From Pelagibacteraceae bacterium (GTDB lineage Bacteria > Pseudomonadota > Alphaproteobacteria > HIMB59), in NCBI GenBank assembly GCA_019651435.1, contig BOYI01000002.1:186001-250000 (forward strand): a DNA stretch of 64,000 nucleotides, written 5' to 3'. The notes under the pieces are model-generated. The model saw nothing but the letters and a program-made list of their open reading frames with translations, was not told the origin of the DNA and made no database searches. The number at the start of each line of letters is the position of its first letter. The stretch's first letter is position 1. A program made the position numbers and the translations under genes. Shown here piece by piece: positions 1 through 64,000 of the stretch.

Positions 1-1157
1 TTTACTAAACCTGAACCAGGAACGATCATAGCCTGAACATGCGATGCAATTTTTTTATCTTTGACGATTGTTGCAACTTTGCGAAGATCTTCAATTCGGC
101 CATTTGTGCAAGAACCAATAAATATTTTATCAAGTTTAATGTCAGTCATTTTGGTGCCAGGCTTTAAACCCATATAATCAAGAGAGCGTTCAATACTTTT
201 CTTTTTATTTTCAGACTTTGCACTATCAGGACTAGGAACAGTTCCATTAACAGCAATAACATCTTCAGGACTTGTTCCCCAGGTAACCATCGGGTCAATC
301 TCTGAGCTATTAATTACGATTTCATGATCATAATGCGCATCATTATCAGAAGGGAGTGAGGACCAATACTCAACAGCTTGATCCCAATGAGAGTCTTTTG
401 GAGCATAGGGTCTTCCTTTGATATAATCAAAAGTAATTTGATCAGGAGAGATTAATCCTGCTCTAGCACCTGCTTCGATGCTCATATTACAAATAGTCAT
501 TCGGGCTTCCATCGATAAACTTTGAACAGAACTACCAGCGTATTCAATAACATGGCCTGTTCCGCCCGCAGTCCCAATTTGACCTATTATATAAAGAATA
601 AGATCTTTCGAATTCACACCAAAGGGGAGTTCTCCATTAACAGAAATTCGCATATTTTTCGCAGGATTTTGAACAATTGTCTGAGTTGCAAGGACATGTT
701 CAACTTCACTTGTGCCAATTCCAAAAGCCAGAGCGCCGAAAGCGCCGTGAGTAGAAGTGTGACTGTCACCACAGACAATGGTCATCCCTGGTTGAGTGAT
801 ACCTTGCTCTGGACCTATGATATGGACTATTCCTTGTCTTTGATCCATTAAATCAAAATACTGGATGCCATGCTCTTTTGTGTTTTGAGCTAATGTCTCA
901 ACTTGAATTTTACTTTGGGGATCTTCTATATTTTGACGGTTAATTGTAGGAACATTGTGATCCGCTACAGCTATCGTTGCATCTGGACGATGAACAGATC
1001 GATTGGCAATTTTTAAACCTTCAAACGCCTGAGGGCTGGTGACCTCATGTACCAAGTGTCTATCAATATAAAGCAAGCTTGTTCCATCATCTCTTTGACG
1101 AACCAGATGATCAGACCAAATTTTATCGAATAATGTTTTTGGGCTTTGATTGCTCAA
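1..1157 (-). CDS. leuC: 3-isopropylmalate dehydratase large subunit (partial, C-terminus beyond window)
   Basis: LeuC with LeuD isomerises 2-isopropylmalate to 3-isopropylmalate in leucine synthesis, using a 4Fe-4S cluster. About 385 residues are present, starting [18 protein letters not shown] and reading without interruption to the window edge. Visible family motifs are [13 protein letters not shown], the [15 protein letters not shown] segment and [11 protein letters not shown], which carries the first cluster cysteine. The other two cluster cysteines lie further C-terminal, outside the window. The start is taken as TTG at 1157, because it gives the usual LeuC N-terminus and no ATG is available. 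It begins 8 bp after the rplS stop on the same strand, so leuC is probably the distal gene of the rpsP-rimM-trmD-rplS operon, an alphaproteobacterial arrangement. Confidence 0.95.
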
Positions 1158-1164
1158 GATTAAA

Positions 1165-1758
1165 TTAGTTTTTAGCTTCAGGTTCCTCGGCAGGAGCTTC
1201 TTCGCTTGCAGCTGGCGCCTCTTCTGGAGCGGCTGGAGCTTCTTCTTTTGCTTCTTCTTGAGGAGCGGCTTCTACTTTTTCTTCAACAGCTACAGGAGCC
1301 TCTTCCGCTGCAGGTGTTTCTTCAGCTGGCTGCTCTTCGGGAGCTGCCTCAATATCTTTGATAGTAGAGATATATTGATCATCATCATATGAACGACCAT
1401 CAGTTCTTTCTGCAATTCTTGCTTTCTTACCTGATAGTTCTCTCAAGTAATAAAGTTTAGCTCTTCTAACATCGCCAACTTTAATTCTTTCAATTGACTC
1501 AATAACGTTACTGTAAAGTGGAAAAACTCTTTCCACACCTTCACCGCTTGAAATTTTTCTAACAGTAAAAGAGGAATTTAATCCATTGTTTTTCTTTCCA
1601 ATACATACGCCTTGAAAAGCCTGAACTCTTTCTTTATTTCCTTCTTTAATTTTAACATTCACTTTAACAGTGTCACCAGGTGCGAAATCTGTAACTTTAG
1701 AATTTTTTAAAATTTGTTGAATTTGAGATTGTTCGTAATTTTTAATTATTTCATTCAT
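1165..1758 (-). CDS. rplS: 50S ribosomal protein bL19 with acidic Ala/Glu/Pro tail
   Basis: bL19 sits at the 30S-50S interface of the large subunit. The core is about residues 1-120 and contains the family signatures [25 protein letters not shown] and [15 protein letters not shown]. It is followed by about 75 residues of low-complexity acidic sequence built from EEAPA, AAPEE and PAEE units, which ordinary bL19 (about 115 residues) lacks. ATG 1758 is preferred over the upstream ATG because a GGAG lies 6 nt ahead of it. The tail resembles that of bS16 encoded 1.3 kb upstream, down to a nearly identical stretch around [10 protein letters not shown], suggesting exchange or duplication of the tail. 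Confidence 0.95.
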
Positions 1759-1807
1759 GTTATGCTCCATCCAATACTAGATGTGGGTGGTATTAGAGCC
1801 CGATATA

Positions 1808-2533
1808 TTACTCATTTTTGCTTTTTTTTAAATAGTTTTTCATTAAATCTGGTCTATTTTTTTGTGTATTTTCCAATGCATTTTGCTTCTTCCAAGCCTC
1901 AATTTCTTCATGATGGCCATTTGTTAGAACGGTGGGGACTTCATAGGGTTGATTATCCGGTCCTATCCATGGGTTAGGCCTTGTGAACTGGTCGTGCTCA
2001 AGTAAGTCATCATAAAAAGACTCCTTTAAATGAGTATCCTGGTTTCCAAGTACTTCAGGTTGCAGTCTGATAAATGACTCCATAAATAGAAGCGAAGCTA
2101 CTTCTCCCCCATTAAGAATAACATCGCTCACTGAAAGCTCTTCAAACTCATAATAATCAATAACTCGTTGATCAATGCCTTCATAGCGACCGTTGAGCAA
2201 AATAAAATTCGTTTGGTCTTTGCTTTCCTCTAAATAACTTTGCGTCAAAGACTTTCCCTTAGCTGAAAAACAAATTTTTTTAAAATTTTTAATGTCTGAG
2301 GAGGAAAAATTTTTCTCTATTGCACTAGAGATGATATCTGGTCGAAGAACCATACCTGCTCCTCCACTAAAAGGCTTATCATCCACTGAGTTAGCAGATA
2401 ATTCACTGTAATCTCTAATATTGATTGTATTAACTTCGAATAATTTTTTTTGGAAAGCCTTGCCGATTAAACCCACATTTAAAATAGAAGGAAAGCTCTC
2501 AGGAAATAAAGTTAAGATATGAAAAGTGATCAT
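1808..2533 (-). CDS. trmD: tRNA (guanine-N1-)-methyltransferase TrmD
   Basis: TrmD methylates G37 of tRNAs reading codons that begin with C, using SAM; it is a SPOUT-fold homodimer. The protein is 241 residues, normal for the family. Visible motifs are DDKPFSGGAGMVL near residue 52, LLNGRYEGIDQRVID for the knot region, and ILNGGEVASLLFMESF. Its ATG overlaps the rimM stop by one base (TAATG), and rplS follows after 49 bp, so it is part of the classic rpsP-rimM-trmD-rplS operon. The reading frame is intact. Confidence 0.97.
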   Translation of the reverse strand: MITFHILTLFPESFPSILNVGLIGKAFQKKLFEVNTINIRDYSELSANSVDDKPFSGGAGMVLRPDIISSAIEKNFSSSDIKNFKKICFSAKGKSLTQSYLEESKDQTNFILLNGRYEGIDQRVIDYYEFEELSVSDVILNGGEVASLLFMESFIRLQPEVLGNQDTHLKESFYDDLLEHDQFTRPNPWIGPDNQPYEVPTVLTNGHHEEIEAWKKQNALENTQKNRPDLMKNYLKKSKNE

Positions 2534-3027
2534 TAAGACTTAATGGTAATTCTTTTTTCTTTAATATCGACTTTAGGAAAATTAGTTTCCGTAAATCGAA
2601 AAAACTCTTTTTTAGAGCTTTTAATAAAATAAATTTCTAAAAGGTCTCCTGCCCCAAAGTTGACTACAGAGGCCACTTTGCCAACAATTTCATTTTGTTG
2701 ATCAACCACTTCTAAACCTTCTAAATCGTGAAAATAAAATTCATTTTCTTCTGTGGGAGAGAGTTTTTCTTTTTGAAGATATATATATTTATTAACATAA
2801 CCCTCTACTTGTGTTCGATCGGTTATATCATTGATTGTAACTAAAGGACTTTTCTTATCGAAAGATACTAGTTTGACATTGATTATCGTCTCATCTTCCA
2901 AATAAAATTTTTGAAACTTATTAATGTCTCGATTGTCATTTAAAAAGCAATTAAGTCTTAGCAGGCCCTTGGTTCCTTTGGGCCTGCCGATTTTGCCAAC
3001 TTGAATAAAATTATTTAATAAAGACAA
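2533..3027 (-). CDS. rimM: 16S rRNA processing protein RimM
   Basis: RimM binds ribosomal protein uS19 and helps 30S maturation. The N-terminal RimM domain starts NNFIQVGKIGRPKGTKGLL. The PRC-barrel part contains FYFHDLEGLEVVDQQ and VVNFGAGDLLEI. The frame is open further upstream into the rpsP tail, but TTG at 3027 (SLLNNFIQVGK) gives the normal RimM N-terminus and 164 residues, so that start is chosen. The upstream alternative would overlap rpsP and add a basic stretch unlike RimM. No strong Shine-Dalgarno is seen, which fits translational coupling to rpsP, whose stop lies about 11 bp upstream. Confidence 0.93.
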   Translation of the reverse strand: MSLLNNFIQVGKIGRPKGTKGLLRLNCFLNDNRDINKFQKFYLEDETIINVKLVSFDKKSPLVTINDITDRTQVEGYVNKYIYLQKEKLSPTEENEFYFHDLEGLEVVDQQNEIVGKVASVVNFGAGDLLEIYFIKSSKKEFFRFTETNFPKVDIKEKRITIKS

Positions 3028-3037
3028 GAGAAATTGA

Positions 3038-3653
3038 TTATTCTTTCGGTTTTTCCTCTGCCGCAGCTGCTTCTGGCTCTGCTGGAGCTTCTTCACTTGC
3101 AGCTGGCTCCTCTTCCGGGGCAGCAGGAGTTTCTTCAGCTACTGCTTCGGACTCTGGTGCTGCTTCTGCTTGAGGTTGTTCCTCTGCCGCAGCTGCTTCT
3201 GGCTCTGCTGGAGCCTCTGGTGCTGCTTCTGCTTGAGGTTGTTCCTCTGCTGCAGGGCTTTTCTGCCTCTGCCTTTGCTGCTTCAGCTGCAGCTTTTGCA
3301 TCCTCTTCAGCTTTTAACGCGGCTTCCTCTTTTGCTTTGGTTCTTTCTTGCGCTTTTGCTTTTGGTAAGTGTTTTTTTGTTTTCTCAGTAATTTTAGGAG
3401 CATCCATCATTCCTAAATCAGCTAAAATTCTTTGAACTCTATCAGTGGGCTGTGCTCCTACTTTTAACCAGTGTTCAGCACGCTCTTTGCTTATTACCAC
3501 TCTTTCTTTATGATCTTTTGGGACCATAGGATTGAAGTTTCCAATCTTCTCAATAAAGTTACCGTCACGTGGTGCTCTTTCGTCTGCGATTACTATTCTA
3601 TAGAAAGGTCTCTTTTTGGAACCTCCCCTTGCTAGTCTCATTTTTGTTGCCAT
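3038..3653 (-). CDS. rpsP: 30S ribosomal protein bS16 with long acidic tail (one frameshift in tail)
   Basis: bS16 is an early-binding 30S protein. The core (residues 1-85) starts [20 protein letters not shown] and contains [18 protein letters not shown]. It is preceded by GGAGAAATC-ATG. A Lys/Ala/Glu-rich segment follows, then a highly repetitive acidic tail of [15 protein letters not shown] units. The frame breaks near 3258: reading CCC as CC joins ...EAEKP to AAEEQPQAE and restores about 205 residues ending EEKPKE. This looks like a homopolymer error, since the unshifted frame gives Ser/Arg/Thr nonsense. Ordinary bS16 is about 80-110 residues, so the tail is unusual. It is first in the rpsP-rimM-trmD-rplS operon, 18 bp after ffh. 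Confidence 0.92.
3045..3255 (-). repeat. low-complexity tandem repeat coding the bS16 acidic tail
   Basis: The sequence ggtgctgcttctgcttgagg and its surroundings recur at about 3150-3190 and 3218-3250, encoding duplicated [12 protein letters not shown] blocks. The distal half shares a stretch with the end of rplS (about 1180-1235). Such internal repeats are prone to slippage and to assembly error, and the frameshift in rpsP lies at the edge of the block. Confidence 0.75.
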
Positions 3654-3671
3654 GATTTCTCCTTTCTTATT

Positions 3672-5023
3672 TTATTCAATCGTTGGCATTTGGTTCCCGC
3701 CTAAAAGATTTTTAATCTTATTAGCAAAACCTGGTTTTTGAGCTTGTTTCATCATTTTTTTAGTTTGCTCAAATTGTTTAAGAAGTCTGTTGACTTCATG
3801 AACCTGTCTTCCAGAGCCCGAGGCTATTCTTTTCTTTCGGGATGCTTTTAAAATATCAGGATCAGAACGTTCTTGTTTGGTCATTGATCGTATAATTGCA
3901 ATTTGATGATCGATAATTTTCTCATCGAAATCTGCATTTTCCATCATGCTTTTAATTTTCCCAACACCTGGCATGTACGACATTAACCCAGACATTCCCC
4001 CCATTTTTTTCATTTGTAAAAATTGTTTTAACATTCCCTCCATGTTAAATTTTCCACTCATCATTTGCGCTTGAAGACTTTCCATTTCTTTGTTATCGAA
4101 ATCTTTTTGTGCTTTTTCTACTAAGGAGACCACATCACCCATTCCCAATATTCTGGAGGCGATGCGATCGGGATGGAATACTTCAAAATCCGAAATATTT
4201 TCTCCGGATCCAAAGAAACGTATAGGTAATCCTGTTTGATATTTTGCTGAGAGGGCCACACCTCCTCTGGGATCAGCATCAAGTCTAGTAAGAATAAAAC
4301 CTGTAAGTGGGGCTGTTTGATGAAAAGCCTCAACAACACTTAACGCTTGCTGACCCATCATAGAGTCAAGAACAAGAAGATTTTCTTGGGGCTTTGCTAA
4401 TTCATAAATGGTTTTTAGTTCTATAAGTAATTCTTCATCGGTACTAATTCTACCTGAGGTATCAATAATGAGTATGTCAGAAAGGAGCTTTTCACTTTGG
4501 TTGAGAGCAGTTTGAACAATATCTTTAACATCTTCGCTAGAGGGTTCAATAAATTGAATATTATTTTTTTGGGCCAATACTCTTAATTGCTCAATCGCCG
4601 CTGGTCTTCTTAAGTCAGTAGATACTAGGGAGACTGTTTTATTGAGAGTGTTTTGACAATAATGTGCCAACTTCGCAATTGAGGTAGTTTTACCAGCACC
4701 TTGCAAACCGCACATTAAAAATACGGAAGGTTTGTTTTTAAAATTTAATTCACTACTATGACTGCCTAAAATTTCGGTTAACTCATCACTGACAATTTTA
4801 ATAATTTGCTGACCAGGCTGAACATTTTCGATCACTTTTTGTCCAAGAGCTTTTTCTTGAATATTTTTGATGAGATCTTTAGAAACTTTTAATGAAACAT
4901 CTGCTTCTAACAATGCGACTCGTACTTCACGAAGTGTCGTCTCTAAATCCTTTTCGGTAATAGCTCCCTTATTAGAGAGCCTTGGAATATCCCTGTAATT
5001 TTATTTGTTATATTTTCTAGCAT
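3672..5023 (-). CDS. ffh: signal recognition particle GTPase Ffh (frameshift near N-terminus)
   Basis: Ffh binds 4.5S RNA and signal peptides and delivers nascent membrane proteins to FtsY. The NG domain shows GLQGAGKTT (P-loop), DTSGR and TRLDAD; the Met-rich M domain includes the helix with SGSGRQVHEVNRLLKQF. The longest single frame begins at LLEADVSLKV, but upstream DNA encodes MLENITNKITGIFQ from ATG 5023. After a 1-nt shift near 4984 it encodes RLSNKGAITEKDLETTLRE, exactly the missing N-domain. The reconstructed protein is about 450 residues, normal for Ffh. An essential gene broken this way argues for a sequence error. It is divergent from dapF and just upstream of rpsP. Confidence 0.95.
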
Positions 5024-5040
5024 TTAAAAAATAAAAAAAA

Positions 5041-5065
5041 TCGACGGATGAAACTCATCGGTCGA
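5041..5065. other. hairpin (11-bp stem, one mismatch) between ffh and dapF
   Basis: TCGACGGATGA and TCATCGGTCGA form an 11-bp inverted repeat with one G-G mismatch and an AAC loop. It is flanked by an A-rich run on the left and T-rich sequence on the right. It sits in the 91-bp gap between two divergent genes, where a terminator is not expected. It may be an operator or the structured leader of one transcript. The palindrome is seen; the function is not known. Confidence 0.55.
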
Positions 5066-5114
5066 CTAATTTTTTCTTTATTAACGAGTGGTTTTATATC
5101 ACTATAGCCGCTCA

Positions 5115-5930
5115 ATGAAAATACCTTTTATTAAAGCTCACGGGGCAGGAAATGATTTTGTCATTATCGATAAAAACGTTGATATCATTAGAAAGTCTAA
5201 AAAGGTGATCAAAAATCTTTGTGATAGAAGGTTTGGCATTGGCTGTGATCAGTTAATTCTGTTAAAGCAATTAGGACAATATCATCAAGTGTTCTTTTAT
5301 AACTCAGATGGGTCTCTTGGAAAAAACTGTGGGAATGGGCTTCGCTGTGCCTACAAATATCTAACAGAGATTAAAAAAAAGAAGAAAGTTGTCATTAAAA
5401 GTCAGAAGTTTCTTCATTACGGTAAAAAAATTGGCAAAGAGTATCATATCAACGTGGGTGAAATTTCTCTGGATTGGAAAAAAATTCCATTGAGTAAAAA
5501 AATGGAAACACAAAATCTCCAGTTTAAAAAAATTAAAATACCAGGTGTTATCAAAATTATGACAGCTAATATTGGCAATCCTCATTGTGTTGTCTTAGTA
5601 AAAAATATTCAATCGATTAATCTAGAGGTGCTTGGCCCTCAATTAGTAAGCCATGCTTATTTCCCCGAACAAGCAAATATTACTTTTGTTCAAAAACTCA
5701 ATAATAAATTAGTAAAAGTTTTATTTTGGGAAAGAGGAGGAGGGCACACACTGGCTTGTGGTTCCGGCACATGTGCTACAGCTTTTGTTCTTCATCATAA
5801 CCATTATGTTAGTGCAAAAATTAAAGTTTTAACTGAGCAGTCACAGTTAGAAACCGAAGTAGAAAATAAAATGGTTTCCTTAAAGGGACCGGCAGAGATT
5901 GTTTATCACTCCACCATTAACCTCGCATGA
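5115..5930 (+). CDS. dapF: diaminopimelate epimerase
   Basis: DapF converts LL- to meso-diaminopimelate for lysine and peptidoglycan synthesis by a two-cysteine, cofactor-free mechanism. The N-terminus MKIPFIKAHGAGNDFVIID is canonical. The two active-site cysteines are visible: Cys72 in SLGKNCGNGLRC and Cys215 in LACGSGTCATAF. ATG 5115 is chosen over an upstream in-frame ATG at 5088, which would add nine non-conserved residues. The 271-residue length is normal. The stop overlaps the mtaB start (ATGA), so dapF-mtaB-ftsY-yciB form an operon. Confidence 0.97.
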   Translation: MKIPFIKAHGAGNDFVIIDKNVDIIRKSKKVIKNLCDRRFGIGCDQLILLKQLGQYHQVFFYNSDGSLGKNCGNGLRCAYKYLTEIKKKKKVVIKSQKFLHYGKKIGKEYHINVGEISLDWKKIPLSKKMETQNLQFKKIKIPGVIKIMTANIGNPHCVVLVKNIQSINLEVLGPQLVSHAYFPEQANITFVQKLNNKLVKVLFWERGGGHTLACGSGTCATAFVLHHNHYVSAKIKVLTEQSQLETEVENKMVSLKGPAEIVYHSTINLA

Positions 5931-7141
5931 CAAAGGTAGTTAATTTTGGTTGTCGACTCAATAACTTTGAGGGTAAAAAAATCGAAGAGCTAATCCCTCA
6001 ACAAGATAATATTATCGTCATTAATTCCTGCGCTGTTACCAATGAAACAGAAAGACAAGTGCGTCAAACAATTAGGCGAGCGCGAAAGGAAAACCCTGAT
6101 GCTAAATTAGTGATGACAGGGTGCGCTGCACAGATTTCCCCCGATGATTATAAAACCATGCCGGAAGTTGATTATGTGATTGATAATATCAATAAACTCA
6201 AACAGCAAACTTGGGATGAAATATTAGCAGATCATCAAACCACTCCTTTTCTGGAGGATATATTTACAAATCCTTTAGATGTAGACCCCTCACTTCAAAA
6301 TGAAAGTTTTGGAGTTCGTGAAAGCCTTGTTATTCAACAAGGATGTAATCATCGTTGTACCTTTTGTATCATACCTTTTGGAAGAGGAAATAATCGTAGT
6401 TTTGATGCCTCTTATTTAATTGATGAAGTGAAAAGACATGTGGATAGTGGAGTCAAAGAGATCGTTTTAACGGGTGTCGACATTTCAGACTATGGTAGTG
6501 ACTTTGATCATCACTATTGCATGAGTCTTTTAATTAAAGATATTCTTAAGCAAACGTCACTAGAAAGATTAAGATTGTCTTCAATCGATTGCGTGGAAGT
6601 AGATGAACATTTTTTTGAAATATTAGGAAATGATCGCCTCATGCCTCATTTACATTTAAGTATTCAATCTGGTGACGCAATGATTTTAAAAAGAATGAAA
6701 CGTAGACATAATCCTGAAGATGTTAATAATTTTATAGAACGTTGTCGCAAGGTTAGAAAAGAAATTACTTTTGGAGCTGATATCATAGCAGGATTTCCAA
6801 CAGAAAATGAAAAGATGTTTCAAAATACTTATAACTTACTGAATGATAATCAAATTTCTCACTTACATATTTTTCCATTTTCTCCAAAAAAAAATACACC
6901 TGCAGCAAGAATGCCTCAATTAGAGAAACCAATTATAAAAAAACGAGCGCAAGATTTAAGACTTTTAGGTGACAATCTTTTAAGCTTAGTGAAAAAAAAT
7001 TTGATTGATGATAGAAAAATTTTAATTGAAGAATTAAATACACATCATATTTCTGGGTATGATCAAAATTACATCAAACATCAAATACCGATGATAGGCA
7101 TGTCACTCGGAGAAATAGTGACTACGCAATGTTCTTTTTAA
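5927..7141 (+). CDS. mtaB: tRNA t6A37 methylthiotransferase MtaB
   Basis: MtaB is a radical-SAM enzyme that converts t6A to ms2t6A at position 37 of ANN-decoding tRNAs. The N-terminal UPF0004 cluster cysteines are Cys9 (FGCRLN), Cys35 (NSCAVT) and Cys66 (TGCAAQ). The radical-SAM cluster is C140-NHR-C144-TF-C147. The protein is 404 residues with intact frame; the C-terminal TRAM-like part is short and poorly conserved. It overlaps dapF by 4 bp and ftsY by 13 bp. The dapF-mtaB-ftsY order is common in alphaproteobacteria. Confidence 0.94.
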   Translation: MTKVVNFGCRLNNFEGKKIEELIPQQDNIIVINSCAVTNETERQVRQTIRRARKENPDAKLVMTGCAAQISPDDYKTMPEVDYVIDNINKLKQQTWDEILADHQTTPFLEDIFTNPLDVDPSLQNESFGVRESLVIQQGCNHRCTFCIIPFGRGNNRSFDASYLIDEVKRHVDSGVKEIVLTGVDISDYGSDFDHHYCMSLLIKDILKQTSLERLRLSSIDCVEVDEHFFEILGNDRLMPHLHLSIQSGDAMILKRMKRRHNPEDVNNFIERCRKVRKEITFGADIIAGFPTENEKMFQNTYNLLNDNQISHLHIFPFSPKKNTPAARMPQLEKPIIKKRAQDLRLLGDNLLSLVKKNLIDDRKILIEELNTHHISGYDQNYIKHQIPMIGMSLGEIVTTQCSF

Positions 7142-7947
7142 AAAAAATATTTCAAAAAAAACTCAATGTTGATGAAGTCGAGGATTTACTTTTTGAAAGT
7201 GGAGTCGAACCAAAGTTTGCTGATCTTATTTTAGAAAAAATTAAAAACTCAAATTCTAAAGAGGATGATTTAAAAACACTCATCAAAAAAGAATTAACTG
7301 AACAATTTCAAGACAAGGAATTTGGTAATTATGAGCCCGCCGAAAAAAGTTTATTCGTGATTGCTGGGAATAATGGTTCTGGAAAAACAACATTTATTGG
7401 CAAATTTATTCACTATTTTCAACAAAACTCTTTAAAGCCGGGAGTTATAGCAGCAGATACCTTTCGTGCTGCGGCCATGGAACAATTAGAATTTTTTGCT
7501 AATAAATTTGAAATACCTATTGTTAAAGGGCAGGATAAAGAGGATCCCTCTGCTGTTGTCTTTAGAGGCATAGATCAATTAGCTGATTGTGATGTCATTA
7601 TAGTGGATACATCTGGTCGACAGCACAATAATAAAAATCTCATGGCCGAATTGGAAAAACTATCAAATGTCATTAAAAAGAAATCTGAAAAATTTAACCA
7701 CGTTTATAATTTACTAACGATTGATGCAAATACTGGTCTGGCATCGAAACATATCATTCAAGGGTTTCAAGATAGTATTAATCTCAATGGAATCATTGTT
7801 AATAAAGTAGATAGTAATGCCAAATATGGGGCTCTTTTATCCATAATGAACGATTTTTCTATTCCCATTCTTTTTGAAGGCTATGGGGAAGATATGAGTC
7901 ATTTAAGAAAGTTTCAATTTTCTGAATATTTAGATAGACTCTTATAA
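7129..7947 (+). CDS. ftsY: signal recognition particle receptor FtsY (short form)
   Basis: FtsY is the membrane-associated SRP receptor GTPase. The protein is 272 residues, starting almost directly with the N domain and lacking the long acidic A domain of E. coli FtsY. The G-domain motifs are recognisable but diverged: GNNGSGKTT for the P-loop, ADTFRAAAMEQL, DTSGRQ, and NKVDSNAKYG where TK(L/V)DGTAKGG is usual. ATG 7129 lies inside mtaB (13-bp overlap), suggesting coupling. It works with Ffh, encoded 2 kb away on the other strand. Confidence 0.94.
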   Translation: MFFLKKIFQKKLNVDEVEDLLFESGVEPKFADLILEKIKNSNSKEDDLKTLIKKELTEQFQDKEFGNYEPAEKSLFVIAGNNGSGKTTFIGKFIHYFQQNSLKPGVIAADTFRAAAMEQLEFFANKFEIPIVKGQDKEDPSAVVFRGIDQLADCDVIIVDTSGRQHNNKNLMAELEKLSNVIKKKSEKFNHVYNLLTIDANTGLASKHIIQGFQDSINLNGIIVNKVDSNAKYGALLSIMNDFSIPILFEGYGEDMSHLRKFQFSEYLDRLL

Positions 7948-7952
7948 ATAAA

Positions 7953-8498
7953 ATGAAACAACTTTTCGAATTTTTTCCTCTGATCATATTTTTTGCTGTT
8001 TATTATAAATCAGATAAAGATTTATATCTCAGTATTGCTGCTGTTATCATTGCAACATTAATATCTCTAGCTGCTCTCTATATTAAAGAAAGAAAAGTTT
8101 CGACTATGATGTTGGTGAGCACAATTATTTTAGTGGTCTTTGGTGGTCTAAGTCTTTTCTTAAAAAACGATATCTTTTTTAAAATGAAACCAACGATCAT
8201 CAATGCACTCTTTGCTATTGTCTTAATTGGAAGTACTTTTATTAACAAACCTGTTTTAAAACTTCTTTTAAACTCCTCAATGAAACTAACTGATCAGGGA
8301 TGGACTTTAATGAATAAAATGTGGTCTGGTTTTTTTATTTTCCTTGCGGTACTCAACGAAATTATCTGGAGAACTCAATCAACTGACTTTTGGGTTAATT
8401 TTAAAGTATTTGGAATTATGGGCATCACCCTTGCTTTTACTATTATTCAAATTCCGTTATTAAAAAAACACTTTATCGGAACTATTGAAGAGCAATAA
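7953..8498 (+). CDS. yciB: YciB/IspZ family inner membrane septation protein
   Basis: This is a hydrophobic 181-residue protein with about five membrane segments. It starts MKQLFEFFPLIIFFAVYY, the characteristic family N-terminus, and has the conserved region LTDQGWTLMNKMWSGFFI and NEIIWRTQSTDFWVNFKVFG. The family is linked to cell-envelope integrity and septation; the molecular role is not settled. It follows ftsY by 5 bp, as in many alphaproteobacteria. Its 3' end overlaps the convergent pgk gene by 17 bp. Confidence 0.93.
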   Translation: MKQLFEFFPLIIFFAVYYKSDKDLYLSIAAVIIATLISLAALYIKERKVSTMMLVSTIILVVFGGLSLFLKNDIFFKMKPTIINALFAIVLIGSTFINKPVLKLLLNSSMKLTDQGWTLMNKMWSGFFIFLAVLNEIIWRTQSTDFWVNFKVFGIMGITLAFTIIQIPLLKKHFIGTIEEQ

Positions 8499-9644
8499 TT
8501 CCGGGCAATTCTTTATCTTCTAGGGCCTCTAAAAAAGCCCCTCCTGCTGTTGAGACAAAATGATAATGATCAAAACTTACTCCAGCGATATTAATTGCCA
8601 ACAAAGTATCACCTCCCCCGATCACTACATCGCAGGATGATTTTGCAAGAAGATGGGCAAGTGTGGATGAACCCTTGGCAAATCGAGGGTCTTCAATCAT
8701 TCCCATTGGGCCATTCCATAAGACAATTTCACTTCTTTGCACCAATTGTTCCAAAACCTCAATAGAGTGGTTAGATAAATCAAGAATACTAAATTGATTT
8801 TGATCACTTAGACGATCTATTGATAAAGATTGCTCATCATTCAAGACAACATCTATTGGGAGATGAATTTCACACCCTGTTTTGTTCGCCAATGTATAAA
8901 TATCTTTGATCATTTCTTCCGAGCCTTCCTCTAAGAGAGATTGGCCAACCGCAGTGCCTTGATATTTTAAAAAATTATTTGCCATTGCCCCACCAATAAA
9001 AATATTGGAGCAAGATTGAGTTAAAGATAAAAGTGTTTTGATTTTAGTTGAAACTTTAGAACCTCCAATAATTGCTAACTTTCTTTTGGTAGAATTCTTA
9101 ATATCATTAATTGCCATTACCTCTTTTGAAAAATTTAAACCTGGAGCTGAAAGAATATTTTTAGCCATTTGATTAACAGATGCATGACTTCGATGAGATG
9201 CAGAAAAAGCTTCATTGATGAAAAGATCTAATTCATTAGTAATTGATTGGCTAAATGATTTATCATTTTTTTTCTCTCCTTCAAAAAAACGAATGTTATC
9301 TAGTAACGTAATTTTATTCATACCCTCTTTAAATTGTTGTAAACCATTTTGTAGAAATTCTTCATAAGACAATAGTTGAATTTCATATCCTAAAATATTA
9401 GAGAACTGATCAATTAAATTTTTAAAAGAAAATTTTTCATCGAAAGACTCTTTTGGCCTACCAAAATGAGAAAGCAATAAAATCTTACTTTCATTCTTAG
9501 ATACAAAATCAATAGTGTCTTTAGCTCTGATTAATCTTGTATTATCCGTAATCTGAAATGAGTCATTAATAGGAAACATTAAAGTCCACTCTAATACCTA
9601 CATTTTTGATATTTTGAAAATTAATCTTGAGTTAGATTTTTCAT
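8482..9644 (-). CDS. pgk: phosphoglycerate kinase (N-terminal frameshift)
   Basis: Pgk interconverts 1,3-bisphosphoglycerate and 3-phosphoglycerate, making ATP in glycolysis. Visible motifs are TDNTRLIRA, LLSHFGRPK, LLDNIRFFEGE, GGSKVSTKI and WNGPMGMIE, with the C-terminal GGGDTL and STAGGAFLE. The long frame starts only at MFPINDSFQI. Upstream DNA encodes GIRVDFNVP in another frame; removing one T (GTTTCC to GTTCC, near 9577) joins them as RVDFNVPINDSFQI, the hallmark Pgk N-terminus. A second indel probably lies near 9622, since ATG 9644 then gives MKNLTQD-NFQNIKNVGIRV. The exact start is uncertain. It is convergent with yciB. Confidence 0.93.
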
Positions 9645-9668
9645 ATTTGTTCACAATTTTTTAATGAT

Positions 9669-9730
9669 TTTACACTAGATTGCTACCACTATATGTAGTA
9701 TAAAATACCCCATAAGGAGGCCTATATAGG
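9669..9730 (+). promoter_or_regulatory. candidate promoter and palindromic leader of gcrA
   Basis: TTTACA (9669-9674) and TATGTA (9692-9697) are spaced 17 bp and could be -35 and -10 boxes. Downstream, AAGGAGG (9714-9720) is followed directly by the perfect palindrome CCTATATAGG (9721-9730), and the GcrA ATG is only at 9744. The Shine-Dalgarno-like element is therefore 23 nt from the start, unusually far unless the palindrome folds. No experimental support is available. Confidence 0.35.
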
Positions 9731-9743
9731 GTAGGTAAACATT

Positions 9744-10214
9744 ATGTCTTGGAATCAACAAAAAGTCGATGATCTGAAAAAACTTTGGAACGAAGGCGTT
9801 GCGACTAGCCGAATTGGTGAGCAACTTGGATTTACTAAAAATGCTGTTATCGGAAAAGCTTTTAGATTAGGTCTCGAAAGAAGGCAAAATTCTAGAAAAA
9901 GACCGCTCATCTCAATCTGTATCCTCAGTAACAATGTACCGTGAAACTAGCGTTCCAGGTAATTCTCAAATAACTCCAAAAGAGAAGTCACCAGAAGAAG
10001 AGAGAAGTTCAGCTTTAAGAAGAGCATTGTAGGTACAGGAAGCTTTAAGTCATGCCAATGGCCAATAGGTGATCCTTTAGAAGAGGGTTTTCACTATTGT
10101 GGTGGCCAAAATATTCCAACTAAGCCATATTGTATAGAACACTACAAAAAAGCTTATAATGTTGATGAAAAGTACTTAGATAGGCTTCTTGATTTTCTTC
10201 ACGAAAAAAATTAA
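9744..10214 (+). CDS. gcrA: cell cycle regulator GcrA (two compensating frameshifts)
   Basis: GcrA is an alphaproteobacterial transcription factor that binds sigma-70 and methylated GANTC promoters to control the cell cycle. The N-terminal HTH-like domain is clear: SWNQQKVDDLKKLWNEGVA and IGEQLGFTKNAVIGKAFRLGL. The frame is lost near 9895 and again near 10030. The C-terminal signature then reappears as CQWPIGDPLEEGFHYCGGQN and PYCIEHYKKAY, the sigma-interacting domain with its cysteines. The total span is a multiple of three and gives about 156 residues. The linker lies across the shifted region. The diagnostic N- and C-terminal motifs make the call firm despite the damage. Confidence 0.93.
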
Positions 10215-10232
10215 TTCTGTGCGTAGATTTAA

Positions 10233-10625
10233 ATGCTACGCATAATAGGCAAGCTTTTAGTATTAATTTTATCTATTTTTGCAATTTTTTTAGGTATATG
10301 TGCCGTTCTTGGAATTCAAATTTATTTTCCATTTAATATAGCTGAGGGAGAAGAGATACCCTACCATAGAATGCAAAGTATAAGAGTGGCTGTTTTTATA
10401 ACCTTCACTTTTTATGGTGCTTTATATTTAATCAATTCTATTAGAGAAGTGTATCCCATTCATTTCTTAAAAGTGTTTATGATTAGTTTTGGAATTACAT
10501 CTCTAGTGTTTTCTTATCAAGCAGAAGCAGGTGTAAAAGAGATTATTCTTGCAATTTTTTACTTATGCTGTGGTTTGGTTTTTCACTTAATCTCTAAACC
10601 AGCTATAAAAAAATACTTTACTTAA
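10233..10625 (+). CDS. hypothetical four-helix membrane protein
   Basis: This is a 130-residue protein with four hydrophobic segments at about residues 5-30, 48-65, 76-93 and 104-122 and few charged residues. No family is recognised. It starts 18 bp after gcrA on the same strand and could be cotranscribed. It ends just before a tRNA gene on the other strand. The frame is intact, and the membrane-like composition makes it a plausible real gene. Confidence 0.6.
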   Translation: MLRIIGKLLVLILSIFAIFLGICAVLGIQIYFPFNIAEGEEIPYHRMQSIRVAVFITFTFYGALYLINSIREVYPIHFLKVFMISFGITSLVFSYQAEAGVKEIILAIFYLCCGLVFHLISKPAIKKYFT

Positions 10626-10631
10626 TCTAGT

Positions 10632-10708
10632 TGGCGCGCTTGGCAGGAGTCGAACCTGCGACCCCCAGATTAGGAATCTGGTGCTCTATCCTACTGAGCT
10701 ACAAGCGC
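10632..10708 (-). tRNA. tRNA-Arg (anticodon CCT), CCA encoded
   Basis: The cloverleaf can be read directly: acceptor GCGCTTG/CAAGCGC, D-arm with GTAGCTCAGTAGGATAGAGC, anticodon stem CCAGA/TCTGG around loop TTCCTAA (anticodon CCT, reading AGG), and T-arm with GGTTCGACTCC. Discriminator G is followed by a genomically encoded CCA (10632-10634). It lies between the four-helix membrane protein gene and recX. Confidence 0.97.
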
Positions 10709-10752
10709 ACTGAGTTCTATACTTAGTTTTATTATTGCTTAAAATACATTTA

Positions 10753-11154
10753 ATGAAAAAAGATGCCAATGAGTATTTATATAATGAAGCCGTAAAATAC
10801 TTAGGGAAATATCCTGCTACACGAAAAAAAATAAAAGAACATCTTCAAAAAAAAATAAAAAATAAAAAGACTTATGCTCGAGCAATTTTCCCAGAGGATC
10901 AATAAAGAGGAAATGATTGATGGATAGTAGGGCGTTTAGATGAACTAAAAATAATAATGAAGATCACTTTATTGAAGAGTTTGTTCAACTACTATCAACA
11001 ATCTTTATTTTCTATTCGAAAAATTAAAAATAAGTTATTTCTAAAAGGCTTTGATCAAAAATTTATAGATGAATTTGTTAATCAAAAGTTAAATGAAAAT
11101 CCTGAATTAGAAATAGAAATTCTCAAAAATATATTATTAAAAAAAATTAGGTAA
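10753..11154 (+). CDS. recX: RecX family regulatory protein (multiply frameshifted)
   Basis: RecX proteins bind and inhibit RecA filaments. The N-terminal helix repeat reads MKKDANEYLYNEAVKYLGKY and ATRKKIKEHLQKKI. The middle repeat is visible across frames as EEMID-IVGRLDELKIIN-EDHFIEEF. The last repeat is intact: QQSLFSIRKIKNKLFLKGF, DQKFIDEFVNQ. At least three small indels between 10900 and 10985 break the frame. In one consistent reading the protein is about 133 residues, typical of short RecX. Either the gene is decaying or, more likely given the rest of the window, the consensus is poor here. Confidence 0.75.
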
Positions 11155-11238
11155 CTTAGAAGAGACTGATCTTATAAAAAAAACTATATCAGCAAAGATT
11201 TAGTGAGAATTCAATATTTAGAACAATGAAAGATTAAA

Positions 11239-11499
11239 CTACTTAGAGGCTGGTGCTTCGATAGTTTTTGCTGCTTCTTCTGCATTAGATGGAGCGGCTG
11301 TTTCAGCTATTTCTTCTTTTTTTGGCTTCTTTACTAAGATTTGTTTTCCACGATACATACCAGTACTTAAATCGATATGATGAGGTCTTCTTAGTTCGCC
11401 AGATTTTTTATCTTCTGCAAATAATTGGGTTCCCGCTCTGTGATGAGAGCGTCTCATATTCCTTTTAGAAGGAGTGGTTTTTCTTTTTGGTACTGCCAT
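11239..11499 (-). CDS. rpmF: 50S ribosomal protein bL32 with C-terminal tail
   Basis: bL32 is a small zinc-ribbon-type protein of the large subunit. The start [20 protein letters not shown] is canonical; the frame is open 21 codons further upstream, but those residues are not conserved, so ATG 11499 is used. The core ends around GMYRGKQIL and is followed by an Ala/Glu/Lys-rich tail ([18 protein letters not shown]), like the tails on bL19 and bS16 in this window. The cysteines of zinc-binding bL32 are absent, as in many alphaproteobacteria. It diverges from the FYDLN protein gene. Confidence 0.95.
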
Positions 11500-11563
11500 A
11501 ATGAAGCGATAACATAATAAAAATTTGTATAAATTACAATAATAATGTATAAATCTGCCCACA

Positions 11564-11896
11564 ATGTCAGAAGAAAATATCGATTTAGGTCATAAGAGAA
11601 CCTGCCCATGTGGCTCAGTTAAATATTATGACTTTTATCAAGATGAGCTTGATTGTCCAGAATGTGGTAAAAGCATTGAACCTACTAATATTTCAAGACC
11701 AAAAAGAGGAAGAAAAGCTGGCGTAACTGTAGCTACTACTCCAACAAAGACAGTTAAAGAAAATGACGAGCTTAAAGATCTAATCGATGAAACAGATGAT
11801 AGTTCTGTATCGTCAGATGAAGATGATAATGACAATCTTGCAGAAGATATCAGCCTAGATATTTCCAAAGATAAATCTGACGACGAAACCTCTTAA
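11564..11896 (+). CDS. FYDLN acid family zinc-ribbon protein (TIGR02300-like)
   Basis: This is a 110-residue protein with an N-terminal zinc-ribbon: [20 protein letters not shown], then CPECG. It matches the alphaproteobacterial TIGR02300 group, whose members carry a K(F/Y)YD motif after the first cysteine pair and a long acidic tail. Here the tail is Asp/Ser/Glu-rich ([14 protein letters not shown]). Its function is unknown. It is divergent from rpmF, and the tail end is 1 bp from the convergent carD gene. Confidence 0.85.
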
Positions 11897-11897
11897 A

Positions 11898-12620
11898 TTA
11901 TCTTTTATTTAAAATTTCTAAAATTTTAGAAGAAGCCTCTTCAAACTTCAAATCAGAAGATATCGCAAACTCTCTTGTGTACCGCTCAAAAGCAACCTGA
12001 AACATTTGTCTTTCACTATAAGACTGTTCTGTTTGATCATCTTTTCGAAATAAATCTCTGACAACTTCAGACAGTTGTTTAATATCCCCAGAATTAATTT
12101 TTTGATCATATTCTTGTGCTCTTCTTGACCACATCGCCTTTTTAATTTTTGGCTTTTGTTTTAAAATAGATAATGTTCTAGTCATTGAAGGTTTGCTTGT
12201 AATATTTCTTAAACCAATAAGCTTCGCTTTTGCAAAGGGCACTCTGATGGTTAATTTATCTTGAAAAAATTGAATAACATATAATTGCTCTTCTACTAAG
12301 TCATATTGGAATTTTTCTATTGTTAAAATTCTTCCTACTCCGTGAGTAGGATAAACAATATTTTCTCCTGCTTTAAATTCTTGAGGAGCAACTATCTTTT
12401 TAATTTTAGGTGCTTTTGGGGTAACAATTTTTTTAACTATTTTTTTTACAGTTTTTTTAACTACTTTCTTAACGGTTTTTTTTACAACTTTAGCTACTTT
12501 TTTAGGAACAGCTTTTTTCTTTACAGGTGTTTTTTTTACTGCGGCTTTCTTTACTGCTTTCGTTTTAACAGCTTTCTTTTTTGTAGTTTTTTTAGTGATT
12601 GCTTTTTTCTTTGCAGGCAT
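11898..12620 (-). CDS. carD: CarD/CdnL-type RNA polymerase-binding regulator with Lys-rich N-terminus
   Basis: CarD-family proteins bind the RNA polymerase beta subunit and stabilise open complexes, mainly at rRNA and housekeeping promoters. The CarD core starts near residue 81 (FKAGENIVYPTHGVGRI) and runs through VPFAKAKLIGLRNI and the helical domain MWSRRAQEYDQKINSGD. The first about 75 residues are almost pure Lys/Ala/Val/Thr repeats (KKAV, KKTVKK), an H1-like tail absent from classic CarD. Its ATG overlaps the fdxA stop (TAATG), so it is the last gene of the suv3-terB-fdxA-carD operon. Confidence 0.93.
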   Translation of the reverse strand: MPAKKKAITKKTTKKKAVKTKAVKKAAVKKTPVKKKAVPKKVAKVVKKTVKKVVKKTVKKIVKKIVTPKAPKIKKIVAPQEFKAGENIVYPTHGVGRILTIEKFQYDLVEEQLYVIQFFQDKLTIRVPFAKAKLIGLRNITSKPSMTRTLSILKQKPKIKKAMWSRRAQEYDQKINSGDIKQLSEVVRDLFRKDDQTEQSYSERQMFQVAFERYTREFAISSDLKFEEASSKILEILNKR

Positions 12621-12952
12621 TATTCAGCTCCTTTTTCGCTAAAATATTTTTCAAATTTATTTTCAACACCCTCATATTCTTTTGCATCAGCGGGTGACTC
12701 TTTTTTTGTTTTGATGTTTGGCCAAATTTGAGAATATTTTTCATTCACATCTAGCCATTTTGTTCCTTCATCTAAATTATCTGGAATAATCGCTTCGATG
12801 GGGCACTCAGGTTCGCAAACACCACAATCTATGCATTCATCAGGATTGATCACCAGCATATTTTCCCCCTCATAAAAACAGTCTACAGGACACACTTCTA
12901 CACAATCCATATATTTACACTTTATACATTTGTCATTTACAAGATATGTCAT
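12620..12952 (-). CDS. fdxA: seven-iron ferredoxin FdxA
   Basis: This is a small electron carrier with a 3Fe-4S and a 4Fe-4S cluster. The N-terminal cysteines are visible in [21 protein letters not shown], split as C-x2-C-x4-C-x3-CP, and the second set in [16 protein letters not shown]. The C-terminal part ([11 protein letters not shown]) is typical of FdxA. It is 110 residues with intact frame and overlaps terB at its start and carD at its end. The helicase-fdxA-carD linkage is conserved in alphaproteobacteria. Confidence 0.96.
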
Positions 12953-13383
12953 AGGGAGTCTTTTACTCTATTTCTGATTAATATAAAGTCTTTATCTTCA
13001 AGTCCTAATAATGTTGATAGAGTTCTAACTGTGGAGGTTTCTAATTGATCTTCAATGCCATCTACCATCAATACTTGCCAACAAATAAGAATAATATCCA
13101 TTCTTTGTTCATAGGATAAAGATACTTTTAGTCGTTGAGTAAATTGAGAGAGATCTGTATTAAAGTGTTGTTTATCTGCTAATTTTAGGAATTCTTGTTT
13201 ATTAACATCTTTTGGAATTTGAAAATAATACTCCACTAGCTCTGAAGATAAATCAATTTCCTCAGGAGAAATTTCATGGTCTGCAATAATTATTTCATAG
13301 ATAAGATTATAAAGATCTGATTGAAAAGTATTCTCATCAGAACCTTTTGGTTCGTGAAAAGATTGAAAAAATTTATTTAGCAT
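12949..13383 (-). CDS. TerB-like (tellurite resistance TerB family) helical protein
   Basis: This is a 144-residue all-helical protein. It matches the TerB pattern of an acidic metal-binding-like first helix ([20 protein letters not shown] in loose form) and a second copy ([18 protein letters not shown]). TerB-type domains are small cytoplasmic helical bundles of uncertain function. It overlaps the helicase C-terminal ORF by 11 bp and fdxA by 4 bp. In many relatives this position between helicase and fdxA is held by an S4 RNA-binding gene, which is absent here. Confidence 0.75.
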
Positions 13384-14332
13384 TAATATCTTTTAACTGA
13401 TCGAAAGGATTATTAAATAATTTTTTGGGTAAAGATTTTTTATCTTTTTTATTCTTTTTTTCCAGAGGTTTTTTTACTTTTTTGGAAGTGGGCTTTTTAT
13501 TAACAATTATTTTTTTTGATATTAAAAGGTCATTTTCTTCAATTTCTTGAATCAAATAAGACCTGTCATTTAATATTTCTATAAGTTTTTCTTTTTTAAT
13601 ACCTAAAAGATTAGACAAATCCATAGGAAGTGAAAAAGGGCCTCTATTTTCTCTTTTAAAAAGCTGCTTTTCAAATTCATTAAAAATATCTATACGGATT
13701 AATAAATTATTTTGGAAAATAAATCCTAAAAATGTAATTAAATCTAAATTTAGTGAGGGTTGAGCGTTTAAAGTAGCGTTTCCGTCTTTGGGGATATAAA
13801 AATCTATATTAAAATTTTGCGAATAAAAAATATTCCACAAATAAAATTTTAGTTTCATCAACTCCGGTCTAATAAGCTCACTATTAAAAATAACATTTTT
13901 TCCTAACCTAAAATTTAATGAGTGGATTTCTTTACGCTTATTCTCTTCAATCTGCTTGAATTCATCTAATATATTAAGTTGATAAAAATTGTATTGATTT
14001 TCAATTAACTTAAATATGAAGCTTCGCTCTTCTGGGGTAGAATTATATTTTTCTAATACATTTGATAAATCAATTTTTTGTAAAAAAGTATTATGAAACC
14101 ATGCTTCAATTTTTTTTAATATTTGATCTCCTTGATCGGGGTTAATTAAGCTATCATCATAAATAGCAGATATTTTAGGCTTTAAAATTTCATTTCCTTT
14201 TGAAATAACTCCCACATTTGCCTCGCCCCATGCTATATATAAATTTGTAAAATGACCTTGATCATCAAAGTTAGGTTTAAGAATTAAACTTTCATCAGGA
14301 GCTGATAAAAAATTCTCTATATTGACAGTCAT
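13373..14332 (-). CDS. C-terminal half of the alphaproteobacterial Suv3-like helicase (separate ORF)
   Basis: This 319-residue ORF aligns by eye with the C-terminal region of the roughly 900-residue alphaproteobacterial Suv3-like helicases: an EANVGVI barrel-like piece, then LKPKISAIYD, a KIEAWF segment, and the conserved SLNFRLGKNVIFNSELIRPE. It ends in a Lys-rich tail. It starts by an ATGA overlap with the helicase stop. Either the helicase is naturally split into two coupled subunits or a single-base error split one gene; the second is quite possible in this window. No catalytic motif is present in this part. Confidence 0.75.
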   Translation of the reverse strand: MTVNIENFLSAPDESLILKPNFDDQGHFTNLYIAWGEANVGVISKGNEILKPKISAIYDDSLINPDQGDQILKKIEAWFHNTFLQKIDLSNVLEKYNSTPEERSFIFKLIENQYNFYQLNILDEFKQIEENKRKEIHSLNFRLGKNVIFNSELIRPELMKLKFYLWNIFYSQNFNIDFYIPKDGNATLNAQPSLNLDLITFLGFIFQNNLLIRIDIFNEFEKQLFKRENRGPFSLPMDLSNLLGIKKEKLIEILNDRSYLIQEIEENDLLISKKIIVNKKPTSKKVKKPLEKKNKKDKKSLPKKLFNNPFDQLKDINAK

Positions 14333-15918
14333 ATTTTGGAAATTTGTTCTTGGATTATTTTTTTGTAATTATTATTTAAGATATCATTAAATTTTTCATC
14401 AAAAAAGATTTTAAAACCAGTAATTACCCCTATTTTTTCGTCTTTAATCATAACATAGGTGTTATTACTTACTGAAATATTTTTTTCACTAATATTGAGG
14501 CTTTGAACGACTTCACTTTTATTTTTATCGACAAATTTTTGCATTAAGCTCTGATGAATCTCTTCTGATAGTTTGTCCTCAATGCTTTTAACTTGTTCGA
14601 TCCATGAATTATTGGGAATCCATTGTTTTTGATTAGTAATATAAAGCCATATTCTTGTTTCATTGAGGGTGTAAATTAAATCATCAATGCTTCCTGAATA
14701 ATCTTTTAGTCGCTCTATATTTTTTTTTAAAAATAAATCTGTCAACGACCAGTTATGATTTTTTAATTCAGTAAAGATTTCTATTAAAAGAGATATATGT
14801 TTTTCCTCTGAGATACTTTGGTAATCGGGAATACGACAAACATTCCAAAGTTGTTGAAGAGACTCGGGCGAGTTAAGCAATGAAGATAATTTTTTATTAT
14901 TCAAAATTGAAAATAAAAATTTTTGGTCCTCAGCATCTTTTTTTAAAATTAATCTTTGATTAGTTGGCTGTTGTTTTAAGGATTGGGTTAATTCATAAGT
15001 TGATTTGAAAGAAAGTAGATGGTTTCTCCAAAAGATTTTTTTCACAGACTCAAATCGATGCGCCTGGACATTTTCAACACTTTCCATATTGATAAATTTG
15101 GCACCTAAGGTCGATCCAAAATATCCTGATTTTGTATATCGTCCTGCTCGACCAGCTATCTGTGCTACTTCCATATCGCTCAAAGGACGAGTGTACTTCC
15201 CATCGAATTTTTCTAAACCTGAAAAATAGACTTGATTGATATTTAAATTTAATCCCATTCCAATGGCATCCGTTGCTACAATATAATCTACCTCACCATC
15301 TTCATATAGTTTGACTTGAGAGTTTCTAGTTTTTGGACTCAGGGCCCCGGCGACTAAGGCTACTCCTCCTTTGAGGCTTCGTATTTGTTCTGCAATTTCA
15401 TAAAGACCTATTAAATTAAAAGCAATGATTGCAGATCGAGGTTTAATATTTTGAATTTTTTTATAACCAATAAAATTTAATTCTGAAAAACGATTTTTAA
15501 ATTTAATTTCAGCATCAGGAATTAATTCTCTGATAATCTCTTCCATAGTAGTGGATCCTAAAAAAATTGTTTTTTGTTCTCCTCGTGAAAAAAGGATTCG
15601 CTGAGTAAAAATATGACCTCTTTCATAATCTGCTGCTAATTGAATTTCATCAACACATACAAACTCAAAAAAATCTTCCGGCATAGATTCAACGGTACAA
15701 AAAAAATATTTAGCATCTTTTGGAATAATTTTTTCTTCACCCGTAATAAGTGCGATTTGATTAATTGGGTATAAATTACAAGCTTTATCATAGTTTTCAC
15801 GCGCTAAAAGTCTTAAAGGAAAACCAAAAACACCACTTTGATAGGAAAACATTTCTTCAAATGCATAAAAAGTTTTTCCGGTATTCGTTGGTCCTAAAAT
15901 AATTTCAATTTGACTCAT
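14329..15918 (-). CDS. Suv3-like DEVQ-box RNA/DNA helicase, N-terminal catalytic part
   Basis: This is a superfamily 2 helicase related to mitochondrial Suv3. Walker A is LGPTNTGKT at about residues 8-16. The Walker B motif is DEIQ in FVCVDEIQLAADYERG. Motif III is GSTT, motif V reads YIVATDAIGMGLNL, and motif VI is QIAGRAGR. The 529-residue ORF contains both RecA-like domains and the start of the accessory region. The remaining C-terminal homology is in the next ORF. It is the first gene of the operon reading toward carD; the AT-rich gap upstream separates it from the divergent histone-like gene. Confidence 0.92.
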   Translation of the reverse strand: MSQIEIILGPTNTGKTFYAFEEMFSYQSGVFGFPLRLLARENYDKACNLYPINQIALITGEEKIIPKDAKYFFCTVESMPEDFFEFVCVDEIQLAADYERGHIFTQRILFSRGEQKTIFLGSTTMEEIIRELIPDAEIKFKNRFSELNFIGYKKIQNIKPRSAIIAFNLIGLYEIAEQIRSLKGGVALVAGALSPKTRNSQVKLYEDGEVDYIVATDAIGMGLNLNINQVYFSGLEKFDGKYTRPLSDMEVAQIAGRAGRYTKSGYFGSTLGAKFINMESVENVQAHRFESVKKIFWRNHLLSFKSTYELTQSLKQQPTNQRLILKKDAEDQKFLFSILNNKKLSSLLNSPESLQQLWNVCRIPDYQSISEEKHISLLIEIFTELKNHNWSLTDLFLKKNIERLKDYSGSIDDLIYTLNETRIWLYITNQKQWIPNNSWIEQVKSIEDKLSEEIHQSLMQKFVDKNKSEVVQSLNISEKNISVSNNTYVMIKDEKIGVITGFKIFFDEKFNDILNNNYKKIIQEQISKI

Positions 15919-15949
15919 TATTACAAAAAAAAAATAAACAAATAAAATG

Positions 15950-15977
15950 TTGACTTAATTTAATACTTTTTTAATGT
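15950..15977 (+). promoter_or_regulatory. candidate promoter of the histone-like gene
   Basis: TTGACT (15950-15955) and TAATGT (15972-15977) with 16-bp spacing resemble a sigma-70 promoter. It sits between the divergent helicase gene and the Lys/Ala-rich gene and is followed by two perfect inverted repeats. Confidence 0.35.
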
Positions 15978-15991
15978 TTTTTTTAGTAAAT

Positions 15992-16036
15992 GAATATTTT
16001 TAAATATTCGTTTTATTCTTGCTAGTAAGAATAAAA
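15992..16036 (+). promoter_or_regulatory. two inverted repeats in the leader of the histone-like gene
   Basis: GAATATTT-TT-AAATATTC (15992-16009) is a perfect 8-bp inverted repeat. TTTTATTCTT-GCTAGT-AAGAATAAAA (16011-16036) is a perfect 10-bp stem with a 6-nt loop. The second stem ends 1 nt before the AAGGAGG ribosome-binding site (16038-16044), so folding of the leader could affect translation or RNA stability. The pairing is seen in the sequence; a regulatory role is inferred. Confidence 0.55.
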
Positions 16037-16050
16037 GTAAGGAGGCTATA

Positions 16051-16407
16051 ATGGCTGTAAAAAAGAAAAAAGCTGCCAAGAAGAAAGCAGCACCTAAGAA
16101 AAAAGCTGCTAAGAGAAAAGCAGCACCTAAGAAAAAAGCTGCTAAAGAAAAGCGGCTCCTAAGAAAGCTGCTAAAAGAAAAGCAGCACCTAAGAAGAAAA
16201 AAGCCACTAAGAGAAAAGCTGCTAAGAAGAAAAGCAGCACCAAAAAAAAGCTGCTAAGAAGAAGCTGCTCTCAAAAGAAAAGCTGCTAAGAAAAAAGCAG
16301 CTCCTAAAAAGAGAAGAAAAGCGGCTCCAAAGAAAGCTGCTAAGAAAAAAGCGGCACCTAAGAAGAAAAAAGCTGCAAAGCGAAAAGCTTCTCGTAAAAG
16401 AAGATAA
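16051..16407 (+). CDS. Lys/Ala-rich histone H1-like protein (frameshifted within repeats)
   Basis: The reading frame starts MAVKKKKAAKKKAAPKKKAA and is made almost entirely of KKAAPKKKAAKRKAAPK-type units, ending KAAKRKASRKRR. A strong AAGGAGG lies 6 nt before the ATG. The frame slips near 16150 and returns later; the start-to-stop distance is a multiple of three and the reconstructed length is about 118 residues. Composition matches bacterial H1/Hc-like nucleoid proteins and could bind DNA or RNA nonspecifically. The DNA is itself a degenerate tandem repeat, so copy-number or indel error is likely. A terminator follows. Confidence 0.8.
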
Positions 16408-16434
16408 TTTTATAAGTTTTAAATATTTAAAACT

Positions 16435-16468
16435 AAAAAAGCGGGTTATAATCACCCGCTTTTTTTTA
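16435..16468 (+). terminator. Rho-independent terminator after the histone-like gene
   Basis: AAAAAA-GCGGGT-TATAATC-ACCCGC-TTTTTTTT is a perfect GC-rich 6-bp stem extended by A-T pairs, with a 7-nt loop and a run of T. It ends exactly at the ATG of ccmA (16468), so ccmA must be transcribed from within or through this element. Confidence 0.92.
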
Positions 16469-17067
16469 TGATTGAAATTAATAATTTATCATTTGCACGC
16501 GGAAATTTTTTAGTTTTTAAGAATATCTCTTTTACCGTTAATTCTGGAGAGATTCTGGTTTTAAGAGGGCCCAACGGTAAGGGTAAAACAACTCTGCTAT
16601 CTAATATTATTCAATTACTTGATCCTTTATCTGGAGAGATAAAATATCAAGAAAGTAAAGTTGATAGCTATATCGCTAGTCAGTGTTTTTTGTATCTTGG
16701 TGAAAATCATTTTGCCTATGATCAATTATCATTGAGTCAGAATATAGATTATTGGCTATCCATTCATAATGTTACTTTTGATAAGACAATTAGAGATCAA
16801 AGTATTAGATATTTATTTGGCGAGCTAAATCTAAATAAAAAATTTTATCAACTCTCTTTTGGTCAAAAAAAGAAACTGCAACTTTTATTACTGATGCTTG
16901 TTAATAAACCAATATGGATATTAGATGATCCATTTAATGGCTTAGATAATGACACCATTATCAAAATAACAACTTTGTTGTCAAAAAAATTAGAAAACAA
17001 AGGAATAATTATTATTGCAAGTCATCAAAACTTGGCAATTCCGCATAGAACCTACGATTTAACATGA
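16468..17067 (+). CDS. ccmA: heme exporter ATP-binding protein CcmA
   Basis: CcmA is the ATPase that, with CcmB, releases holo-CcmE from CcmC during cytochrome c maturation. Walker A is GPNGKGKTTLL, the ABC signature is LSFGQKKK (a variant of LSxGQ) and Walker B is IWILDDPFNGLD, with the switch His in ASHQN. The protein is 199 residues, normal for CcmA. Its ATG lies in the T tract of the upstream terminator. The TGA overlaps the ccmB start (ATGA). It is the first gene of the ccmABCDEFGH operon. Confidence 0.95.
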   Translation: MIEINNLSFARGNFLVFKNISFTVNSGEILVLRGPNGKGKTTLLSNIIQLLDPLSGEIKYQESKVDSYIASQCFLYLGENHFAYDQLSLSQNIDYWLSIHNVTFDKTIRDQSIRYLFGELNLNKKFYQLSFGQKKKLQLLLLMLVNKPIWILDDPFNGLDNDTIIKITTLLSKKLENKGIIIIASHQNLAIPHRTYDLT

Positions 17068-17723
17068 TTAAAAACTTCTTCAAACTTTTAACTAATGAAT
17101 TTTCTTTGATGATTAAAGGAAGTATTTTTACTTTCGTTCTATTCTGTTTATTGATGATTGCTTCTTCAATTTTTTCTCTGGCTCTAAGACACATTTCTTT
17201 TGATATTGAGATACCTTAAGCATTTTTATGGATAATGATTTTTTTTATCTCACTTATCAAAGTTGAAAAAGTATATGCATCCGATTTTTCTGAAGCCAAG
17301 CTTCAACAATATATTCTTTCACCTTTTGCGCTTGAAATTATTATTTTTGTTAAAAATATAATGATCTATTTCAATTTATTAATTTTGTTTTTTATATTTT
17401 CACCGATCATTTTAGTTATTTTAAATATTAACTTGTCATATCTATTCTCAATAAATATTCTTTTAGGTCTTTCTCTCCTTAGTATTGTTTTTATTTCCTC
17501 TATGACCTCTTCAATTACTATTTCTAGAAATAATAAACTTTCAATAACAAGTGTTCTTACTCTTCCACTATTTGTACCCATTCTTATATTTTCAATGGCT
17601 ATTAGCGATGTTATCGATTTCGATATCAATAAACTTTATATATTTTTCCTTGCTTATTTTTTACTAAATTTAGCTTTTTCTCCTTTACTAACTAGCTTTG
17701 CTCTGAAAAAACTATCAGTCTGA
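17064..17723 (+). CDS. ccmB: heme exporter membrane protein CcmB, interrupted by in-frame TAA
   Basis: CcmB is the membrane partner of CcmA. Residues 1-51 (starting MIKNFFKLLTNEFSLMIKG) include the first membrane helix and LALRHISFDIE. An in-frame TAA stands at 17217-17219. The same frame then continues AFLWIMIFFISLIKVEKVYA and TLPLFVPILIFSMAIS, through all remaining family landmarks to the normal end. With the stop ignored the length is 219 residues, right for CcmB. It could be a true nonsense mutation, two compensating indels or a base error. The TGATG overlap with ccmC suggests tight coupling, so a real stop would be costly. Confidence 0.85.
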
Positions 17724-18397
17724 TGTTTGCTATCACACCTCAAATGATGTCTAATTTTTTTAACTCTATTTCTAAGTTTATTATTTTATTATCAATAATT
17801 TTAATTGTAGTGGCTGGTGTTCTTATAATCTTTCTAGAAAATGATTATTACCAAGGAATATCTTTTAAAATCATGTTTATTCATGTGCCGGCTGCTTGGC
17901 TGTCTTTAATGATATTTTTCTCAATGGGCGTTAGTAGTATTATAGGACTTGTATTTAAATCGCCAACCTCATTTACAATATCAAGATCTCTTTCTCCCAT
18001 AGGGTTAATCATGAGTATTGTGGTGCTTATAACAGGGTCAATATGGGGGAATTTAACCTGGGGTACCTATTGGGTTTGGGATGCAAGACTAACTTCGATG
18101 CTTATTTTAGCTTTTATCTATCTTGGTCATTTATTCTTACTCTACTCTTTTGAACATTTTCAAAAAGCTGATTTTGCAGCTTCAATACTGGCAATTATTG
18201 GAATGGTAAATCTACCAATCGTTAAGTTCTCAGTTGATTGGTGGACAACCCTTCATCAAGGAAGTAGCGTTTTTAAAGTTAGTGGCCCAAGTATGACTAC
18301 AGACTATTTAATTACTCTTATGGTTAGTTTTTTTTGCCATTTTGTTACTTTCATTTTATTGGTTTACAAATATTTTTTATATCATTACCGAAAATAG
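17723..18397 (+). CDS. ccmC: heme exporter protein CcmC
   Basis: CcmC presents heme to CcmE at the outer face of the inner membrane. It has six predicted membrane helices and the tryptophan-rich WWD motif TWGTYWVWDARLTSMLI. Flanking heme-ligand histidines are seen in FIHVPAAWLS and TTLHQGSSV. The protein is 224 residues with an intact frame. It overlaps ccmB (TGATG), and the next frame is ccmD. Confidence 0.96.
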   Translation: MFAITPQMMSNFFNSISKFIILLSIILIVVAGVLIIFLENDYYQGISFKIMFIHVPAAWLSLMIFFSMGVSSIIGLVFKSPTSFTISRSLSPIGLIMSIVVLITGSIWGNLTWGTYWVWDARLTSMLILAFIYLGHLFLLYSFEHFQKADFAASILAIIGMVNLPIVKFSVDWWTTLHQGSSVFKVSGPSMTTDYLITLMVSFFCHFVTFILLVYKYFLYHYRK

Positions 18398-18423
18398 ACG
18401 CATTGAGAGGGCAAAATTACTTA

Positions 18424-18564
18424 ATGACTAGTCTACAATTTGTAATTCTATGTTATCTATTTTTTGGCACCGTTTGTGCTGTGACAACGATTATAATTAT
18501 GCTGCTAAAGAAAAAAGTCTTTAATAAGAGCAGTGCGAATTATCAAATTAAACAGACAGATTAA
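18424..18564 (+). CDS. ccmD: heme exporter protein CcmD (small membrane protein)
   Basis: This 46-residue protein with one membrane helix (FVILCYLFFGTVCAVTTIII), followed by a basic cytoplasmic tail, is placed exactly where ccmD belongs. CcmD bridges CcmC and CcmE. Sequence conservation in this family is very low, so the call rests on position, size and topology. ATG 18424 gives the usual short periplasmic N-terminus; the frame is open upstream inside ccmC. It overlaps the ccmE start by 32 bp. Confidence 0.75.
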   Translation: MTSLQFVILCYLFFGTVCAVTTIIIMLLKKKVFNKSSANYQIKQTD

Positions 18565-18985
18565 AAAAAGATTAATTTTTCTTTTTATCATTTTCTTTTG
18601 TTTCGCTTTCTCAATTTTTTTAATTAGCTATACACTAAAAGATCAAATTGCATACTTTGTATCCCCGACAGAATTAAAAAAAATGGATATATCTTCTGAT
18701 AAATATCTGAGGGTAGGAGGTCTAGTAAAATCTAATTCTTTAAAATTTCAAAATGAGAAATGGAACTTTGAAGTAGAAGATGAGGATGGAGGTTCTATTA
18801 AAGTAGAATTTACTAAATCTTTACCAGGGCTTGTTGAGGAAGATAAAGGAATTATTGTTGAGGGGTATATGGGTAAAAATTCTATTTTCCTTGCTGAAAT
18901 AGTTTTAGCCAAACATGATGAGAATTATATGCCTCAAAGCGCTATTGATAAAATGAAGAATGATGGAATTTGGAGAGGGGATTAA
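18533..18985 (+). CDS. ccmE: cytochrome c maturation heme chaperone CcmE
   Basis: CcmE is a periplasmic, membrane-anchored OB-fold protein that binds heme covalently. It has a basic N-terminus, a membrane helix at about residues 13-32, the motif LRVGGLVKSNSL, and the heme-binding His128 and Tyr132 in KHDENYMP. It is 150 residues long. The start is taken as GTG 18533, which overlaps ccmD; no ATG gives the N-terminal anchor. It is followed directly by ccmF. Confidence 0.95.
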   Translation: MRIIKLNRQIKKRLIFLFIIFFCFAFSIFLISYTLKDQIAYFVSPTELKKMDISSDKYLRVGGLVKSNSLKFQNEKWNFEVEDEDGGSIKVEFTKSLPGLVEEDKGIIVEGYMGKNSIFLAEIVLAKHDENYMPQSAIDKMKNDGIWRGD

Positions 18986-20818
18986 TTGATTTCTCTTCTT
19001 GGTAATTTCAGTTTATATCTTACTCTTTTTTTTATAATTATTTTTTATCTTGGATGGGGTAAAAAAATATTCTTAAAAGATCAAATATTACTCAATCTTA
19101 TTTACATTGGTGGTATCGTTCCATTTATACTTTTGATAATTGGTTTTACTATTTCTGATTTTAGTATACTTAATGTTATTCAAAATTCTTATATTGATGA
19201 TCCATTATTTTTTAAAATAACATCTGCGTGGGGAAGTCATGAAGGCTCAATACTATTATGGATATTTCTCATAAATTTTTTTGGATTTATTTTTTTAAAG
19301 TCGAATAATAATTTTCAAATTCATAAACAAATAGTATTTATTTCTTCTCTATTCATTTTATATCTTCTATTAAGCTCCAATCCTTTTGTTCATGTTAAGA
19401 ACTCCTCTGAAATAGTTGGGTTAGGTCTTAATCCAATATTACAACACATCTTATTTGTCATTCATCCACCAACATTATTTCTTGGTTATATAGGGCTGAT
19501 AATTCCATTTGTACTGGCTAGTCACATATTAGTTACTAAGGATTTTTCCCAAAATTTGTATAAACAAATGCTTTTTTGGTCAAAAATTTCATGGTTTTTT
19601 CTAACATTTGGAATTGTTCTTGGTTCTTACTGGGCTTATTCAGAACTTGGATGGGGTGGTTGGTGGTTTTGGGATCCCGTAGAAAATATTTCATTAATAC
19701 CATGGCTTTTAAACACAGCCCTTATTCACTCCCTACAAGTTTCAATAAAAAATGATCAATTAAAACTTTGGTCATTAAATTTGGCTTTGTACTCATTTAT
19801 TGCAGCAGTGTTTGGAACGTTTCTAGTAAGATCGAACTTAATTGTCTCTGTTCATAGCTTTGCAACTGATCCTTTAAGAGGTCTCTTTTTAATTGTAATA
19901 ATTGGTTATCTTTTTTTAGTAACTATAAAATTAAATATCAAAAGTGCCTTACATTTTAATCAAGATACTTTTTCTTTAATTAGCAAAGAAAGTTTTCTTC
20001 TTTTAAATAATATTTTTTTTATCGCTTCAGCTTTAACAGTATTTATCGGAACTATTTACCCTTTGTTTAGTGAATTATTTTTTGAGTCATCAGTATCTAT
20101 TGGTGCGCCATACTATAACTTCGCATTTAATATATTGATGGCCCCTATTATTTTACTTATGGCATTTGCTCCCCAAGTTTCATGGAATAAAAATGAAAAT
20201 AAAAATAATAAAGTTTGGATTACAATTGTTCTTGCTGGAGCTATTTCAATTATTTGTTTCTTCTATTTTGCAAATATTTATTTTGCTATTGCCATTTTTA
20301 TTGCATCGCCAATTATTATTCAAAGTTTAATTGTAATTTTTAAAAGCTTTAACAAAGATCTTCGTTTTTATTCTCAATGGTTAGCCCATTTAAGTATTGC
20401 TATCTTTATTATAGCAGCTGTTTATACAGAACAATTTGATCAAGAAGAAAACTTTGTTTTTGAAAAGAATGGAAGTAGTCAACTATTGATGAGCAATAAG
20501 AGTGATGTTTACCTTAAAAATATAAAAGATACTTCATATTCAAACTTTCAAGAAATTTTAGTAGAATTATCAATCGTAAATGGCGATGATGAATATATTT
20601 TATCTCCATCAAAGAATATTTACCAACCATCGGGTCAAGTAACGAATGAAGTAAGCACAGTTAACCAATGGTTACACCAATATTATGCAACAATTTCCTC
20701 TATAGAGAGTGACCGAGTTGCAATTAATTTAGTATATAAACCAATGATTAATTTGCTTTGGATAAGTGCGATTATGCTCGTTTTTTCAATATTTCTATCA
20801 ATAATCAAAAGAAGATGA
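18986..20818 (+). CDS. ccmF: heme lyase CcmF
   Basis: CcmF transfers heme from CcmE to apocytochrome c. It has about fifteen hydrophobic segments and the WWD domain ELGWGGWWFWDPVEN. Conserved histidines lie in AWGSHEGSILLW, HPPTLFLGY and VRSNLIVSVHSF. The protein is 610 residues, slightly shorter than the usual 640-660. TTG 18986, immediately after the ccmE TAA, is the only start that gives the first helix. The last bases overlap the ccmG ATG (ATGA). Confidence 0.95.
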   Translation: MISLLGNFSLYLTLFFIIIFYLGWGKKIFLKDQILLNLIYIGGIVPFILLIIGFTISDFSILNVIQNSYIDDPLFFKITSAWGSHEGSILLWIFLINFFGFIFLKSNNNFQIHKQIVFISSLFILYLLLSSNPFVHVKNSSEIVGLGLNPILQHILFVIHPPTLFLGYIGLIIPFVLASHILVTKDFSQNLYKQMLFWSKISWFFLTFGIVLGSYWAYSELGWGGWWFWDPVENISLIPWLLNTALIHSLQVSIKNDQLKLWSLNLALYSFIAAVFGTFLVRSNLIVSVHSFATDPLRGLFLIVIIGYLFLVTIKLNIKSALHFNQDTFSLISKESFLLLNNIFFIASALTVFIGTIYPLFSELFFESSVSIGAPYYNFAFNILMAPIILLMAFAPQVSWNKNENKNNKVWITIVLAGAISIICFFYFANIYFAIAIFIASPIIIQSLIVIFKSFNKDLRFYSQWLAHLSIAIFIIAAVYTEQFDQEENFVFEKNGSSQLLMSNKSDVYLKNIKDTSYSNFQEILVELSIVNGDDEYILSPSKNIYQPSGQVTNEVSTVNQWLHQYYATISSIESDRVAINLVYKPMINLLWISAIMLVFSIFLSIIKRR

Positions 20819-21298
20819 GAAAAAGTCTTATAATACCAATTCTTGGCTTGGTCATTCTCGGGATCAGCACCTTTGTCTTTTTAAACAAAAACGAGAAAAC
20901 GGGAAATAAAGATATAGCGTTACCCTCATCACTTTTTAATACTGCTGATTTTTATGATATGAAAACGCTTAATCAAAAAGAGTTAGACGATGTTTATATT
21001 GTTAACTTTTTTGCATCATGGTGCAAACCCTGCTTAGCAGAACATCCATTGCTTATGGAATTACAATCAAAGGGAATGCAAATCATTGGAATAAATTTCA
21101 GAGATGATGAAGATAATTTTATTCAATGGATTAATGAACATGGAAATCCTTTTTTTCATATCATTCGTGATGATGGATCTATTGCTTATGAAATGGGATT
21201 AATTGGAGTACCAGAAACATTTTTTATAGAGAAATCAAAGATACAAAAAAAAAGTACAAGGGCCTTTATTTTATGAAGATATTGAAAAGTATTTATAG
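20815..21298 (+). CDS. ccmG: thiol:disulfide oxidoreductase CcmG/DsbE (frameshift near C-terminus)
   Basis: CcmG reduces apocytochrome or CcmH disulfides in the periplasm. It has an N-terminal membrane anchor (IIPILGLVILGISTFVFL) and a thioredoxin fold with active site FFASWCKPC (Cys70, Cys73) and GVPETFFIE. In the raw frame it ends KSTRAFIL. A 1-nt correction in the A-run at about 21246-21254 gives IQKKVQGPLFYEDIEKYL, the conserved CcmG ending, stopping at about 21298 inside ccmH. ATG 20815 is used because it overlaps the ccmF stop. Confidence 0.93.
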
Positions 21299-21631
21299 AT
21301 TATTTTTTATCTTTTGTTTTGTTTTATTTACAAATATTTCTCTAGCTAACGTAAATCAACTTAGTGAATATTATAAAACAATAAGATGTTTAGTTTGTGA
21401 AGGGCAAAGCATACAAGAATCTGATACTGAATTTGCAATTAACTTAAAAGAGCAAATAAAAAAAAAGTATGAAAGTGGTATGGATCTCAAAGAAATTAAT
21501 CAAGAATTGATTTCTATTTATGGTGAGGAAATATCGTTTAACCCTTCTAACGATCATTTCATTTTATGGGGTTTACCTTTACTTTTATATTAATAATTAC
21601 TTTCTTAGTAAGAAATAAATATAAAAAGTAA
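21273..21631 (+). CDS. ccmH: cytochrome c maturation protein CcmH (C-terminal frameshift)
   Basis: CcmH (CcmL type) is a periplasmic thiol protein with motif RCLVCEGQSIQESD (Cys39, Cys42) after a signal peptide MKILKSIYRLFFIFCFVLFT. The raw frame stops at 21593 within the C-terminal anchor. The neighbouring frame continues FILIITFLVRNKYKK to TAA 21629-21631, which makes a normal C-terminal membrane helix, so a 1-nt indel near 21573 is likely. The C-terminus overlaps nothing; the next genes are convergent. No ccmI follows within the window. Confidence 0.92.
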
Positions 21632-21633
21632 TT

Positions 21634-22473
21634 TTATCTAATTAAATTTAATCTAATTTTTAATTTACTTCTTTCGTTAGGAAGTAAGTGTTTATTCAGC
21701 CTCTTATTAATCACACTAAAGACCCCGATAATAAACAGGGTAAAAATAATAAAATAAAGGCCTACAATTGGATAAGGCACAAAAGGATTGAAAGTTTTAT
21801 CCGCAAAATAACTCGCATAATAAATGGCATCTCCTCTTTGTTGCCAAGCAGGAAAGCCTGTAAAAAATACTAAAGTAGTGGCATGAAATAAAAAAATTGC
21901 TTCATTAGTATAAGAAGGCCAAGCTAAACGAAGCATAGTAGGCCAAATTATTCTTTTAAATTTTTTTGTACCACTAAAGCCAAAAGAGTCTGCTGCCTCT
22001 ATGTCTTTGCTGGGAACGGCACGAAGAGCGCCATAAAAAATCTCTGCAGCATAAGCAGAAGTGTTGAAAAATAACACAATTAAAGCTCCTAGCCATGCTT
22101 TTGTTAGCCACCTTGTCTCTACGGTGACTGTGATAAATCCTAATTCAATATCAATACCTAATTTTGGAAGAATGATAAATAGATCATAAGCAAAGAAGAA
22201 CTGAATAAACAAAGGGGATCCTCTAAATATAAAAATAAAAATTCTTGATGGTTTATTAAAAATCATATGAGAGGAGTTTTTGCCTAACGCCAGAACCGTT
22301 GAAAATAAAAAACCAAATAGGAGCGCAAGAAAAGCGAAGTAAATATTCCATATCATGCCCGATCCAATTAAAACAAACTGCTCACAAAGCGTGATGTCGG
22401 ATTTAGGAAGCAATCTTTCTCCATATCCAATTGATCGAAGTCCATAATCCATCAGAGTTTGATAGCAAGACAT
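21634..22473 (-). CDS. amino-acid ABC transporter permease (HisM/ArtM type)
   Basis: This is one of two inner-membrane permeases of a polar amino-acid importer. It is 279 residues with about six helices. The family EAA loop is EAADSFGFSGTKKFKRIIWP, preceded by AYAAEIFYGALRAVP. FRGSPLFIQFFFAYD is the conserved entry motif. The stop is 2 bp before the next operon gene's boundary on the 22476 side, and the gene is last in the minus-strand operon. It pairs with the adjacent permease and with the SBP and ATPase genes in this locus. Confidence 0.9.
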   Translation of the reverse strand: MSCYQTLMDYGLRSIGYGERLLPKSDITLCEQFVLIGSGMIWNIYFAFLALLFGFLFSTVLALGKNSSHMIFNKPSRIFIFIFRGSPLFIQFFFAYDLFIILPKLGIDIELGFITVTVETRWLTKAWLGALIVLFFNTSAYAAEIFYGALRAVPSKDIEAADSFGFSGTKKFKRIIWPTMLRLAWPSYTNEAIFLFHATTLVFFTGFPAWQQRGDAIYYASYFADKTFNPFVPYPIVGLYFIIFTLFIIGVFSVINKRLNKHLLPNERSKLKIRLNLIR

Positions 22474-22475
22474 AA

Positions 22476-23342
22476 TTAAATTGCTTTTCCAGCCAAGGTC
22501 GCTTGGCCAATTGAGAGTTTATTTGAAAGTCGATCAAGAACTATTTGAGAAATATAGGTTAATAATAAATAAAAAATCATCAATACTCCGAAGTACCATG
22601 CACGCCAATCAGGGTGAGGATAGTCATAAACACCAGTTTTTATTCCTCCTAGCTCTCTAGCCCAATAAACAATATCTTCTATTCCAAGAAGAAAAAGTAG
22701 AGGTGTTGCTTTTATTAAAATCATCCACAAATTTGATAAGCCAGGTAAAGCATAGATCCACATTTGAGGTATTAAAATTCTTCTAAAAACTTGTCTCGGT
22801 GAAAAACCAAAAGCTTCACCTGTTTCTAATTGAGATTTTGGGACAGCAGCCATTGCTCCAAACAATACGTTTCCTGTAAAGGCTCCAAAAACAAAACCAA
22901 AAGCTAATAGGGCAAGTGAAAAACCATAAAGATCATGAACCCATTCACTAGCAGCACTTAAAGGTAATTTTGCAGCAGTACAAACAACAAAATCATTTCC
23001 TTGACGTATCGGTTCTATGACCTCTGGACAAAGTATCTTATGACGAAGATATTCAAAAGCTTGATCTAGCGCTATTGGAATAAACAAAAAGAAAACAATA
23101 TCTGGGATTCCTCGTATCATAGCTAGGTACCCTTTTCCGAAAAATCTAACAAGGCTTTTAGAGGATCGACTTGCAATAGCACCAATAAATCCAAACAACA
23201 TGGCAAGTGGCGCCGCTAAAGCCAACAAGCCCATTACAACCAAAAAAGATCCATAAAAAGACATATGCTTTGGTGTAGTTACATAACAGGACAACCAAAT
23301 CAAACCCTCCAAAGACTTGGGATCAGAGCAATATTCAAACAT
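22476..23342 (-). CDS. amino-acid ABC transporter permease (HisQ/ArtQ type)
   Basis: This is the second permease of the same importer, 288 residues. The motif MIRGIPDIVFFLFIP and the EAA loop (ETGEAFGFSPRQVFRRILIP) are typical of HisQ-type subunits. It has a longer than usual periplasmic segment between helices 2 and 3, with two cysteines (KILCPEV, FVVCTAA), which may form a disulfide. It lies 2 bp upstream of the HisM-type gene and 2 bp downstream of the FAD oxidoreductase, clearly one transcript. Confidence 0.9.
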   Translation of the reverse strand: MFEYCSDPKSLEGLIWLSCYVTTPKHMSFYGSFLVVMGLLALAAPLAMLFGFIGAIASRSSKSLVRFFGKGYLAMIRGIPDIVFFLFIPIALDQAFEYLRHKILCPEVIEPIRQGNDFVVCTAAKLPLSAASEWVHDLYGFSLALLAFGFVFGAFTGNVLFGAMAAVPKSQLETGEAFGFSPRQVFRRILIPQMWIYALPGLSNLWMILIKATPLLFLLGIEDIVYWARELGGIKTGVYDYPHPDWRAWYFGVLMIFYLLLTYISQIVLDRLSNKLSIGQATLAGKAI

Positions 23343-23344
23343 TT

Positions 23345-24436
23345 CTATTCTCTATCACTAATTATATGTGGTGCAAAGGAGGTCAGCATCTTATCTTGTT
23401 TACCTGAAATAATTTCCTCAATTCCTAGTTTCCCAGCCATGGGAGCATTAGTAACACCAGAGTGCATAACAGCAATATAAACCCCTTTGATGATTTCACC
23501 TACAGAGTTCTTTAGTCTACCGATTTTAGGTCGACCATCTATAGGAAGAGGTCGCTTACCAACAGTATAATGATCTAAAGTAACTTCCCCATCAAAATTA
23601 ATCCTAGACACCATTTCATTCACAAGCATTTTTGCTGATGCAGCTAAATCATTTTCTTTTGTAGCGTCATCATCAAATCTTCCACCAATAACTAAGCGTC
23701 CTTGGCTATCTTGTCTTACATGAAAATCAATACCTGTGATTGGATGATTTAATAGTGGAGGAAGGGGGTTTGTATAAGCTAATAGTCCTAAAGATGATCG
23801 CATGATAAAATTTATATTTATACTCTCTAGTATCTCTGGGGTTCCTAGTCCTGTTGCTAATATAACTTCATCAGCATAAATTTTTTCATCTCCGGTTTGA
23901 ACGCCTTTGACTTTGTTTTTTTCAAAAATTAATTTTGTTACTTTTTTTTTTAAGAAATTTACATTACTTTTTTCAAATAACTTTTTACTAATTTCAGTTG
24001 CCTCTACCGCCAAATCATTTTTTCCGTACCCTGCATTTTTAGGTTTATTAAATAAATTGGGTAATATTTTTTCTAATTCAAACTCTTGTTTTATAGAAAC
24101 CGAATGGCCCCAATTTTGATGCTGATCAATTGTTTGAAGAATATCAGTTTCATTAAGATCCCAAAAAAACGCTCCCTTTGAAGTACTAGAAATATTATTA
24201 ATATTTTCAATTAATTTGGGCCAATAATTGAGACTAGCCAGTCTAAATGAAGCATACTCTTCATCATTATTAGCATAACCATTCACCCAGCCCCATGTAT
24301 TTGTTGTGGCCTGTTGATTGTCTCCCGGTAAGGTTTCGGTAATAACAGATATTTTCTTAATATCATTTAAATGGGCATGATAGGCAAAAGATGCTCCAAC
24401 AATACCTCCGCCCACAATTATAATGCTAGATGTCAA
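23345..24436 (-). CDS. FAD-dependent amine/D-amino-acid oxidoreductase (DAO family)
   Basis: This 363-residue protein has an N-terminal Rossmann dinucleotide-binding motif IIIVGGGIVGASFAYHA. A second flavin-binding region reads YADEVILATGLGTPEI, and the C-terminal DAO signature is VGKRPLPIDGRPKIG. It likely oxidises an amino acid or secondary amine carried in by the ABC transporter whose permease genes follow 2 bp downstream. The substrate cannot be read from the sequence. It is preceded by a stable hairpin separating it from the binding-protein gene. Confidence 0.85.
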   Translation of the reverse strand: MTSSIIIVGGGIVGASFAYHAHLNDIKKISVITETLPGDNQQATTNTWGWVNGYANNDEEYASFRLASLNYWPKLIENINNISSTSKGAFFWDLNETDILQTIDQHQNWGHSVSIKQEFELEKILPNLFNKPKNAGYGKNDLAVEATEISKKLFEKSNVNFLKKKVTKLIFEKNKVKGVQTGDEKIYADEVILATGLGTPEILESININFIMRSSLGLLAYTNPLPPLLNHPITGIDFHVRQDSQGRLVIGGRFDDDATKENDLAASAKMLVNEMVSRINFDGEVTLDHYTVGKRPLPIDGRPKIGRLKNSVGEIIKGVYIAVMHSGVTNAPMAGKLGIEEIISGKQDKMLTSFAPHIISDRE

Positions 24437-24501
24437 TATAATTCACCACTTGATAATTATTGAATATGTATTTGAAGATAAAGAAAAGGATAAAGTTAGG
24501 A

Positions 24502-24530
24502 ATATGAAGACGGGTAAACCGTCTTCATAT
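24502..24530 (-). promoter_or_regulatory. intra-operon hairpin after the binding-protein gene
   Basis: ATATGAAGACGG-GTAAA-CCGTCTTCATAT is a perfect 12-bp stem with a 5-nt loop, located 19 bp past the SBP stop. On the minus strand it is followed by TCCTAAC rather than a T-run, so it is not a classic terminator. Position and strength fit an mRNA-stabilising or partial attenuation hairpin that lets the binding protein be made in excess over the permeases, as known for other ABC importer operons. The role is inferred. Confidence 0.7.
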
Positions 24531-24548
24531 GTAAATTAAATTTATAAA

Positions 24549-25271
24549 TTAAAATGTGTTGGCGTCTTTACCAAACCACTTTTTAATCAAAGTATTTAAT
24601 GATCCGTCAGCTTTCATGGTATCAATAGCTGCATTCATTTTTGCTTTTAATGCACCATCTGACTCACGGATACCCATACCAATACCGCCACCAATTGACA
24701 CTTCACCAATAGCAGCAAAATCTCCACCAGACTCATCGATAATTGGGAATAAGTAGTCGCCATCAGCTAACACAGCATCTGCTTCACCATTTTGAACTGC
24801 AGCGATGGTTTCTTCTGGAGTTGCATATTCAACAAGAGTAGCTCCACTCTCTGCAACATAACCAGCTTGAATAGTAGATGTTTGTGCAGCTATTACACCA
24901 CTATCTACATCAACATCTGCTCCACTTAATGCCATAAAGACCGATGGGGAAGGTGGGAAATATTCTTGAGTAAAGTCGATCACTTCATCACGCTCAGCAG
25001 TGATAGACATACCAGCAATAATAGTATCGTAGTTACCGGATACTAAGTTCGGAATAATTGAGTCCCACTCATTAATAACCCAAACACAATCAAGATTAGC
25101 GCGAGCACAAAGTAAATCTCCAACATCACGCTCAAAGCCATCAACTTCACCATTATCATTGATAAAATTGTATGGAGGATAGGCACCTTCTGTACCCATT
25201 CTTACTGTTTCAGCATATGCTGAACCAAACATAAAGGTAGCAAGCATCGCTGAAAGTATTATTTTTTTCAT
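24549..25271 (-). CDS. amino-acid ABC transporter periplasmic binding protein
   Basis: This family 3 solute-binding protein is 240 residues. The signal peptide is KKIILSAMLATFMFGSAYA. The mature part shows VRMGTEGAYPPYNFINDNG, FERDVGDLLCARANLDCVWV (two cysteines, likely a disulfide as in HisJ/LAO), ITAERDEVIDFTQEY and the C-terminal LNTLIKKWFG. ATG 25271 is preceded by GGAGAAAAA; the frame is open nine codons upstream, but that would bury the signal. It captures polar amino acids for the two permeases and the ATPase. Confidence 0.93.
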   Translation of the reverse strand: MKKIILSAMLATFMFGSAYAETVRMGTEGAYPPYNFINDNGEVDGFERDVGDLLCARANLDCVWVINEWDSIIPNLVSGNYDTIIAGMSITAERDEVIDFTQEYFPPSPSVFMALSGADVDVDSGVIAAQTSTIQAGYVAESGATLVEYATPEETIAAVQNGEADAVLADGDYLFPIIDESGGDFAAIGEVSIGGGIGMGIRESDGALKAKMNAAIDTMKADGSLNTLIKKWFGKDANTF

Positions 25272-25412
25272 TTTTTTCTCCTCTTGTGCAAAACTCAATT
25301 TAAGTTTTTCATTTAAGATTAATTATAAGATAAATATAAACCAAAATATCTAGAAATTATAAGATTTTATTAAAAGAATTAGGCTATAAAAGAATAGATA
25401 AAGTTTTTAAGG

Positions 25413-25799
25413 CTAAGAGATTGTTAGATCAGCATTAATGATACTTCCATCTTGGATATCAATGTTGGAATATCGAATAGTACCTTTGATTTTGGCTGAA
25501 GATTTGATGTAGACATCCTTACCTTGAATATCCCCATCAACCTCTCCCTCGACAGTAATTTGGTCTGCTGTGACAGATCCTTTGACATAAGAGGATCTAC
25601 CAAGGTTAACTGTTTTTGCCTTGATGGTTCCAGTTATGCTACCATCAAAATTAATATAATCTTTAGCTTCTACAGAACCATGTATCTGTATATCCTGAGC
25701 TAGTGTCGATTGATTAACTTGATCCTCAGACGCGTGTGGAAAAGTAAATTTTTCTTCTGAACTATTTTGTTCTTTTTCTTTATTGCCAAAAATCGACAT
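25413..25799 (-). CDS. bactofilin (polymer-forming cytoskeletal protein)
   Basis: This 128-residue protein has an unstructured N-terminus and a right-handed beta-helix core of about 85 residues, with repeating short valine/glycine-rich strands: IHGSVEAKDYINFDGSITGT, VKGSVTADQITVEGEVDGDI, IKGTIRYSNIDIQDGS. Bactofilins polymerise without nucleotide and scaffold envelope enzymes. It begins by TAATG overlap with another bactofilin gene. Confidence 0.9.
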   Translation of the reverse strand: MSIFGNKEKEQNSSEEKFTFPHASEDQVNQSTLAQDIQIHGSVEAKDYINFDGSITGTIKAKTVNLGRSSYVKGSVTADQITVEGEVDGDIQGKDVYIKSSAKIKGTIRYSNIDIQDGSIINADLTIS

Positions 25800-26260
25800 T
25801 AAATATTATCCTCATTGCTTTCATTGGGCACATCTTCTTCTAAATTATTATTGTACACATGTTCTTCTACATTATTAAAAGAATGGACAACCCCTTTATG
25901 TTGAATTCGCCCTTGAACCCTTGCGCCATAGCTAACTTTAAGAGATGTATATTCTATAGTTCCTTTGATATCTGCTGATTGGTTAATGTTGAGCTGTTCA
26001 TCAGAGTCAATGGTACCCTCAACTTTTCCAGAAATATTTATATCACTACCGGTTATATCACCATTAAAAACACCTGTCTGAGAAACATTTATAGAGTCTG
26101 ATTTGATTTTACCGTTAAAGGTTCCTGCAATATCCGAATTCATAGCGCCATCAATTTTGCCTTCCATTCTCACACCAGAACCTATAACTAGTGTTTTCGA
26201 GTCATTTGAATTTAAATCGTTATTAACAATTTCTTGTGATTCATTTTCTGTTTCTGACAT
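25799..26260 (-). CDS. second bactofilin
   Basis: This 153-residue paralogue of the downstream neighbour has the beta-helix core VIGSGVRMEGKIDGAMNSDI, FNGDITGSDINISGKVEGTI and IKGTIEYTSLKVSYGARVQG. It has Asn/Glu-rich disordered ends at both sides. The two bactofilins are translationally coupled and may co-polymerise. They sit between the SBP gene and the oppositely oriented ATPase of the same transporter, so they interrupt an otherwise compact importer locus. Confidence 0.9.
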   Translation of the reverse strand: MSETENESQEIVNNDLNSNDSKTLVIGSGVRMEGKIDGAMNSDIAGTFNGKIKSDSINVSQTGVFNGDITGSDINISGKVEGTIDSDEQLNINQSADIKGTIEYTSLKVSYGARVQGRIQHKGVVHSFNNVEEHVYNNNLEEDVPNESNEDNI

Positions 26261-26375
26261 AACTTAATTTACCATATTTGAAGATTAAAAAAACGATCAA
26301 TCAGAAGAGCTTGATTTTTTTCATAGAAAATTAAGAATATCAATGAATATAAAAAATGAAATATTATGTTTATTA

Positions 26376-27140
26376 ATGAAAGTACTTGAATTACAACAGC
26401 TTCAAAAAAGTTTTGGAGATAATCAAGTCTTAAAAGGTATTGATCTTTACGCAGATAAAGGCGATGTCATTAGTATTATTGGCAGTTCAGGTTCTGGAAA
26501 AAGTACAATGTTGCGTTGTATAAATTTTTTAGAAACTCCAAATTCAGGAATAATTAATGTTTGTGGAGAGGTGATAGATTGTAACCAAGTAAATTTGAAT
26601 GCTCCTGATAAAAATCTTCAAGAAAAAATTATAACGATTAGAAAAAAACTAGGAATGGTTTTTCAAAGTTTCAATTTATGGTCTCATATAACTATTTTAG
26701 AAAACATTATTGAAGCTCCCGTACATGTCCTTGGTAAGGAAAAAACAACTGCAGAAATTGAAGCAATGGAATTGTTAAAGCAAGTAGGAATTGAGGATAA
26801 AGCAAATGATTATCCGGTTCATTTATCAGGTGGACAACAACAACGTGCAGCCATCGCTCGAGCCTTGGCAATCTCGCCTGAAATTCTTCTTTTTGATGAA
26901 CCAACCTCCTCTCTTGATCCTGAGTTAGTCGATGAAGTTTTATCAGTGATGCGAAGTCTTGCTGAACAGGGTAAGACAATGTTAGTGGTAACCCACGAAA
27001 TGGAGTTTGCTCGAAAAGTTTCTAATAAAGTAATTTTTCTCCATGACGGGCTCATAGAAGAGGAAGGACATCCTGACACAGTTTTTACAAATCCCCAATC
27101 AGAGCGGTGTCGTAATTTCTTATTTAATAGACGCGATTAG
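26376..27140 (+). CDS. amino-acid ABC transporter ATP-binding protein (HisP/GlnQ type)
   Basis: This is the ATPase of a polar amino-acid importer, 254 residues from ATG 26376 (KVLELQQLQKSFGDNQVLKG). Walker A is GSSGSGKSTML, the Q-loop MVFQSFNLW, the signature LSGGQQQRAAIARAL and Walker B ILLFDEPTSSLDPE, with the switch His in VTHEMEFA. An in-frame ATG at 26343 would add eleven non-conserved residues. It is on the opposite strand to the permease and SBP genes but is the only matching ATPase nearby. Confidence 0.92.
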   Translation: MKVLELQQLQKSFGDNQVLKGIDLYADKGDVISIIGSSGSGKSTMLRCINFLETPNSGIINVCGEVIDCNQVNLNAPDKNLQEKIITIRKKLGMVFQSFNLWSHITILENIIEAPVHVLGKEKTTAEIEAMELLKQVGIEDKANDYPVHLSGGQQQRAAIARALAISPEILLFDEPTSSLDPELVDEVLSVMRSLAEQGKTMLVVTHEMEFARKVSNKVIFLHDGLIEEEGHPDTVFTNPQSERCRNFLFNRRD

Positions 27141-27162
27141 CAAATTTTTATAACTTAGCTGC

Positions 27163-27448
27163 GTGAATTCATTACTATTGTTTTTAGTAAGGCTACTAGA
27201 TTTTTATACCATCATTGTATTTTTCTATGTTGTTGTATCGTGGCTTTTTCATTTTAATATTCTCAATAACCAAAATGTTTTTTTTATGGAGAGTCTTTGA
27301 GAGCTTTAAAAAGCTTACTGATCCTCCATTAAATTATATTAGAAGATATTTACCCAACTTCGGCGGTCTTGATATTTCACCTGTGTTATTGATACTACTA
27401 ATTTATTTATTTAAAGACTTACTCATTGAGTATTGGCCTAGGGGATAG
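27163..27448 (+). CDS. yggT: YggT family membrane protein (one frameshift)
   Basis: YggT proteins are small two-domain integral membrane proteins, linked to envelope or division functions. From GTG 27163 the frame reads NSLLLFLVRLLDFYTIIVF and VVVSWLFHFNILNNQNVFFM. After removing one T near 27297 it continues ESFKKLTDPPLNYIRRYLPN and GLDISPVLLILLIYL. The combined 95-residue protein is a textbook YggT. It lies 12 bp upstream of folD and 22 bp after the ABC ATPase. Confidence 0.85.
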
Positions 27449-27460
27449 AGGGAGAACTAA

Positions 27461-28414
27461 ATGGCAACAATCATTGATGGCAAAGCTTTCGCTGCCAAAA
27501 TCAGATCACAAGTTAAAGAAGATGCAGATAATTTAATAGCTAAAAAACAAGTAGATCCTTGTTTAGCAGTAGTGTTAGTAGGCGAAAATCCTGCCAGTAA
27601 AGTTTATGTCGGAGCTAAGACTAAAATGGCTGCTGAATGTAATATCAAAACTAAAGATTACAAACTTGATGAAAGCACAGATCAAGAAACTCTTCTTAAA
27701 TTGATCAAAAATGTTAAATGAAGATACTGATATTCATGGCATTTTAGTTCAACTCCTCTTCCAAAGCAAATTGATGAGAGAAGCGTTATTGATGCTATCG
27801 CTGTAGAAAAAGATGTTGATGGCTTTCATGCAATTAATGCAGGAAGGTTATCTATCGGTGGTGATATGCTCAAAAAAGCATTTATCCCGTGTACCCCTCT
27901 TGGTTCTTTATTGCTCTTAAAAGATAATGTGATGATCTTCTGGAAAAATGCAGTGGTTGTGGGTCGATCAAATATTGTAGGCAAACCCATGTCTCAACTT
28001 TTAATTGAAGAGTCTTGTACTGTTACCGTTGTGCATTCAAAAACAAAAAAAGTAGAGGCGATTTGTTCTCAAGCAGATGTCGTGGTCGTTGCTGCTGGAA
28101 GACCAGAGATGGTCAACGGTGACTGGTTAAAAGAGGGAGCAGTTGTCATTGATGTTGGAATAAACAGAGTGCCTGTTACAAAAGAAGATGGTAGTGAAGG
28201 AAGTAAGATCGTAGGTGATGTCGATTTCGAAAGCGCATCAAACAAGGCATCCAAGATTACTCCTGTACCAGGGGGCGTTGGTCCGATGACCATAGCTTGT
28301 CTTTTGAGAAATACGGTGACCTCTGCTTACAGACATGCAGGACTTGGAGATCCTAGAGGTACTGTCGACTCAGAGTCTCAAGATCAATACAAAGATAAAT
28401 ACATTAACCACTAA
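27461..28414 (+). CDS. folD: methylenetetrahydrofolate dehydrogenase/cyclohydrolase FolD (several compensating frameshifts)
   Basis: FolD interconverts methylene-, methenyl- and formyl-THF. The N-terminal catalytic region reads [20 protein letters not shown], with the active-site Lys in YVGAKTKMA. Homology then continues across shifted frames: [36 protein letters not shown], then [17 protein letters not shown] for NADP binding and [20 protein letters not shown]. Breaks occur near 27715, 27757 and 27925-27950. The overall span is exactly 318 codons, so the indels cancel out. It has a good GGGAG ribosome-binding site. Confidence 0.93.
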
Positions 28415-28416
28415 GG

Positions 28417-28761
28417 TTAAGTTTTAATTTTTCCAGAGATTGTGCCACCAGGTGTGGTTACATTTCCTTGTTCGTCAATTACAACTGGGCCCGAAACTGG
28501 ATCGGTCACACCTAATTCTGGACTAATTTCTTCTAAAAGATCGCGAATAGTATCAAGATAGGCGATCATTTTTTGGCGGGCATTGGCAAGGCTTTGTTCA
28601 TCAGCCCACTCCATCATACTACAATATGATCTTTCTCCAGTTTTTATGACTTTTCGAAAAAGAACTCCATCAGGATTAATAAACTTTTTTAATGAGTCCT
28701 CAAATTTAGCTTCATCTCCGGACTTAACTGTGAATCTCACAACATTCATATATTTTGGCAT
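28417..28761 (-). CDS. conserved hypothetical small protein, possibly ABM-like dimeric barrel
   Basis: This 114-residue protein starts MPKYMNVVRFTVKSGDEAKF with a strand-helix layout and a helix KMIAYLDTIRDLLEEIS. That resembles antibiotic-biosynthesis-monooxygenase/NIPSNAP-like alpha-beta barrels, but no signature residues prove it. The C-terminal 30 residues are Gly/Thr-rich. It is convergent with folD (2-bp gap). The name is structural guesswork; the ORF itself is well supported by composition and intact length. Confidence 0.6.
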   Translation of the reverse strand: MPKYMNVVRFTVKSGDEAKFEDSLKKFINPDGVLFRKVIKTGERSYCSMMEWADEQSLANARQKMIAYLDTIRDLLEEISPELGVTDPVSGPVVIDEQGNVTTPGGTISGKIKT

Positions 28762-28826
28762 GGTTTAATTTTATCTAAAATTTCAATAAAATCAGCATTT
28801 TTTAATAAATATGCGTTTTAATTATG

Positions 28827-28839
28827 ACCCAAATTAGGT
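28827..28839. promoter_or_regulatory. imperfect inverted repeat ACCCAAATTAGGT
   Basis: This 13-bp near-palindrome sits 21 bp before the start of an HTH-type regulator gene and differs at two positions from a palindrome in the divergent promoter region of the giant adhesin locus (48111-48123). It could be an operator of the adjacent regulator. This is a two-occurrence observation only. Confidence 0.3.
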
Positions 28840-28860
28840 TTTTTTTAGTAAATTTATTTA

Positions 28861-29353
28861 ATGTCAAATTCAAAAGATTCGCAGAAGAAATACAGTGTCG
28901 CTGCATATGCTTGGTTAATGTTTATCACAGATTACTATCGAAGAGTCAGTGATTTAGATTTGAACTTTGATGAAATGATGACTTTAAATACGGTTGTCAC
29001 TCAATGGCTTTATAAAGTTAATACCCAAGAACCTAAGTCAAGACAGGAAATTCATGATATGACCGATGATGAAATTGGAAAAACATTTTCAAGGTTCACG
29101 TCTTTCTGTTTTAAGTATTGCTAACATTCTTAATCAACCTAAAGAGTCAGTGCGAAGAAGAGTTCAAAAATTAATCGATTATCAATTAATCAAAAAAGAT
29201 ACTAACGGGGGTCTTACAGTTAGTGAAAACTATTTAAAACTAATTGGCACCTTTAGCAAACAAACCCAAAAAGATTTAACAAAACTTTTAAAAACTTATG
29301 ATCAACACGATGTAATCAATCCTCTAATTGAATTAGGAGAAACAGCTTTATAA
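28861..29353 (+). CDS. winged-helix/HTH regulator (one frameshift)
   Basis: The N-terminal 60 residues are helical (KYSVAAYAWLMFITDYYRRV). After removal of one G near 29079 (ATTGG to ATTG) the frame continues EKHFQGSRLSVLSIANILNQ then KESVRRRVQKLIDYQLIKKD and GGLTVSENYLKLIG, a clear helix-turn-helix with wing. The reconstructed length is about 163 residues. The family could not be named; the DNA-binding motif is of the MarR/GntR-like winged type. The stop overlaps the MFS transporter start (TAATG), suggesting the regulator and transporter act together. Confidence 0.75.
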
Positions 29354-30573
29354 TGAAAAAATTATTAGCATTTTCATTTTATGATGTGGGTAATTCTGTG
29401 TTCCCAATGATTGTGTTAGGCGCTTTGACATCAAGCTACTTTGTTAATCAAGTTGCAGATAATCCTCAAACAGGAACTGCTCTATGGCAATTAACAATTG
29501 GAATAGCTGGAATTTTAATCGCATTATTGATGCCCTACATAGGAACATTAGCAGATAGTGTAAAAAATGGCAGATTGACTTTGCTTCGTTTGTTTACTGT
29601 TATTTGTATAGGTTCAATTGCTCTATTCTGGTTTGTTCTGCCCTCATCAAACTACATCATTCTTGCTCTAGTAATTTTTCTAATTGGGAGCATGAGTTAT
29701 GAAGCCTCTAATGGTTTATACAATGCTAGTTTAAAAAGTTGTAGTACTTCAAACTTAACTTTTGGCTCAGGCATGGGTTTTGGATCAGGATATTTAGGGG
29801 GTGTAATAATTCTCGTCATACTTCTTCAGACCTTCATTTTACCAGAACAAAATTTATTGAATATCCCAACAGAGGGTCAGGCTCATTTAAGATTTGTACA
29901 TATTATTTTGGCACTATGGTTTTTAATTTTTTCTATTCCCTTACTTTTTTTATGTAAATTTAACAATACAAATTTTGAATCTAAAACTAAAGTAGCCACC
30001 AAAATTAAAGATTTAATTTGGAACAAAGGTCTCACGAACACAGGTAGATTTCTTTTTGCTAGAATGCTTTATGCAGACGGTCTAGTAATCGTCACCACTG
30101 GTATTGGAATTTTCGGGACTTCTGTTATTGGTCTCTCCATAAAAGAGATATTGTTGGCAGCGATACTCGCCAACATTAGTGGCGCCATCGGTTGTTATTT
30201 ATATGGAATTTTTTTTAAAAATGACAAGAAGATTATCTTATACAATCTTTTATTTTTAATTGTGGTTGTAATTGGTATTTCTATCAGTCAAACTCCCCTG
30301 CAATTCATCAGCTTAGCAATCATTGGTACCTTTTTTTCAGGTCCTCTTCAAAGCTCGAGCAGAGTCGTCATGGCCAACCTTACTCCGGATAATACACAAG
30401 GATTTGGTTTTGGAATGTTTACTTTATCAGGAAAAATAACAGCATTTGTTGGACCCATCTTGGCGGGACTATTGACATTTCTTATATCACAAAGAGTTGG
30501 TTTTGGTTTTTCGATTGTTTTACTTTTATTAGGTTTCTTTTTGATGATAAAGGTAAATTATAAAGATACTTAA
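29353..30573 (+). CDS. UMF1-type MFS transporter (Atg22-like)
   Basis: This 406-residue protein has about twelve hydrophobic helices. The N-terminus AFSFYDVGNSVFPMIVLGAL matches the UMF1 family (usual YDWANSAF). Further family features are MPYIGTLADSVKNGRLTLL, SYEASNGLYNASLKS and the C-terminal GPLQSSSRVVMANLTPD, FGFGMFTLSGKITAFVGP. UMF1 transporters are proposed to export small solutes or amino acids; the substrate is unknown. It is coupled to the upstream regulator, and its 3' end overlaps the convergent 305-residue ORF by 4 bp. Confidence 0.88.
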   Translation: MKKLLAFSFYDVGNSVFPMIVLGALTSSYFVNQVADNPQTGTALWQLTIGIAGILIALLMPYIGTLADSVKNGRLTLLRLFTVICIGSIALFWFVLPSSNYIILALVIFLIGSMSYEASNGLYNASLKSCSTSNLTFGSGMGFGSGYLGGVIILVILLQTFILPEQNLLNIPTEGQAHLRFVHIILALWFLIFSIPLLFLCKFNNTNFESKTKVATKIKDLIWNKGLTNTGRFLFARMLYADGLVIVTTGIGIFGTSVIGLSIKEILLAAILANISGAIGCYLYGIFFKNDKKIILYNLLFLIVVVIGISISQTPLQFISLAIIGTFFSGPLQSSSRVVMANLTPDNTQGFGFGMFTLSGKITAFVGPILAGLLTFLISQRVGFGFSIVLLLLGFFLMIKVNYKDT

Positions 30574-31487
30574 TAATTCAAAATCTGATCTCTTACCTGA
30601 TAGAATTCATTACTATTTCTAATTAAGGATAATCCTAAAGACTTATTTATTTTTTTATCACAACGTTTATAGGCTTTAATAAATGTTGAGTAAGGTGTAA
30701 AGCTTACTGATGGGGTTTGTAGTATGCCCTCCCAACAAAAAGTTTTTAGTTCAGCTTTTTCATCTTTCAAATTAAAGCCACTCAAATCTACACACTCAAA
30801 AAGCAGCTTTAAAATATTAATATAATAATCCAGTGGTATTTCATGCTGTTCAATTTCAGGAAATAAAGGCGTAGTAGCTTCTTGTGGTATATTGTGCGTA
30901 TCAGATAAATAATTACATTCTTCAGCAATAATATTGAATTCATTTAATATATCGTTTGCTGAGATATCATTTCCTAAGTTGTCTTTTAAAATTACTTCGC
31001 TTGGAGACATTTCATCTTTGAGTCGACTTTTTTTCATCGAGTCCTTAATTTCTTTTTTTATTTTTTGACAATGTTTTTCAATTTGTTTCAAACTATGAGA
31101 TAGCATTTTAATAGTTTGATGATTCATAACTTTTTTATTTTGAATAGAGAATAAACAATCAACTGCCTCTAGTTCTTCCGATATTTTTAAAAACTCTAAT
31201 TTTTGATATTGTTTGATAATTGGCTGTAGTTTGGAGAAAATTTTAATATCACTGGCCCTTTTATAATCCATAATATCGATAAATTTTTCGTAATCCGATA
31301 TAGTAGATTTTTTTAAATAAAGTCTATCTTTTAGAGTGTCTTCTATCTCCTCTCGATAAAGGTGATCAAAAGTTTTCTTTTGTTCTTTTTCTTCAATCCA
31401 TTTTGATTTAAAAAATGAACTAGGAGAAGCAGAATGACTTTGCTTTTTGCTCTCTGACTCTAATAATTTTTCGTGCAAGATGATCAT
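30570..31487 (-). CDS. unknown 305-residue helical cytoplasmic protein at the end of the secretion operon
   Basis: No family is recognised. The protein lacks signal peptide and membrane segments, is rich in Lys, Glu and Ser, and is predicted largely helical, with coiled-coil-like stretches around LSHSLKQIEKHCQKIKKEIK. It has five or so cysteines without a metal motif. It follows the M50-HlyD gene by 67 bp on the same strand and has no better neighbour, so it may be a cytoplasmic accessory of the export locus. The frame is intact over more than 900 bp in an indel-rich window. Confidence 0.65.
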   Translation of the reverse strand: MIILHEKLLESESKKQSHSASPSSFFKSKWIEEKEQKKTFDHLYREEIEDTLKDRLYLKKSTISDYEKFIDIMDYKRASDIKIFSKLQPIIKQYQKLEFLKISEELEAVDCLFSIQNKKVMNHQTIKMLSHSLKQIEKHCQKIKKEIKDSMKKSRLKDEMSPSEVILKDNLGNDISANDILNEFNIIAEECNYLSDTHNIPQEATTPLFPEIEQHEIPLDYYINILKLLFECVDLSGFNLKDEKAELKTFCWEGILQTPSVSFTPYSTFIKAYKRCDKKINKSLGLSLIRNSNEFYQVRDQILNY

Positions 31488-31554
31488 GTATATAACGATA
31501 ATACATTGATTTTATTGAATTTTTATAGATTTAAGGCTCAAAATGGGTAGTAAA

Positions 31555-33657
31555 TTAAAAATTAAGCTCTCTTATCAATACAGAATACACTGTTTTATAA
31601 AGTTTCTCTGAAAACGAAATCGGTTTGACGGTAATTTGAGCATTGCCAAGAATTTTTTGATCAGAAAATTTTTCCTCGGAGATTACATTCATACTAATTA
31701 CGTAAAATGCTTCTTCAGATTGAATACCACCTGATGGGTTTTGTCTTGCAGCAATGGGGCCATCATACATCGACGTGACCATTGGATACAAATCAAAATT
31801 ATTTACTGGAGATTTACTGATGGATGCAATTTGGGCAACAAGCTCAATTTGACTATTATGAGGACTCGTAAATTTAACTTCATTGTCAGTCACAACATGG
31901 TCAATGTCTCTTTCAGATATAAAAGCAATAATTTTGTGAGAGTTTTTATTCACAATTGAAAAAAGAGGGTCTTCTTTGTTTACCCATTGATCCTCTTTGA
32001 GATGAAGAGAAGAAGTAATTTCACCACCAAAAGGTGATTTTATTTCTAACGAAGAAAGAATTTTTATTAAATTATCATATTGAGTTTCAAGTTTTTGTTT
32101 TTCACTTTTTAAAACCAATAATTCAGATCGAGATAGATCATCCTCTAGTGAGTTATCAATTTTAATATTAACTAAATCTATTTCTTCTTTTACTTGAGAA
32201 ATAGTTAAATTTAATTCTGGTGATTTAAGAGATACCAATAATTGACTATCTTCAACAAGTTGATTTTCTATGATGTAAATATCTTTGATCTGAGAATCAA
32301 TTGGCGCATATATAAATGTTGACTGATCTGCTTGAAAAATTGCTGGAATTTTTTGATAATTTTTCCATGGATAAAAAAATAAAAATATTAAAAATGCTAA
32401 AATAGCAACCGTTCTTAAAAGTTTTAAAGATAAAATAAATTTTGATTTTAATTTCCACCAAGCTAAAACTTCTTTTCCTATCGGTAGACCAATAAACCAA
32501 ATTATCTCCACAGCGAATAAAATAATTCCCAGTAATTTAAATGCGAAAAAGTAAACAAGTAGGGCAATACCTATAAAAAGAAAAAATCTATATACCCATG
32601 TGGACCAAGCATACAAGATTAATAAATTGCGTCGATGTGATTGCATTACCTCTGGAGGGTTTATATTCAAGCCAAATAAAATTTCTCTAAGCCTCCATTT
32701 AGCTAAAGCAAAAGCTCGGGGTTGAAGATTGTCCACTTTCAAATAATCAGCAAATACATAATACCCATCAAAACGCATAAAAGGGCTTATATTGATTAAA
32801 AGCGAAGATACCCAGCTTGTTGTGGCCACAAAAAAAGCAACGCTTTTGAATAATCCTGGTTCAGAGACTCCCCAAAAAAAAGTCGCGATTATGGCTAAAT
32901 GTAGCTCTGTGGAAATCCCAGCAAAATTGATAGTTAGTCTTTTTCGATGATCTCTTAGTCTCCATGCATTGGTATTATCTGTATAAAGAAAGGGGAAAAA
33001 AACCAAAAAAGCAATCCCCATTGAGTTTACATTACATCCAAAATTTTTTGCTGTAAATGCATGCCCTAATTCGTGGATAGCTTTAACAGCAACCAGAGAA
33101 AGGGCATAGAGCAATAGACCATTCCAATTAAAAAAATATAAGAATGTACTTTTAAATTCACTCCAGTTTTGAATGATTAAATATAAACCTACTAGTCCAA
33201 TAACATAAATTAATTTTCTAAAAAAATTAGTTCCAAAAAATTTTGCTATATTTAATGTCTGGTCAAGAAACTTGTCTGGTTTAATTAATGGAATACGAAA
33301 AAATAAGTAATTGTGTATGAGTTTTAATAACCAATGTTTTTGTTGACTTTGATATTTATGGATTAAAATTTTTACGTCTTCTGAATTTTGATGAATAATT
33401 AAATCATTTAACTTTAAAAATGATATAAAATCATTGAGTTGGTCTTCATGAATAGAAATTCCTTTTTTCTCAATTTCTTCAATAAAAAGTTTTGACTCAA
33501 CTCCAGCAATCCAATGTTTTAACATTCGAAAAGCGTTTAAGCCCAGAGTGAAATACTTATTTGTTAAACCATCATATAGCATCCATGAAGGAGAACCATC
33601 CTCCATCGCGGTGCCTGGAAAAATTTGTAGATCTTGTCTGATGTTTGGGGTGATCAT
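31555..33657 (-). CDS. site-2 protease (M50)-HlyD membrane fusion protein
   Basis: This 700-residue polytopic protein begins with about 110 cytoplasmic residues (WMLYDGLTNKYFTLGLNAFR) resembling a PqqD-like domain. The M50 core has the zinc motif AIHELGHAFTAKNFG (His195, Glu196, His199) and the distal ligand loop SPFMRFDGYYVFAD (Asp297), so the active site looks intact. Further helices run to about residue 440. The C-terminal 250 residues form a HlyD-like adaptor with lipoyl halves (FIYAPIDSQIKDIYI, EIKSPFGGEITSSL) around a coiled coil. It abuts the GAF-HlyD gene with no gap. M50 proteins are intramembrane proteases; the fusion to an export adaptor suggests coupled processing and transport. 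Confidence 0.9.
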   Translation of the reverse strand: MITPNIRQDLQIFPGTAMEDGSPSWMLYDGLTNKYFTLGLNAFRMLKHWIAGVESKLFIEEIEKKGISIHEDQLNDFISFLKLNDLIIHQNSEDVKILIHKYQSQQKHWLLKLIHNYLFFRIPLIKPDKFLDQTLNIAKFFGTNFFRKLIYVIGLVGLYLIIQNWSEFKSTFLYFFNWNGLLLYALSLVAVKAIHELGHAFTAKNFGCNVNSMGIAFLVFFPFLYTDNTNAWRLRDHRKRLTINFAGISTELHLAIIATFFWGVSEPGLFKSVAFFVATTSWVSSLLINISPFMRFDGYYVFADYLKVDNLQPRAFALAKWRLREILFGLNINPPEVMQSHRRNLLILYAWSTWVYRFFLFIGIALLVYFFAFKLLGIILFAVEIIWFIGLPIGKEVLAWWKLKSKFILSLKLLRTVAILAFLIFLFFYPWKNYQKIPAIFQADQSTFIYAPIDSQIKDIYIIENQLVEDSQLLVSLKSPELNLTISQVKEEIDLVNIKIDNSLEDDLSRSELLVLKSEKQKLETQYDNLIKILSSLEIKSPFGGEITSSLHLKEDQWVNKEDPLFSIVNKNSHKIIAFISERDIDHVVTDNEVKFTSPHNSQIELVAQIASISKSPVNNFDLYPMVTSMYDGPIAARQNPSGGIQSEEAFYVISMNVISEEKFSDQKILGNAQITVKPISFSEKLYKTVYSVLIRELNF

Positions 33658-34992
33658 TTACAAACCAAGAGATTGTCGAAGAAAAATAATTGGCTTTCTA
33701 AATAGATAAAAATATAAATGAACTTTTTCTCCAAAAATTTTACCCGAACCCCGAAGGCCAATTCTAGGTTTATTGGTGTCATCAATTAATTGTCCGGTAA
33801 CTTTGTAAGCTAATATGTTTGATGGGGTTAACTCAGGCTCATAGGAAAATTTTATAACCTTAGCCTGTAAAACATTTAAAGGGTCGGAGTCTAAAAAAAC
33901 ATTGATATTCGCATCTTTTTTTATCGTGATGGAGTCTTGAACGGGGATCATGATCTCAACTAATACCTGATTAGGATCTGCTACTACCATAATTGTTTCT
34001 CCTACTTTGAAAGGTTTGCCTACAATAAGGGATTTATCTTTGATGACAGCAACACCTGCTGTTGGAGAAAGAATATTCGACTTTTCTAATAGTAACTGTT
34101 GATAATTTACTTTTTCTTGAGCGATTTGAATTTTTCTTTGCAGTTGAGCTAATAAAGCTTTGTCTTGTTTACTTTGAAATGAGGATTGTTGAGCTTGTAA
34201 TAATTCTGTTTCAATAACAGCTAGTTCTTGTAATGCTAAATCATAACTGTTTTGTAATTGAGTTTTTTCAAATGAAATGATCGGTTGTTGAAATTTAACT
34301 TCATCATTGTTTTCAACTAACACATCCTCGACCACTTCACCCAGTGGGGAATTAATGTAGTAAGGGTTTTGAGGTACTACTTCCATTGAGCCTATTGTAG
34401 ATAAAGAAATAGGGATAAACATACTTCCAACTAGTGCAGTCAAAAGCATAAATCGAATAAAAGTATTTTTTAATAATTTTATAAATTTTTCAAAAGGATG
34501 GTCTTTATGTAAAGCTCCCATCGCGTGGCCAATAGCAGAGCTTAAGTGATTAACATATTCAATTTCTTGATCACTCCATTCATCATTTCTAACAAGCAAT
34601 AAAGCTGCTTGGTTTCCTTTTATGGCAGATATGCATGGAATCCATAAAAACTTGTTGGGAAGAGTTTTTTCATCTTTTGCAGGCTTTAATGACTCTGCAT
34701 CTACCTGAAAAGAGTGGGGCTCTTGGCTTCCATCTTTTAATTTTTGACTCATTATACTTTGCATTAATGTTGTGGTGGCAGAAGTTTTTTCGACAACGGC
34801 AATATCAGAAATGGCTTCTATTTTAAATTTATTAGGATTAGTCCAACTACCAAAAAAAGCATTTAAATAAGGGATTATGGAACGTAATTCGTTTGTGACG
34901 ATGTATCGAAGTTCGACGACAGATTGAGCTTCACGAAGCTTCCTCTCAAAAGTGAATATACGTGAGAGGCGATTTAACTGATCTTCACTCAA
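33658..34992 (-). CDS. GAF-like domain fused to HlyD-type membrane fusion protein
   Basis: This 444-residue protein has an N-terminal cytoplasmic GAF-like domain (residues about 10-160; FLWIPCISAIKGNQAALLLV is a core strand-helix). One membrane helix follows (about 181-200, FMLLTALVGSMFIPISLSTI). The periplasmic HlyD part has NSPLGEVVEDVLVENNDEV, a coiled coil rich in Gln, the second lipoyl half ILSPTAGVAVIKDKSLIVG, and a beta-barrel. The start is TTG 34992, overlapping the stop of the upstream HlyD gene. A cytoplasmic sensor domain on an adaptor is unusual and may read a small ligand. Confidence 0.85.
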   Translation of the reverse strand: MSEDQLNRLSRIFTFERKLREAQSVVELRYIVTNELRSIIPYLNAFFGSWTNPNKFKIEAISDIAVVEKTSATTTLMQSIMSQKLKDGSQEPHSFQVDAESLKPAKDEKTLPNKFLWIPCISAIKGNQAALLLVRNDEWSDQEIEYVNHLSSAIGHAMGALHKDHPFEKFIKLLKNTFIRFMLLTALVGSMFIPISLSTIGSMEVVPQNPYYINSPLGEVVEDVLVENNDEVKFQQPIISFEKTQLQNSYDLALQELAVIETELLQAQQSSFQSKQDKALLAQLQRKIQIAQEKVNYQQLLLEKSNILSPTAGVAVIKDKSLIVGKPFKVGETIMVVADPNQVLVEIMIPVQDSITIKKDANINVFLDSDPLNVLQAKVIKFSYEPELTPSNILAYKVTGQLIDDTNKPRIGLRGSGKIFGEKVHLYFYLFRKPIIFLRQSLGL

Positions 34993-35732
34993 AACAAGAC
35001 ACGACCACTCATGCCTGGCAATAAGGCAGGATCGGTCTCAGTGATAGTTCCCTTAAGTTGGATAGTTTGACTTACAGGATCTACATTAGCGCCTATGCCA
35101 CTGACAGAAGCACTAAACTCTTTTTGAATTTCATCGATATAAACTGTTATTGGATGTCCGATAGACAGCCAAGAAATCCATTCACTAGAGACCACCATCT
35201 CTAACTCCAAGACATCAGTTTGGATAATTTTCATTAATTCAACTTGTGGTTGAATTGTCTCAAAAGTATTCACCACAATTTCTTCAACTGCACCATCAAA
35301 TGGCGCTTTGATTTGACATCTCTCCACATTTAATTCAGCAATACGCAATTCGGATTTTGCTTTTTCGTACTCAGAGATAGAAAGTTCTAATTCATACTTA
35401 CCAATAGATCTCATCTGTAGCATCTGTTCGTCACTCTTTAGTTTAATTAAGGCACTGTTTGCATTGGCACTAACAACATCTTTTTGAGCTTCATATAAGC
35501 TACAATCAAATTGAATCAACAAATCACCTTTTTTAAATCTTTGCATCTCTTTGACAGCGATGTTGTCAATCCGTGCAGCCAGTTCACTTGACAAGATTGC
35601 TTCTTGTGATGCTACCACTAAGGCTCTTGACTCCATTACTTGAGCTTGGCTATAACCTGAACTCAAAAATAAAATTAATATAATACTAACTAGTAGCTTT
35701 GGTAAGTTTATCACCGTAATTTTCATATCCAT
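34989..35732 (-). CDS. periplasmic HlyD/RND-type adaptor protein
   Basis: This 247-residue secreted adaptor has a signal peptide-like start ([20 protein letters not shown]). The lipoyl halves are ILSSELAARIDNIAVKEMQR and CQIKAPFDGAVEEIVVN, enclosing a short alpha-hairpin (ANSALIKLKSDEQMLQMRS). The barrel follows and ends LLPGMSGRVLF. ATG 35732 or 35726 can serve as start. Its 5' end overlaps the giant protein's 3' end by about 47 bp, so adaptor and substrate genes are cotranscribed. Confidence 0.88.
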   Translation of the reverse strand: MDMKITVINLPKLLVSIILILFLSSGYSQAQVMESRALVVASQEAILSSELAARIDNIAVKEMQRFKKGDLLIQFDCSLYEAQKDVVSANANSALIKLKSDEQMLQMRSIGKYELELSISEYEKAKSELRIAELNVERCQIKAPFDGAVEEIVVNTFETIQPQVELMKIIQTDVLELEMVVSSEWISWLSIGHPITVYIDEIQKEFSASVSGIGANVDPVSQTIQLKGTITETDPALLPGMSGRVLF

Positions 35733-38700
35733 CAAATTCTAAATTTATTTGGTCTTGAAGTGAAGCAAACTCCACAATTTTTTCATTGATTTGTGGCTGA
35801 TCCATATTTAATGAGAGATCATCTGAAGTGAAATCTAACTCTATTTCAAGGGTTCTAACGTTTCCGTCCTCATCCTCAGCTAAAAGCTCTAAAGTGATGC
35901 TATCAATATTAGAAGGTGGTTTCGCTTGAATTTCACCAGTATTTCGATCAATAGCTATCCAACTTGGAAGTTGTGCGAGAGGGCTATCGATTTGACTAGG
36001 CAGCTGTATGCTATATTTAGAATTACTACTTAAATTCTCATCATTTATTTTTAATCTAAATAAGTCTCCTTCTCTTTCAATGTCTGTCAATTTTAATGTT
36101 GAAGGTTGGTCAGATTCATTTGTATCAGTAGTATTTTCCTGAGAGTTTAAAATATCAGATGAATTTAGGTTTTGGGTTCGATTAATGTCTGTTTCCCCGT
36201 TATTAGTTGCATTTAAAAATACTTGCCCACGATCATCAACTTGGACTTCGGTTTTTAAGGCGGCACTTCGATCAACAAATGGCTTGAGGTCTCTTTTTAG
36301 ACTTTGATCTTGTCGAACTGTATTTTTATCTAAGGTAACATTAATTTCTCGAGTGGTGTTATCTTTATCAATAGCAATAACTTTAACATCAATCGAATAG
36401 ATATTTTCAGGGAACTGAACAATCGTTTGACCAGTAGCAGGATCTACTTTTACCCAACTGGGAAGAGAAGAGCCGTCCTCAAGAGTTCCTGTGTATTGTT
36501 TAACGTTTAATCGATAATCATCTCCAATAGAAAAACCTAAAATAGTGCTATCCTGTACTCCAAAACGACCACTTTGATCGATATTTAACTCTTCCACAGC
36601 GACATCGATAACCTTCATTCCACCATTAAAGGTGTACTCTTTAACAATTGACTCAAGAGAACTGCCCACCTCTAAAGTCTCCATCTGAACACTTGGTCTT
36701 TCAGGAGCCTCTTCTCTAAACACCACAACTTGATCTTCAATAGCATCATCTATGGTTTTAGGATTAATTCTAATAGGCTTAGGTGGTTTTTCTCCTGGTT
36801 TGCCAGGTTTGCCCACAACAATAGTAAAGGTTTGTTGGGTAGAGAGATTACCGCCATCAGTTGCAGTTACAGTGAAAGTATAAGTTCCCTCAGGAAGACG
36901 ACCTACGACCTTTCCTGCATCATTAATGCTTAAACCTGCTGGCAGACCACTTGTTGTATAAGTAAGCTGACCGTAGGTATTATTTTTGGATCAGGATCAT
37001 CAAAAAAAGTCTTGGTTTGTATGACAATTTTTTGATTTTCAACTGCATTTACTGAGGAGGGCTAGTAGAAGTAGGGGCATCGTTTATACCAGTGACTGTA
37101 ATTTGTAATTCAGCCTTATCAGTACTAGTTCCATCAGAGATGGTATAGGTAAAATAATCTACTGCTGTCTCCAAAGGGGCTAAGGCTTTCGCGGCATCTG
37201 TATTGGCTGTATAGGTATAAGTACCATCAGAATTAAGAGTAAGGGTACCGTAAGTTCCAACAAGTGTTGATCCTATCGTTCCATCAGTGCCACTTCCATT
37301 TTCTCTTCCTGTTCGAATTTCGCTAACAGATGCTTCACCTACAGATAGAGCAGCACTGCCATTATCAGTATCGTTAGATAACAAACCTGCGCTTTCAACA
37401 CCTTTAGACAAGGTGCTGCCAGCATCTACTGCACCAGTATCAGTTACAGCAACCACTTCATTGTCAGATCCATTAATTGTAATTGTAAGAGTGGCTGTAT
37501 CTGTTCCACCATTGCCATCAGAGATTGTATACGTAAAGACATCAGTCTCGCTGGAACCATCAGCGATACTATCAGCTGCATCTTGATCAGCAATGTAGGT
37601 ATACGATCCATCAGCTCCAATTGTAAGTGTACCGTAAGTTCCAACAATGGTTGTGCCATCAGAAAAAGTTGTACTTGAACTAACCGTATCACTATTACCA
37701 TTGGTATGAGAAATATTTGTAACTACTAGGCTTGCACTAGCATCTGGATCAGTATCATCATTAAGCACATCATCTTGAGCGCCCCTTACAGTAAGTCTTT
37801 CATCCTCATTAACACTGTCCGTATCATTAACAGCAGTTGGTGCATCATTGATACCAATAACTGTGATTGTAATAACAGCAATGTCGGTAGCAGTGCCATC
37901 GCTGACCGTGTAATTAAAAGTATCCGTTACAGTGTCATCAACATCCAGAGCATCAGCTGCATCTTGATTAGCAACATAAGTATAAGAACCGTTAGCGTTG
38001 AGTGTGAGTTGACCATACGTGCCTGTTAATGCTTGTTCCCACAGTTCCTGCAGTACCAGAGATCCTTCAGAGTTGACCCCACACGAACAGCAGTAACTGT
38101 CAAAGAAGCAGAGTCATCAGCATCGCTATCTGTATGAGAGCTTGAACTAGTGTCGATTACATCACCTGAGTGTTCTCCTGTGGCGTCATAAGAGCCTGAA
38201 ACATTAGCATTTGCGCTATTTGCAACGGTTAGAGTGCTATCTTCTGCAATCACACCCACATCATTTTGAGCAACTGGGTCATCATTTATACCAGTAACAG
38301 TGATCGTAATAGTTGCAGTTGTGGTATTTGCTCCATCAGAAACTGTGTAAGTAAAAACATCTGTTGCTGTATCATTTAAATCCAAATCATCAGCTGCAGA
38401 TTGATCAGCAGTGTATGTATAAGAACCATCAGCACCGATAGTCAAAGTACCGTAAGTTCCTGTTACTGTTGTGCCTCCACTTGCATAAGTGCTTCCCTCA
38501 GAGACTGTGGATGTAGAACCACCACTAGGTGCGATTGCTGTGACTGTCAAAGAGTCTGAGTCATCCGCGTCGGTGTCATCGTAAAGAGCGTCATCTTGTG
38601 AACCTGTTTTAGTAACTGTCGCATCCTCGTTAACACTATCTGTGTCGTCTACAGCGACTGGAGTATCATTCACGCCAACTACTGTGATCGTAATAACCGC

Positions 38701-41700
38701 TATGTCTGTTGCATCACCATCACTAACTGTATAGTTAAAGTAATCATAAACGATATCGCCTGCATCTAAGTCATCTGCAGCAGATTGGTTTGCAACATAT
38801 GTATATGAACCATTAGCATTCAGTGTTAGCTGACCATAAGTCCCCGTTAAAGCAGAGCCGACAGTGCCAGCAGTACCCGATCCCTCAGAGCTTCCTGTTC
38901 TCACAGCTGTTACTGTTAAAGTCTCTACATCAACGTCAGTGTCATAAGAACTTGTATTGCTTGTATCAATAACATCACCTGAATGCTCGGCGTCAACATT
39001 AATTAAACTAAAAGGTGTTGTTAATGTGTACTCAAATACTGATTTGTTTGTCGTCCCTAAAACAAATAATTTAGTACCATCATGGTTAAAGCTTATAGCC
39101 TTCGGGGCACTATCTTGTGAGCTCACATCTAAAGCCCCAACAAAAGAAGCAGTGGAAACATCAAATCCTAATGTCAAATCATATTCGTTAATGTCATTTC
39201 CTTGATTTCCAACAACATACATTTTTGTTCCATCGCTATTAAATGTTAGTCCGTTAGGGGCAGTGTCTTGAGAAGACACATCAAAACTATCTACAAAGGA
39301 GGCTGTTGATACATCAAACCCAGTTGTAAGAGTGTATTCATTAATATCGTCTCCTCCATTACCGGCAATAAACATTTTAGTTCCATCATTATTGAACGCT
39401 AAGCCTGTTGGTGAGTTCTCTTGTGAGCTAATGTCAAAACTGTCAACAAAAGAGGCGGTGGATACGTCAAAAGCTGTTGATAATGTATATTCATTTACAT
39501 CATCGCCTAATACACCCACAACAAACATTTTGGTTCCATCATTGCTAAAAGCCACATCGCGAGGACCAAGCTCTTGAGAGCTAATATCAAAACTGTCTAC
39601 GAAAGAAGCAGTGGATACGTCAAAGGCGGTAGAAAGGGTATATTCATTGACATCATCTCCATTTGATCCAATGACAAACATTTTAGTGCCGTCATTATTG
39701 AATCTAAATCCTTGAGGAGTGAATTCTTGAGTGCCGACGGAAAAACCATCGACATAAGAAGTAGCACTTACGGCACTAGCATTATCACCATCGCTCACTG
39801 TCAAAGTGGCATCCTCTTCAACCGTTCCTGTGTCGTTTCTGGCAACAGGCGCATCATTAGAGCCATTCACTGTAATTGTTATAGTAGCAGTTGCCGTAGC
39901 ACCATTTTCATCAGTGACTGTATAAGTAAATGTATCCGTTGCTGTCTCTGTGTCATCAAGAGCGTCTGCTGCAGCTTGATCAGCTGTATAAGTATAAGAT
40001 CCATCTGCACCGATCGTAAGAGTACCGTAAGTTCCTGTTACTGAAGTACCGCTGCTATCATAGGTACTTCCAGAAGAAACATTCGAAGAGGATCCACCGC
40101 TTGGTTGAATTGCAGTCACAGTAAGAGTGGCTGACTCATCAGCATCGGTATCGTCATCGAGAACATCGTCTTGAGCTCCTGTTTTTGTTACAGTCTGATT
40201 TTCGGTTACAACGTCAGTATCATCTACTGCAACAGGGGTATCGTTAACACCTAAAACAGTAATCACAATATTGGCAGTTGTTGTAGCGGTGCCATCTGAG
40301 AGGGTGTAGACAAAAGTATCAGTAACACTGTCATTAAGATCGAGAGCATCAGCAGCCGCTTGGTCTGCTACATATGTATAAGAACCATCAGCACCAATTG
40401 TTAAAGTACCATAGGTACCAGTTACACTTGTTCCACTACTGTTATAAGAGCTGCCTGAAGAAACAGCAGAGTTAGAACCACCATCTTTTTTGATTTGAGA
40501 TACACTTAAAGAAGCAGAAGCGTCCGCATCACTGTCTTGGTGTGTACTACTACTTGTATTAATCACATCACCGGAGTGCTCACCGGTTGCGTTATAAGTG
40601 CTGCCAGAGTCATCAGTCTCATTAGCATTGTCGCCATTTGCAACAGTTAAAGTAGCGTCTTCTTCAATCACACCAACATCATTTTGTGCAACTGGTGTAT
40701 CGTTTATACCAGTAACGGTGATAGTAATTGTTGCTGTCGCCGTAGCCCCATTTTCATCAGTAACTGTATAAGTAAAGACATCGTCTTCTGTATCACCAGC
40801 ATCCAATGCATCAGCAGCAGATTGATCTGCTGTGTATGTATAAGATCCATCTGCACCAATCGTAAGAGTACCATATGTTCCAGTTACTGAAGTACCGCTG
40901 CTATTATATGTGCTTCCAGAGGAAACATTCGAAGAGGAGCCGCTGCCTGGTTGAATTGCGGTAACTGTCAAAGTAGGTGACTCATCAGGATCAGTGTCAT
41001 CTGTGAGTACATCATCCTGAGCACCTGTCTTGGTAACTGTTCCGTCTTCATTGACACTATCTGTATCGTTTACTGCAGTAGGGGTATCATTAATACCCAA
41101 CACAGTAATTGTTAAAGTTGCTGAGTCAGTGAGTGGCGAGCGAGGAGAGCTTGCGTCGTCCGTAATAGTATAAACAAAAGTATCAGTAACACTGTCATTA
41201 AGATCGAGAGCGTCAGCAGCCGCTTGGTCTGCTACATATGTATAAGAACCATCAGCACCAATTGTTAATGTTCCATAAGTGCCAGTGACAGAAGTACCAT
41301 TACTGTTATACGAGCTGCCTGAAGAAACCGCAGAGTCAGAACCTGAACTTGTTCTAATTTGGGTGATAGTAATTGTATCGCTATCTGCATCTGTATCGTA
41401 GTGTGTGGTAGAACTAGTATTAATTACATCACCAGAATATTCACCGGTGGCATTATAAGAACCTCCCGACTCATTAGTTAGCGTTAGCCCCGTCGGTAAC
41501 AGTTAACGTGCCATCTTCTACGATGACACCCACATCATCTCGAGCTACAGGAGCGTTGTTAGTATTTCCATCGTCTCCTAAAAGAGTGATAACGATATTG
41601 GCAGTCCCAGTCGAGCCATTGCCATCAGAAACTGTATATGTAAATGTATCTGTAAGCGTCTCTCCTGCATCAAAACCAGAGATATCAGATTGAGCAACAT

Positions 41701-44700
41701 ACTTATAAGAACCATCGGCACCTATTGTTAAAGTACCGTAGGCACCAGTTACAGCAGTTCCGCTGCTATTATAAGAGCTTCCAGAGGAAACAGTAGAGTT
41801 AGAGCCACCATCTTTTTTGATGTGCGTGATTGTTAAAGTGTCAGAAGTGTCTGGATCACTGTCTTTGTGAGAACTAGATGTAGTATCAAGGACGTCACCA
41901 GAATGCTCACCGGTAGCATCATAGCTTCCAGAAACATTAGCGTTTGAACCATTAGCAACTGTTAAAGTGCTACCTTCCATGATCACACCCACATCATTTT
42001 GTGCTGTTAGGTTATCGTTTTGACCTAAAATTGTAATCGTAATGTTAGCAGTTGTTGTATCTGTTCCATCACTTAAAGTATAAACAAAGACATCAGTTGC
42101 ACTTTCTCCATCTGCAATTCCATCAGCCGCATCTGCAGTAGCAGCATAAGTATAAGAACCATCTGCTCCTATTGTTAATGTTCCGTAAGTGCCAGTGACA
42201 GAAGTACCGTTACTATTGGTAGTTCCTGAAGAAACTGATGAGTTAGATCCACCATTTTTTTTAATTTGAGTTATGGTTAAAGAAGCTGAGGCGTCTGCAT
42301 CACTATCTTGATGTGTGCCGCTACTTGTATTTATTACATCACCAGAATGCTCACCTGTTGCATTAAAGGTACTGCCAGAGTCATTGGTCTCGTTTGCATT
42401 AGCGCCATCAGAAACAGTCAAAGTGCTGTCTTCATTTATCACACCTACATCATTTTGTGCAACGGGAACATCATTGACACCAAAAACTTTTATTTCGATA
42501 ACTGCTGTGTCTGTCAAGCGCCATCAGTGACAGTATAATTAAAAGAGTCTGTTACTGTATCGCCTACATCTAAAGCATCCGCTGCTGCTTGATTAGCAAC
42601 ATATGTGTATGAACCATTCGAGTTTAAAGTTAATTGACCGTATGTACCAGTGAGTGCTGACCCTACTGTACCTGCAGTACCTGAACCCTCAGTTGAACCT
42701 GTTCGAACTGCACTTACAGTTAGTGTGTCTCCATCAACATCCGTATCAGTTCCCGTATAAGTTGTATTGATTACATCACCCGAGTGTTCACCTGTGTCGT
42801 CATATCTTTGGTTTGCAGTAAAGTATTGATTATCTCCATCAGCAACAGTTAAGGTAGCATCCTCATTAATAGCACCATAATCATTAGCAGCCACAGGGGC
42901 ATCATTAGCACCCAGAATTGTAATAGTTAGTGTTGCAGTTGTTGTCGCTGTTCCATCAGAAAGGGTATAGACAAAAACATCAGTAGCGCTTTCTCCTACA
43001 TCTAATGGGTCAGCTGCATCTTGAGTTGCAGCATAAGTATAAGATCCATCAGCACCAATAGTTAAGTGTACCATATGTTCCAGTGACCTGTGTACCACTA
43101 CTATTATAAGAACTTCCCGAATGCTACAGCAGAATTAGATCCACCATCTTTTTTAATTTGAGTTATCGACAAAGATGCAGAGTCATCAACATCTGAGTCT
43201 TTATGAGAGCTGAGAGCTAGTATCCATTAAATCACCAGAATTTTCTCCAGTGGCATCATAAGTACCGGAGTTAAAGTTGCATTTGCACCATTAGCCACCG
43301 TTAAAGTGCCATCTTCCACGATCACACCCACATCATTTTGAGCGGAAGGGGCATCATTGATACCAATCACAGTAATGGTAATCACCGCTATATCTGTAGC
43401 TGTGCCATCACTAACAGTGTAATTAAAAGAGTCTGTTACAACGTCGCCTGCATCTAGATCATCTGCAGCAGTTTGATTAGCAACATAAGTATAAGAACCA
43501 TTCGAGTTAAGTGTTAATTGACCGTAAGTGCCTGTCAGAGCAGAACCGACGGTACCAGCAGTACCTGATCCCTCAGAACTTCCTGTTCTCACAGCTGTTA
43601 CTGTTAAAGTCTCTACATCAACATCAGTATCGCGAGTAGAGGTGTTACTTGAGTCAATAACATCACCTGTATGTTCACCTGAAATATTTACTAAACTAAA
43701 TGGAGAAGTAAGTGTGTACTCGTTTACATCATTTCCTCCATTGCCAAGAATAAACATTTTTGTACCATCGTTGTTGAAGGCTATTGCTCTTGGATTACCT
43801 TCTTGACCTGAAACATCAAAAGTACCTACAAAGCTTGCGGTTGACACATCAAAGCCAGTGGAGAGGGTATATTCATTGACGTCATTGCCAGTATTTCCAA
43901 TAACAAACATTTTCTTGCCATCGGTGCTGAACGTTAAACCAGTAGGTTCAGTGTCTTGTGAGGCAACACTGAAATTACTATCATAAGACGCTGTAGATAC
44001 ATCAAAGCCAGTGGAGAGGGTATATTCGTTAATATCATCACCGGTTATTCCAACGACAAACATTTTAGTGCCGTCACTATTAAATGCTAAATCTGATGGA
44101 TTATCTTCTTGGGAACTAACACTAAAACTATCTACAAAACTTGCAGTTGAAACATCAAAACCTGTGGAAAGGGTGTATTCATTTACGTCATCACCATCAT
44201 AACCAGTAAGAAACATTTTTGTTCCATCATTGTTAAATGCAATTCCTGTAGCTCTACCATCTTGGGATGAGGTACTAAAGGCATCAACAAAAGAGGAAGT
44301 CGAAACATCAAAGGCTGTAGAGAGTGTGTATTCATTTACTGCATCAGAACTAAATCCGACAACAAACATTTTGGTTCCATCGTTATTAAACGCTAATCCT
44401 GTTGGCGTACCTTCTTGAGAAGAGCTATCAAAACTGTCAACAAAAGACGCTCCAGCAACAATGCTTGTTGCCATTACCATCACTACTAACTGTAAGTGTA
44501 TCGTCTTCATTAATTGTTCCAGTATCATCTCTTGCAACTGGTGCATCATTAGCGCCCAGAACTGTAATGGTTAAATTAGCTGTTGTGATGGCAGTACCAT
44601 CAGAAAGGGTATAAACAAAAGTATCAGTAGCTGACTCTCCTGTATCTAGAGCATCAGTGGCATCAGTAGTTGCAGCATAAGTATAAGAACCGTCAGCACC

Positions 44701-47700
44701 GATAGTTAGTGTTCCATAAGTTCCAGTGACCTGTGTTCCATTACTATTATAAGAACTACTCACTGCAACTGTAGAATTAGAACCACCACTTAATTTAATA
44801 TGAGTTATGCTTAAAGATGCAGAAGCATCCGCATCGGAGTCAGTATGGCTTGCGGAACTAGTATCAATTACATCACCTGAATTTTCTCCTGTAGCATCAT
44901 AAGAGTCTCCTGTTAAAGTTGCGTTCGCACTATTAGCAACAGTTAAAGTGCTGCCTTCCACGATCACACCCACATCATCTTGAGCAGAAGGGGCATCATT
45001 GATACCAATCACTGTAATTGTAATAGTGCCTATATCTGTTCCTCCATTGCCATCACTAATTGTGTAATTGAAAACATCAGTAGACTTCATCATTTACATC
45101 AAGAGCATCTGCTGCTGTTTGATTAGCAACATAAGTATAAGAACCATTTGCATTGAGTGTTAACTGACCATAAGTTCCTGTTAGCGCTTGGCCTAGTGTT
45201 CCAGCTGTACCTGATCCCTCAGAAGATCCTGTTCGAACAGAGCTTACAACAATGGTATCTCCATCTGCATCAGTATCATAATGAGTAGTGGAACTTGTAT
45301 TAATGACATCACCGGAATGCTCGCCTGATATATCAATTGTGGTACCTTGACCAGGAACCAAGTTTTTGTTTGAACCATCACTAACTGATAGGGTTTCGTC
45401 CTCTGCTATAACACCCACATCATTTCGAGCAACTGGCGCTGTATTACCAACACCGATCACTGTAATTTTTAATTGCGCTGTGTCTGTTGCTGTTCCATCA
45501 GAGACAGTGTAAGTAAAATAATCTATCACTTCATCTCCTGAACCCAACCCAGAGATACTGCTGTTTGCTGTATAAGAATAAGAACCATTAGAATTAATAG
45601 TCAGAGCACCATACGTTCCAGTTAAAGATGAACCCACACTACCTGAGGTGCCACTACCACTTTCTTGTCCTGTTCTAATTCCTGTGATTGATAAGCTGGC
45701 GCTGGCGTCTGCATCTGAGTCACTGTGAGAACTAGAGCTTGTATCCATCACATCACCAGTGTGTTCACCAGTAGCATCATAAGATCCTGAAACATTAGCA
45801 TTATCGCCATTTGAAACTGTTAAAGTACTGCCCTCAGTGATTAAACCTTCATCATTTTGAGCAACTGGGGTGTCATTGGCGCCTAATATGTAAATTCTTA
45901 TCACACCAGTATCGGTATCTGTCCCATCACTGACTGTGTAATTAAAATAATCAGAAACAGTATCACCATCATCTAATGCATCTGCTGCATCTTGATTTGC
46001 TACATAAGTATAGGAACCATCAGCAGCTAATGTGAGCTGACCATAGGTACCTGTTAATGCAGATCCTATTGATCCTGCTGTGCCCGACCCTTCAGTAGAA
46101 CCTGTTCGAATAGCAGTGATCGTATGAGTAGGAGAGGCATCGGGGTCTGTATCGTTTGCAGAAATATCTCCTGAGTGTTCATCATGTGTATCGTAGGAAC
46201 CAGAGAGGTTTTGACTTTCTCCATTCGTAACAGTTAGAGTAGCATCTTCGGTCACAACACCATAGTCGTTCACAGCGACGACATCATCGTTAACACCAAT
46301 AACTCTTATTGTTATGACAGCTGTATCTGTTTGGCTTCCATCGTAGACTGTATAATTAAAATAATCATAAACGGTATCCCCTGCATCAAAAGCATCGGCT
46401 GCTGCTTGATTAGCTACATAAGTATAAGAACCATTGGAGTTAAGGGTTAGCTGACCATACGTACCTGTCAGAGCTGATCCAACAGAGCCAGAGGAACCTG
46501 ATCCTTCGGTGCTTCCTACTCTAACTGCATTAACAGTTAGTGTGTCTCCATCAGCATCTGTATCGTATGAGTCGGTGTTACTGGTATGAATAACGTCACC
46601 TGAATGCTCCCCATTTGTATCATAAGAACCGGTAGCACTTTTATTTGCTCCATCAGATACAGTTAAGGTAGCGTCTTCATTGACTACACCATCATCGTTT
46701 CGAGCGACTGGTGCGTTAGTACCAGCGTCGGTGAATACCCTGATGATATCACCATGAGTAGCTCCGTTATTAAAACCTATATATAAAGTATTAGAGTCCG
46801 TATCGACACCAAACCAATCATGTTTATAGCCGCTCGGTTTACTGCTGCTGGTAACATTTGTGCCCCATGTCCATTTTAATTTTTCAGTACTATAAGCATT
46901 GTCTCCACCACCGTGATCTCTTTCAGTGTGATAAGTAGCACCACTTTTGCTAACATTAGTATACTGGACAATATTATCCATATTGAACCAAACACCTCTA
47001 ATTTCATTCTCAAATGTTATTGATCTAATCGTATTTCTTCCTGAGTTTTCAGTAGCATAAACGTAGTACACGTTCATGGGGGTTGAGGCTGCATTATAAG
47101 AGGTTGTACCAGAAGTAATATTAGGGCCAGCTGTTTGAACTCCACTATTAGACTCCTCAAAACCTGTTGAGAGGCTATTGGTCTTATAAAACGAATAGGT
47201 ACCTGAAGTTACGGTTCTCTCATAAGTAATCACATATGGTTTATATCCATCGGAGTGATTAGAAGCAGAGGATGCGGTTCCTGCATCACTGGTACCAGCT
47301 CTTAAATTAGTTCCTGTGTTTTCTACAACTCCATTTAAAGAAGAAATACCTGTTTGAAGAAGAAAAGAGTTATAATCAACTACCTCAATGCCTTTGGTCT
47401 CAACAATACCGTAATTGTGTTCAAGTTCCCAATCACCTCCTTGACCTGTGATGTCATCAGAAGCCGCAATATCCGCTTGTGTGATATTTCCAATTTGTTG
47501 AAGTAATAATTTTCCTTGCTCGCCTTGAGCTAAGTTACAACCATAAAATAAAAGATCGCCGTTTTGTGTTAGAGAGCTTCCAATGGATTGTAATGTGCTG
47601 CTAAAAGAATTAATAGTGTCAGCGTTTAAAATAGAATTACCTAATACTACCTGTCCTGTGCTTGCGTGTCCTATTATATGAACAGCATCAATATCACTTT

Positions 47701-48036
47701 GACCCTGTAAAACATTTTGCATTTTTATAAATCCATTTTCATTAGAGTCGATGAGATAAATGGATTTAGAAGAGTCAATTGCATCAACGATAGTTTGATA
47801 ATTGTCTACACCACTATCAATAAAAACTATTTCTTTTCTAGAGTTTGAATTTTCAATAATGGGAGTTAAATCTGAGGAAAGATTTGTGAGGAATCCGATT
47901 GAGTTTGGGATGATTGTTGTTCATCGAGTAAATCAATTGCTTCACCGGCAGTATAAATCGCAGCACCATCGAACATAATCCTTGGCTCCAACAACTGAAT
48001 GTGTAGCTGTGGATAATTTTTATTATCTTTGTCCAA
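35686..48036 (-). CDS. giant VCBS/cadherin-like surface protein with LEPR-XLL and DUF4347 (about 4,100 residues, many frameshifts)
   Basis: The start is TTG 48036 ([13 protein letters not shown]), directly followed by [12 protein letters not shown], the LEPR-XLL motif. Next is a DUF4347 domain (about 47850-47360: [45 protein letters not shown]), and then a unique 200-residue region. About 19 VCBS-type units follow ([16 protein letters not shown] ... FTYTVSDG ... [16 protein letters not shown]), two propeller-like inserts, a He_PIG-like domain (37010-36810) and two CADG-like domains in the last 376 residues. No GGxGxDxLx RTX repeats and no obvious C-terminal secretion signal are seen. Breaks near 47900, 45085, 44450, 43230, 43100, 42515, 41475, 38030-38080 and 37000-37065 each resume in a neighbouring frame. 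It is likely an adhesin exported by the adjacent adaptor genes. Confidence 0.9.
38990..39770 (-). repeat. five 51-residue propeller-like repeats inserted in the VCBS array (copy 2)
   Basis: There are five tandem units of about 153 bp: [51 protein letters not shown]. They resemble beta-propeller blades ([16 protein letters not shown]). The block sits between the [11 protein letters not shown] linker and the EHSGDVID that normally follow each other in a VCBS unit. Confidence 0.85.
43690..44455 (-). repeat. five 51-residue propeller-like repeats inserted in the VCBS array (copy 1)
   Basis: This has the same architecture as the block at 38990-39770: five units such as [40 protein letters not shown]. 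It sits at the equivalent point of another VCBS unit, ending [16 protein letters not shown]. Two homologous inserts at equivalent sites imply duplication of a VCBS-plus-propeller module. Confidence 0.85.
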
Positions 48037-48110
48037 AACCCGTTTTCCTCTTCATACTATAGCTAATAAGTGGATAATACAATAAAATCAGGGTTATTTT
48101 TGAATTTATT

Positions 48111-48123
48111 ACCCAATTTGGGT
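48111..48123. promoter_or_regulatory. inverted repeat ACCCAA-T-TTGGGT in the divergent promoter region
   Basis: A perfect 6-bp inverted repeat with 1-bp spacer lies midway in the 154-bp gap between the giant-protein start (48036, minus) and the TolC-like gene (48191, plus). It is well placed to be a shared operator. A similar element is at 28827-28839. Confidence 0.4.
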
Positions 48124-48190
48124 CCATTTTTATATTGTCTGCATAATTGAAATTATGAGAATTTTATCATGCATTTTTGCGGGAGAAATA

Positions 48191-50613
48191 ATGAGGTTAT
48201 TTAAAGCTATATTTGTGGCGTCTCTTATATTATTAGTGGGGGCATGTTCAGTCGAACTCCTGAACCACTAATTAAAGAAGAAGTACAATTATCAGCTCAA
48301 GAAGACTATGAATTATTAAAAGAAACGACCGCTAATGCCCCAATTGAGATTGATTTATATCAAGCGATTGCCATTGCCATTAAAAATAACCGAGAACTTC
48401 GCATTCAAGTCATGGACTCAGCCCTTAGCCAAGGTCAAATTGATGTCGTTAAGTTTGATATGCTTCCCAAATTATCAGCTAACGCTGGTTATAAAGTTTT
48501 AGAAAACATCCCGCCTCTACCAGTGTCAGCATGGTACGAAAAGACAGCGATGGAAATGAAATTACTGGACAGACAACAAGCGCTAACGCCTAGGAGATAG
48601 TCCCAGTTATTCAGTTTCTCAAGAAACACCTTCAAGACGACTGATATAGGATTTACTTGGAATGCTTTAGATTTTGGTTTGTCTTATGTTAGAGCAGGTC
48701 AACAAGCAGATAAATATTTAATCTCAAAAGAGCTAGAGCGAAAAGCAATTCACAATTTAACAAAAGAAGTTATTTATGCGTATTGGAAAACTTTATCTGC
48801 TGATGAATTATTAGCTCAAATTAATCCTTTAATGGATAGAGTCAATAAAGCCTTAGATGACTATGAGTATATCGAAGAGCTTTTAATTTCATCCCCGATG
48901 GACGCGTTGCTTTATCAAAAAGAATTACTCGACGTTGCCCAAATATTAAATACTCAGCGTCGAGCTTTAATGGACTCACGTGCACAGTTATCAAATCTTT
49001 TAGGATTAATGCCTGATCAAGAATTTGTTTTAGTTAAAACGGATCAGCCTTTAACAGAGTTAGATATGAGCCTAGAAGAACAAGAAGAAGCAGCATTATT
49101 TTCTCGACCTGAGCTTTTAGAAGTTCGCTACCAAGAAAAAGTTACTGCTCAAGAAGCTCGAGCATCAATGCTATCACTATTTCCTTCCCTTACATTTAAT
49201 GCCACTTGGACATATGACTCCAATAAATATTTATTAAATAAGGATAATACAGAATATGGGGCTGTATTTGGGGTTAATTTATTGAATATTTTCCAGGCTG
49301 GAAATATTAATGATGTAAATAAAATCAATGAAAAAATTATCGAAGAACAGAGATTAGCTTTATCGATGGCTGTGCTTTCTCAGGTACATATCGCGAACAT
49401 TAATTATGCTCAAAGTTTAAGAGAGTATAGTAATGCCAAACATTATTTAAATGTTGCTCAGAGAATTAATGAGCTTATAGCTAACGCCAAAAAATTTCAA
49501 GATTTGGAGAATTAGAAGTGATTAGAGAAGAGGCAAGTCTTTTAGTAGCCAGATTAAGAAATGATATTGCTTATGCGAACTTCAATACAGCTTAGGTACC
49601 TTTTACTCTTCAGTTGGAATGAATTTGTACCAGATGATCTGGCACAAGTTTCTGATACAGAGCTTGCCGTAGCATTAGAAGATAATCTTAATAGATGGAC
49701 TAAAAATTATAATTCATTTATCACCATGCCTATTAATGAACAAAATCCTATTTTTGAACAAACAACTAAAATAGCAGCTGGTAATGTCAGTGAATTTTAT
49801 GATTTTGTTGAATATAAATTTGCATTTGATGAAACAACTTTTTATTTAGAGGGAAGTGGAAAAACTCATTATGACGTCCAACTTGCCAATGGGGATAGTC
49901 TTCCACCTTGGATAGTCTTTTTGCCTTCTCAATATATGTTTGTCGGCAATCCACCTCAAACTTCCGGATCAATTGATATCAAACTCACCGCTAGTAATGA
50001 CGTAGTTTCTTTGAGCGATACATTTACTTTAACTTGGGATAAAAGCACTGCTGATTCAAAATCGGATGGAGAAAGTCAAAGCGATGATTTTATTATTAAT
50101 CAAGAGTTGCTCGATGAATTAAACAAAGCAATTGATGAAAAGATATTAGAGGTAAAAAAACCTCTTCAAGAAATCAATGAAGAACAACTAGATAATCTTG
50201 TTGCAGCTTTAAATGATAAAGAGGCAGGGAAAATCAATAATCTTATTGAAGAAATTTCAGACTCTAGTTTTATAATCAAGCCAAAACCAAAACCAAATAA
50301 AGAGGTAGTAATTGCCGCCTTAGAAGAAAGTTTATCTAATCAGATTGAATCCTTAACTTCTTATAGCTCATCTCAATCGACCTATATTCAGGTTGGTGCT
50401 TTTAGAAAAGAAAATGTGTCTTTGAGGATTGCTGACGATATCTCCAATAAACTGGGAACCACTGTAGAAGTCATACCTACTTTAGTATCCGAGCCTGTTA
50501 TGTATCGAATATTAGTCGGTCCTGAACACAAAGATAACATCATTGAAACTATTGCTGATTTGATGGAACTTGGTATTTCTGACTATTTCTCACCACGGTT
50601 AAACTTACATTAG
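48191..50613 (+). CDS. TolC-like outer-membrane lipoprotein fused to CADG-like and SPOR domains (frameshifted)
   Basis: The start is ATG 48191 after GGGAGAAATA. MRLFKAIFVASLILLVGACS is a lipoprotein signal with lipobox LVGAC. A 1-nt break follows at about 48250. The OMF domain includes IEIDLYQAIAIAIKNNRELR, WNALDFGLSYVRAGQQADKY and FSRPELLEVRYQEKVTAQEA. Breaks near 48590-48640 and at 49510 and 49595-49645 are bridged by continuing homology (REEASLLVARLRNDIAYANF, TALGTFYSSVGMNLYP). The frame then runs into a CADG-like domain (about 49790-50035: GDSLPPWIVFLPSQYMFVGN) and a C-terminal SPOR domain (50385-50600: STYIQVGAFRKENVSLRIAD, YRILVGPEHKDN). SPOR domains bind denuded peptidoglycan glycans. 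It is likely the outer-membrane duct of the locus, about 800 residues. Confidence 0.85.
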
Positions 50614-51064
50614 ATAAAATTTCTATATTATTAGATATTGATAAATAAATAAGATATTTACTTAGTTGAAGAAAAATCTTGATGAATCTTAAAATTTACT
50701 GATGTAATTTTTTATCCAAACAGTGCAGCATTTTTCAAACTATTTATGAATCTCTTCTCTGGAAATCTTCTTTGGGATCGATAATCTATATGATAAGACT
50801 AAAATTTTGTCTCAAATCTTCATCATTAAAGATATTGGGAATTATTCATTCACAATAAAATGAATTAATTGACTTATATAAAGCTGAAATGAGATTTAAC
50901 TTTTTTTAACGAGCATTCAACTTAATAACCTTGCATCTCTTGATCTAATTAGAAGACTCAAGTGCTAAATCTCATCATAGACTTTGGGATTCTCAATCAA
51001 TATTCCTAAAAGACAGTTTTCACAACCTTTATCATCAATAGCTTATCATCCTGGCAACCAATAC
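50614..51064 (-). other. degenerate stretch without intact gene
   Basis: No open frame of useful length is seen on either strand. The minus strand contains short fragments in shifting frames, for example CIGCQDDK, then DDKGCENCLLGILIENPKVY after a 1-nt shift, which has a zinc-ribbon-like cysteine spacing and a faint DnaG/DnaB-like hydrophobic pattern. Nothing can be assigned. The expected last about 85 residues of ArgG are not found here, so this may be decayed DNA or a mis-joined, low-quality assembly segment. Confidence 0.5.
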
Positions 51065-51996
51065 AAACAACTTGCATATTTGGCATGAGTTCATCTTTGT
51101 GAATACTTCTTCTCTATCTAAGGTAATACTTTCCATAGCGCGGTGCGCTTTTAATAAAATCGTACCACCTGGTGTTTCGTAAACCCCTCTTGATTTAATT
51201 CCAACATATCGGTTTTCGACAATATCAACACGACCAATACCGTTAGCAGCACCTAATTTGTTGAGTTTTTCTAAGAGATTAAATGGAGATAGTTTTTTCC
51301 ATTAATAGCAACAGGATCTCCTTTTTAAATTGAATTGTAATAACCGTTTCTTTATTGGAGCGCTTTGCGGACTCTTTGATATTCCAAAAACATTTTCTGG
51401 AGGTCTCTTCCAAGGATCTTCTAAAATTTTTCCTTCTGCAGAGCGGTGAAGCACATTGGCATCCACACTATAAGGGGACTCCGTTCTATTATGCTTCATA
51501 ATGGGTATTTTATGTTTGGCGCAAACTCTAAAAGCTTTGTTCGAGAAGATAAATCCCACTCTCTCCAAGGAGCGATAACCTTTATTTTTGGCTCTAAAGC
51601 ATAATAAGAAAATTCAAAACGAACTTGGTCATTTCCTTTACCAGTTGCGCCATGAGAGACAGCATTAGCTTTTTCTTTTTTAGCAATTTCGATTTGTCTT
51701 TTTGCAATAAGTGGTCTTGCAATAGAAGTTCCTAATAAATACTCGCCTTCATAAATAGTGTTACAACGAAACATTGGAAAAACATAATCTCTGACAAATT
51801 CTTCTTTTAAATTTTCAATATAGATTTTTTTTGCACCTAATTTTTTTGCCTTAGCTTTTGCTTCATCAAGTTCAGCTCCTTGACCTAGATCAGCTGCATA
51901 AGCAATGACATCAGCATTATATTCTGTTTGCAGCCATTTAAGAATAACACTGGTATCAAGACCACCCGAGTACGCTAAAACAATTTTTGATTTCAT
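51065..51996 (-). pseudogene. argG: argininosuccinate synthase, frameshifted and lacking its C-terminus
   Basis: ArgG joins citrulline and aspartate in arginine synthesis. The start [20 protein letters not shown] carries the PP-loop; [15 protein letters not shown] and [11 protein letters not shown] follow. The frame shifts near 51530 (then [37 protein letters not shown]), near 51340, and near 51290 ([40 protein letters not shown]). Homology ends at about 51075 after a KDELMP motif, where roughly 310 of 400 residues are accounted for. The rest is missing. It could be a genuine pseudogene or an assembly fault; the multiple indels match the error style elsewhere. Confidence 0.85.
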
Positions 51997-52004
51997 TTAA
52001 TAAG

Positions 52005-52478
52005 TTAGCAATCGTTTTGCAATGCTTCGTAAGCTTTTGTAAATCCAATCAAGGTATAAGTATCTGTAGTCTCAGTTCCTCTTTGTGAGTATCCCACCAC
52101 AGTCATTCCCTTTCCTGCTTTCATTGCATCGATAATAATTCGATCATCTTTCATTGACCAAGCAGAGTCATTTTCTCCAAAAAATTGATAATTATTTCCA
52201 TCAATAGCAACTTTGACATATTTATTGGGATCATAAGGATAGCCAGCATCAATTCTTACATATTCAGCGCTATCGTCCTTAAAGACATAAAAGAGTACAG
52301 TTCCTCTTTGGGTGTAATTTCCTTTTTCCGTTAGGGGAATTTGAAAGATGGAACACGCATTTCCATTCACTTTTTTAAATGACCACTTGCCATGATCATG
52401 CTTAAAAGATAGCTCGTGAGCAAAAACGTTGCTAATTATAAAGAAAATAGAAATTAAAATATAAATAACTTTGTTCAT
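52005..52478 (-). CDS. IalB-like secreted protein (invasion-associated locus B family)
   Basis: This 157-residue protein has a signal peptide (NKVIYILISIFFIISNVFA) and a mature domain with the family layout. WSFKKVNGNACSIFQ holds the first cysteine, RIDAGYPYDPNKYVKVAIDG the middle, and DTYTLIGFTKAYEALQNDC the conserved end with the final cysteine. IalB-like proteins are widespread periplasmic proteins of alphaproteobacteria with unclear function. ATG 52478 gives the signal peptide; the frame is open ten codons upstream. It lies 8 bp upstream of argG on the same strand and diverges from the sigma factor gene. Confidence 0.75.
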   Translation of the reverse strand: MNKVIYILISIFFIISNVFAHELSFKHDHGKWSFKKVNGNACSIFQIPLTEKGNYTQRGTVLFYVFKDDSAEYVRIDAGYPYDPNKYVKVAIDGNNYQFFGENDSAWSMKDDRIIIDAMKAGKGMTVVGYSQRGTETTDTYTLIGFTKAYEALQNDC

Positions 52479-52558
52479 GATGTTTAAAATGTGGTGAGAA
52501 TATACCAATTAAGATTGATTTTTAAAATAATAAATAGAAAATAATAATTGGAGAGATT

Positions 52559-53158
52559 ATGGTTAAGGTACAAAACCCTTTTGCGGTGGCGTTGGTAAAT
52601 ATTGCTGAAAGCCAAGATATTGGGAGTTTCAAAAAAATATTTGATTATTTTAGCCCAAGGCTTAAATCGTTTTTGATGAAATCAGGAGCTGATGAGGCTA
52701 TTGCCGAAGAAATCATTCAGGAAACCATGACCATTATTTGGACTAAAGCAGATTACTATGACCCTAAAGTAGCCTCTCCCAGTACATGGATTTATACAAT
52801 CGCTCGAAATAAAAAAATTGATATTTTAAGAAAGACCAGAAAAGCCATCTTAGAAGATATTGAAACCGCTGTTTTGCCTCCAGTGGAGTCTAAGGCAGAT
52901 GAAAATATCGAACACGATCAAAAATTCGATATGGTGGCCCAATATCTAGATGATCTTCCTGAAGATCAACTCAACTTATTGAAAATGAACTTCTTTGAAG
53001 AAAAATCTCATGGAGAAATAGCTGAATTAACAAAAATTCCATTAGGCACTGTAAAATCTCGAATTCGACTAGCGTTAGAGAAAATCCGCGGCAAATTGGA
53101 ACAAGATGGCACTATGGCTAATCTAAATGGAAGCAATGAAAGTAATATGATAAACTAA
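52559..53158 (+). CDS. rpoE: ECF sigma factor, RpoE/ChrR-partner type
   Basis: This 199-residue sigma-70 family protein of the extracytoplasmic-function class has region 2 (EEIIQETMTIIWTKADYYDP, PSTWIYTIARNKKIDILRK) and region 4 (LPEDQLNLLKMNFFEEKSHG, IPLGTVKSRIRLALEKIR). ATG 52559 follows GGAGAGATT. The gene is 13 bp upstream of a ChrR-type cupin protein, the arrangement known for the singlet-oxygen response sigma factor of Rhodobacter (RpoE-ChrR). The stress signal here is inferred from that precedent. Confidence 0.9.
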   Translation: MVKVQNPFAVALVNIAESQDIGSFKKIFDYFSPRLKSFLMKSGADEAIAEEIIQETMTIIWTKADYYDPKVASPSTWIYTIARNKKIDILRKTRKAILEDIETAVLPPVESKADENIEHDQKFDMVAQYLDDLPEDQLNLLKMNFFEEKSHGEIAELTKIPLGTVKSRIRLALEKIRGKLEQDGTMANLNGSNESNMIN

Positions 53159-53171
53159 AAAAAAATGACAT

Positions 53172-53777
53172 TTGAAATTCTTAACCAATCCTGCAACCTC
53201 TCCAGCAAGTCTATTGTTTCAGCAATGCTTGGTTGAAATTGTTCCAGAAAACAGACTGACCAATATTGCCAAAGATGAAATTGGAGGTTATTTTCTTGAT
53301 CGCATTAATCCCACACCTGTATCAGAAGATCTTTGGATGAAAGTTTTAAACAACACCAATGGAAAAGAGAAAATTAAGAAAAATGTCAGTCATGATCCTT
53401 TCTTAAGTCAATTACCAGTTGCTTTACAATTCCATCTCAAAGATAAAGAAATTAAGTGGAAATCTTTTAAAGATGTCAAAATTGCATCCATTTTACCAAA
53501 AGAAAAAAATGAGAAACTCGAATTAATTCATGTAATGCCTGGAGCAAAAATTCCTCAGCATACTCATGAAGGAAATGAAAGTTTTCTTGTTCTTCACGGT
53601 TCATATAGTGATGAGTATGGAAATTATAAAGCAGGTACTGTTCAAGTAAGAAGTGATGATCATCATCACACTCCTGTAGGCCACGCTCAAACTGGTTGTG
53701 TTGGTTTAGCTTACACCCACGGTAAAATTAAGTTTTCTGGAACTTTTGGAAAACTTCTTAATCTTATCGCTAATTAA
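53172..53777 (+). CDS. chrR: ChrR-type anti-sigma factor/cupin lacking the N-terminal zinc motif
   Basis: The 201-residue protein has an N-terminal anti-sigma-like helical part and a C-terminal cupin domain. The cupin ligands are visible: His130, His132 and Glu136 in PQHTHEGNESFLVLHG, and the His164-166 cluster in DDHHHTPVG. In classical ChrR the N-terminal part binds zinc through an H-x3-C-x2-C motif (...THLELCPxC); the aligned segment here reads CLVEIVPENR, so these ligands are gone. The start is TTG 53172; an out-of-frame ATG at 53165 gives only a short peptide. It is cotranscribed with the sigma gene. Confidence 0.85.
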   Translation: MKFLTNPATSPASLLFQQCLVEIVPENRLTNIAKDEIGGYFLDRINPTPVSEDLWMKVLNNTNGKEKIKKNVSHDPFLSQLPVALQFHLKDKEIKWKSFKDVKIASILPKEKNEKLELIHVMPGAKIPQHTHEGNESFLVLHGSYSDEYGNYKAGTVQVRSDDHHHTPVGHAQTGCVGLAYTHGKIKFSGTFGKLLNLIAN

Positions 53778-53783
53778 TTTTAA

Positions 53784-54182
53784 TTAGATAATATAAAGTA
53801 TATGTGCGGGAGCTATTCCTGCAGTCAGTAATAATCTTAAAATAAAATAATCTGTTTGGATAATTCTTTCTTTAAAATAAAAAAAGAAATCAAAACATAA
53901 AACAATAAAATAACCTAAAACAAATAAACCTACCGTTTCATCAAATTTCAGATCAAAAGATAAAACAAAAAAAGCATAAACAGCAGGGCAAACACTAAAT
54001 AAGATAGCAATTACATTTTTGGATTGAAGGTATACTCCCCAATAAACAGCACCTAAAAAAGATAAAATAACAGTCGAATAATGGATAAACATTTGCTTAT
54101 CAAAATCTAAAAAAATTAAATCGATATTATAAAAGCAAAGATAAAAAGGGATGAGGCCAGGAATGCCGATTAAATAAATCAT
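53784..54182 (-). CDS. DUF3429 family membrane protein
   Basis: This 132-residue protein has four to five hydrophobic helices. The signature HYSTVILSFLGAVYWGVYLQ and the C-terminal YFILRLLLTAGIAPAHILYI match DUF3429 proteins. Its function is unknown. It overlaps phhB by 4 bp (ATGA) and is convergent with chrR, with a gap of 6 bp. Confidence 0.8.
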   Translation of the reverse strand: MIYLIGIPGLIPFYLCFYNIDLIFLDFDKQMFIHYSTVILSFLGAVYWGVYLQSKNVIAILFSVCPAVYAFFVLSFDLKFDETVGLFVLGYFIVLCFDFFFYFKERIIQTDYFILRLLLTAGIAPAHILYII

Positions 54183-54421
54183 GCACTATAAATCTTATCG
54201 ATTTGAGTCGCTAATTCTAGATCTCTTTCTGTAATTTTTTGAACGTCATGGGAGATTAAAGATATGGTTACCTTGCCATAATCTAAAATAATCTCTGGAT
54301 GATGGTTTTTCTTCTCTGCCAGCATGGCTACTTGGCTAACAAAAGCAAAACTTTGACGATAATTTTTAAAAGTAAAAACTTTGCTTAATCTTCCCTGTTG
54401 ATCTTTTGGCCATTCTTCCAT
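54179..54421 (-). CDS. phhB: 4a-hydroxytetrahydrobiopterin dehydratase (pterin carbinolamine dehydratase)
   Basis: This 80-residue protein is slightly shorter than the usual 95-110. The family motif is KKNHHPEIILDYGKVTISLI followed by SHDVQKITERDLELATQID; the histidines of the [EKR]xHHP site are present. The enzyme recycles pterin cofactor; in many bacteria it is a stand-alone gene. It lies 4 bp after the aldo-keto reductase stop. Confidence 0.92.
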   Translation of the reverse strand: MEEWPKDQQGRLSKVFTFKNYRQSFAFVSQVAMLAEKKNHHPEIILDYGKVTISLISHDVQKITERDLELATQIDKIYSA

Positions 54422-54425
54422 TTAT

Positions 54426-55467
54426 TTAAGGCGCGGGAGAAGGGTTATTTTCATGAATAGCATTAATTTCAGCAATAATTTCATCTGATAATTCAATATG
54501 AACTGATTTAATATTTTCTTCTAACTGATCAAGTTTTGTAGCACCAATAATATTACTATCAACAAAGGGTTGCATGTTCACAAATGCTAATGACATTTGG
54601 GTAAGACTAATGCCGTGCTTTTGCGCAACCTTATAATATTCTTCAACTGCTAATTGAGATCGTGTTCCTTGGTAGCGTGGAAAATTTTTACTATAAAGTT
54701 TTAAGCGTGAACCCTCTGGCATTTGTCCGTTTAAATATTTTCCAGATAACATTCCAAAGGCTAAAGGTGAGTATGCAAGTAATCCTACTTTTTCACGAAC
54801 AGACATTTCAGCTAAACCCACTTCATAAGTTCGATTAATTAAACTATAGGGGTTTTGAACAGAGACAACTTTTGGATAATTCTTTAATCTCAGATAAGAG
54901 TAAATATTTTGATAAACCATAGGGTGTTTCATTTGATAATCCCAAGTGACGAATTTTTCCTTGATCAATAAACTTTTGAGCAGTTGCTAAAATATCTTCA
55001 AAAGCTGTCCAACTTCCTTCGTTGTCATTATGTTTATAACCTAATTTGCTAAAAAAATTTGTTTGACGCTCTGGCCAATGCAATTGGTAAAGATCGATAT
55101 AATCTGTCTTCAGTCTTTGAAGGCTTCCCTCCAAGGCTTGTGTCATATTTTTTGTATCAAACTGATTGCCTCCACCGCGTATCCAAGATAATCCTGGACC
55201 AGCCACTTTAGTAGCTAAGATCACTTTTTCTCGATTGTTTCTCTCAGCAAACCAATTACCGATCATGGTCTCTGTTTTGGTGTAAGTGCTCTCTTTTGTT
55301 GGAACGGAATATAATTCAGCGGTATCAAAAAAATTGACACCTTGGTCGAGGGAATAATCCATTTGCTCAAAGGCCTCATCTTGAGTGTTTTGCTCACCCC
55401 AAGTCATAGTTCCAAGGCAAATTAAACTTACTTTTAGGTCAGTATTTCCAAGAGATTTGTATTTCAT
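54426..55467 (-). CDS. tas: Tas-like aldo/keto reductase (one frameshift)
   Basis: This NADPH-dependent TIM-barrel reductase is close to the Tas group. The N-terminal half reads KYKSLGNTDLKVSLICLGTM, TWGEQNTQDEAFEQMDYSLD, GVNFFDTAELYSVPT (catalytic Asp and Tyr), IDLYQLHWPER. The frame changes near 54868 after LLLSEIKELSK, and homology continues VVSVQNPYSLINRTYEVGLA, LLAYSPLAFGMLSGKYL and the C-terminal NIIGATKLDQLEENIKSV. The combined length is about 347 residues. The natural substrate is unknown. Confidence 0.9.
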
Positions 55468-55538
55468 AAAAGATTAATACGGTTTTGCTTGAAAAAAATC
55501 AAGTTCATCGCCATATTAATAATATACAAGGAGAAACA

Positions 55539-56247
55539 ATGGTTGAATTAAAACAAAATGCATATGCTCAGTCACAATCGACAGCCATCGATGCGGGTTT
55601 AAGAGAGTATATGATGAAAGTCTATAACTACATGACTTCTGGTCTAGCGATCAGTGGTTTAGTGGCATGGGGATTTTCTCAGTCTCCTGCATTAATGGGA
55701 GCTATTTATGGCACTGGCCTTCAATGGGTCGTTATGCTCGCTCCTCTTGGATTTATTTTCTTTTTAGGTGCAAGATTACAAAAAATGTCCTTATCTGCAG
55801 CTCAAATGACCTTTTGGGCATTTGCTGCTGTGATGGGAATGTCGATGTCTTATATATTTATTGTTTACACAGGTGTAAGCATCGTTAGAGTATTTTTAAT
55901 TACCTGTAGTACCTTTGCAGCGATGAGCATCTATGGTTATACAACTAAAAGAGACTTAACTAAGTTTGGCTCTTTTTTAATCATGGGTTTAATCGGTATT
56001 ATTCTTGCAAGTATCGTAAACATCTTTATGAAAAGTTCAGCAATGCACTTTGTCATTTCTTGTGTAGGTGTTTTAGTATTTGTGGGTTTGACTGCTTACG
56101 ATACTCAAAAGATTAAATCTACTTATTATGCAGTAGCAGGTTCTAAGTTTTGCAGGGAAAGCAGCGATCATGGGTGCTTTAACTCTTTACTTAGACTTCA
56201 TTAATCTTTTCGTGATGTTGATGCAATTATTTGGTCAGCGTCGATAA
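55539..56247 (+). CDS. yccA: Bax1 inhibitor/YccA family membrane protein (C-terminal frameshift)
   Basis: This seven-helix membrane protein of the BI-1/LFG/YccA family, some members of which modulate the FtsH protease, starts at ATG 55539 after AAGGAGAAACA. Characteristic sequences are YNYMTSGLAISGLVAWGFSQ and GLTAYDTQKIKS. After a 1-nt surplus near 56147 the frame continues FAGKAAIMGALTLYLDFINL and FVMLMQLFGQRR, the canonical BI-1 C-terminus. The reconstructed length is about 235 residues. A strong terminator follows. It is divergent from tas. Confidence 0.93.
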
Positions 56248-56270
56248 TTAATAAAGTGTTTAAATTTCTT

Positions 56271-56303
56271 AAAAGGGGCAATTTTATTTGCCCCTTTTTT
56301 TTT
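56271..56303 (+). terminator. Rho-independent terminator after yccA
   Basis: AAAAGGGGCAA-TTTTAT-TTGCCCCTTTT followed by more T: an 11-bp stem (GC-rich centre) with a 6-nt loop and a 9-T run. It lies 24 bp after the yccA stop. Confidence 0.92.
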
Positions 56304-56712
56304 ATTCCTTCCACTAACATCTCACGCCTACACAACACATCTTTTTTGTGAATGTGTTTATACTTACCCGGAAGATCCAGCTGGTCCGATGGAATTATGT
56401 CCAGCCGATGCTGATGTCGATGTTTATGTCGATGCTGATATTGGTTTTTTTCAGTTTGGAAAAAATGATGCTTGGGATCCAATAAGTATTTCAGATGACT
56501 CCATTATTGTAGAGGCATTTACTCAAGAAGATGGTTTTACTCAAAGAATAACCGCATCGCTTAATCGATTTAATGGCAAGTTGCTTGTTCGCTATGATGG
56601 ATACTTCGAAGACTATGGTAATAGTATCTTTTCAGATTTGCACTTTTGCAGTTTAACTCCTGGCGAACAAGCAATTTTAAATACCAGTATCTTTTCTTTT
56701 TTTCTTAGCTAA
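56281..56712 (+). CDS. small secreted hypothetical protein (start uncertain)
   Basis: The frame is open from within the terminator. It encodes a signal-peptide-like stretch (LFAPFFLFLPLTSHAYT), then a Cys-containing mature protein: LFCECVYTYPEDPAGPMELC, DVDVYVDADIGFFQFG, AFTQEDGFTQRITASLNRFN and FSDLHFCSLT. The only ATG (56389) would remove the signal peptide and two of the cysteines. No standard start exists upstream in this frame; GTG 56256 reaches it if one base in the T9 run is miscounted. No family is recognised. It is likely a periplasmic protein of about 110-150 residues. Confidence 0.55.
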   Translation: MLFAPFFLFLPLTSHAYTTHLFCECVYTYPEDPAGPMELCPADADVDVYVDADIGFFQFGKNDAWDPISISDDSIIVEAFTQEDGFTQRITASLNRFNGKLLVRYDGYFEDYGNSIFSDLHFCSLTPGEQAILNTSIFSFFLS

Positions 56713-56721
56713 TATCCCTTC

Positions 56722-57605
56722 GTGATTGGATATGTCTTAGCTATCAGTGCAGCAGCGATATGGTCAGCTGTTGCTCTTTCAGCAACAAGAATAGTCAGAT
56801 ATTTCGGAAGCTATAATTACAACTTACTAAGACTTTTAGGAATTATTTTTATTTTTTTTCCTTATGTGTATTTAAAATGGGAGCCAATATATTTTGAAAA
56901 TTCTATTTTCTTAGCAATTTTTTTATCTTCTGTTATTGGCATCATTATAGGAGATACATTTTTATTTATTTGCCTGAAAAGATTAGGCCCTCGAAGACAG
57001 GCATTACTTTTTTCGATGCAAATACCTTTTACGATTATTCTTGCCGAGGTTTTTTTACAATCACTCCCTTCTACTACTGAGCTCATTGGATGTGCTTTAA
57101 TCTTTTTAGGAATTATTATTGCCATTCAATTTAATCGTACCATCCCCAACGATGACTTAGAAAATATTCAAGGAAATAAATATACAGGTTTGTTTGCAGG
57201 TATTGGATTAGCGCTGTGCCAATCCATTGGTATCATTTTAATGAAACCAGCGCTTGTCTCTACTGATCCTATTGTTGTCTCTTATCTTCGAGTAATTGTG
57301 GCAGCATTTATTATGTTTGGCAGTTTATTTTTTATCAAAAATAATCAGCTCTTAGAGAAAATGAAAGATTATAAAAAAACCATCTTTAGTATTTTTTTAG
57401 GATTTATGGGAATGGGTGTAGGAATGACGATGCTCATTTATGCTTTAAAATTTGGAAACCCTGGGGTCATTTCCACTTTATCCAGCACCATGCCAATCAT
57501 GATCATTCCTATTCTTTGGATTGTCACCAAAAACTATGCGGACACCTTGCTGTCATTGGAGCTGGGCTGACTTGTCTTGGGGCTGGAATAATCTTTTTGG
57601 CTTAA
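56722..57605 (+). CDS. EamA/DMT-family transporter (frameshift near end)
   Basis: This is a ten-helix drug/metabolite transporter with two EamA repeats. The first begins GYVLAISAAAIWSAVALSAT; the second is TGLFAGIGLALCQSIGIILM and ends GNPGVISTLSSTMPIMIIPI. The raw frame stops at 57570. Removing about one base near 57540 gives HLAVIGAGLTCLGAGIIFLA with stop at 57603-57605, restoring the last helix. The start is GTG 56722. The substrate is unknown. Its 3' end overlaps the convergent HemY-N gene by 4 bp. Confidence 0.88.
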
Positions 57606-58029
57606 TCAGCGCCTTTTTCGACGTTGACGATTTTTAAATCTTTAGTCTGTTTGATTTGAGTTTGAAGAATTTTATTTAAAGGATCACGCCCAAATATTTC
57701 TTAAATTGTTTTTGGCTTTTGGTTGCCTGATCTGTGTTGCCTTCGGTAATAGCAATTAAGGCTTCGCGTAAATGCTCTAACCCTTTTTGTTCATTGGATA
57801 ATTTATAACGCATATACGCTGCTCTTGGATAAATAAAGAGCTTGGTAAAAGCGTAAGAAAACAAAATTAATAAAACAAGAAAGGTAATAAAAACAAATAA
57901 GAATTGCACATTGGAATACTGAGTTGCCACATACCTAAGACTAAAGAAGATTGCCTGCATTATTAAAAAATAAAATAAGGAGCCATAACCAGAGACAAAA
58001 ATAATCAAAATAATTAAAAGACGGATCAT
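57602..58029 (-). CDS. hemY: HemY N-terminal-domain membrane protein, very short (frameshifted)
   Basis: The N-terminal 117 residues show two membrane helices and then LEHLREALIAITEGNTDQAT, the HemY_N pattern of a helical repeat after the anchors. The raw frame stops at 57676. A 1-nt shift near 57690 gives FGRDPLNKILQTQIKQTKDL then KIVNVEKGAD, stopping at 57602. This makes about 142 residues against about 400 or more in usual HemY, so the TPR array is absent. It overlaps the Mic60-like stop (TAATG), the conserved alphaproteobacterial pairing. It is convergent with the EamA gene. Confidence 0.7.
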
Positions 58030-58818
58030 TAAATCATGTTCTCCAAAAAGATCTGTTGGTTATTATAGGCTTGAGCTAATTCATAAGAAGACTTGAAAAA
58101 TATTTTTGATTAGACTGAGTTTTTCATATTCAATGAGGGCGAGATCATACTGTCTGTTCATTAACGCATTGATATAAGCTGCCATAGGAGTAGAAGTGTT
58201 TTTGGCAATATTAATTTCAAAAATATTTTCAATATTTTTTTTAACCAAGAAAAATTATTATTTTTCATAAACTCTTTTTGTACAAAACGTTTTTCACTTT
58301 GATTGTATTTGTTGGAGTAAATAAGTGTAATCTGGAATAGTTAAGAGCTCTTCAAATTTTTGATCATTAAAAAATAGATATTGATTTTGAAGTTTTTGAA
58401 TATTTTTATTTCGAATTTGTTGCTGATCAATGTTGGTAATAATTTGATTGATCGAAAAAATAAGCTCATATGCTTCATCGTTGGATAAAACAACTTGTTG
58501 TGGTGGCTCTGGGTTGAACGATCGTAGATTGAGGTATTTTTTGAACATTCTTTGCTAATTCTAAAATTAAAGACTCAAGGCGATCGACTTTAGCTTGTAG
58601 TTCTTGACTATTGGTATCTAAAACAGGCTTAACTCTTACTGAATATCGGGGACTACGGTTTCATTTTAATTTGCTTGCTTTGTAGTTTGAAAGGTCAGAA
58701 TGTTATTTTGGTAGAAGTAGCCTCCCCCTCCTGCCACGATTATAAATAAGACGATTAGAAGAAAAAGATTTCGTTGTAGAAAACTTTTTTTACTGTCATT
58801 TTTTTGATTTTCAGACAT
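58029..58818 (-). CDS. Mic60/mitofilin-like inner membrane protein (heavily frameshifted)
   Basis: From ATG 58818 (SENQKNDSKKSFLQR) a single membrane helix LFLLIVLFIIVAGGGGYFY is followed, across frames, by a coiled coil ELQAKVDRLESLILELAKNV. Next comes SNDEAYELIFSINQIITNID, then a C-terminal helical part SWLKKNIENIFEIN and MAAYINALMNRQYDLALIEY. Architecture and its position directly before HemY-N match the alphaproteobacterial mitofilin family, which shapes intracytoplasmic membranes and ties the envelope together. At least three indels (58655-58700, 58555, 58170-58260) break it. Total about 262 residues, short for the family. hemC and hemD, usually upstream, are absent. Confidence 0.65.
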
Positions 58819-58847
58819 TCAATAAGAATCTATATTTTTTTATAATA

Positions 58848-59866
58848 ATGAAAGTTTTAGCAATAGAAAGTTCTTGTGATGATACCTCCTTCGCCATTGT
58901 AAATGATGATAAAAGTGTTGAGTTTCTTGAAACAATTAATCATAGGAAATTTCATAAAGATCATGGCGGCGTAGTACCCGAAATGGCAGCACGACAGCAC
59001 CTAGATATCATGGATCATTTATCAAAATTTCAAAAAAAAATAAATTTTGCCAAAATTGATGCGATTGCTTCAACTTATGGACCAGGATTAATTGGTGGAC
59101 TAATTGTAGGATCATCTTTTGCAAAAGGTTTGGCCCTTTCCCATCAAAAAAAAATTATTCCCATCAATCACCTACAAGCACATTTATTATCGCCTCGTCT
59201 TGTCTCTGAAGCTATCGTTTCCTTATTTATGTTTACTTGTATCTGGGGGAAATACAGCACTCGTTCTTGTGAAAAGTGCTAAAAAATTTATTACTCTTGG
59301 TTCAACCATTGATGACTCTGCAGGTGAGTGTTTTGATAAAGTGGCAAAAGCAATGGGGTTAGGATACCCTGGTGGGCCAGAATTGAAAAATTAGCATTAG
59401 GTGGGGATCCATCTACTTTTAATTTGCCCCAGCCTTTATCAAAAGTAAAAGACTGTAATTTTTCTTTTTCTGGATTAAAGACTTCAGCTATTCAAGTCAT
59501 CAAAAATAATAAATTACAAAAAAAGTTTTTGAGAAATTTTTCTGCTTCTTTTCAATTTACAGTCGGTGAGATTTTTCTAAATAAAATTATTAAATGCCTT
59601 TGCTGAGCTCATAAAAAAAGAAAATAAAAATTAAAGATTTTTCTATTTGTGGTGGCGTTGCTGCTAATCAGTACGTTAACGGCCTTTTAAAAAACTTTAT
59701 TGAAGATAAGGGCATTGATTATCATCAAGTGCCCATGGCGTATTGCACGGACAATGCTGCGATGATTGGTTGGAATGCAATTGAAATTTTAAAATCTAGT
59801 AAAAATAAATTTAATAATTACAATGTGAGGCCTAGCCCTAATACACTTATTCATGAAAACTTCTAA
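58848..59866 (+). CDS. tsaD: tRNA t6A transferase subunit TsaD (several frameshifts)
   Basis: TsaD transfers the threonylcarbamoyl group to A37 of tRNA. The start [18 protein letters not shown] is canonical. Metal-binding histidines are in NHLQAHLLS. Motifs continue across shifted frames: [48 protein letters not shown], then [12 protein letters not shown] and [13 protein letters not shown]. Breaks lie near 59225, 59385 and 59598-59630. The reconstructed length of about 340 residues is normal. TsaD is essential in most bacteria, so the breaks are probably sequence errors. Its substrate modification feeds MtaB, also in this window. Confidence 0.94.
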
Positions 59867-60274
59867 AAATTATTGGTTAATGAAATCTGAACCTGAGACT
59901 TGGTCATGGGAGCAACAAAAAAAGAAAAAAGTAGAACATTGGGATGGTGTTCGAAATTATCAGGCAGCTAACTATATGAAACAGATGAAAAAAGGAGATG
60001 AATGTTTGTTTTATAGCTCTGTCTCTGAAAAAGCCATTAAAGGAATTATGAGAGTGGTTAAAGAGTATTACCCTGATCACAGACTGATAAAAAAGGAATT
60101 TTTGGAATGGTTGATGTAAAATATGTAAAAGATTTAAATGAGGTTTACTTAGCAGAAATTAAAGCCGATCCTTTTTTTGATGATTTTCCTTTAGTTAAAC
60201 AGTCTCGATTAAGTGTGATGCCTGTGAAATTGAACCAATGGAAGAAATTAATTAAGATGAGTGAAAAAAAATGA
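59853..60274 (+). CDS. EVE domain protein (one frameshift)
   Basis: EVE-domain proteins bind modified bases in nucleic acid. The N-terminus [19 protein letters not shown] and [20 protein letters not shown] with [20 protein letters not shown] is diagnostic. The raw frame ends at 60119; a shift near 60100 gives [20 protein letters not shown] and [19 protein letters not shown], the normal ending. About 140 residues. It overlaps tsaD by 14 bp and acs by 4 bp (ATGA). Confidence 0.92.
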
Positions 60275-62187
60275 AAGACTTTCCTTTATCTAATCCACTG
60301 CTCACTCAAGAACAATATGATCAAATGTATGCTGAGTCTTTTAGTAATAAAGAACAGTTTTGGTCAAAAATTGCCAAATCTCAAGTCACTTGGTTTAAAG
60401 ATTTCACTAAAGTTAAAAATACCAACTACGAGGGAGATGTTTCTATTAAGTGGTTTGAAGATGGAGAATTAAACGTTTGTTATAACTGTGTGGATCGACA
60501 TGCTGAGCAAAGACCTGATGATACGGCCATTATTTGGGAGGGAGATGATCCTAGCCAATCAAAAACTTATACCTATAAAGAATTACAAAGTGAGGTCAGT
60601 CGATTTGCCAATGTTCTCAAAAAACTTGGGGTGAAAAAAGGTGATCGCGTAACAATTTATTTAACTATGATTCCTGAAGTTGCATTTGCTATGTTGGCTT
60701 GTGCAAGAATAGGTGCAATACATTCAGTAATCTTTGGAGGCTTTGCACCAGAGTCAATTGCAGGACGTATCAAAGATTGTAAATCTCAATTTGTAATTAC
60801 TGCTGATGAAGGTGTTCGAGGTGGAAAAATAATTCCACTAAAAAAATATATTAATACAGCTTTAGAGAGTTGTGATAGTTCTATAAAAACTCTTGTTATT
60901 CGATATACAAATACTCAAGACGAGCTACATAAAGATAATAATTTTTATTATGATGAATTAGTTAAAGAAGTTGATGATCAATGTGAATGTGTATCAATGA
61001 ATGCAGAAGATCCTCTTTTCATTTTATATACATCTGGTTCTACAGGTAAGCCAAAAGGTGTTCTTCATACTACAGGAGGATATTTAGTTTATGCCTCATT
61101 TACGCATAAGTACTCTTTTGACTATCATCCAGGAGATGTTTATTGGTGTACCGCTGATGCTGGTTGGATTACAGGACACTCTTATTCAGTTTATGGTCCG
61201 CTTGCAAACGGAGGTAAAACATTATTGTTTGAAGGCGTGCCTAACTATCCTGACTTTTCTCGATTTTGGGAAGTTTGTGATAAATACAAAGTTAATATTT
61301 TTTACACAGCGCCAACTGTATTAAGATCTTTAATGAAAGAGGGAAACTCTTTTATTGAAAAATGTGATTTAAGTTCTTTGAGAATTTTAGGAACAGTTGG
61401 TGAACCAATTAATCCTGAAGCTTGGAATTGGTATTCATCGATAGTTGGTAAAGATAAATGTCCTGTTATTGATACATGGTGGCAAACAGAAACAGGAGGA
61501 CATTTAATTTCTCCCATACCAGGTGTCACTAAACTTAAACCTGGAAGTGCAACACAACCCTATTTTGGAATTGAAGCTGCAATTGTAGATGATAATGGAA
61601 ATATTTTAGAGGGAGAATGTGAGGGCAAGCTTTGCATTTTAGATAGTTGGCCTGGTCAAATGAGAACAGTTTATGGAGATCATCAGCGTTTTATTGATAC
61701 TTATTTTAGTCAATTTAAAGGAAAATATTTTACTGGCGATGGATGTCGTAGAGATAAAGATGGTTTTTATTGGATAACAGGGAGAGTTGATGATTGTATT
61801 AATGTATCAGGTCACTTACTTGGCACTGCTGAAATTGAAAGTGCCTTTGTAGAGCATGAACTCGTCTCTGAAGCAGCTGTTGTAGGATATCCTCACGATA
61901 TTAAAGGCCAGGGAATTTATGCATATGTCACTACTAATACGGGAGTTGAAGTTAGTGATGAATTAAAAAAAGAACTTATACAATGGATACGACAAAAAAT
62001 TGGGCCTATTGCTACACCTGATAAAATACAATTTTCACCAGGACTACCAAAAACAAGATCAGGGAAAATCATGAGAAGAATTCTTCGTAAAATCGCATCA
62101 AATGAGGAAGATCAATTAGGTGATACTTCAACTTTAGCAGATCCTGGAGTGGTGCAATCTTTAATAGACGGGTCTAAAGATATCTAA
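60271..62187 (+). CDS. acs: acetyl-CoA synthetase
   Basis: Acs makes acetyl-CoA from acetate, ATP and CoA via acetyl-AMP. The protein is 638 residues with an uninterrupted frame. The adenylate-forming motif is [16 protein letters not shown]; the binding pocket residues lie in [12 protein letters not shown]; the hinge and A8 region is [13 protein letters not shown] with [13 protein letters not shown]; and the C-terminal lysine subject to acetylation control is in [17 protein letters not shown]. An intact 1.9-kb gene in this window shows that error density is uneven. Confidence 0.98.
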
Positions 62188-63355
62188 TCAATCAGATATT
62201 GCTAATTTATATCAATCGATAAAACGTATTGATGAAGGCGGCAGCATTGACGCTGCAGTTGAAAAATTTGATCCTATTAAAAGAGGATTTTTATTCTTAG
62301 CGATCCAAGAGTATTATCGCAATTTTGAAAATTTTTATCTTTTGCTCAAAAAATATATAAGTGACAAAACCCCCAAGAATATTTTAATTATTCTTAAAAT
62401 AAATTTAGTACTCATTTTTTTTTCCAAGAAACCCGAACATGCAATAGTTCATGATGCTGTAGAATTTTCAAAACAATTTGATAAATCCAAACTCATTAAT
62501 GCTGTTTTAAGAAATATTCTTCGAGATCAAGAAAATTTAACATTAGAAAAAAATCTTCCTGATAATTTTCAAAAAATTTTAGATAAAATATTTTCTAGTA
62601 ATAAAATTAGAGAATATCTATACCAAACCTTTTTTACAAAACCTGTAGATTATCAAATTAGCCTAAACGATCACAAAGAAGCTATTTATGAAAAAAGAGT
62701 TCTGCCATTTAAATCAAAATTGTTAAAAAATTGTTTTGTTCAAGATATTGGAAATTATGAAGTCATTCATACAACTCATCAATTTTTTCAATCAAAAAAA
62801 ATACTTGATGTATGTTCTGCCCCTGGGGGCAAATCTATACTTTTACACTCTTTAGGATATGAGGTGGATTGTATTGATAAGTCTAATTCTCAAATCATTA
62901 AATTTAAACAAAATCTAAAAAGATTGGGCCTAAATATAAAAATTCAAAAAAAAGATTTTTTAAAATTAACAAAGAATCAAAATATTCCGTCTATTCTTTT
63001 AGATGCCCCGTGCAGTGCCCTTGGAACTTTCCGCCGTAATCCTGATGTTGCATCAAAAATCAATCAATCAAAACTGAAACGAAACCAAAAAATTCAAATA
63101 CAAATGCTCGACAAAGCAATTAACATTTTAGATGATAATGGGATAATTGTTTATATTGTATGCTCTTTTCATCCCTTTGAGACAATCAATGTCATTGATA
63201 AAATTGCTCAAAAACATAAGAATATCCGTACACTTAGTTTACAGTCTGATAAAATGATAAAAAGACAGAATGGATATTTTATCAATCCACTCAAATTCAA
63301 AGAATTAGGTGGCTCTGATATATTTTTTGTATCGGTATTAGAAAAAACAAAATGA
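62180..63355 (+). CDS. rsmB: 16S rRNA (cytosine-C5) methyltransferase RsmB family (start not found)
   Basis: RsmB methylates C967 of 16S rRNA. The N-terminal NusB-like helical domain starts around [20 protein letters not shown]. The catalytic part shows [19 protein letters not shown] (SAM site), [17 protein letters not shown] and [10 protein letters not shown], the last two holding the catalytic cysteines. In this frame a stop stands at 62165-62167, and the next standard start codon is TTG 62342, which would cut the NusB domain. Either a non-standard start near 62180 is used or an indel hides the start. The stop overlaps the rpe ATG. Confidence 0.9.
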
Positions 63356-64000
63356 ACATTACAATATCACCTTCCATCCTTGGCGGTTCTTTTGCAAATA
63401 TGCAAGATACAGTCAAACTAATTGATCAGTCTAAGGCTGAATATATTCATTTTGATGTAATGGATGGGGATTTTGTTCCTAACTTAACTTTTGGGCCACA
63501 ATTTATTTCAAATGTTCGCCAATATTCAAAGAAGATCTTTGATGTTCACTTAATGATCAATCGTGTTGGAAAATTTCTTGATGACTATGTCAAAGCTGGC
63601 TCAGATATAATTACTTTTCATTTAGAAATAGATGAAAATATAAAAGAATTAATCTCTAAAATTAAAACAAATAATATTAAATGTGGAATTGCTATTAAAC
63701 CAGCAACTCCTTGGGAAGACCTTAAACCTTATCTTAATGATATTGATCAAATTATAATTATGACTGTTGAGCCAGGCTTTGGTGGCCAAAAATTTATGGA
63801 AGATCAATTATTAAAAATAAATCAATTAAAAAACTATATTTCCAACAATCAACTTCATATTGATTTAGAGGTTGATGGTGGGGTTAATTATGAAACAGGA
63901 AAAAAATGTGTTGATGCTGGGGCTAATATTTTAGTTGCTGGATCTTTTTTATTTAAACAAGAAAATTTAACTCAAGCATCTAATCAACTATATGATTTTT
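63352..64000 (+). CDS. rpe: ribulose-phosphate 3-epimerase (partial at window end)
   Basis: Rpe interconverts ribulose 5-phosphate and xylulose 5-phosphate in the pentose phosphate pathway. The start is [19 protein letters not shown]; metal and catalytic residues lie in HFDVMDGDFVPNLTFGP, DVHLMI, MTVEPGFGGQKF and LEVDGGVN. About 216 residues are present, so only the last few are lost beyond 64000. It overlaps rsmB (ATGA); rsmB-rpe linkage is frequent in alphaproteobacteria. Confidence 0.96.
   Translation, partial: MNITISPSILGGSFANMQDTVKLIDQSKAEYIHFDVMDGDFVPNLTFGPQFISNVRQYSKKIFDVHLMINRVGKFLDDYVKAGSDIITFHLEIDENIKELISKIKTNNIKCGIAIKPATPWEDLKPYLNDIDQIIIMTVEPGFGGQKFMEDQLLKINQLKNYISNNQLHIDLEVDGGVNYETGKKCVDAGANILVAGSFLFKQENLTQASNQLYDF

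Follow-up and report, generated by a model that had tools for sequence, protein, structure and literature searches.

For giant adhesins, the route mainly known is ABC-powered type I secretion, as represented by HlyB-HlyD-TolC and by the adhesin exporters LapBCE, BapBCD, and SiiCDF. In the stretch of 64,000 nucleotides analyzed here (the window), which derives from a SAR11-type alphaproteobacterium, a giant repeat protein is encoded beside several HlyD-type adaptors and a TolC-type outer-membrane protein, and, as an earlier note on this DNA had stated, no ABC gene lies within positions 30570-50613. Judged from gene content and linkage, the gene set is probably an ABC-free module dedicated to the export and anchoring of giant repeat proteins.

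The Locus and Its Gene Products

The minus-strand run described in the earlier note was confirmed at its place (Table 1); it comprises a DUF4347 giant with cadherin-like/VCBS repeats, a short HlyD protein, a second HlyD protein with an extra domain, and an M50-HlyD fusion, the genes overlapping or being separated by gaps of 0-67 bp. HlyD_3 and HlyD_D23 scored above the cut-off in three window proteins in the profile search. The notion of one uninterrupted 12.3-kb gene had to be given up for the window, where the giant is broken into eight pieces of at least 200 codons that change frame from one to another; yet another frame contains the LEPR end. The TolC gene is present in three pieces, its lipobox end being in a further frame. 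In relatives, either gene is a single frame, with 1687-2397 codons for the giant in Pelagibacteraceae where the N-terminus is reached (giant frames in other relatives exceed the length of the fetched stretch) and with 847 and 875 codons for TolC, a third frame of 792 codons running to the locus edge. Since SecA of the window genome is likewise split into three pieces and several of its ABC genes contain stops, the frame breaks in the giant and in TolC are likely due to assembly error.

Table 1: Features of the window locus (positions in the window).
Feature	Position	Strand	Remarks
305-residue protein, clade-restricted	30570..31487	-	No family match
M50-HlyD	31555..33657	-	RRE-like N-terminus (predicted), site-2 protease core, C-terminal HlyD part
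FMRFDGYY with D297	32758..32781	-	D297 invariant in 24 SAR11-type sequences
HELGH zinc-protease motif	33061..33075	-	H195, E196, and H199 invariant in 24 SAR11-type sequences
Predicted RRE/PqqD-like domain, M50-HlyD residues ~1-95	33373..33657	-	AlphaFold2 pLDDT 88.6
GAF-like-HlyD	33658..34992	-	Alpha/beta domain at the N-terminus, a single TM-like segment, HlyD part folding like MacA
Short HlyD/RND-type periplasmic adaptor	34989..35735	-	TIGR01730, 111.6 bits versus 94.9
Giant LEPR-XLL/DUF4347/VCBS-cadherin surface protein gene	35686..48036	-	Extent inferred, from TTG upstream of LEPR to stop
FASLQDQI, C-terminal motif of the giant	35746..35769	-	Motif also in relatives and in held-out giants
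DUF4347 domain	47393..47830	-	PF14252, E 3.3e-47, 154.7 bits
N-terminal LEPR-XLL motif, candidate leader/docking signal	47965..47991	-	Motif also in relatives
TolC-type outer-membrane lipoprotein with C-terminal region	48191..50613	+	Divergent from giant; weak He_PIG and SPOR

Two of the earlier domain assignments stood in part. The divergent gene, formerly described as TolC-CADG-SPOR, encodes an OEP protein (28.2 and 57.9 bits on two pieces versus a cut-off of 22) with a lipobox pattern that is also found in 25 of 25 SAR11-type relatives; on the in-frame downstream piece, He_PIG stays under its cut-off (21.9 versus 24) and SPOR barely exceeds it (21.6 versus 21). The GAF profile PF01590 leaves the window protein unmatched and is found in three of 35 members (best E 0.0026), while the predicted topology of the N-terminal domain is compatible with GAF. 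The short HlyD protein has one hydrophobic segment at its N-terminus, and the HlyD-type adaptors of the module resemble MacA and MexA in fold. The 305-residue protein, which had been counted with the set, adjoins M50-HlyD in only 11 of 80 SAR11-type loci; a search of the remaining loci did not reveal it, and it was rejected as a core part.

Linkage to Giant Proteins

The set of TolC, short HlyD, GAF-like-HlyD, and M50-HlyD adjoins a giant not only in SAR11 but also in other proteobacteria of the alpha, beta, and gamma classes. Among 397 sampled Pseudomonadota genomes, the window genome included, M50-HlyD is present in 70; 64 genomes possess both M50-HlyD and DUF4347, six M50-HlyD only, 23 DUF4347 only, and 304 neither. 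Because of the 23 genomes, DUF4347 is not exclusive to the module. GAF-HlyD is located next to M50-HlyD in 77/80 SAR11-type, 96/106 other genome, and 8/8 plasmid loci, the three SAR11-type loci lacking it (L047, L069, and L079) all being cut by contig ends; the corresponding numbers for short HlyD are 73/80, 89/106, and 7/8. Twenty later loci contain GAF in 17, HlyD in 13, and TolC in 12 cases. M50-HlyD without a recognized GAF-HlyD occurs away from the locus ends in five of the 106 other genome loci, and in at least two of the later ones (L275 and L277). Of the 106 loci, 36 show an N-terminus with LEPR or DUF4347, a long ORF runs off the stretch in 28 more, and neither was seen in 42. An operon of the order giant-TolC-MFP-HlyD-HlyD is found in Azospirillum argentinense, Niveispirillum, Kosakonia, E. 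coli, and Burkholderia anthina, with no ABC gene among the listed features of the operons of these five carriers. From sequence comparison, linkage of the gene set to LEPR/DUF4347 giants far beyond the window genome is supported, in agreement with the co-occurrence that the earlier note had proposed to look for.

Terminal Motifs of the Giants

The LEPR-XLL motif claimed for the giant was located. At the giants' N-terminus it is part of a short, nonhydrophobic LEPRxMFDGA segment; the NCBIfam model LEPR-8K is above its cut-off in three of the six N-termini of relatives scanned and slightly under it in the other three. Many giants have an FSxQL-like motif in their C-terminal region, which in a small held-out set was present in 4 of 10 proteins versus 0.25 in shuffles, and, under a strict reading of the pre-set rule, in 3 of 7 versus 0.19. 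RTX nonapeptides are absent from the three minus frames of the window giant region, as stated before; at least three of them occur in 0/63 SAR11-type and 2/67 other long ORFs, picked by composition, the control protein having five.

The M50-HlyD Protein

The window protein matches M50 (PF02163) with 38.9 bits (cut-off 27.2) and HlyD_3 with 49.4 bits (cut-off 22.2). By its sequence, it keeps an intact M50 site-2 protease motif, that is, HExxH and a distant Asp; D297 is presumably the third zinc ligand, in accordance with the ligand role in the M50 family. For the N-terminus, modeling predicts the fold of a RiPP recognition element (RRE), a domain type that binds leader peptides and consists of a PqqD-like winged helix-turn-helix of three strands and three helices. 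With Foldseek, the matches at ranks 1-11 are all RiPP proteins or PqqD, with a probability of 1.00 at ranks 1-3, a best E of 0.01, and no match below E 0.001. VIA-align ranks 1-4 have Z-scores from 8.8 (82 residues, rmsd 3.4) to 8.1, some unrelated proteins following at Z 6-7. By sequence, no RRE chain was among the 20 listed at E up to 10 in a profile search of PDB sequences. This predicted fold and the C-terminal motif of the giants are new in comparison with the earlier note. As the modeled domain precedes the first TM-like segment, recognition may take place in the cytosol.

Relation to Known Systems

With type I secretion, the module has in common that adaptors of the HlyD type and a TolC-type channel protein of the outer membrane are encoded next to a giant repeat adhesin; it differs in the lack of an ABC exporter, in the mostly absent RTX repeats, in the number of HlyD-type proteins, which is three, and in the possession of an M50 protease and of an RRE-like fold. 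The combination of an RRE-like fold with an intramembrane-type M50 protease recalls RiPP maturation, where RRE proteins such as PqqD and lasso B1, daptide M50 proteases, and the M50 protease YydH of the epipeptide pathway are found; there, the substrate is a short peptide, while that presumed for the module has thousands of residues, and the HlyD fusion and the TolC link are further differences. The adaptors fold like MacA and MexA and have a TolC-type partner, as in MacAB-TolC and RND tripartite pumps, albeit no MacB, RND, or MFS pump belongs to the gene set as judged at the loci. A giant of approximately 8000 residues reported from Vibrio sp. VB16 has an N-terminal LEPR-XLL motif, which the module giants share, and C-terminal RTX and serralysin domains, whereas the module giants are mostly devoid of RTX repeats (PMC10868602).

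Alternative Routes of Export

A type I system detached from the locus might pump the giant by means of an unlinked ABC exporter, with M50-HlyD and GAF-HlyD confined to regulation or processing. ABC_membrane proteins are indeed present in 23/23 carriers searched, the complete carrier G551 has a true LssB-type exporter (971 bits versus 693) approximately 470 kb from one module (L272), and type I ABC and HlyD genes lie close to L215, L224, L232, and L234, which belong to three genomes of one genus, and also near L172. A consistently linked type I ABC exporter, which the earlier note had named as a refuting result, was not found: the fetched stretch contains one in 0/80 SAR11-type loci, in those same 4/106 other genome loci, and in 1/8 plasmid loci. 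These five cases speak against the ABC-free reading, as do ABC ATPases of any kind, which occur in 39/80, 14/106, and 1/8 stretches, respectively, their class being assigned for a minority. The window has two ABC_tran matches, near 16.5 and 26.4 kb, of which the nearer to the module (26343-27140) is a HisP/GlnQ-type importer ATPase. Against a detached system, 20/20 later loci are without any ABC match. Five scanned of 16 SAR11-type ABC_membrane proteins (from 12 incomplete carrier genomes) and the two ABC exporters of the window genome are MsbA- or PglK-like and do not reach type I cut-offs, and the single ABC_membrane match of G020 (94% complete) is MsbA-like. Together with the scarcity of RTX repeats, these data make a detached type I system quite unlikely.

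Export could also occur in two steps, the giant first being passed by Sec, which would have to accept its atypical leader, and the module acting only in the periplasm, either in a MacAB-like second step or in retention. This would accord with the MacA-like HlyD parts of the module, with the periplasmic nature of MacAB-TolC substrates, and with the one housekeeping SecA match in each of four SAR11-type relatives searched. On the other side, the N-termini of the giants are without a hydrophobic core: their median maximum 13-residue hydropathy is 1.18 (n = 51, one row being spurious), as compared with 2.48 (n = 87) in TolC and 2.37 (n = 168) in HlyD proteins encoded at the same loci, for which longer stretches were measured. 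By this hydropathy measure, which was used in place of a signal-peptide program, no Sec-like N-terminal signal sequence was seen in the giants. Nor was a TM segment seen near the leader that could be cut by an intramembrane protease, which counts against the ABC-free reading. The earlier idea of action downstream of Sec finds no backing there, and the modeled RRE fold, by its place in front of any TM-like segment, may point to the cytosolic side, so that two-step export is deemed unlikely. Least of all would the HlyD/TolC genes constitute an efflux or peptide-processing system that is unrelated to the giant, with chance or a common regulation keeping the two together. Such a system would fit the daptide (RiPP) protease model, to which the M50 part is closest in NCBIfam (123 bits versus a cut-off of 300), and the loci in which the giant is unseen; it is nevertheless very improbable considering that the set is linked to LEPR/DUF4347 giants in three bacterial classes as well as on plasmids and that the giants share terminal motifs.

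Proposed Pathway and Implications

In the preferred reading of a dedicated ABC-free module, the LEPRxMFDGA leader would be bound in the cytosol by the RRE-like domain of M50-HlyD, through which the giant would reach the membrane. An envelope-spanning conduit would be built from the HlyD parts of the two fusion proteins, M50-HlyD and GAF-HlyD, together with the short HlyD protein and the TolC lipoprotein. The M50 site would cut the leader or an anchor, upon which the giant would be released or retained, and in SAR11-type bacteria the C-terminal region of TolC may help to keep it at the envelope. Crossing of the inner membrane would proceed without a dedicated ATPase, candidates being the general Sec machinery, if it can read so unusual a leader, and the proton-motive force. 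The M50 protein might replace the ABC exporter, as the earlier note had put forward as one option, but no energy source was identified. Neither an ATPase nor a translocon for passage of the inner membrane was identified for the module, which counts against the ABC-free reading, as do the 23 genomes with DUF4347 only, the loci in which M50-HlyD is without GAF-HlyD or the giant is unseen, and the purely structural nature of the RRE match.

Summarizing, it is tentatively proposed, at somewhat less than even confidence, that the module represents an undescribed secretion system in which the LEPR leader is recognized by an RRE-type domain and an adaptor-fused membrane protease hands the giant to a HlyD/TolC conduit in the absence of a dedicated ATPase. 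It would be widespread in Pseudomonadota, including the streamlined SAR11 bacteria, and plasmid-borne. A direct test is within reach in named carriers such as Azospirillum, Niveispirillum, Kosakonia, and E. coli strains with the plasmid-borne module. If true, it would tie RiPP-type leader recognition to protein secretion and would constitute a new bacterial route for very large proteins to the cell surface.

Gene Organization in the Window

The window has a G+C content of 34%; its parent assembly comprises 1.35 Mb and is 69% complete. The genes of the module and the 305-residue gene are listed in the table. The TolC gene is followed at a distance of about 2 kb by a co-oriented gene for a sigma-70-family (ECF-sized) sigma factor (52559-53158), a possible candidate regulator, and at the other end the gene for the 305-residue protein meets a convergent Atg22/MFS-like gene.

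Genes of the module and adjoining 305-residue gene (window positions; order as read on the minus strand)
Gene	Position	Strand	Arrangement
Giant gene	48036 to 35686	-	first in minus-strand order
Short HlyD	35735-34989	-	after giant gene
GAF-like-HlyD (GAF-HlyD)	34992-33658	-	after short HlyD
M50-HlyD	33657-31555	-	after GAF-like-HlyD
305-residue protein	31487-30570	-	last in minus-strand order; without family match
TolC lipoprotein	48191-50613	+	divergent from giant gene

In the window, the giant gene is split into eight larger pieces and a separate LEPR end, the TolC gene into three pieces and a separate lipobox end, whereas in relatives each occupies one frame. Since SecA of the same assembly is split in three (e.g., C1:465091-466224) and several of its ABC genes hold stops, the breaks are taken as assembly errors. 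A biological origin of those in the giant gene was rejected on the same grounds and on the lower share of long ORFs: ORFs of at least 300 codons cover 0.50 of the window versus 0.68-0.79 in five relatives, albeit the latter share is raised by unbroken giants. Absence or breakage of a gene in this assembly should not be used as a guide to biology, because many of its genes are frameshifted or contain stops.

Conservation in SAR11-Type Relatives

The 80 nearest loci are those kept by a contig scan and derive from single-cell or metagenome genomes. M50-HlyD of the window is 59-63% identical to its closest counterparts (labeled “uncultured Alphaproteobacteria”) and mostly 43-48% identical to those of Pelagibacteraceae; as the nearest loci mostly carry one of these two labels, the window is termed SAR11-type. 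Among 40 genomes of the genus and order, M50-HlyD was matched in 18, the own genome included (15 full-length and three weak partial matches).

GAF-HlyD is found in 77/80 and the short HlyD in 73/80 SAR11-type loci; in the three loci without GAF-HlyD (L047, L069, and L079) the M50-HlyD gene is located at a contig end. TolC was counted in eight of the 80 loci, a low number because the divergent gene falls outside the fetched stretch or the 9-kb limit. Wherever the stretch extends to TolC (e.g., L076 and L078), the gene is divergent from the giant gene, as in the window, and all 25 SAR11-type TolC N-termini checked show the lipobox pattern. The SPOR domain that the earlier note ascribed to TolC scores above cut-off in the window's TolC piece, but falls below it in the five relatives scanned.

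The 305-residue protein, which the earlier note had included in the system, is encoded downstream of M50-HlyD in 11/80 SAR11-type loci and in none of the other loci searched; it was rejected as a core part. A family of approximately 275-300 residues is encoded directly downstream of M50-HlyD at L127/L166 and L175; the one member scanned gave no NCBIfam match, and the profile of the 305-residue protein fails to detect this family. A scan of viral contigs yielded no relative.

Distribution across Pseudomonadota and Plasmids

A profile of M50-HlyD (A1) built from 24 sequences detected the protein in 19/288 genomes of the class (E ≤ 1e-10; own genome and three weak partial matches included) and in 70/397 genomes of the phylum (E ≤ 1e-60; own genome included). 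At E ≤ 1e-100, it was found in 8/232 genomes of a second class, 52/119 of one family, and 14/120 of one order, with some genomes recurring. Neighbors were counted inside the fetched stretch, which covers at most 10 kb per side and is often shorter at contig ends. Among 106 genome loci elsewhere in Pseudomonadota, 96 contain GAF-HlyD, 89 the short HlyD, and 56 TolC; all four module genes are present in 55. Of these 106 loci, 36 encode an LEPR or DUF4347 N-terminus, 28 more have a long ORF that extends beyond the stretch, and 42 show neither. In 20 later loci, GAF-HlyD was found 17, HlyD 13, and TolC 12 times; at L275 and L277 the M50-HlyD gene stands alone, although the upstream side is uncut.

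Across the 397 phylum genomes (own included), M50-HlyD and DUF4347 occur together in 64, M50-HlyD only in six, DUF4347 only in 23, and neither in 304, corresponding to an odds ratio of 141 (Fisher's test, kinship of genomes ignored). DUF4347 lies within 45 kb of at least 45 of 95 M50 places.

Eight plasmid loci were read from gene tables that are themselves stated to be incomplete; one of them (L166) is the same DNA as the genome locus L127. The arrangement giant - TolC - MFP - HlyD - HlyD is found on plasmids of Azospirillum argentinense, Niveispirillum, Kosakonia, E. coli, and Burkholderia anthina. A Magnetospirillum plasmid carries the four module genes beside an ELWxxDGT protein, an A. ramasamyi plasmid carries the four genes with no giant among the annotated features, and on a Phyllobacterium plasmid GAF-HlyD and M50-HlyD are present with no TolC recognized. 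“Tail fiber protein” annotations occur near the module on the Azospirillum, Kosakonia, and Burkholderia plasmids (L165, L167, and L170), in Kosakonia as three consecutive genes directly downstream. On the E. coli plasmid NZ_CP081687 (L168, L274), the entire module is found, and its giant measures about 4460 residues. At ≥99% identity, the E. coli form occurs in 24/5426 complete genomes, which suggests recent spread; 21 of its 25 places are plasmid-borne.

ABC Exporters and Other Motors

Type I ABC exporters were counted as ORFs of more than 450 codons scoring above 100 bits against the annotated exporter of locus L172, with other ABC hits (e.g., those of L132, L259, and L261) left unclassified. 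Within the fetched stretches, such an exporter is absent from all 80 SAR11-type loci and present in 4/106 other genome loci and 1/8 plasmid loci; the 20 later loci gave no ABC hit of any sort. A consistently linked type I ABC exporter, which would have refuted the reading of the earlier note, was not found within these stretches. An ABC ATPase of whatever kind is encoded in 39/80 SAR11-type, 14/106 other, and 1/8 plasmid loci; in many of the SAR11-type loci it is closely related to the importer ATPase encoded at 26343-27140. The latter was rejected as a module member; it is HisP/GlnQ-like and its gene adjoins an SBP_bac_3 gene.

The four type I cases (L215, L224, L232, and L234) come from a single genus, represented by the three genomes G351, G387, and G361. 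There, the exporter gene is located a few kilobases from the module, with an MscS-like gene between them at L224. Three ABC proteins scanned in that genus fit best to TIGR03375 but, at 302-355 bits, stay under its cut-off (693); a HlyD encoded next to one of them scores above its type I cut-off.

An unlinked exporter serving the module instead is a less likely alternative. In 12 SAR11-type carrier genomes, PF00664 gave 16 hits, one or two per genome; five of these were scanned together with the two hits of the window's assembly, and all remained under the type I cut-offs, while the positive controls L272 and L172 reached 971 bits versus 693 and 919 versus 726, respectively. The best family was MsbA for genome G020 and both hits of the window's assembly, and PglK for the other four; G020 is 94% complete and has a single PF00664 hit. 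Absence of an unlinked exporter cannot be proven from these SAR11-type genomes, as they are incomplete. An accessory SecA as a general motor was rejected, a single hit being obtained in each of four SAR11-type relatives searched. Among six other carriers, a clear second SecA was seen in G551 only, with weak second hits of 20-24 bits in G412, G309, and G065. In G551, the second SecA-like frame (C1:2448969-2450117) is 720 codons long and some 50 kb away from a giant gene with DUF4347 that spans 10,907 codons.

The Giant Proteins

The N-termini of 25 nonredundant giants share the consensus LE(P/Q)Rx(M/L/V)(F/L/Y)D(G/A)A; the corresponding sequence of the E. coli giant is LESRQLFDGAA. All 25 retain L, E, R, and D, although the search pattern had preset E and R and permitted only L/I and D/S. 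In 51 rows, one of which (L169) is spurious, the segment that runs from the presumed start to 40 residues beyond LEPR contains no strongly hydrophobic stretch. Near the C-terminus, an FSxQL-like motif occurs in 21/52 nonredundant far ORFs, some of which are not giants of the module, versus 1.4 in shuffles, and in 4/13 SAR11-type sequences versus 0.2. Because the motif had first been noticed visually and then tallied on those very sequences, a pattern fixed beforehand was applied to held-out loci, where it was found in 4/10 versus 0.25 in shuffles (p 0.0001), or in 3/7 versus 0.19 (p 0.0003) once ORFs that overlap the first gene of the module were removed. Among long ORFs, 0/63 SAR11-type and 2/67 others contain at least three RTX nonapeptides.

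The M50-HlyD and GAF-HlyD Proteins

All 24 SAR11-type M50-HlyD sequences compared share H195, E196, H199, and D297, and hydropathy suggests several transmembrane segments between residues 150 and 430. In the first 100 residues, P4, R7, L10, G21, W25, D29, F36, W49, and L81 are kept in 23 sequences (15 SAR11-type and eight plasmid-borne ones of alpha-, beta-, and gammaproteobacteria). The AlphaFold2 model of this N-terminus consists of three strands and three helices, followed by a fourth helix (pLDDT 88.6, pTM 0.76). Foldseek ranks 1-11 comprise TbiB1 and a lasso B1 protein (each with leader peptide), a sactipeptide enzyme, PqqD, and TigE, with a best E of 0.01, none below 0.001, and a probability of 1.00 for ranks 1-3; the sactipeptide enzyme and TigE carry a RiPP recognition element (RRE). 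VIA-align gave Z scores of 8.8 (6jx3), 8.4 (5v1u), 8.3 (5v1v), and 8.1 (5sxy); lower rows are mostly RiPP enzymes, with the unrelated proteins GdmN (6.7), NsrR (6.0), and MINA53 (5.9) among them. By sequence, no RRE protein was among the PDB chains listed for the N-terminus. The label RRE is a fold assignment from the model, and leader binding by the RRE-like domain would follow by analogy with the RRE family.

The HlyD part of M50-HlyD matches MacA by sequence profile, as does the model of GAF-HlyD by fold. Adaptor proteins account for all of the best 50 Foldseek rows of GAF-HlyD, so that these rows do not bear on its putative GAF-like part.

Comparison with Known Systems

No description of the module was found in the open-access literature, preprints and most subscription papers lying outside the search, and neither was any co-mention of DUF4347/HlyD, peptidase M50/HlyD, site-2 protease/HlyD/giant, or RiPP recognition element/HlyD/M50; as far as these searches go, the module is undescribed. 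In that literature, two papers mention LEPR-XLL and four mention DUF4347. PMC10868602 describes a giant of Vibrio in which LEPR-XLL is combined with RTX, and PMC12636525 and PMC4949707 deal with an autotransporter-type adhesin gene of coastal SAR11 and with giant proteins of Synechococcus, respectively. According to a table in PMC12322963, the DUF4347 protein BTH_II1339 of Burkholderia thailandensis is up in stationary phase; therefore, such a protein is made.

The module is real and widespread. From type I secretion it differs in having no linked ABC exporter, on which point membership fails. Judged from gene linkage and predicted folds, its HlyD/TolC conduit would work like that of a type I or tripartite system, and its recognition step, in which the RRE-like N-terminus of M50-HlyD would dock the LEPR leader of the giant, may work like leader binding in RiPP biosynthesis.

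Follow-up and report, generated by a model that had tools for sequence, protein, structure and literature searches.

The closest described relatives of the locus analyzed here are the secondary SecA_DEAD/peptidase_M50/GAF-HlyD loci of Planctomycetes, Proteobacteria and others, for which Kamneva et al. (2015, PMC4452313) proposed a type I secretion system (T1SS)-like function with SecA as the ATPase and the M50 protein as a possible pore. M50 proteases are also found in RiPP pathways, where one intramembrane enzyme, EpeP, is believed to combine cleavage and export of the epipeptide EpeX (PMC10885120). The LEPR-XLL proteins (NF012209) are a family named from sequence only; LEPR-tagged proteins rank with the largest that bacteria encode; the longest ORF matched has 19,427 codons, and we found no established exit route for these proteins from the cell in the literature searched.

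The window, a 64,000-nucleotide stretch of a Pelagibacteraceae genome, contains a gene (Table 1) in which an M50 protease is fused to a HlyD adaptor, within a cassette that also encodes a giant protein, a TolC-family channel and two further adaptors. The fusion belongs to a group of homologues, clade A, whose loci resemble those of Kamneva et al. in having an M50-HlyD fusion beside a GAF-HlyD adaptor together with HlyD/TolC parts and no ABC transporter, but differ in having no dedicated SecA, in the linked TolC and RND-type small adaptor, and in a giant with an MFD[AG]A rather than an LLSAD leader. The M50 core is common to the fusion and to the RiPP proteases (EpeP, the daptide HExxH protease NF041824 and TglG), although the fusion differs from these in its HlyD part, in a substrate that is probably a giant protein, and in that no peptide-modifying enzymes are conserved with it; the NF041824 profile matches residues 95-384 at 123 bits, under its cut-off of 300. 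TolC, adaptor and giant repeat protein are likewise shared with the giant-adhesin T1SS of the LapBCE and SiiCDF type, but the cassette has no ABC ATPase, three adaptors, an N-terminal rather than C-terminal conserved tag, and an inner-membrane M50 protein. The giant carries the same leader as the LEPR-XLL family, and the motif is here tied to a specific machine, with two subtypes told apart. Two candidate experimental precedents were set aside: descriptions of the Pectobacterium MRP type I adhesin place it, with LapG, in a T1SS and we found no sign that it uses the cassette, and the Methylomicrobium S-layer T1SS has a PrtD-type ABC transporter and is different.

Existing annotations call relatives of the fusion HlyD-family or site-2 protease proteins, and Kamneva et al. 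have described the sister locus (PMC4452313). As far as the literature searched shows, no earlier work had defined the SecA-less clade as a cassette, linked it to the LEPR leader, recognized the homology to PqqD or distinguished subtypes of the leader; the analysis ties the LEPR tag to one machine and suggests a domain that may read it. We favor, with moderate rather than strong confidence, the reading that the fusion forms the core, in the inner membrane, of a type-I-like exporter for giant repeat proteins, in which the PqqD-like domain would read the leader and the M50 protease would probably cleave it.

Table 1. Features of the M50-HlyD cassette (positions in the window).
Feature	Position	Strand	Remarks
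PqqD-like/M50 metalloprotease/HlyD adaptor fusion	31555..33657	-	one intact 700-codon ORF, 700 aa
HlyD/MacA-like adaptor module, residues about 432-680	31618..32364	-	Pfam, profile and fold searches
Third zinc ligand Asp297 in NxxPFMRFDGYY	32767..32769	-	invariant in 171/171 homologues
HELGH zinc motif, residues 195-199	33061..33075	-	H, E and H invariant in 171/171 homologues
PqqD-like (RRE-fold) N-terminal domain, residues about 23-95	33373..33591	-	hhalign against PqqD; bbb-aaa order in model
Second adaptor: predicted cytoplasmic GAF-like fold, one membrane helix, HlyD module, 444 aa	33658..34992	-	abuts M50 gene, zero gap
Small RND-type periplasmic adaptor, 248 aa	34989..35735	-	TIGR01730 over cut-off; 4-nt overlap with next gene
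Giant protein gene: LExR leader, DUF4347, cadherin/Ig repeats	35686..48039	-	split into many frames in assembly
DUF4347 domain of giant	47393..47830	-	PF14252, E 3.3e-47
LEPR leader ([10 protein letters not shown]) at giant's N terminus	47938..48006	-	NF012209, E 5e-4; motif at 47991
TolC-family outer-membrane channel, divergent	48163..49515	+	one in-frame TAG in assembly

Architecture of the M50-HlyD fusion

The plus strand across 31555-33657 is full of stops, and the protein read from the minus strand has Pfam matches above cut-off to Peptidase_M50 (residues 185-281, E 7.8e-10) and HlyD_3 (residues 539-629, E 8.7e-13), together with a match to HlyD_D23 (residues 448-614, E 1.1e-7). The N-x-x-P...D-G context expected around the distal aspartate ligand of M50 proteases is present as N289, P292, D297 and G298. 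An AlphaFold2 model built with 46 sequences (mean pLDDT 86.4, pTM 0.68) has a beta-beta-beta-helix-helix-helix N-domain, a polytopic core and a C-terminal lipoyl/alpha-hairpin/barrel module following the membrane anchor, as in HlyD proteins. Its membrane helices include residues 144-163, 178-205, 237-264, 269-289, 340-371, 374-402 and 411-428, and the HExxH motif falls within helix 178-205, a membrane position typical of M50 enzymes. From helix counting, a cytoplasmic N-domain and a periplasmic adaptor, we infer a topology of seven membrane helices with the N-domain in the cytoplasm, the HlyD module in the periplasm, and the HExxH motif and D297 towards the cytoplasmic side.

In fold searches the HlyD module matches MacA (Z 15.6, rmsd 5.8, 219 residues aligned), and the matches of the fusion are mostly filled by this part; the searches covered mostly HlyD modules and carry nothing on the M50 or N-domain folds. 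A profile search gives a match to the site-2 protease mjS2P (3b4r) at E 1.4e-4. A PDB search with the single fusion sequence returned coiled-coil matches by chance only, and no relatives were found in viral contigs.

Pfam gives no PqqD match in the N-domain. A PDB search with the N-domain profile had no significant match (the RRE protein TfuB1 scored E 0.7), and PqqD was therefore tested by profile-profile alignment. Against a profile of 28 true PqqD (PF05402) domains from other alphaproteobacteria, hhalign reports a 96% probability and E 3.5e-9 over 73 columns, while 20 column-shuffled PqqD profiles score E 0.04-0.76 and unrelated profiles E 0.18 or worse. By this homology the domain is a possible reader of the giant's leader. 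An earlier note, made from the letters of the window, had described the protein as a PqqD-like start, HELGH at residues 195-199 with the aspartate of MRFDGYY at 297, and a lipoyl adaptor after the last membrane helix. All three parts hold up: the motifs lie in an intact minus-strand ORF, the adaptor is recovered both by the HlyD Pfam matches and in the AlphaFold2 model, and the PqqD match (96%, E 3.5e-9) stands clear of its shuffled controls (E>=0.04).

Conservation of the protease site

Homologues were drawn from close relatives (61-63% identity), plasmid records (28-37%) and genome collections; one genome scan used peptide patterns containing the zinc ligands and is hence biased, whereas the profile search was not so restricted. 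Full-length homologues with the same architecture are found in hundreds of genomes, so the fusion is not a chance product. The alignment of 171 homologues includes 22 divergent sequences from the unrestricted profile search, and H195, E196, H199, N289, D297 and Y299 are invariant throughout (171/171), the divergent sister clade included. Within the main clade, the mean majority identity falls from 0.66 in the M50 core to 0.46 in the N-domain and 0.40 in the HlyD part. The claim of the earlier note that the zinc-protease site is intact is thus borne out (His195, Glu196, His199 and Asp297 in 171/171): the loss of zinc ligands that the note named as its refutation is not seen. The comparison it had suggested, of the zinc ligands with the HlyD part, places the M50 core (0.66) above HlyD (0.40).

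The cassette and its two clades

Upstream of the fusion and on the same strand lie the GAF-HlyD adaptor, the small RND-type adaptor and the giant, with TolC divergent. The GAF-like fold of the second adaptor is suggested by a structure model, Pfam having no GAF match there. The giant in the window is broken into eight or more frames and TolC has its in-frame TAG, whereas the ORFs are intact in relatives (for example, 2274 aa in L046). Frame breaks occur in the giant (35686-48039), TolC (48163-49515), folD (27461-28414) and a small regulator (28861-29353), and the secA of the source genome, on contig C1, is in three pieces; because other genes of the genome (folD, secA) are broken too, sequencing error is likelier than decay as the cause of the broken giant and TolC frames. 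Immediately downstream of the fusion gene, an ORF of 305 aa (30570-31487, minus strand) has no Pfam match and no relative in the compared cassette loci, and a bactofilin gene (PF04519, E 3.7e-21) lies at 25799-26260 on the minus strand.

The same five components – giant DUF4347/cadherin-repeat protein, TolC, small adaptor, GAF-HlyD adaptor and M50-HlyD fusion – are present in Azospirillum, Kosakonia, E. coli plasmids, Variovorax, Burkholderia, Eleftheria, Niveispirillum and Magnetospirillum. The conserved giant-TolC-MFP1-MFP2-M50HlyD cassette spans the Alpha-, Beta- and Gammaproteobacteria, Nitrospira and SAR11, and its genes are found together in most of 80 genome loci. Single-cell and metagenome genomes of Pelagibacteraceae (SAR11; L049-L060, L063 and L119) carry it, which is surprising for streamlined cells: even small-genome Pelagibacteraceae keep the M50-HlyD/giant system. 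Genes annotated as 'tail fiber protein' adjoin the cassette in Kosakonia (L022:14125-16232), Burkholderia (L041:2824-3438) and Niveispirillum (L042:3510-4409).

TolC and adaptors are present in the locus, as in a T1SS, but a dedicated ABC ATPase is not a conserved partner in any consistent form: among 99 loci, generic ABC matches are scattered and of different kinds, and save for these no further conserved family lies beside the cassette. Matches to the family profile split into clade A, with E <1e-190 and including the window's fusion, and clade B, at about 1e-75 to 1e-105. The order GAF-HlyD, M50-HlyD, SecA is seen in 16 of 21 clade B loci, with one more having a weak 50-bit SecA match only; clade B is thus the sister clade, and its locus is the one described by Kamneva et al. 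No SecA was found in about 100 clade A loci; the SecA_DEAD gene that marks the loci of Kamneva et al. is missing from these loci. The source genome has a single SecA, on another contig than the fusion. At about 69% completeness this genome may still hold a distant pump, but what is seen across many complete genomes speaks against a dedicated one linked to the cassette.

The clade B gene order, and the roles earlier proposed for M50 (pore) and SecA (ATPase; PMC4452313), would suit a T1SS-like exporter that draws its energy from SecA, a dedicated one in clade B and the housekeeping one in clade A, with the M50 part acting mainly as pore or scaffold and proteolysis being secondary. We consider this unlikely, since every homologue retains the full set of catalytic residues, for which a mere pore would have no use, and since the clade A loci are without SecA. 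In the exporter that we favor, the protease site itself would have a role.

The giant proteins and their leader

The giants of the cassette begin with a basic stretch followed by LE[PASQEK]R-x-[ML]-[FYL]-D-[AG]-[AS]; no Sec-like hydrophobic core is seen in these leaders, in a comparison with signal peptides. Among 397 Pseudomonadota genomes, NF012209 (LEPR-XLL) matches 38 at E<=1e-3, and all 38 carry the M50-HlyD fusion; at E<=0.01 the fusion is present in 47 of the 48 LEPR genomes, and at 0.05 in 64 of 76. DUF4347 is associated with the fusion in the same genomes (counts 67/16/19/295; Fisher p 1e-42, uncorrected for relatedness), and occurs in 19 sampled genomes with no detected fusion. The pattern within the genus points the same way as the Fisher values: among 40 close relatives, LEPR is found in 12 of the 14 genomes with a full-length fusion and in none of the 26 without, and the two fusion-bearing genomes with no LEPR match are 55-57% complete. 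At the extreme of size, a LEPR leader starts the ORF of 19,427 codons (G100:C115:112465-113224, L209).

Two leader subtypes can be distinguished, MFD[AG]A in clade A giants and LLSAD in those of the sister clade. Leader position 8 is Asp in 38/38 clade A-linked giants and Ser or Asn in 8/10 clade B-linked ones (some being close relatives and hence non-independent). As read from these leaders, the LEPR subtype follows the linked machine; the leader is short, and its tie to the PqqD-like domain is correlational.

By eye, the giants also have in common a weak pattern, F/L-x-x-Q-[LIV], some 30-60 residues before the C terminus (as in L022, L044 and L054), and this could instead be a type-I-like signal. 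With adaptors and TolC as in a T1SS, one might then picture the giant leaving by a classical type I route through its C-terminal signal and the M50 protease acting later, in N-terminal trimming, surface release or quality control. No ABC transporter is consistently linked, however, and it is the N-terminal motif that is conserved and tracks the machine, so that this route seems quite improbable to us.

A proposed one-step exporter

The invariant zinc ligands, the PqqD homology, the conserved cassette, the co-occurrence with LEPR and the tracking of leader subtypes together support the reading as a one-step exporter, for which the likely substrate of the fusion is the adjacent giant LExR-tagged protein. 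We infer its recognition, cleavage and energy source as follows. The cytoplasmic PqqD-like domain would bind the N-terminal LExR-x-M-F-D-[AG]-A leader of the giant, by analogy with RRE domains, which bind RiPP leaders. The M50 site, near the cytoplasmic face, may then cut at or near the leader and so release or admit the chain; EpeP, with its presumed double role in cleavage and export, offers a precedent (PMC10885120). The periplasmic HlyD module, the small adaptor and the GAF-HlyD adaptor would dock TolC, and the giant would leave in one step. Candidates for the driving force are the housekeeping SecA or the proton-motive force, clade A having no linked ATPase. A bolder version, which we offer tentatively and regard as doubtful, would put the protease in place of the pump: a chain of PqqD-like reader, M50 and adaptor that captures LExR giants in the cytoplasm and passes them through TolC with no dedicated ATPase.

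The earlier note had further suggested cleavage of a membrane-inserted segment coupled to export. The fused adaptor, together with the TolC and the two further adaptors of the cassette, supports a coupling of the fusion to export; the M50 target is no less likely to be a soluble N-terminal leader than a membrane-inserted segment.

Regulated intramembrane proteolysis is a common role of M50 enzymes, and this background, with the GAF-like domain of the partner adaptor, would fit a regulatory site-2 protease that cleaves a membrane-bound regulator and has the HlyD part as sensor; we think this very improbable, given that conserved neighbors in the 99 loci include neither an anti-sigma factor nor a regulator and that the partners are export parts. 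That the M50 part is a catalytically dead scaffold is scarcely credible, because all ligands and the catalytic Glu are kept in 171/171 homologues and conservation along the protein is highest in the M50 core, and our analysis turned up no support for it.
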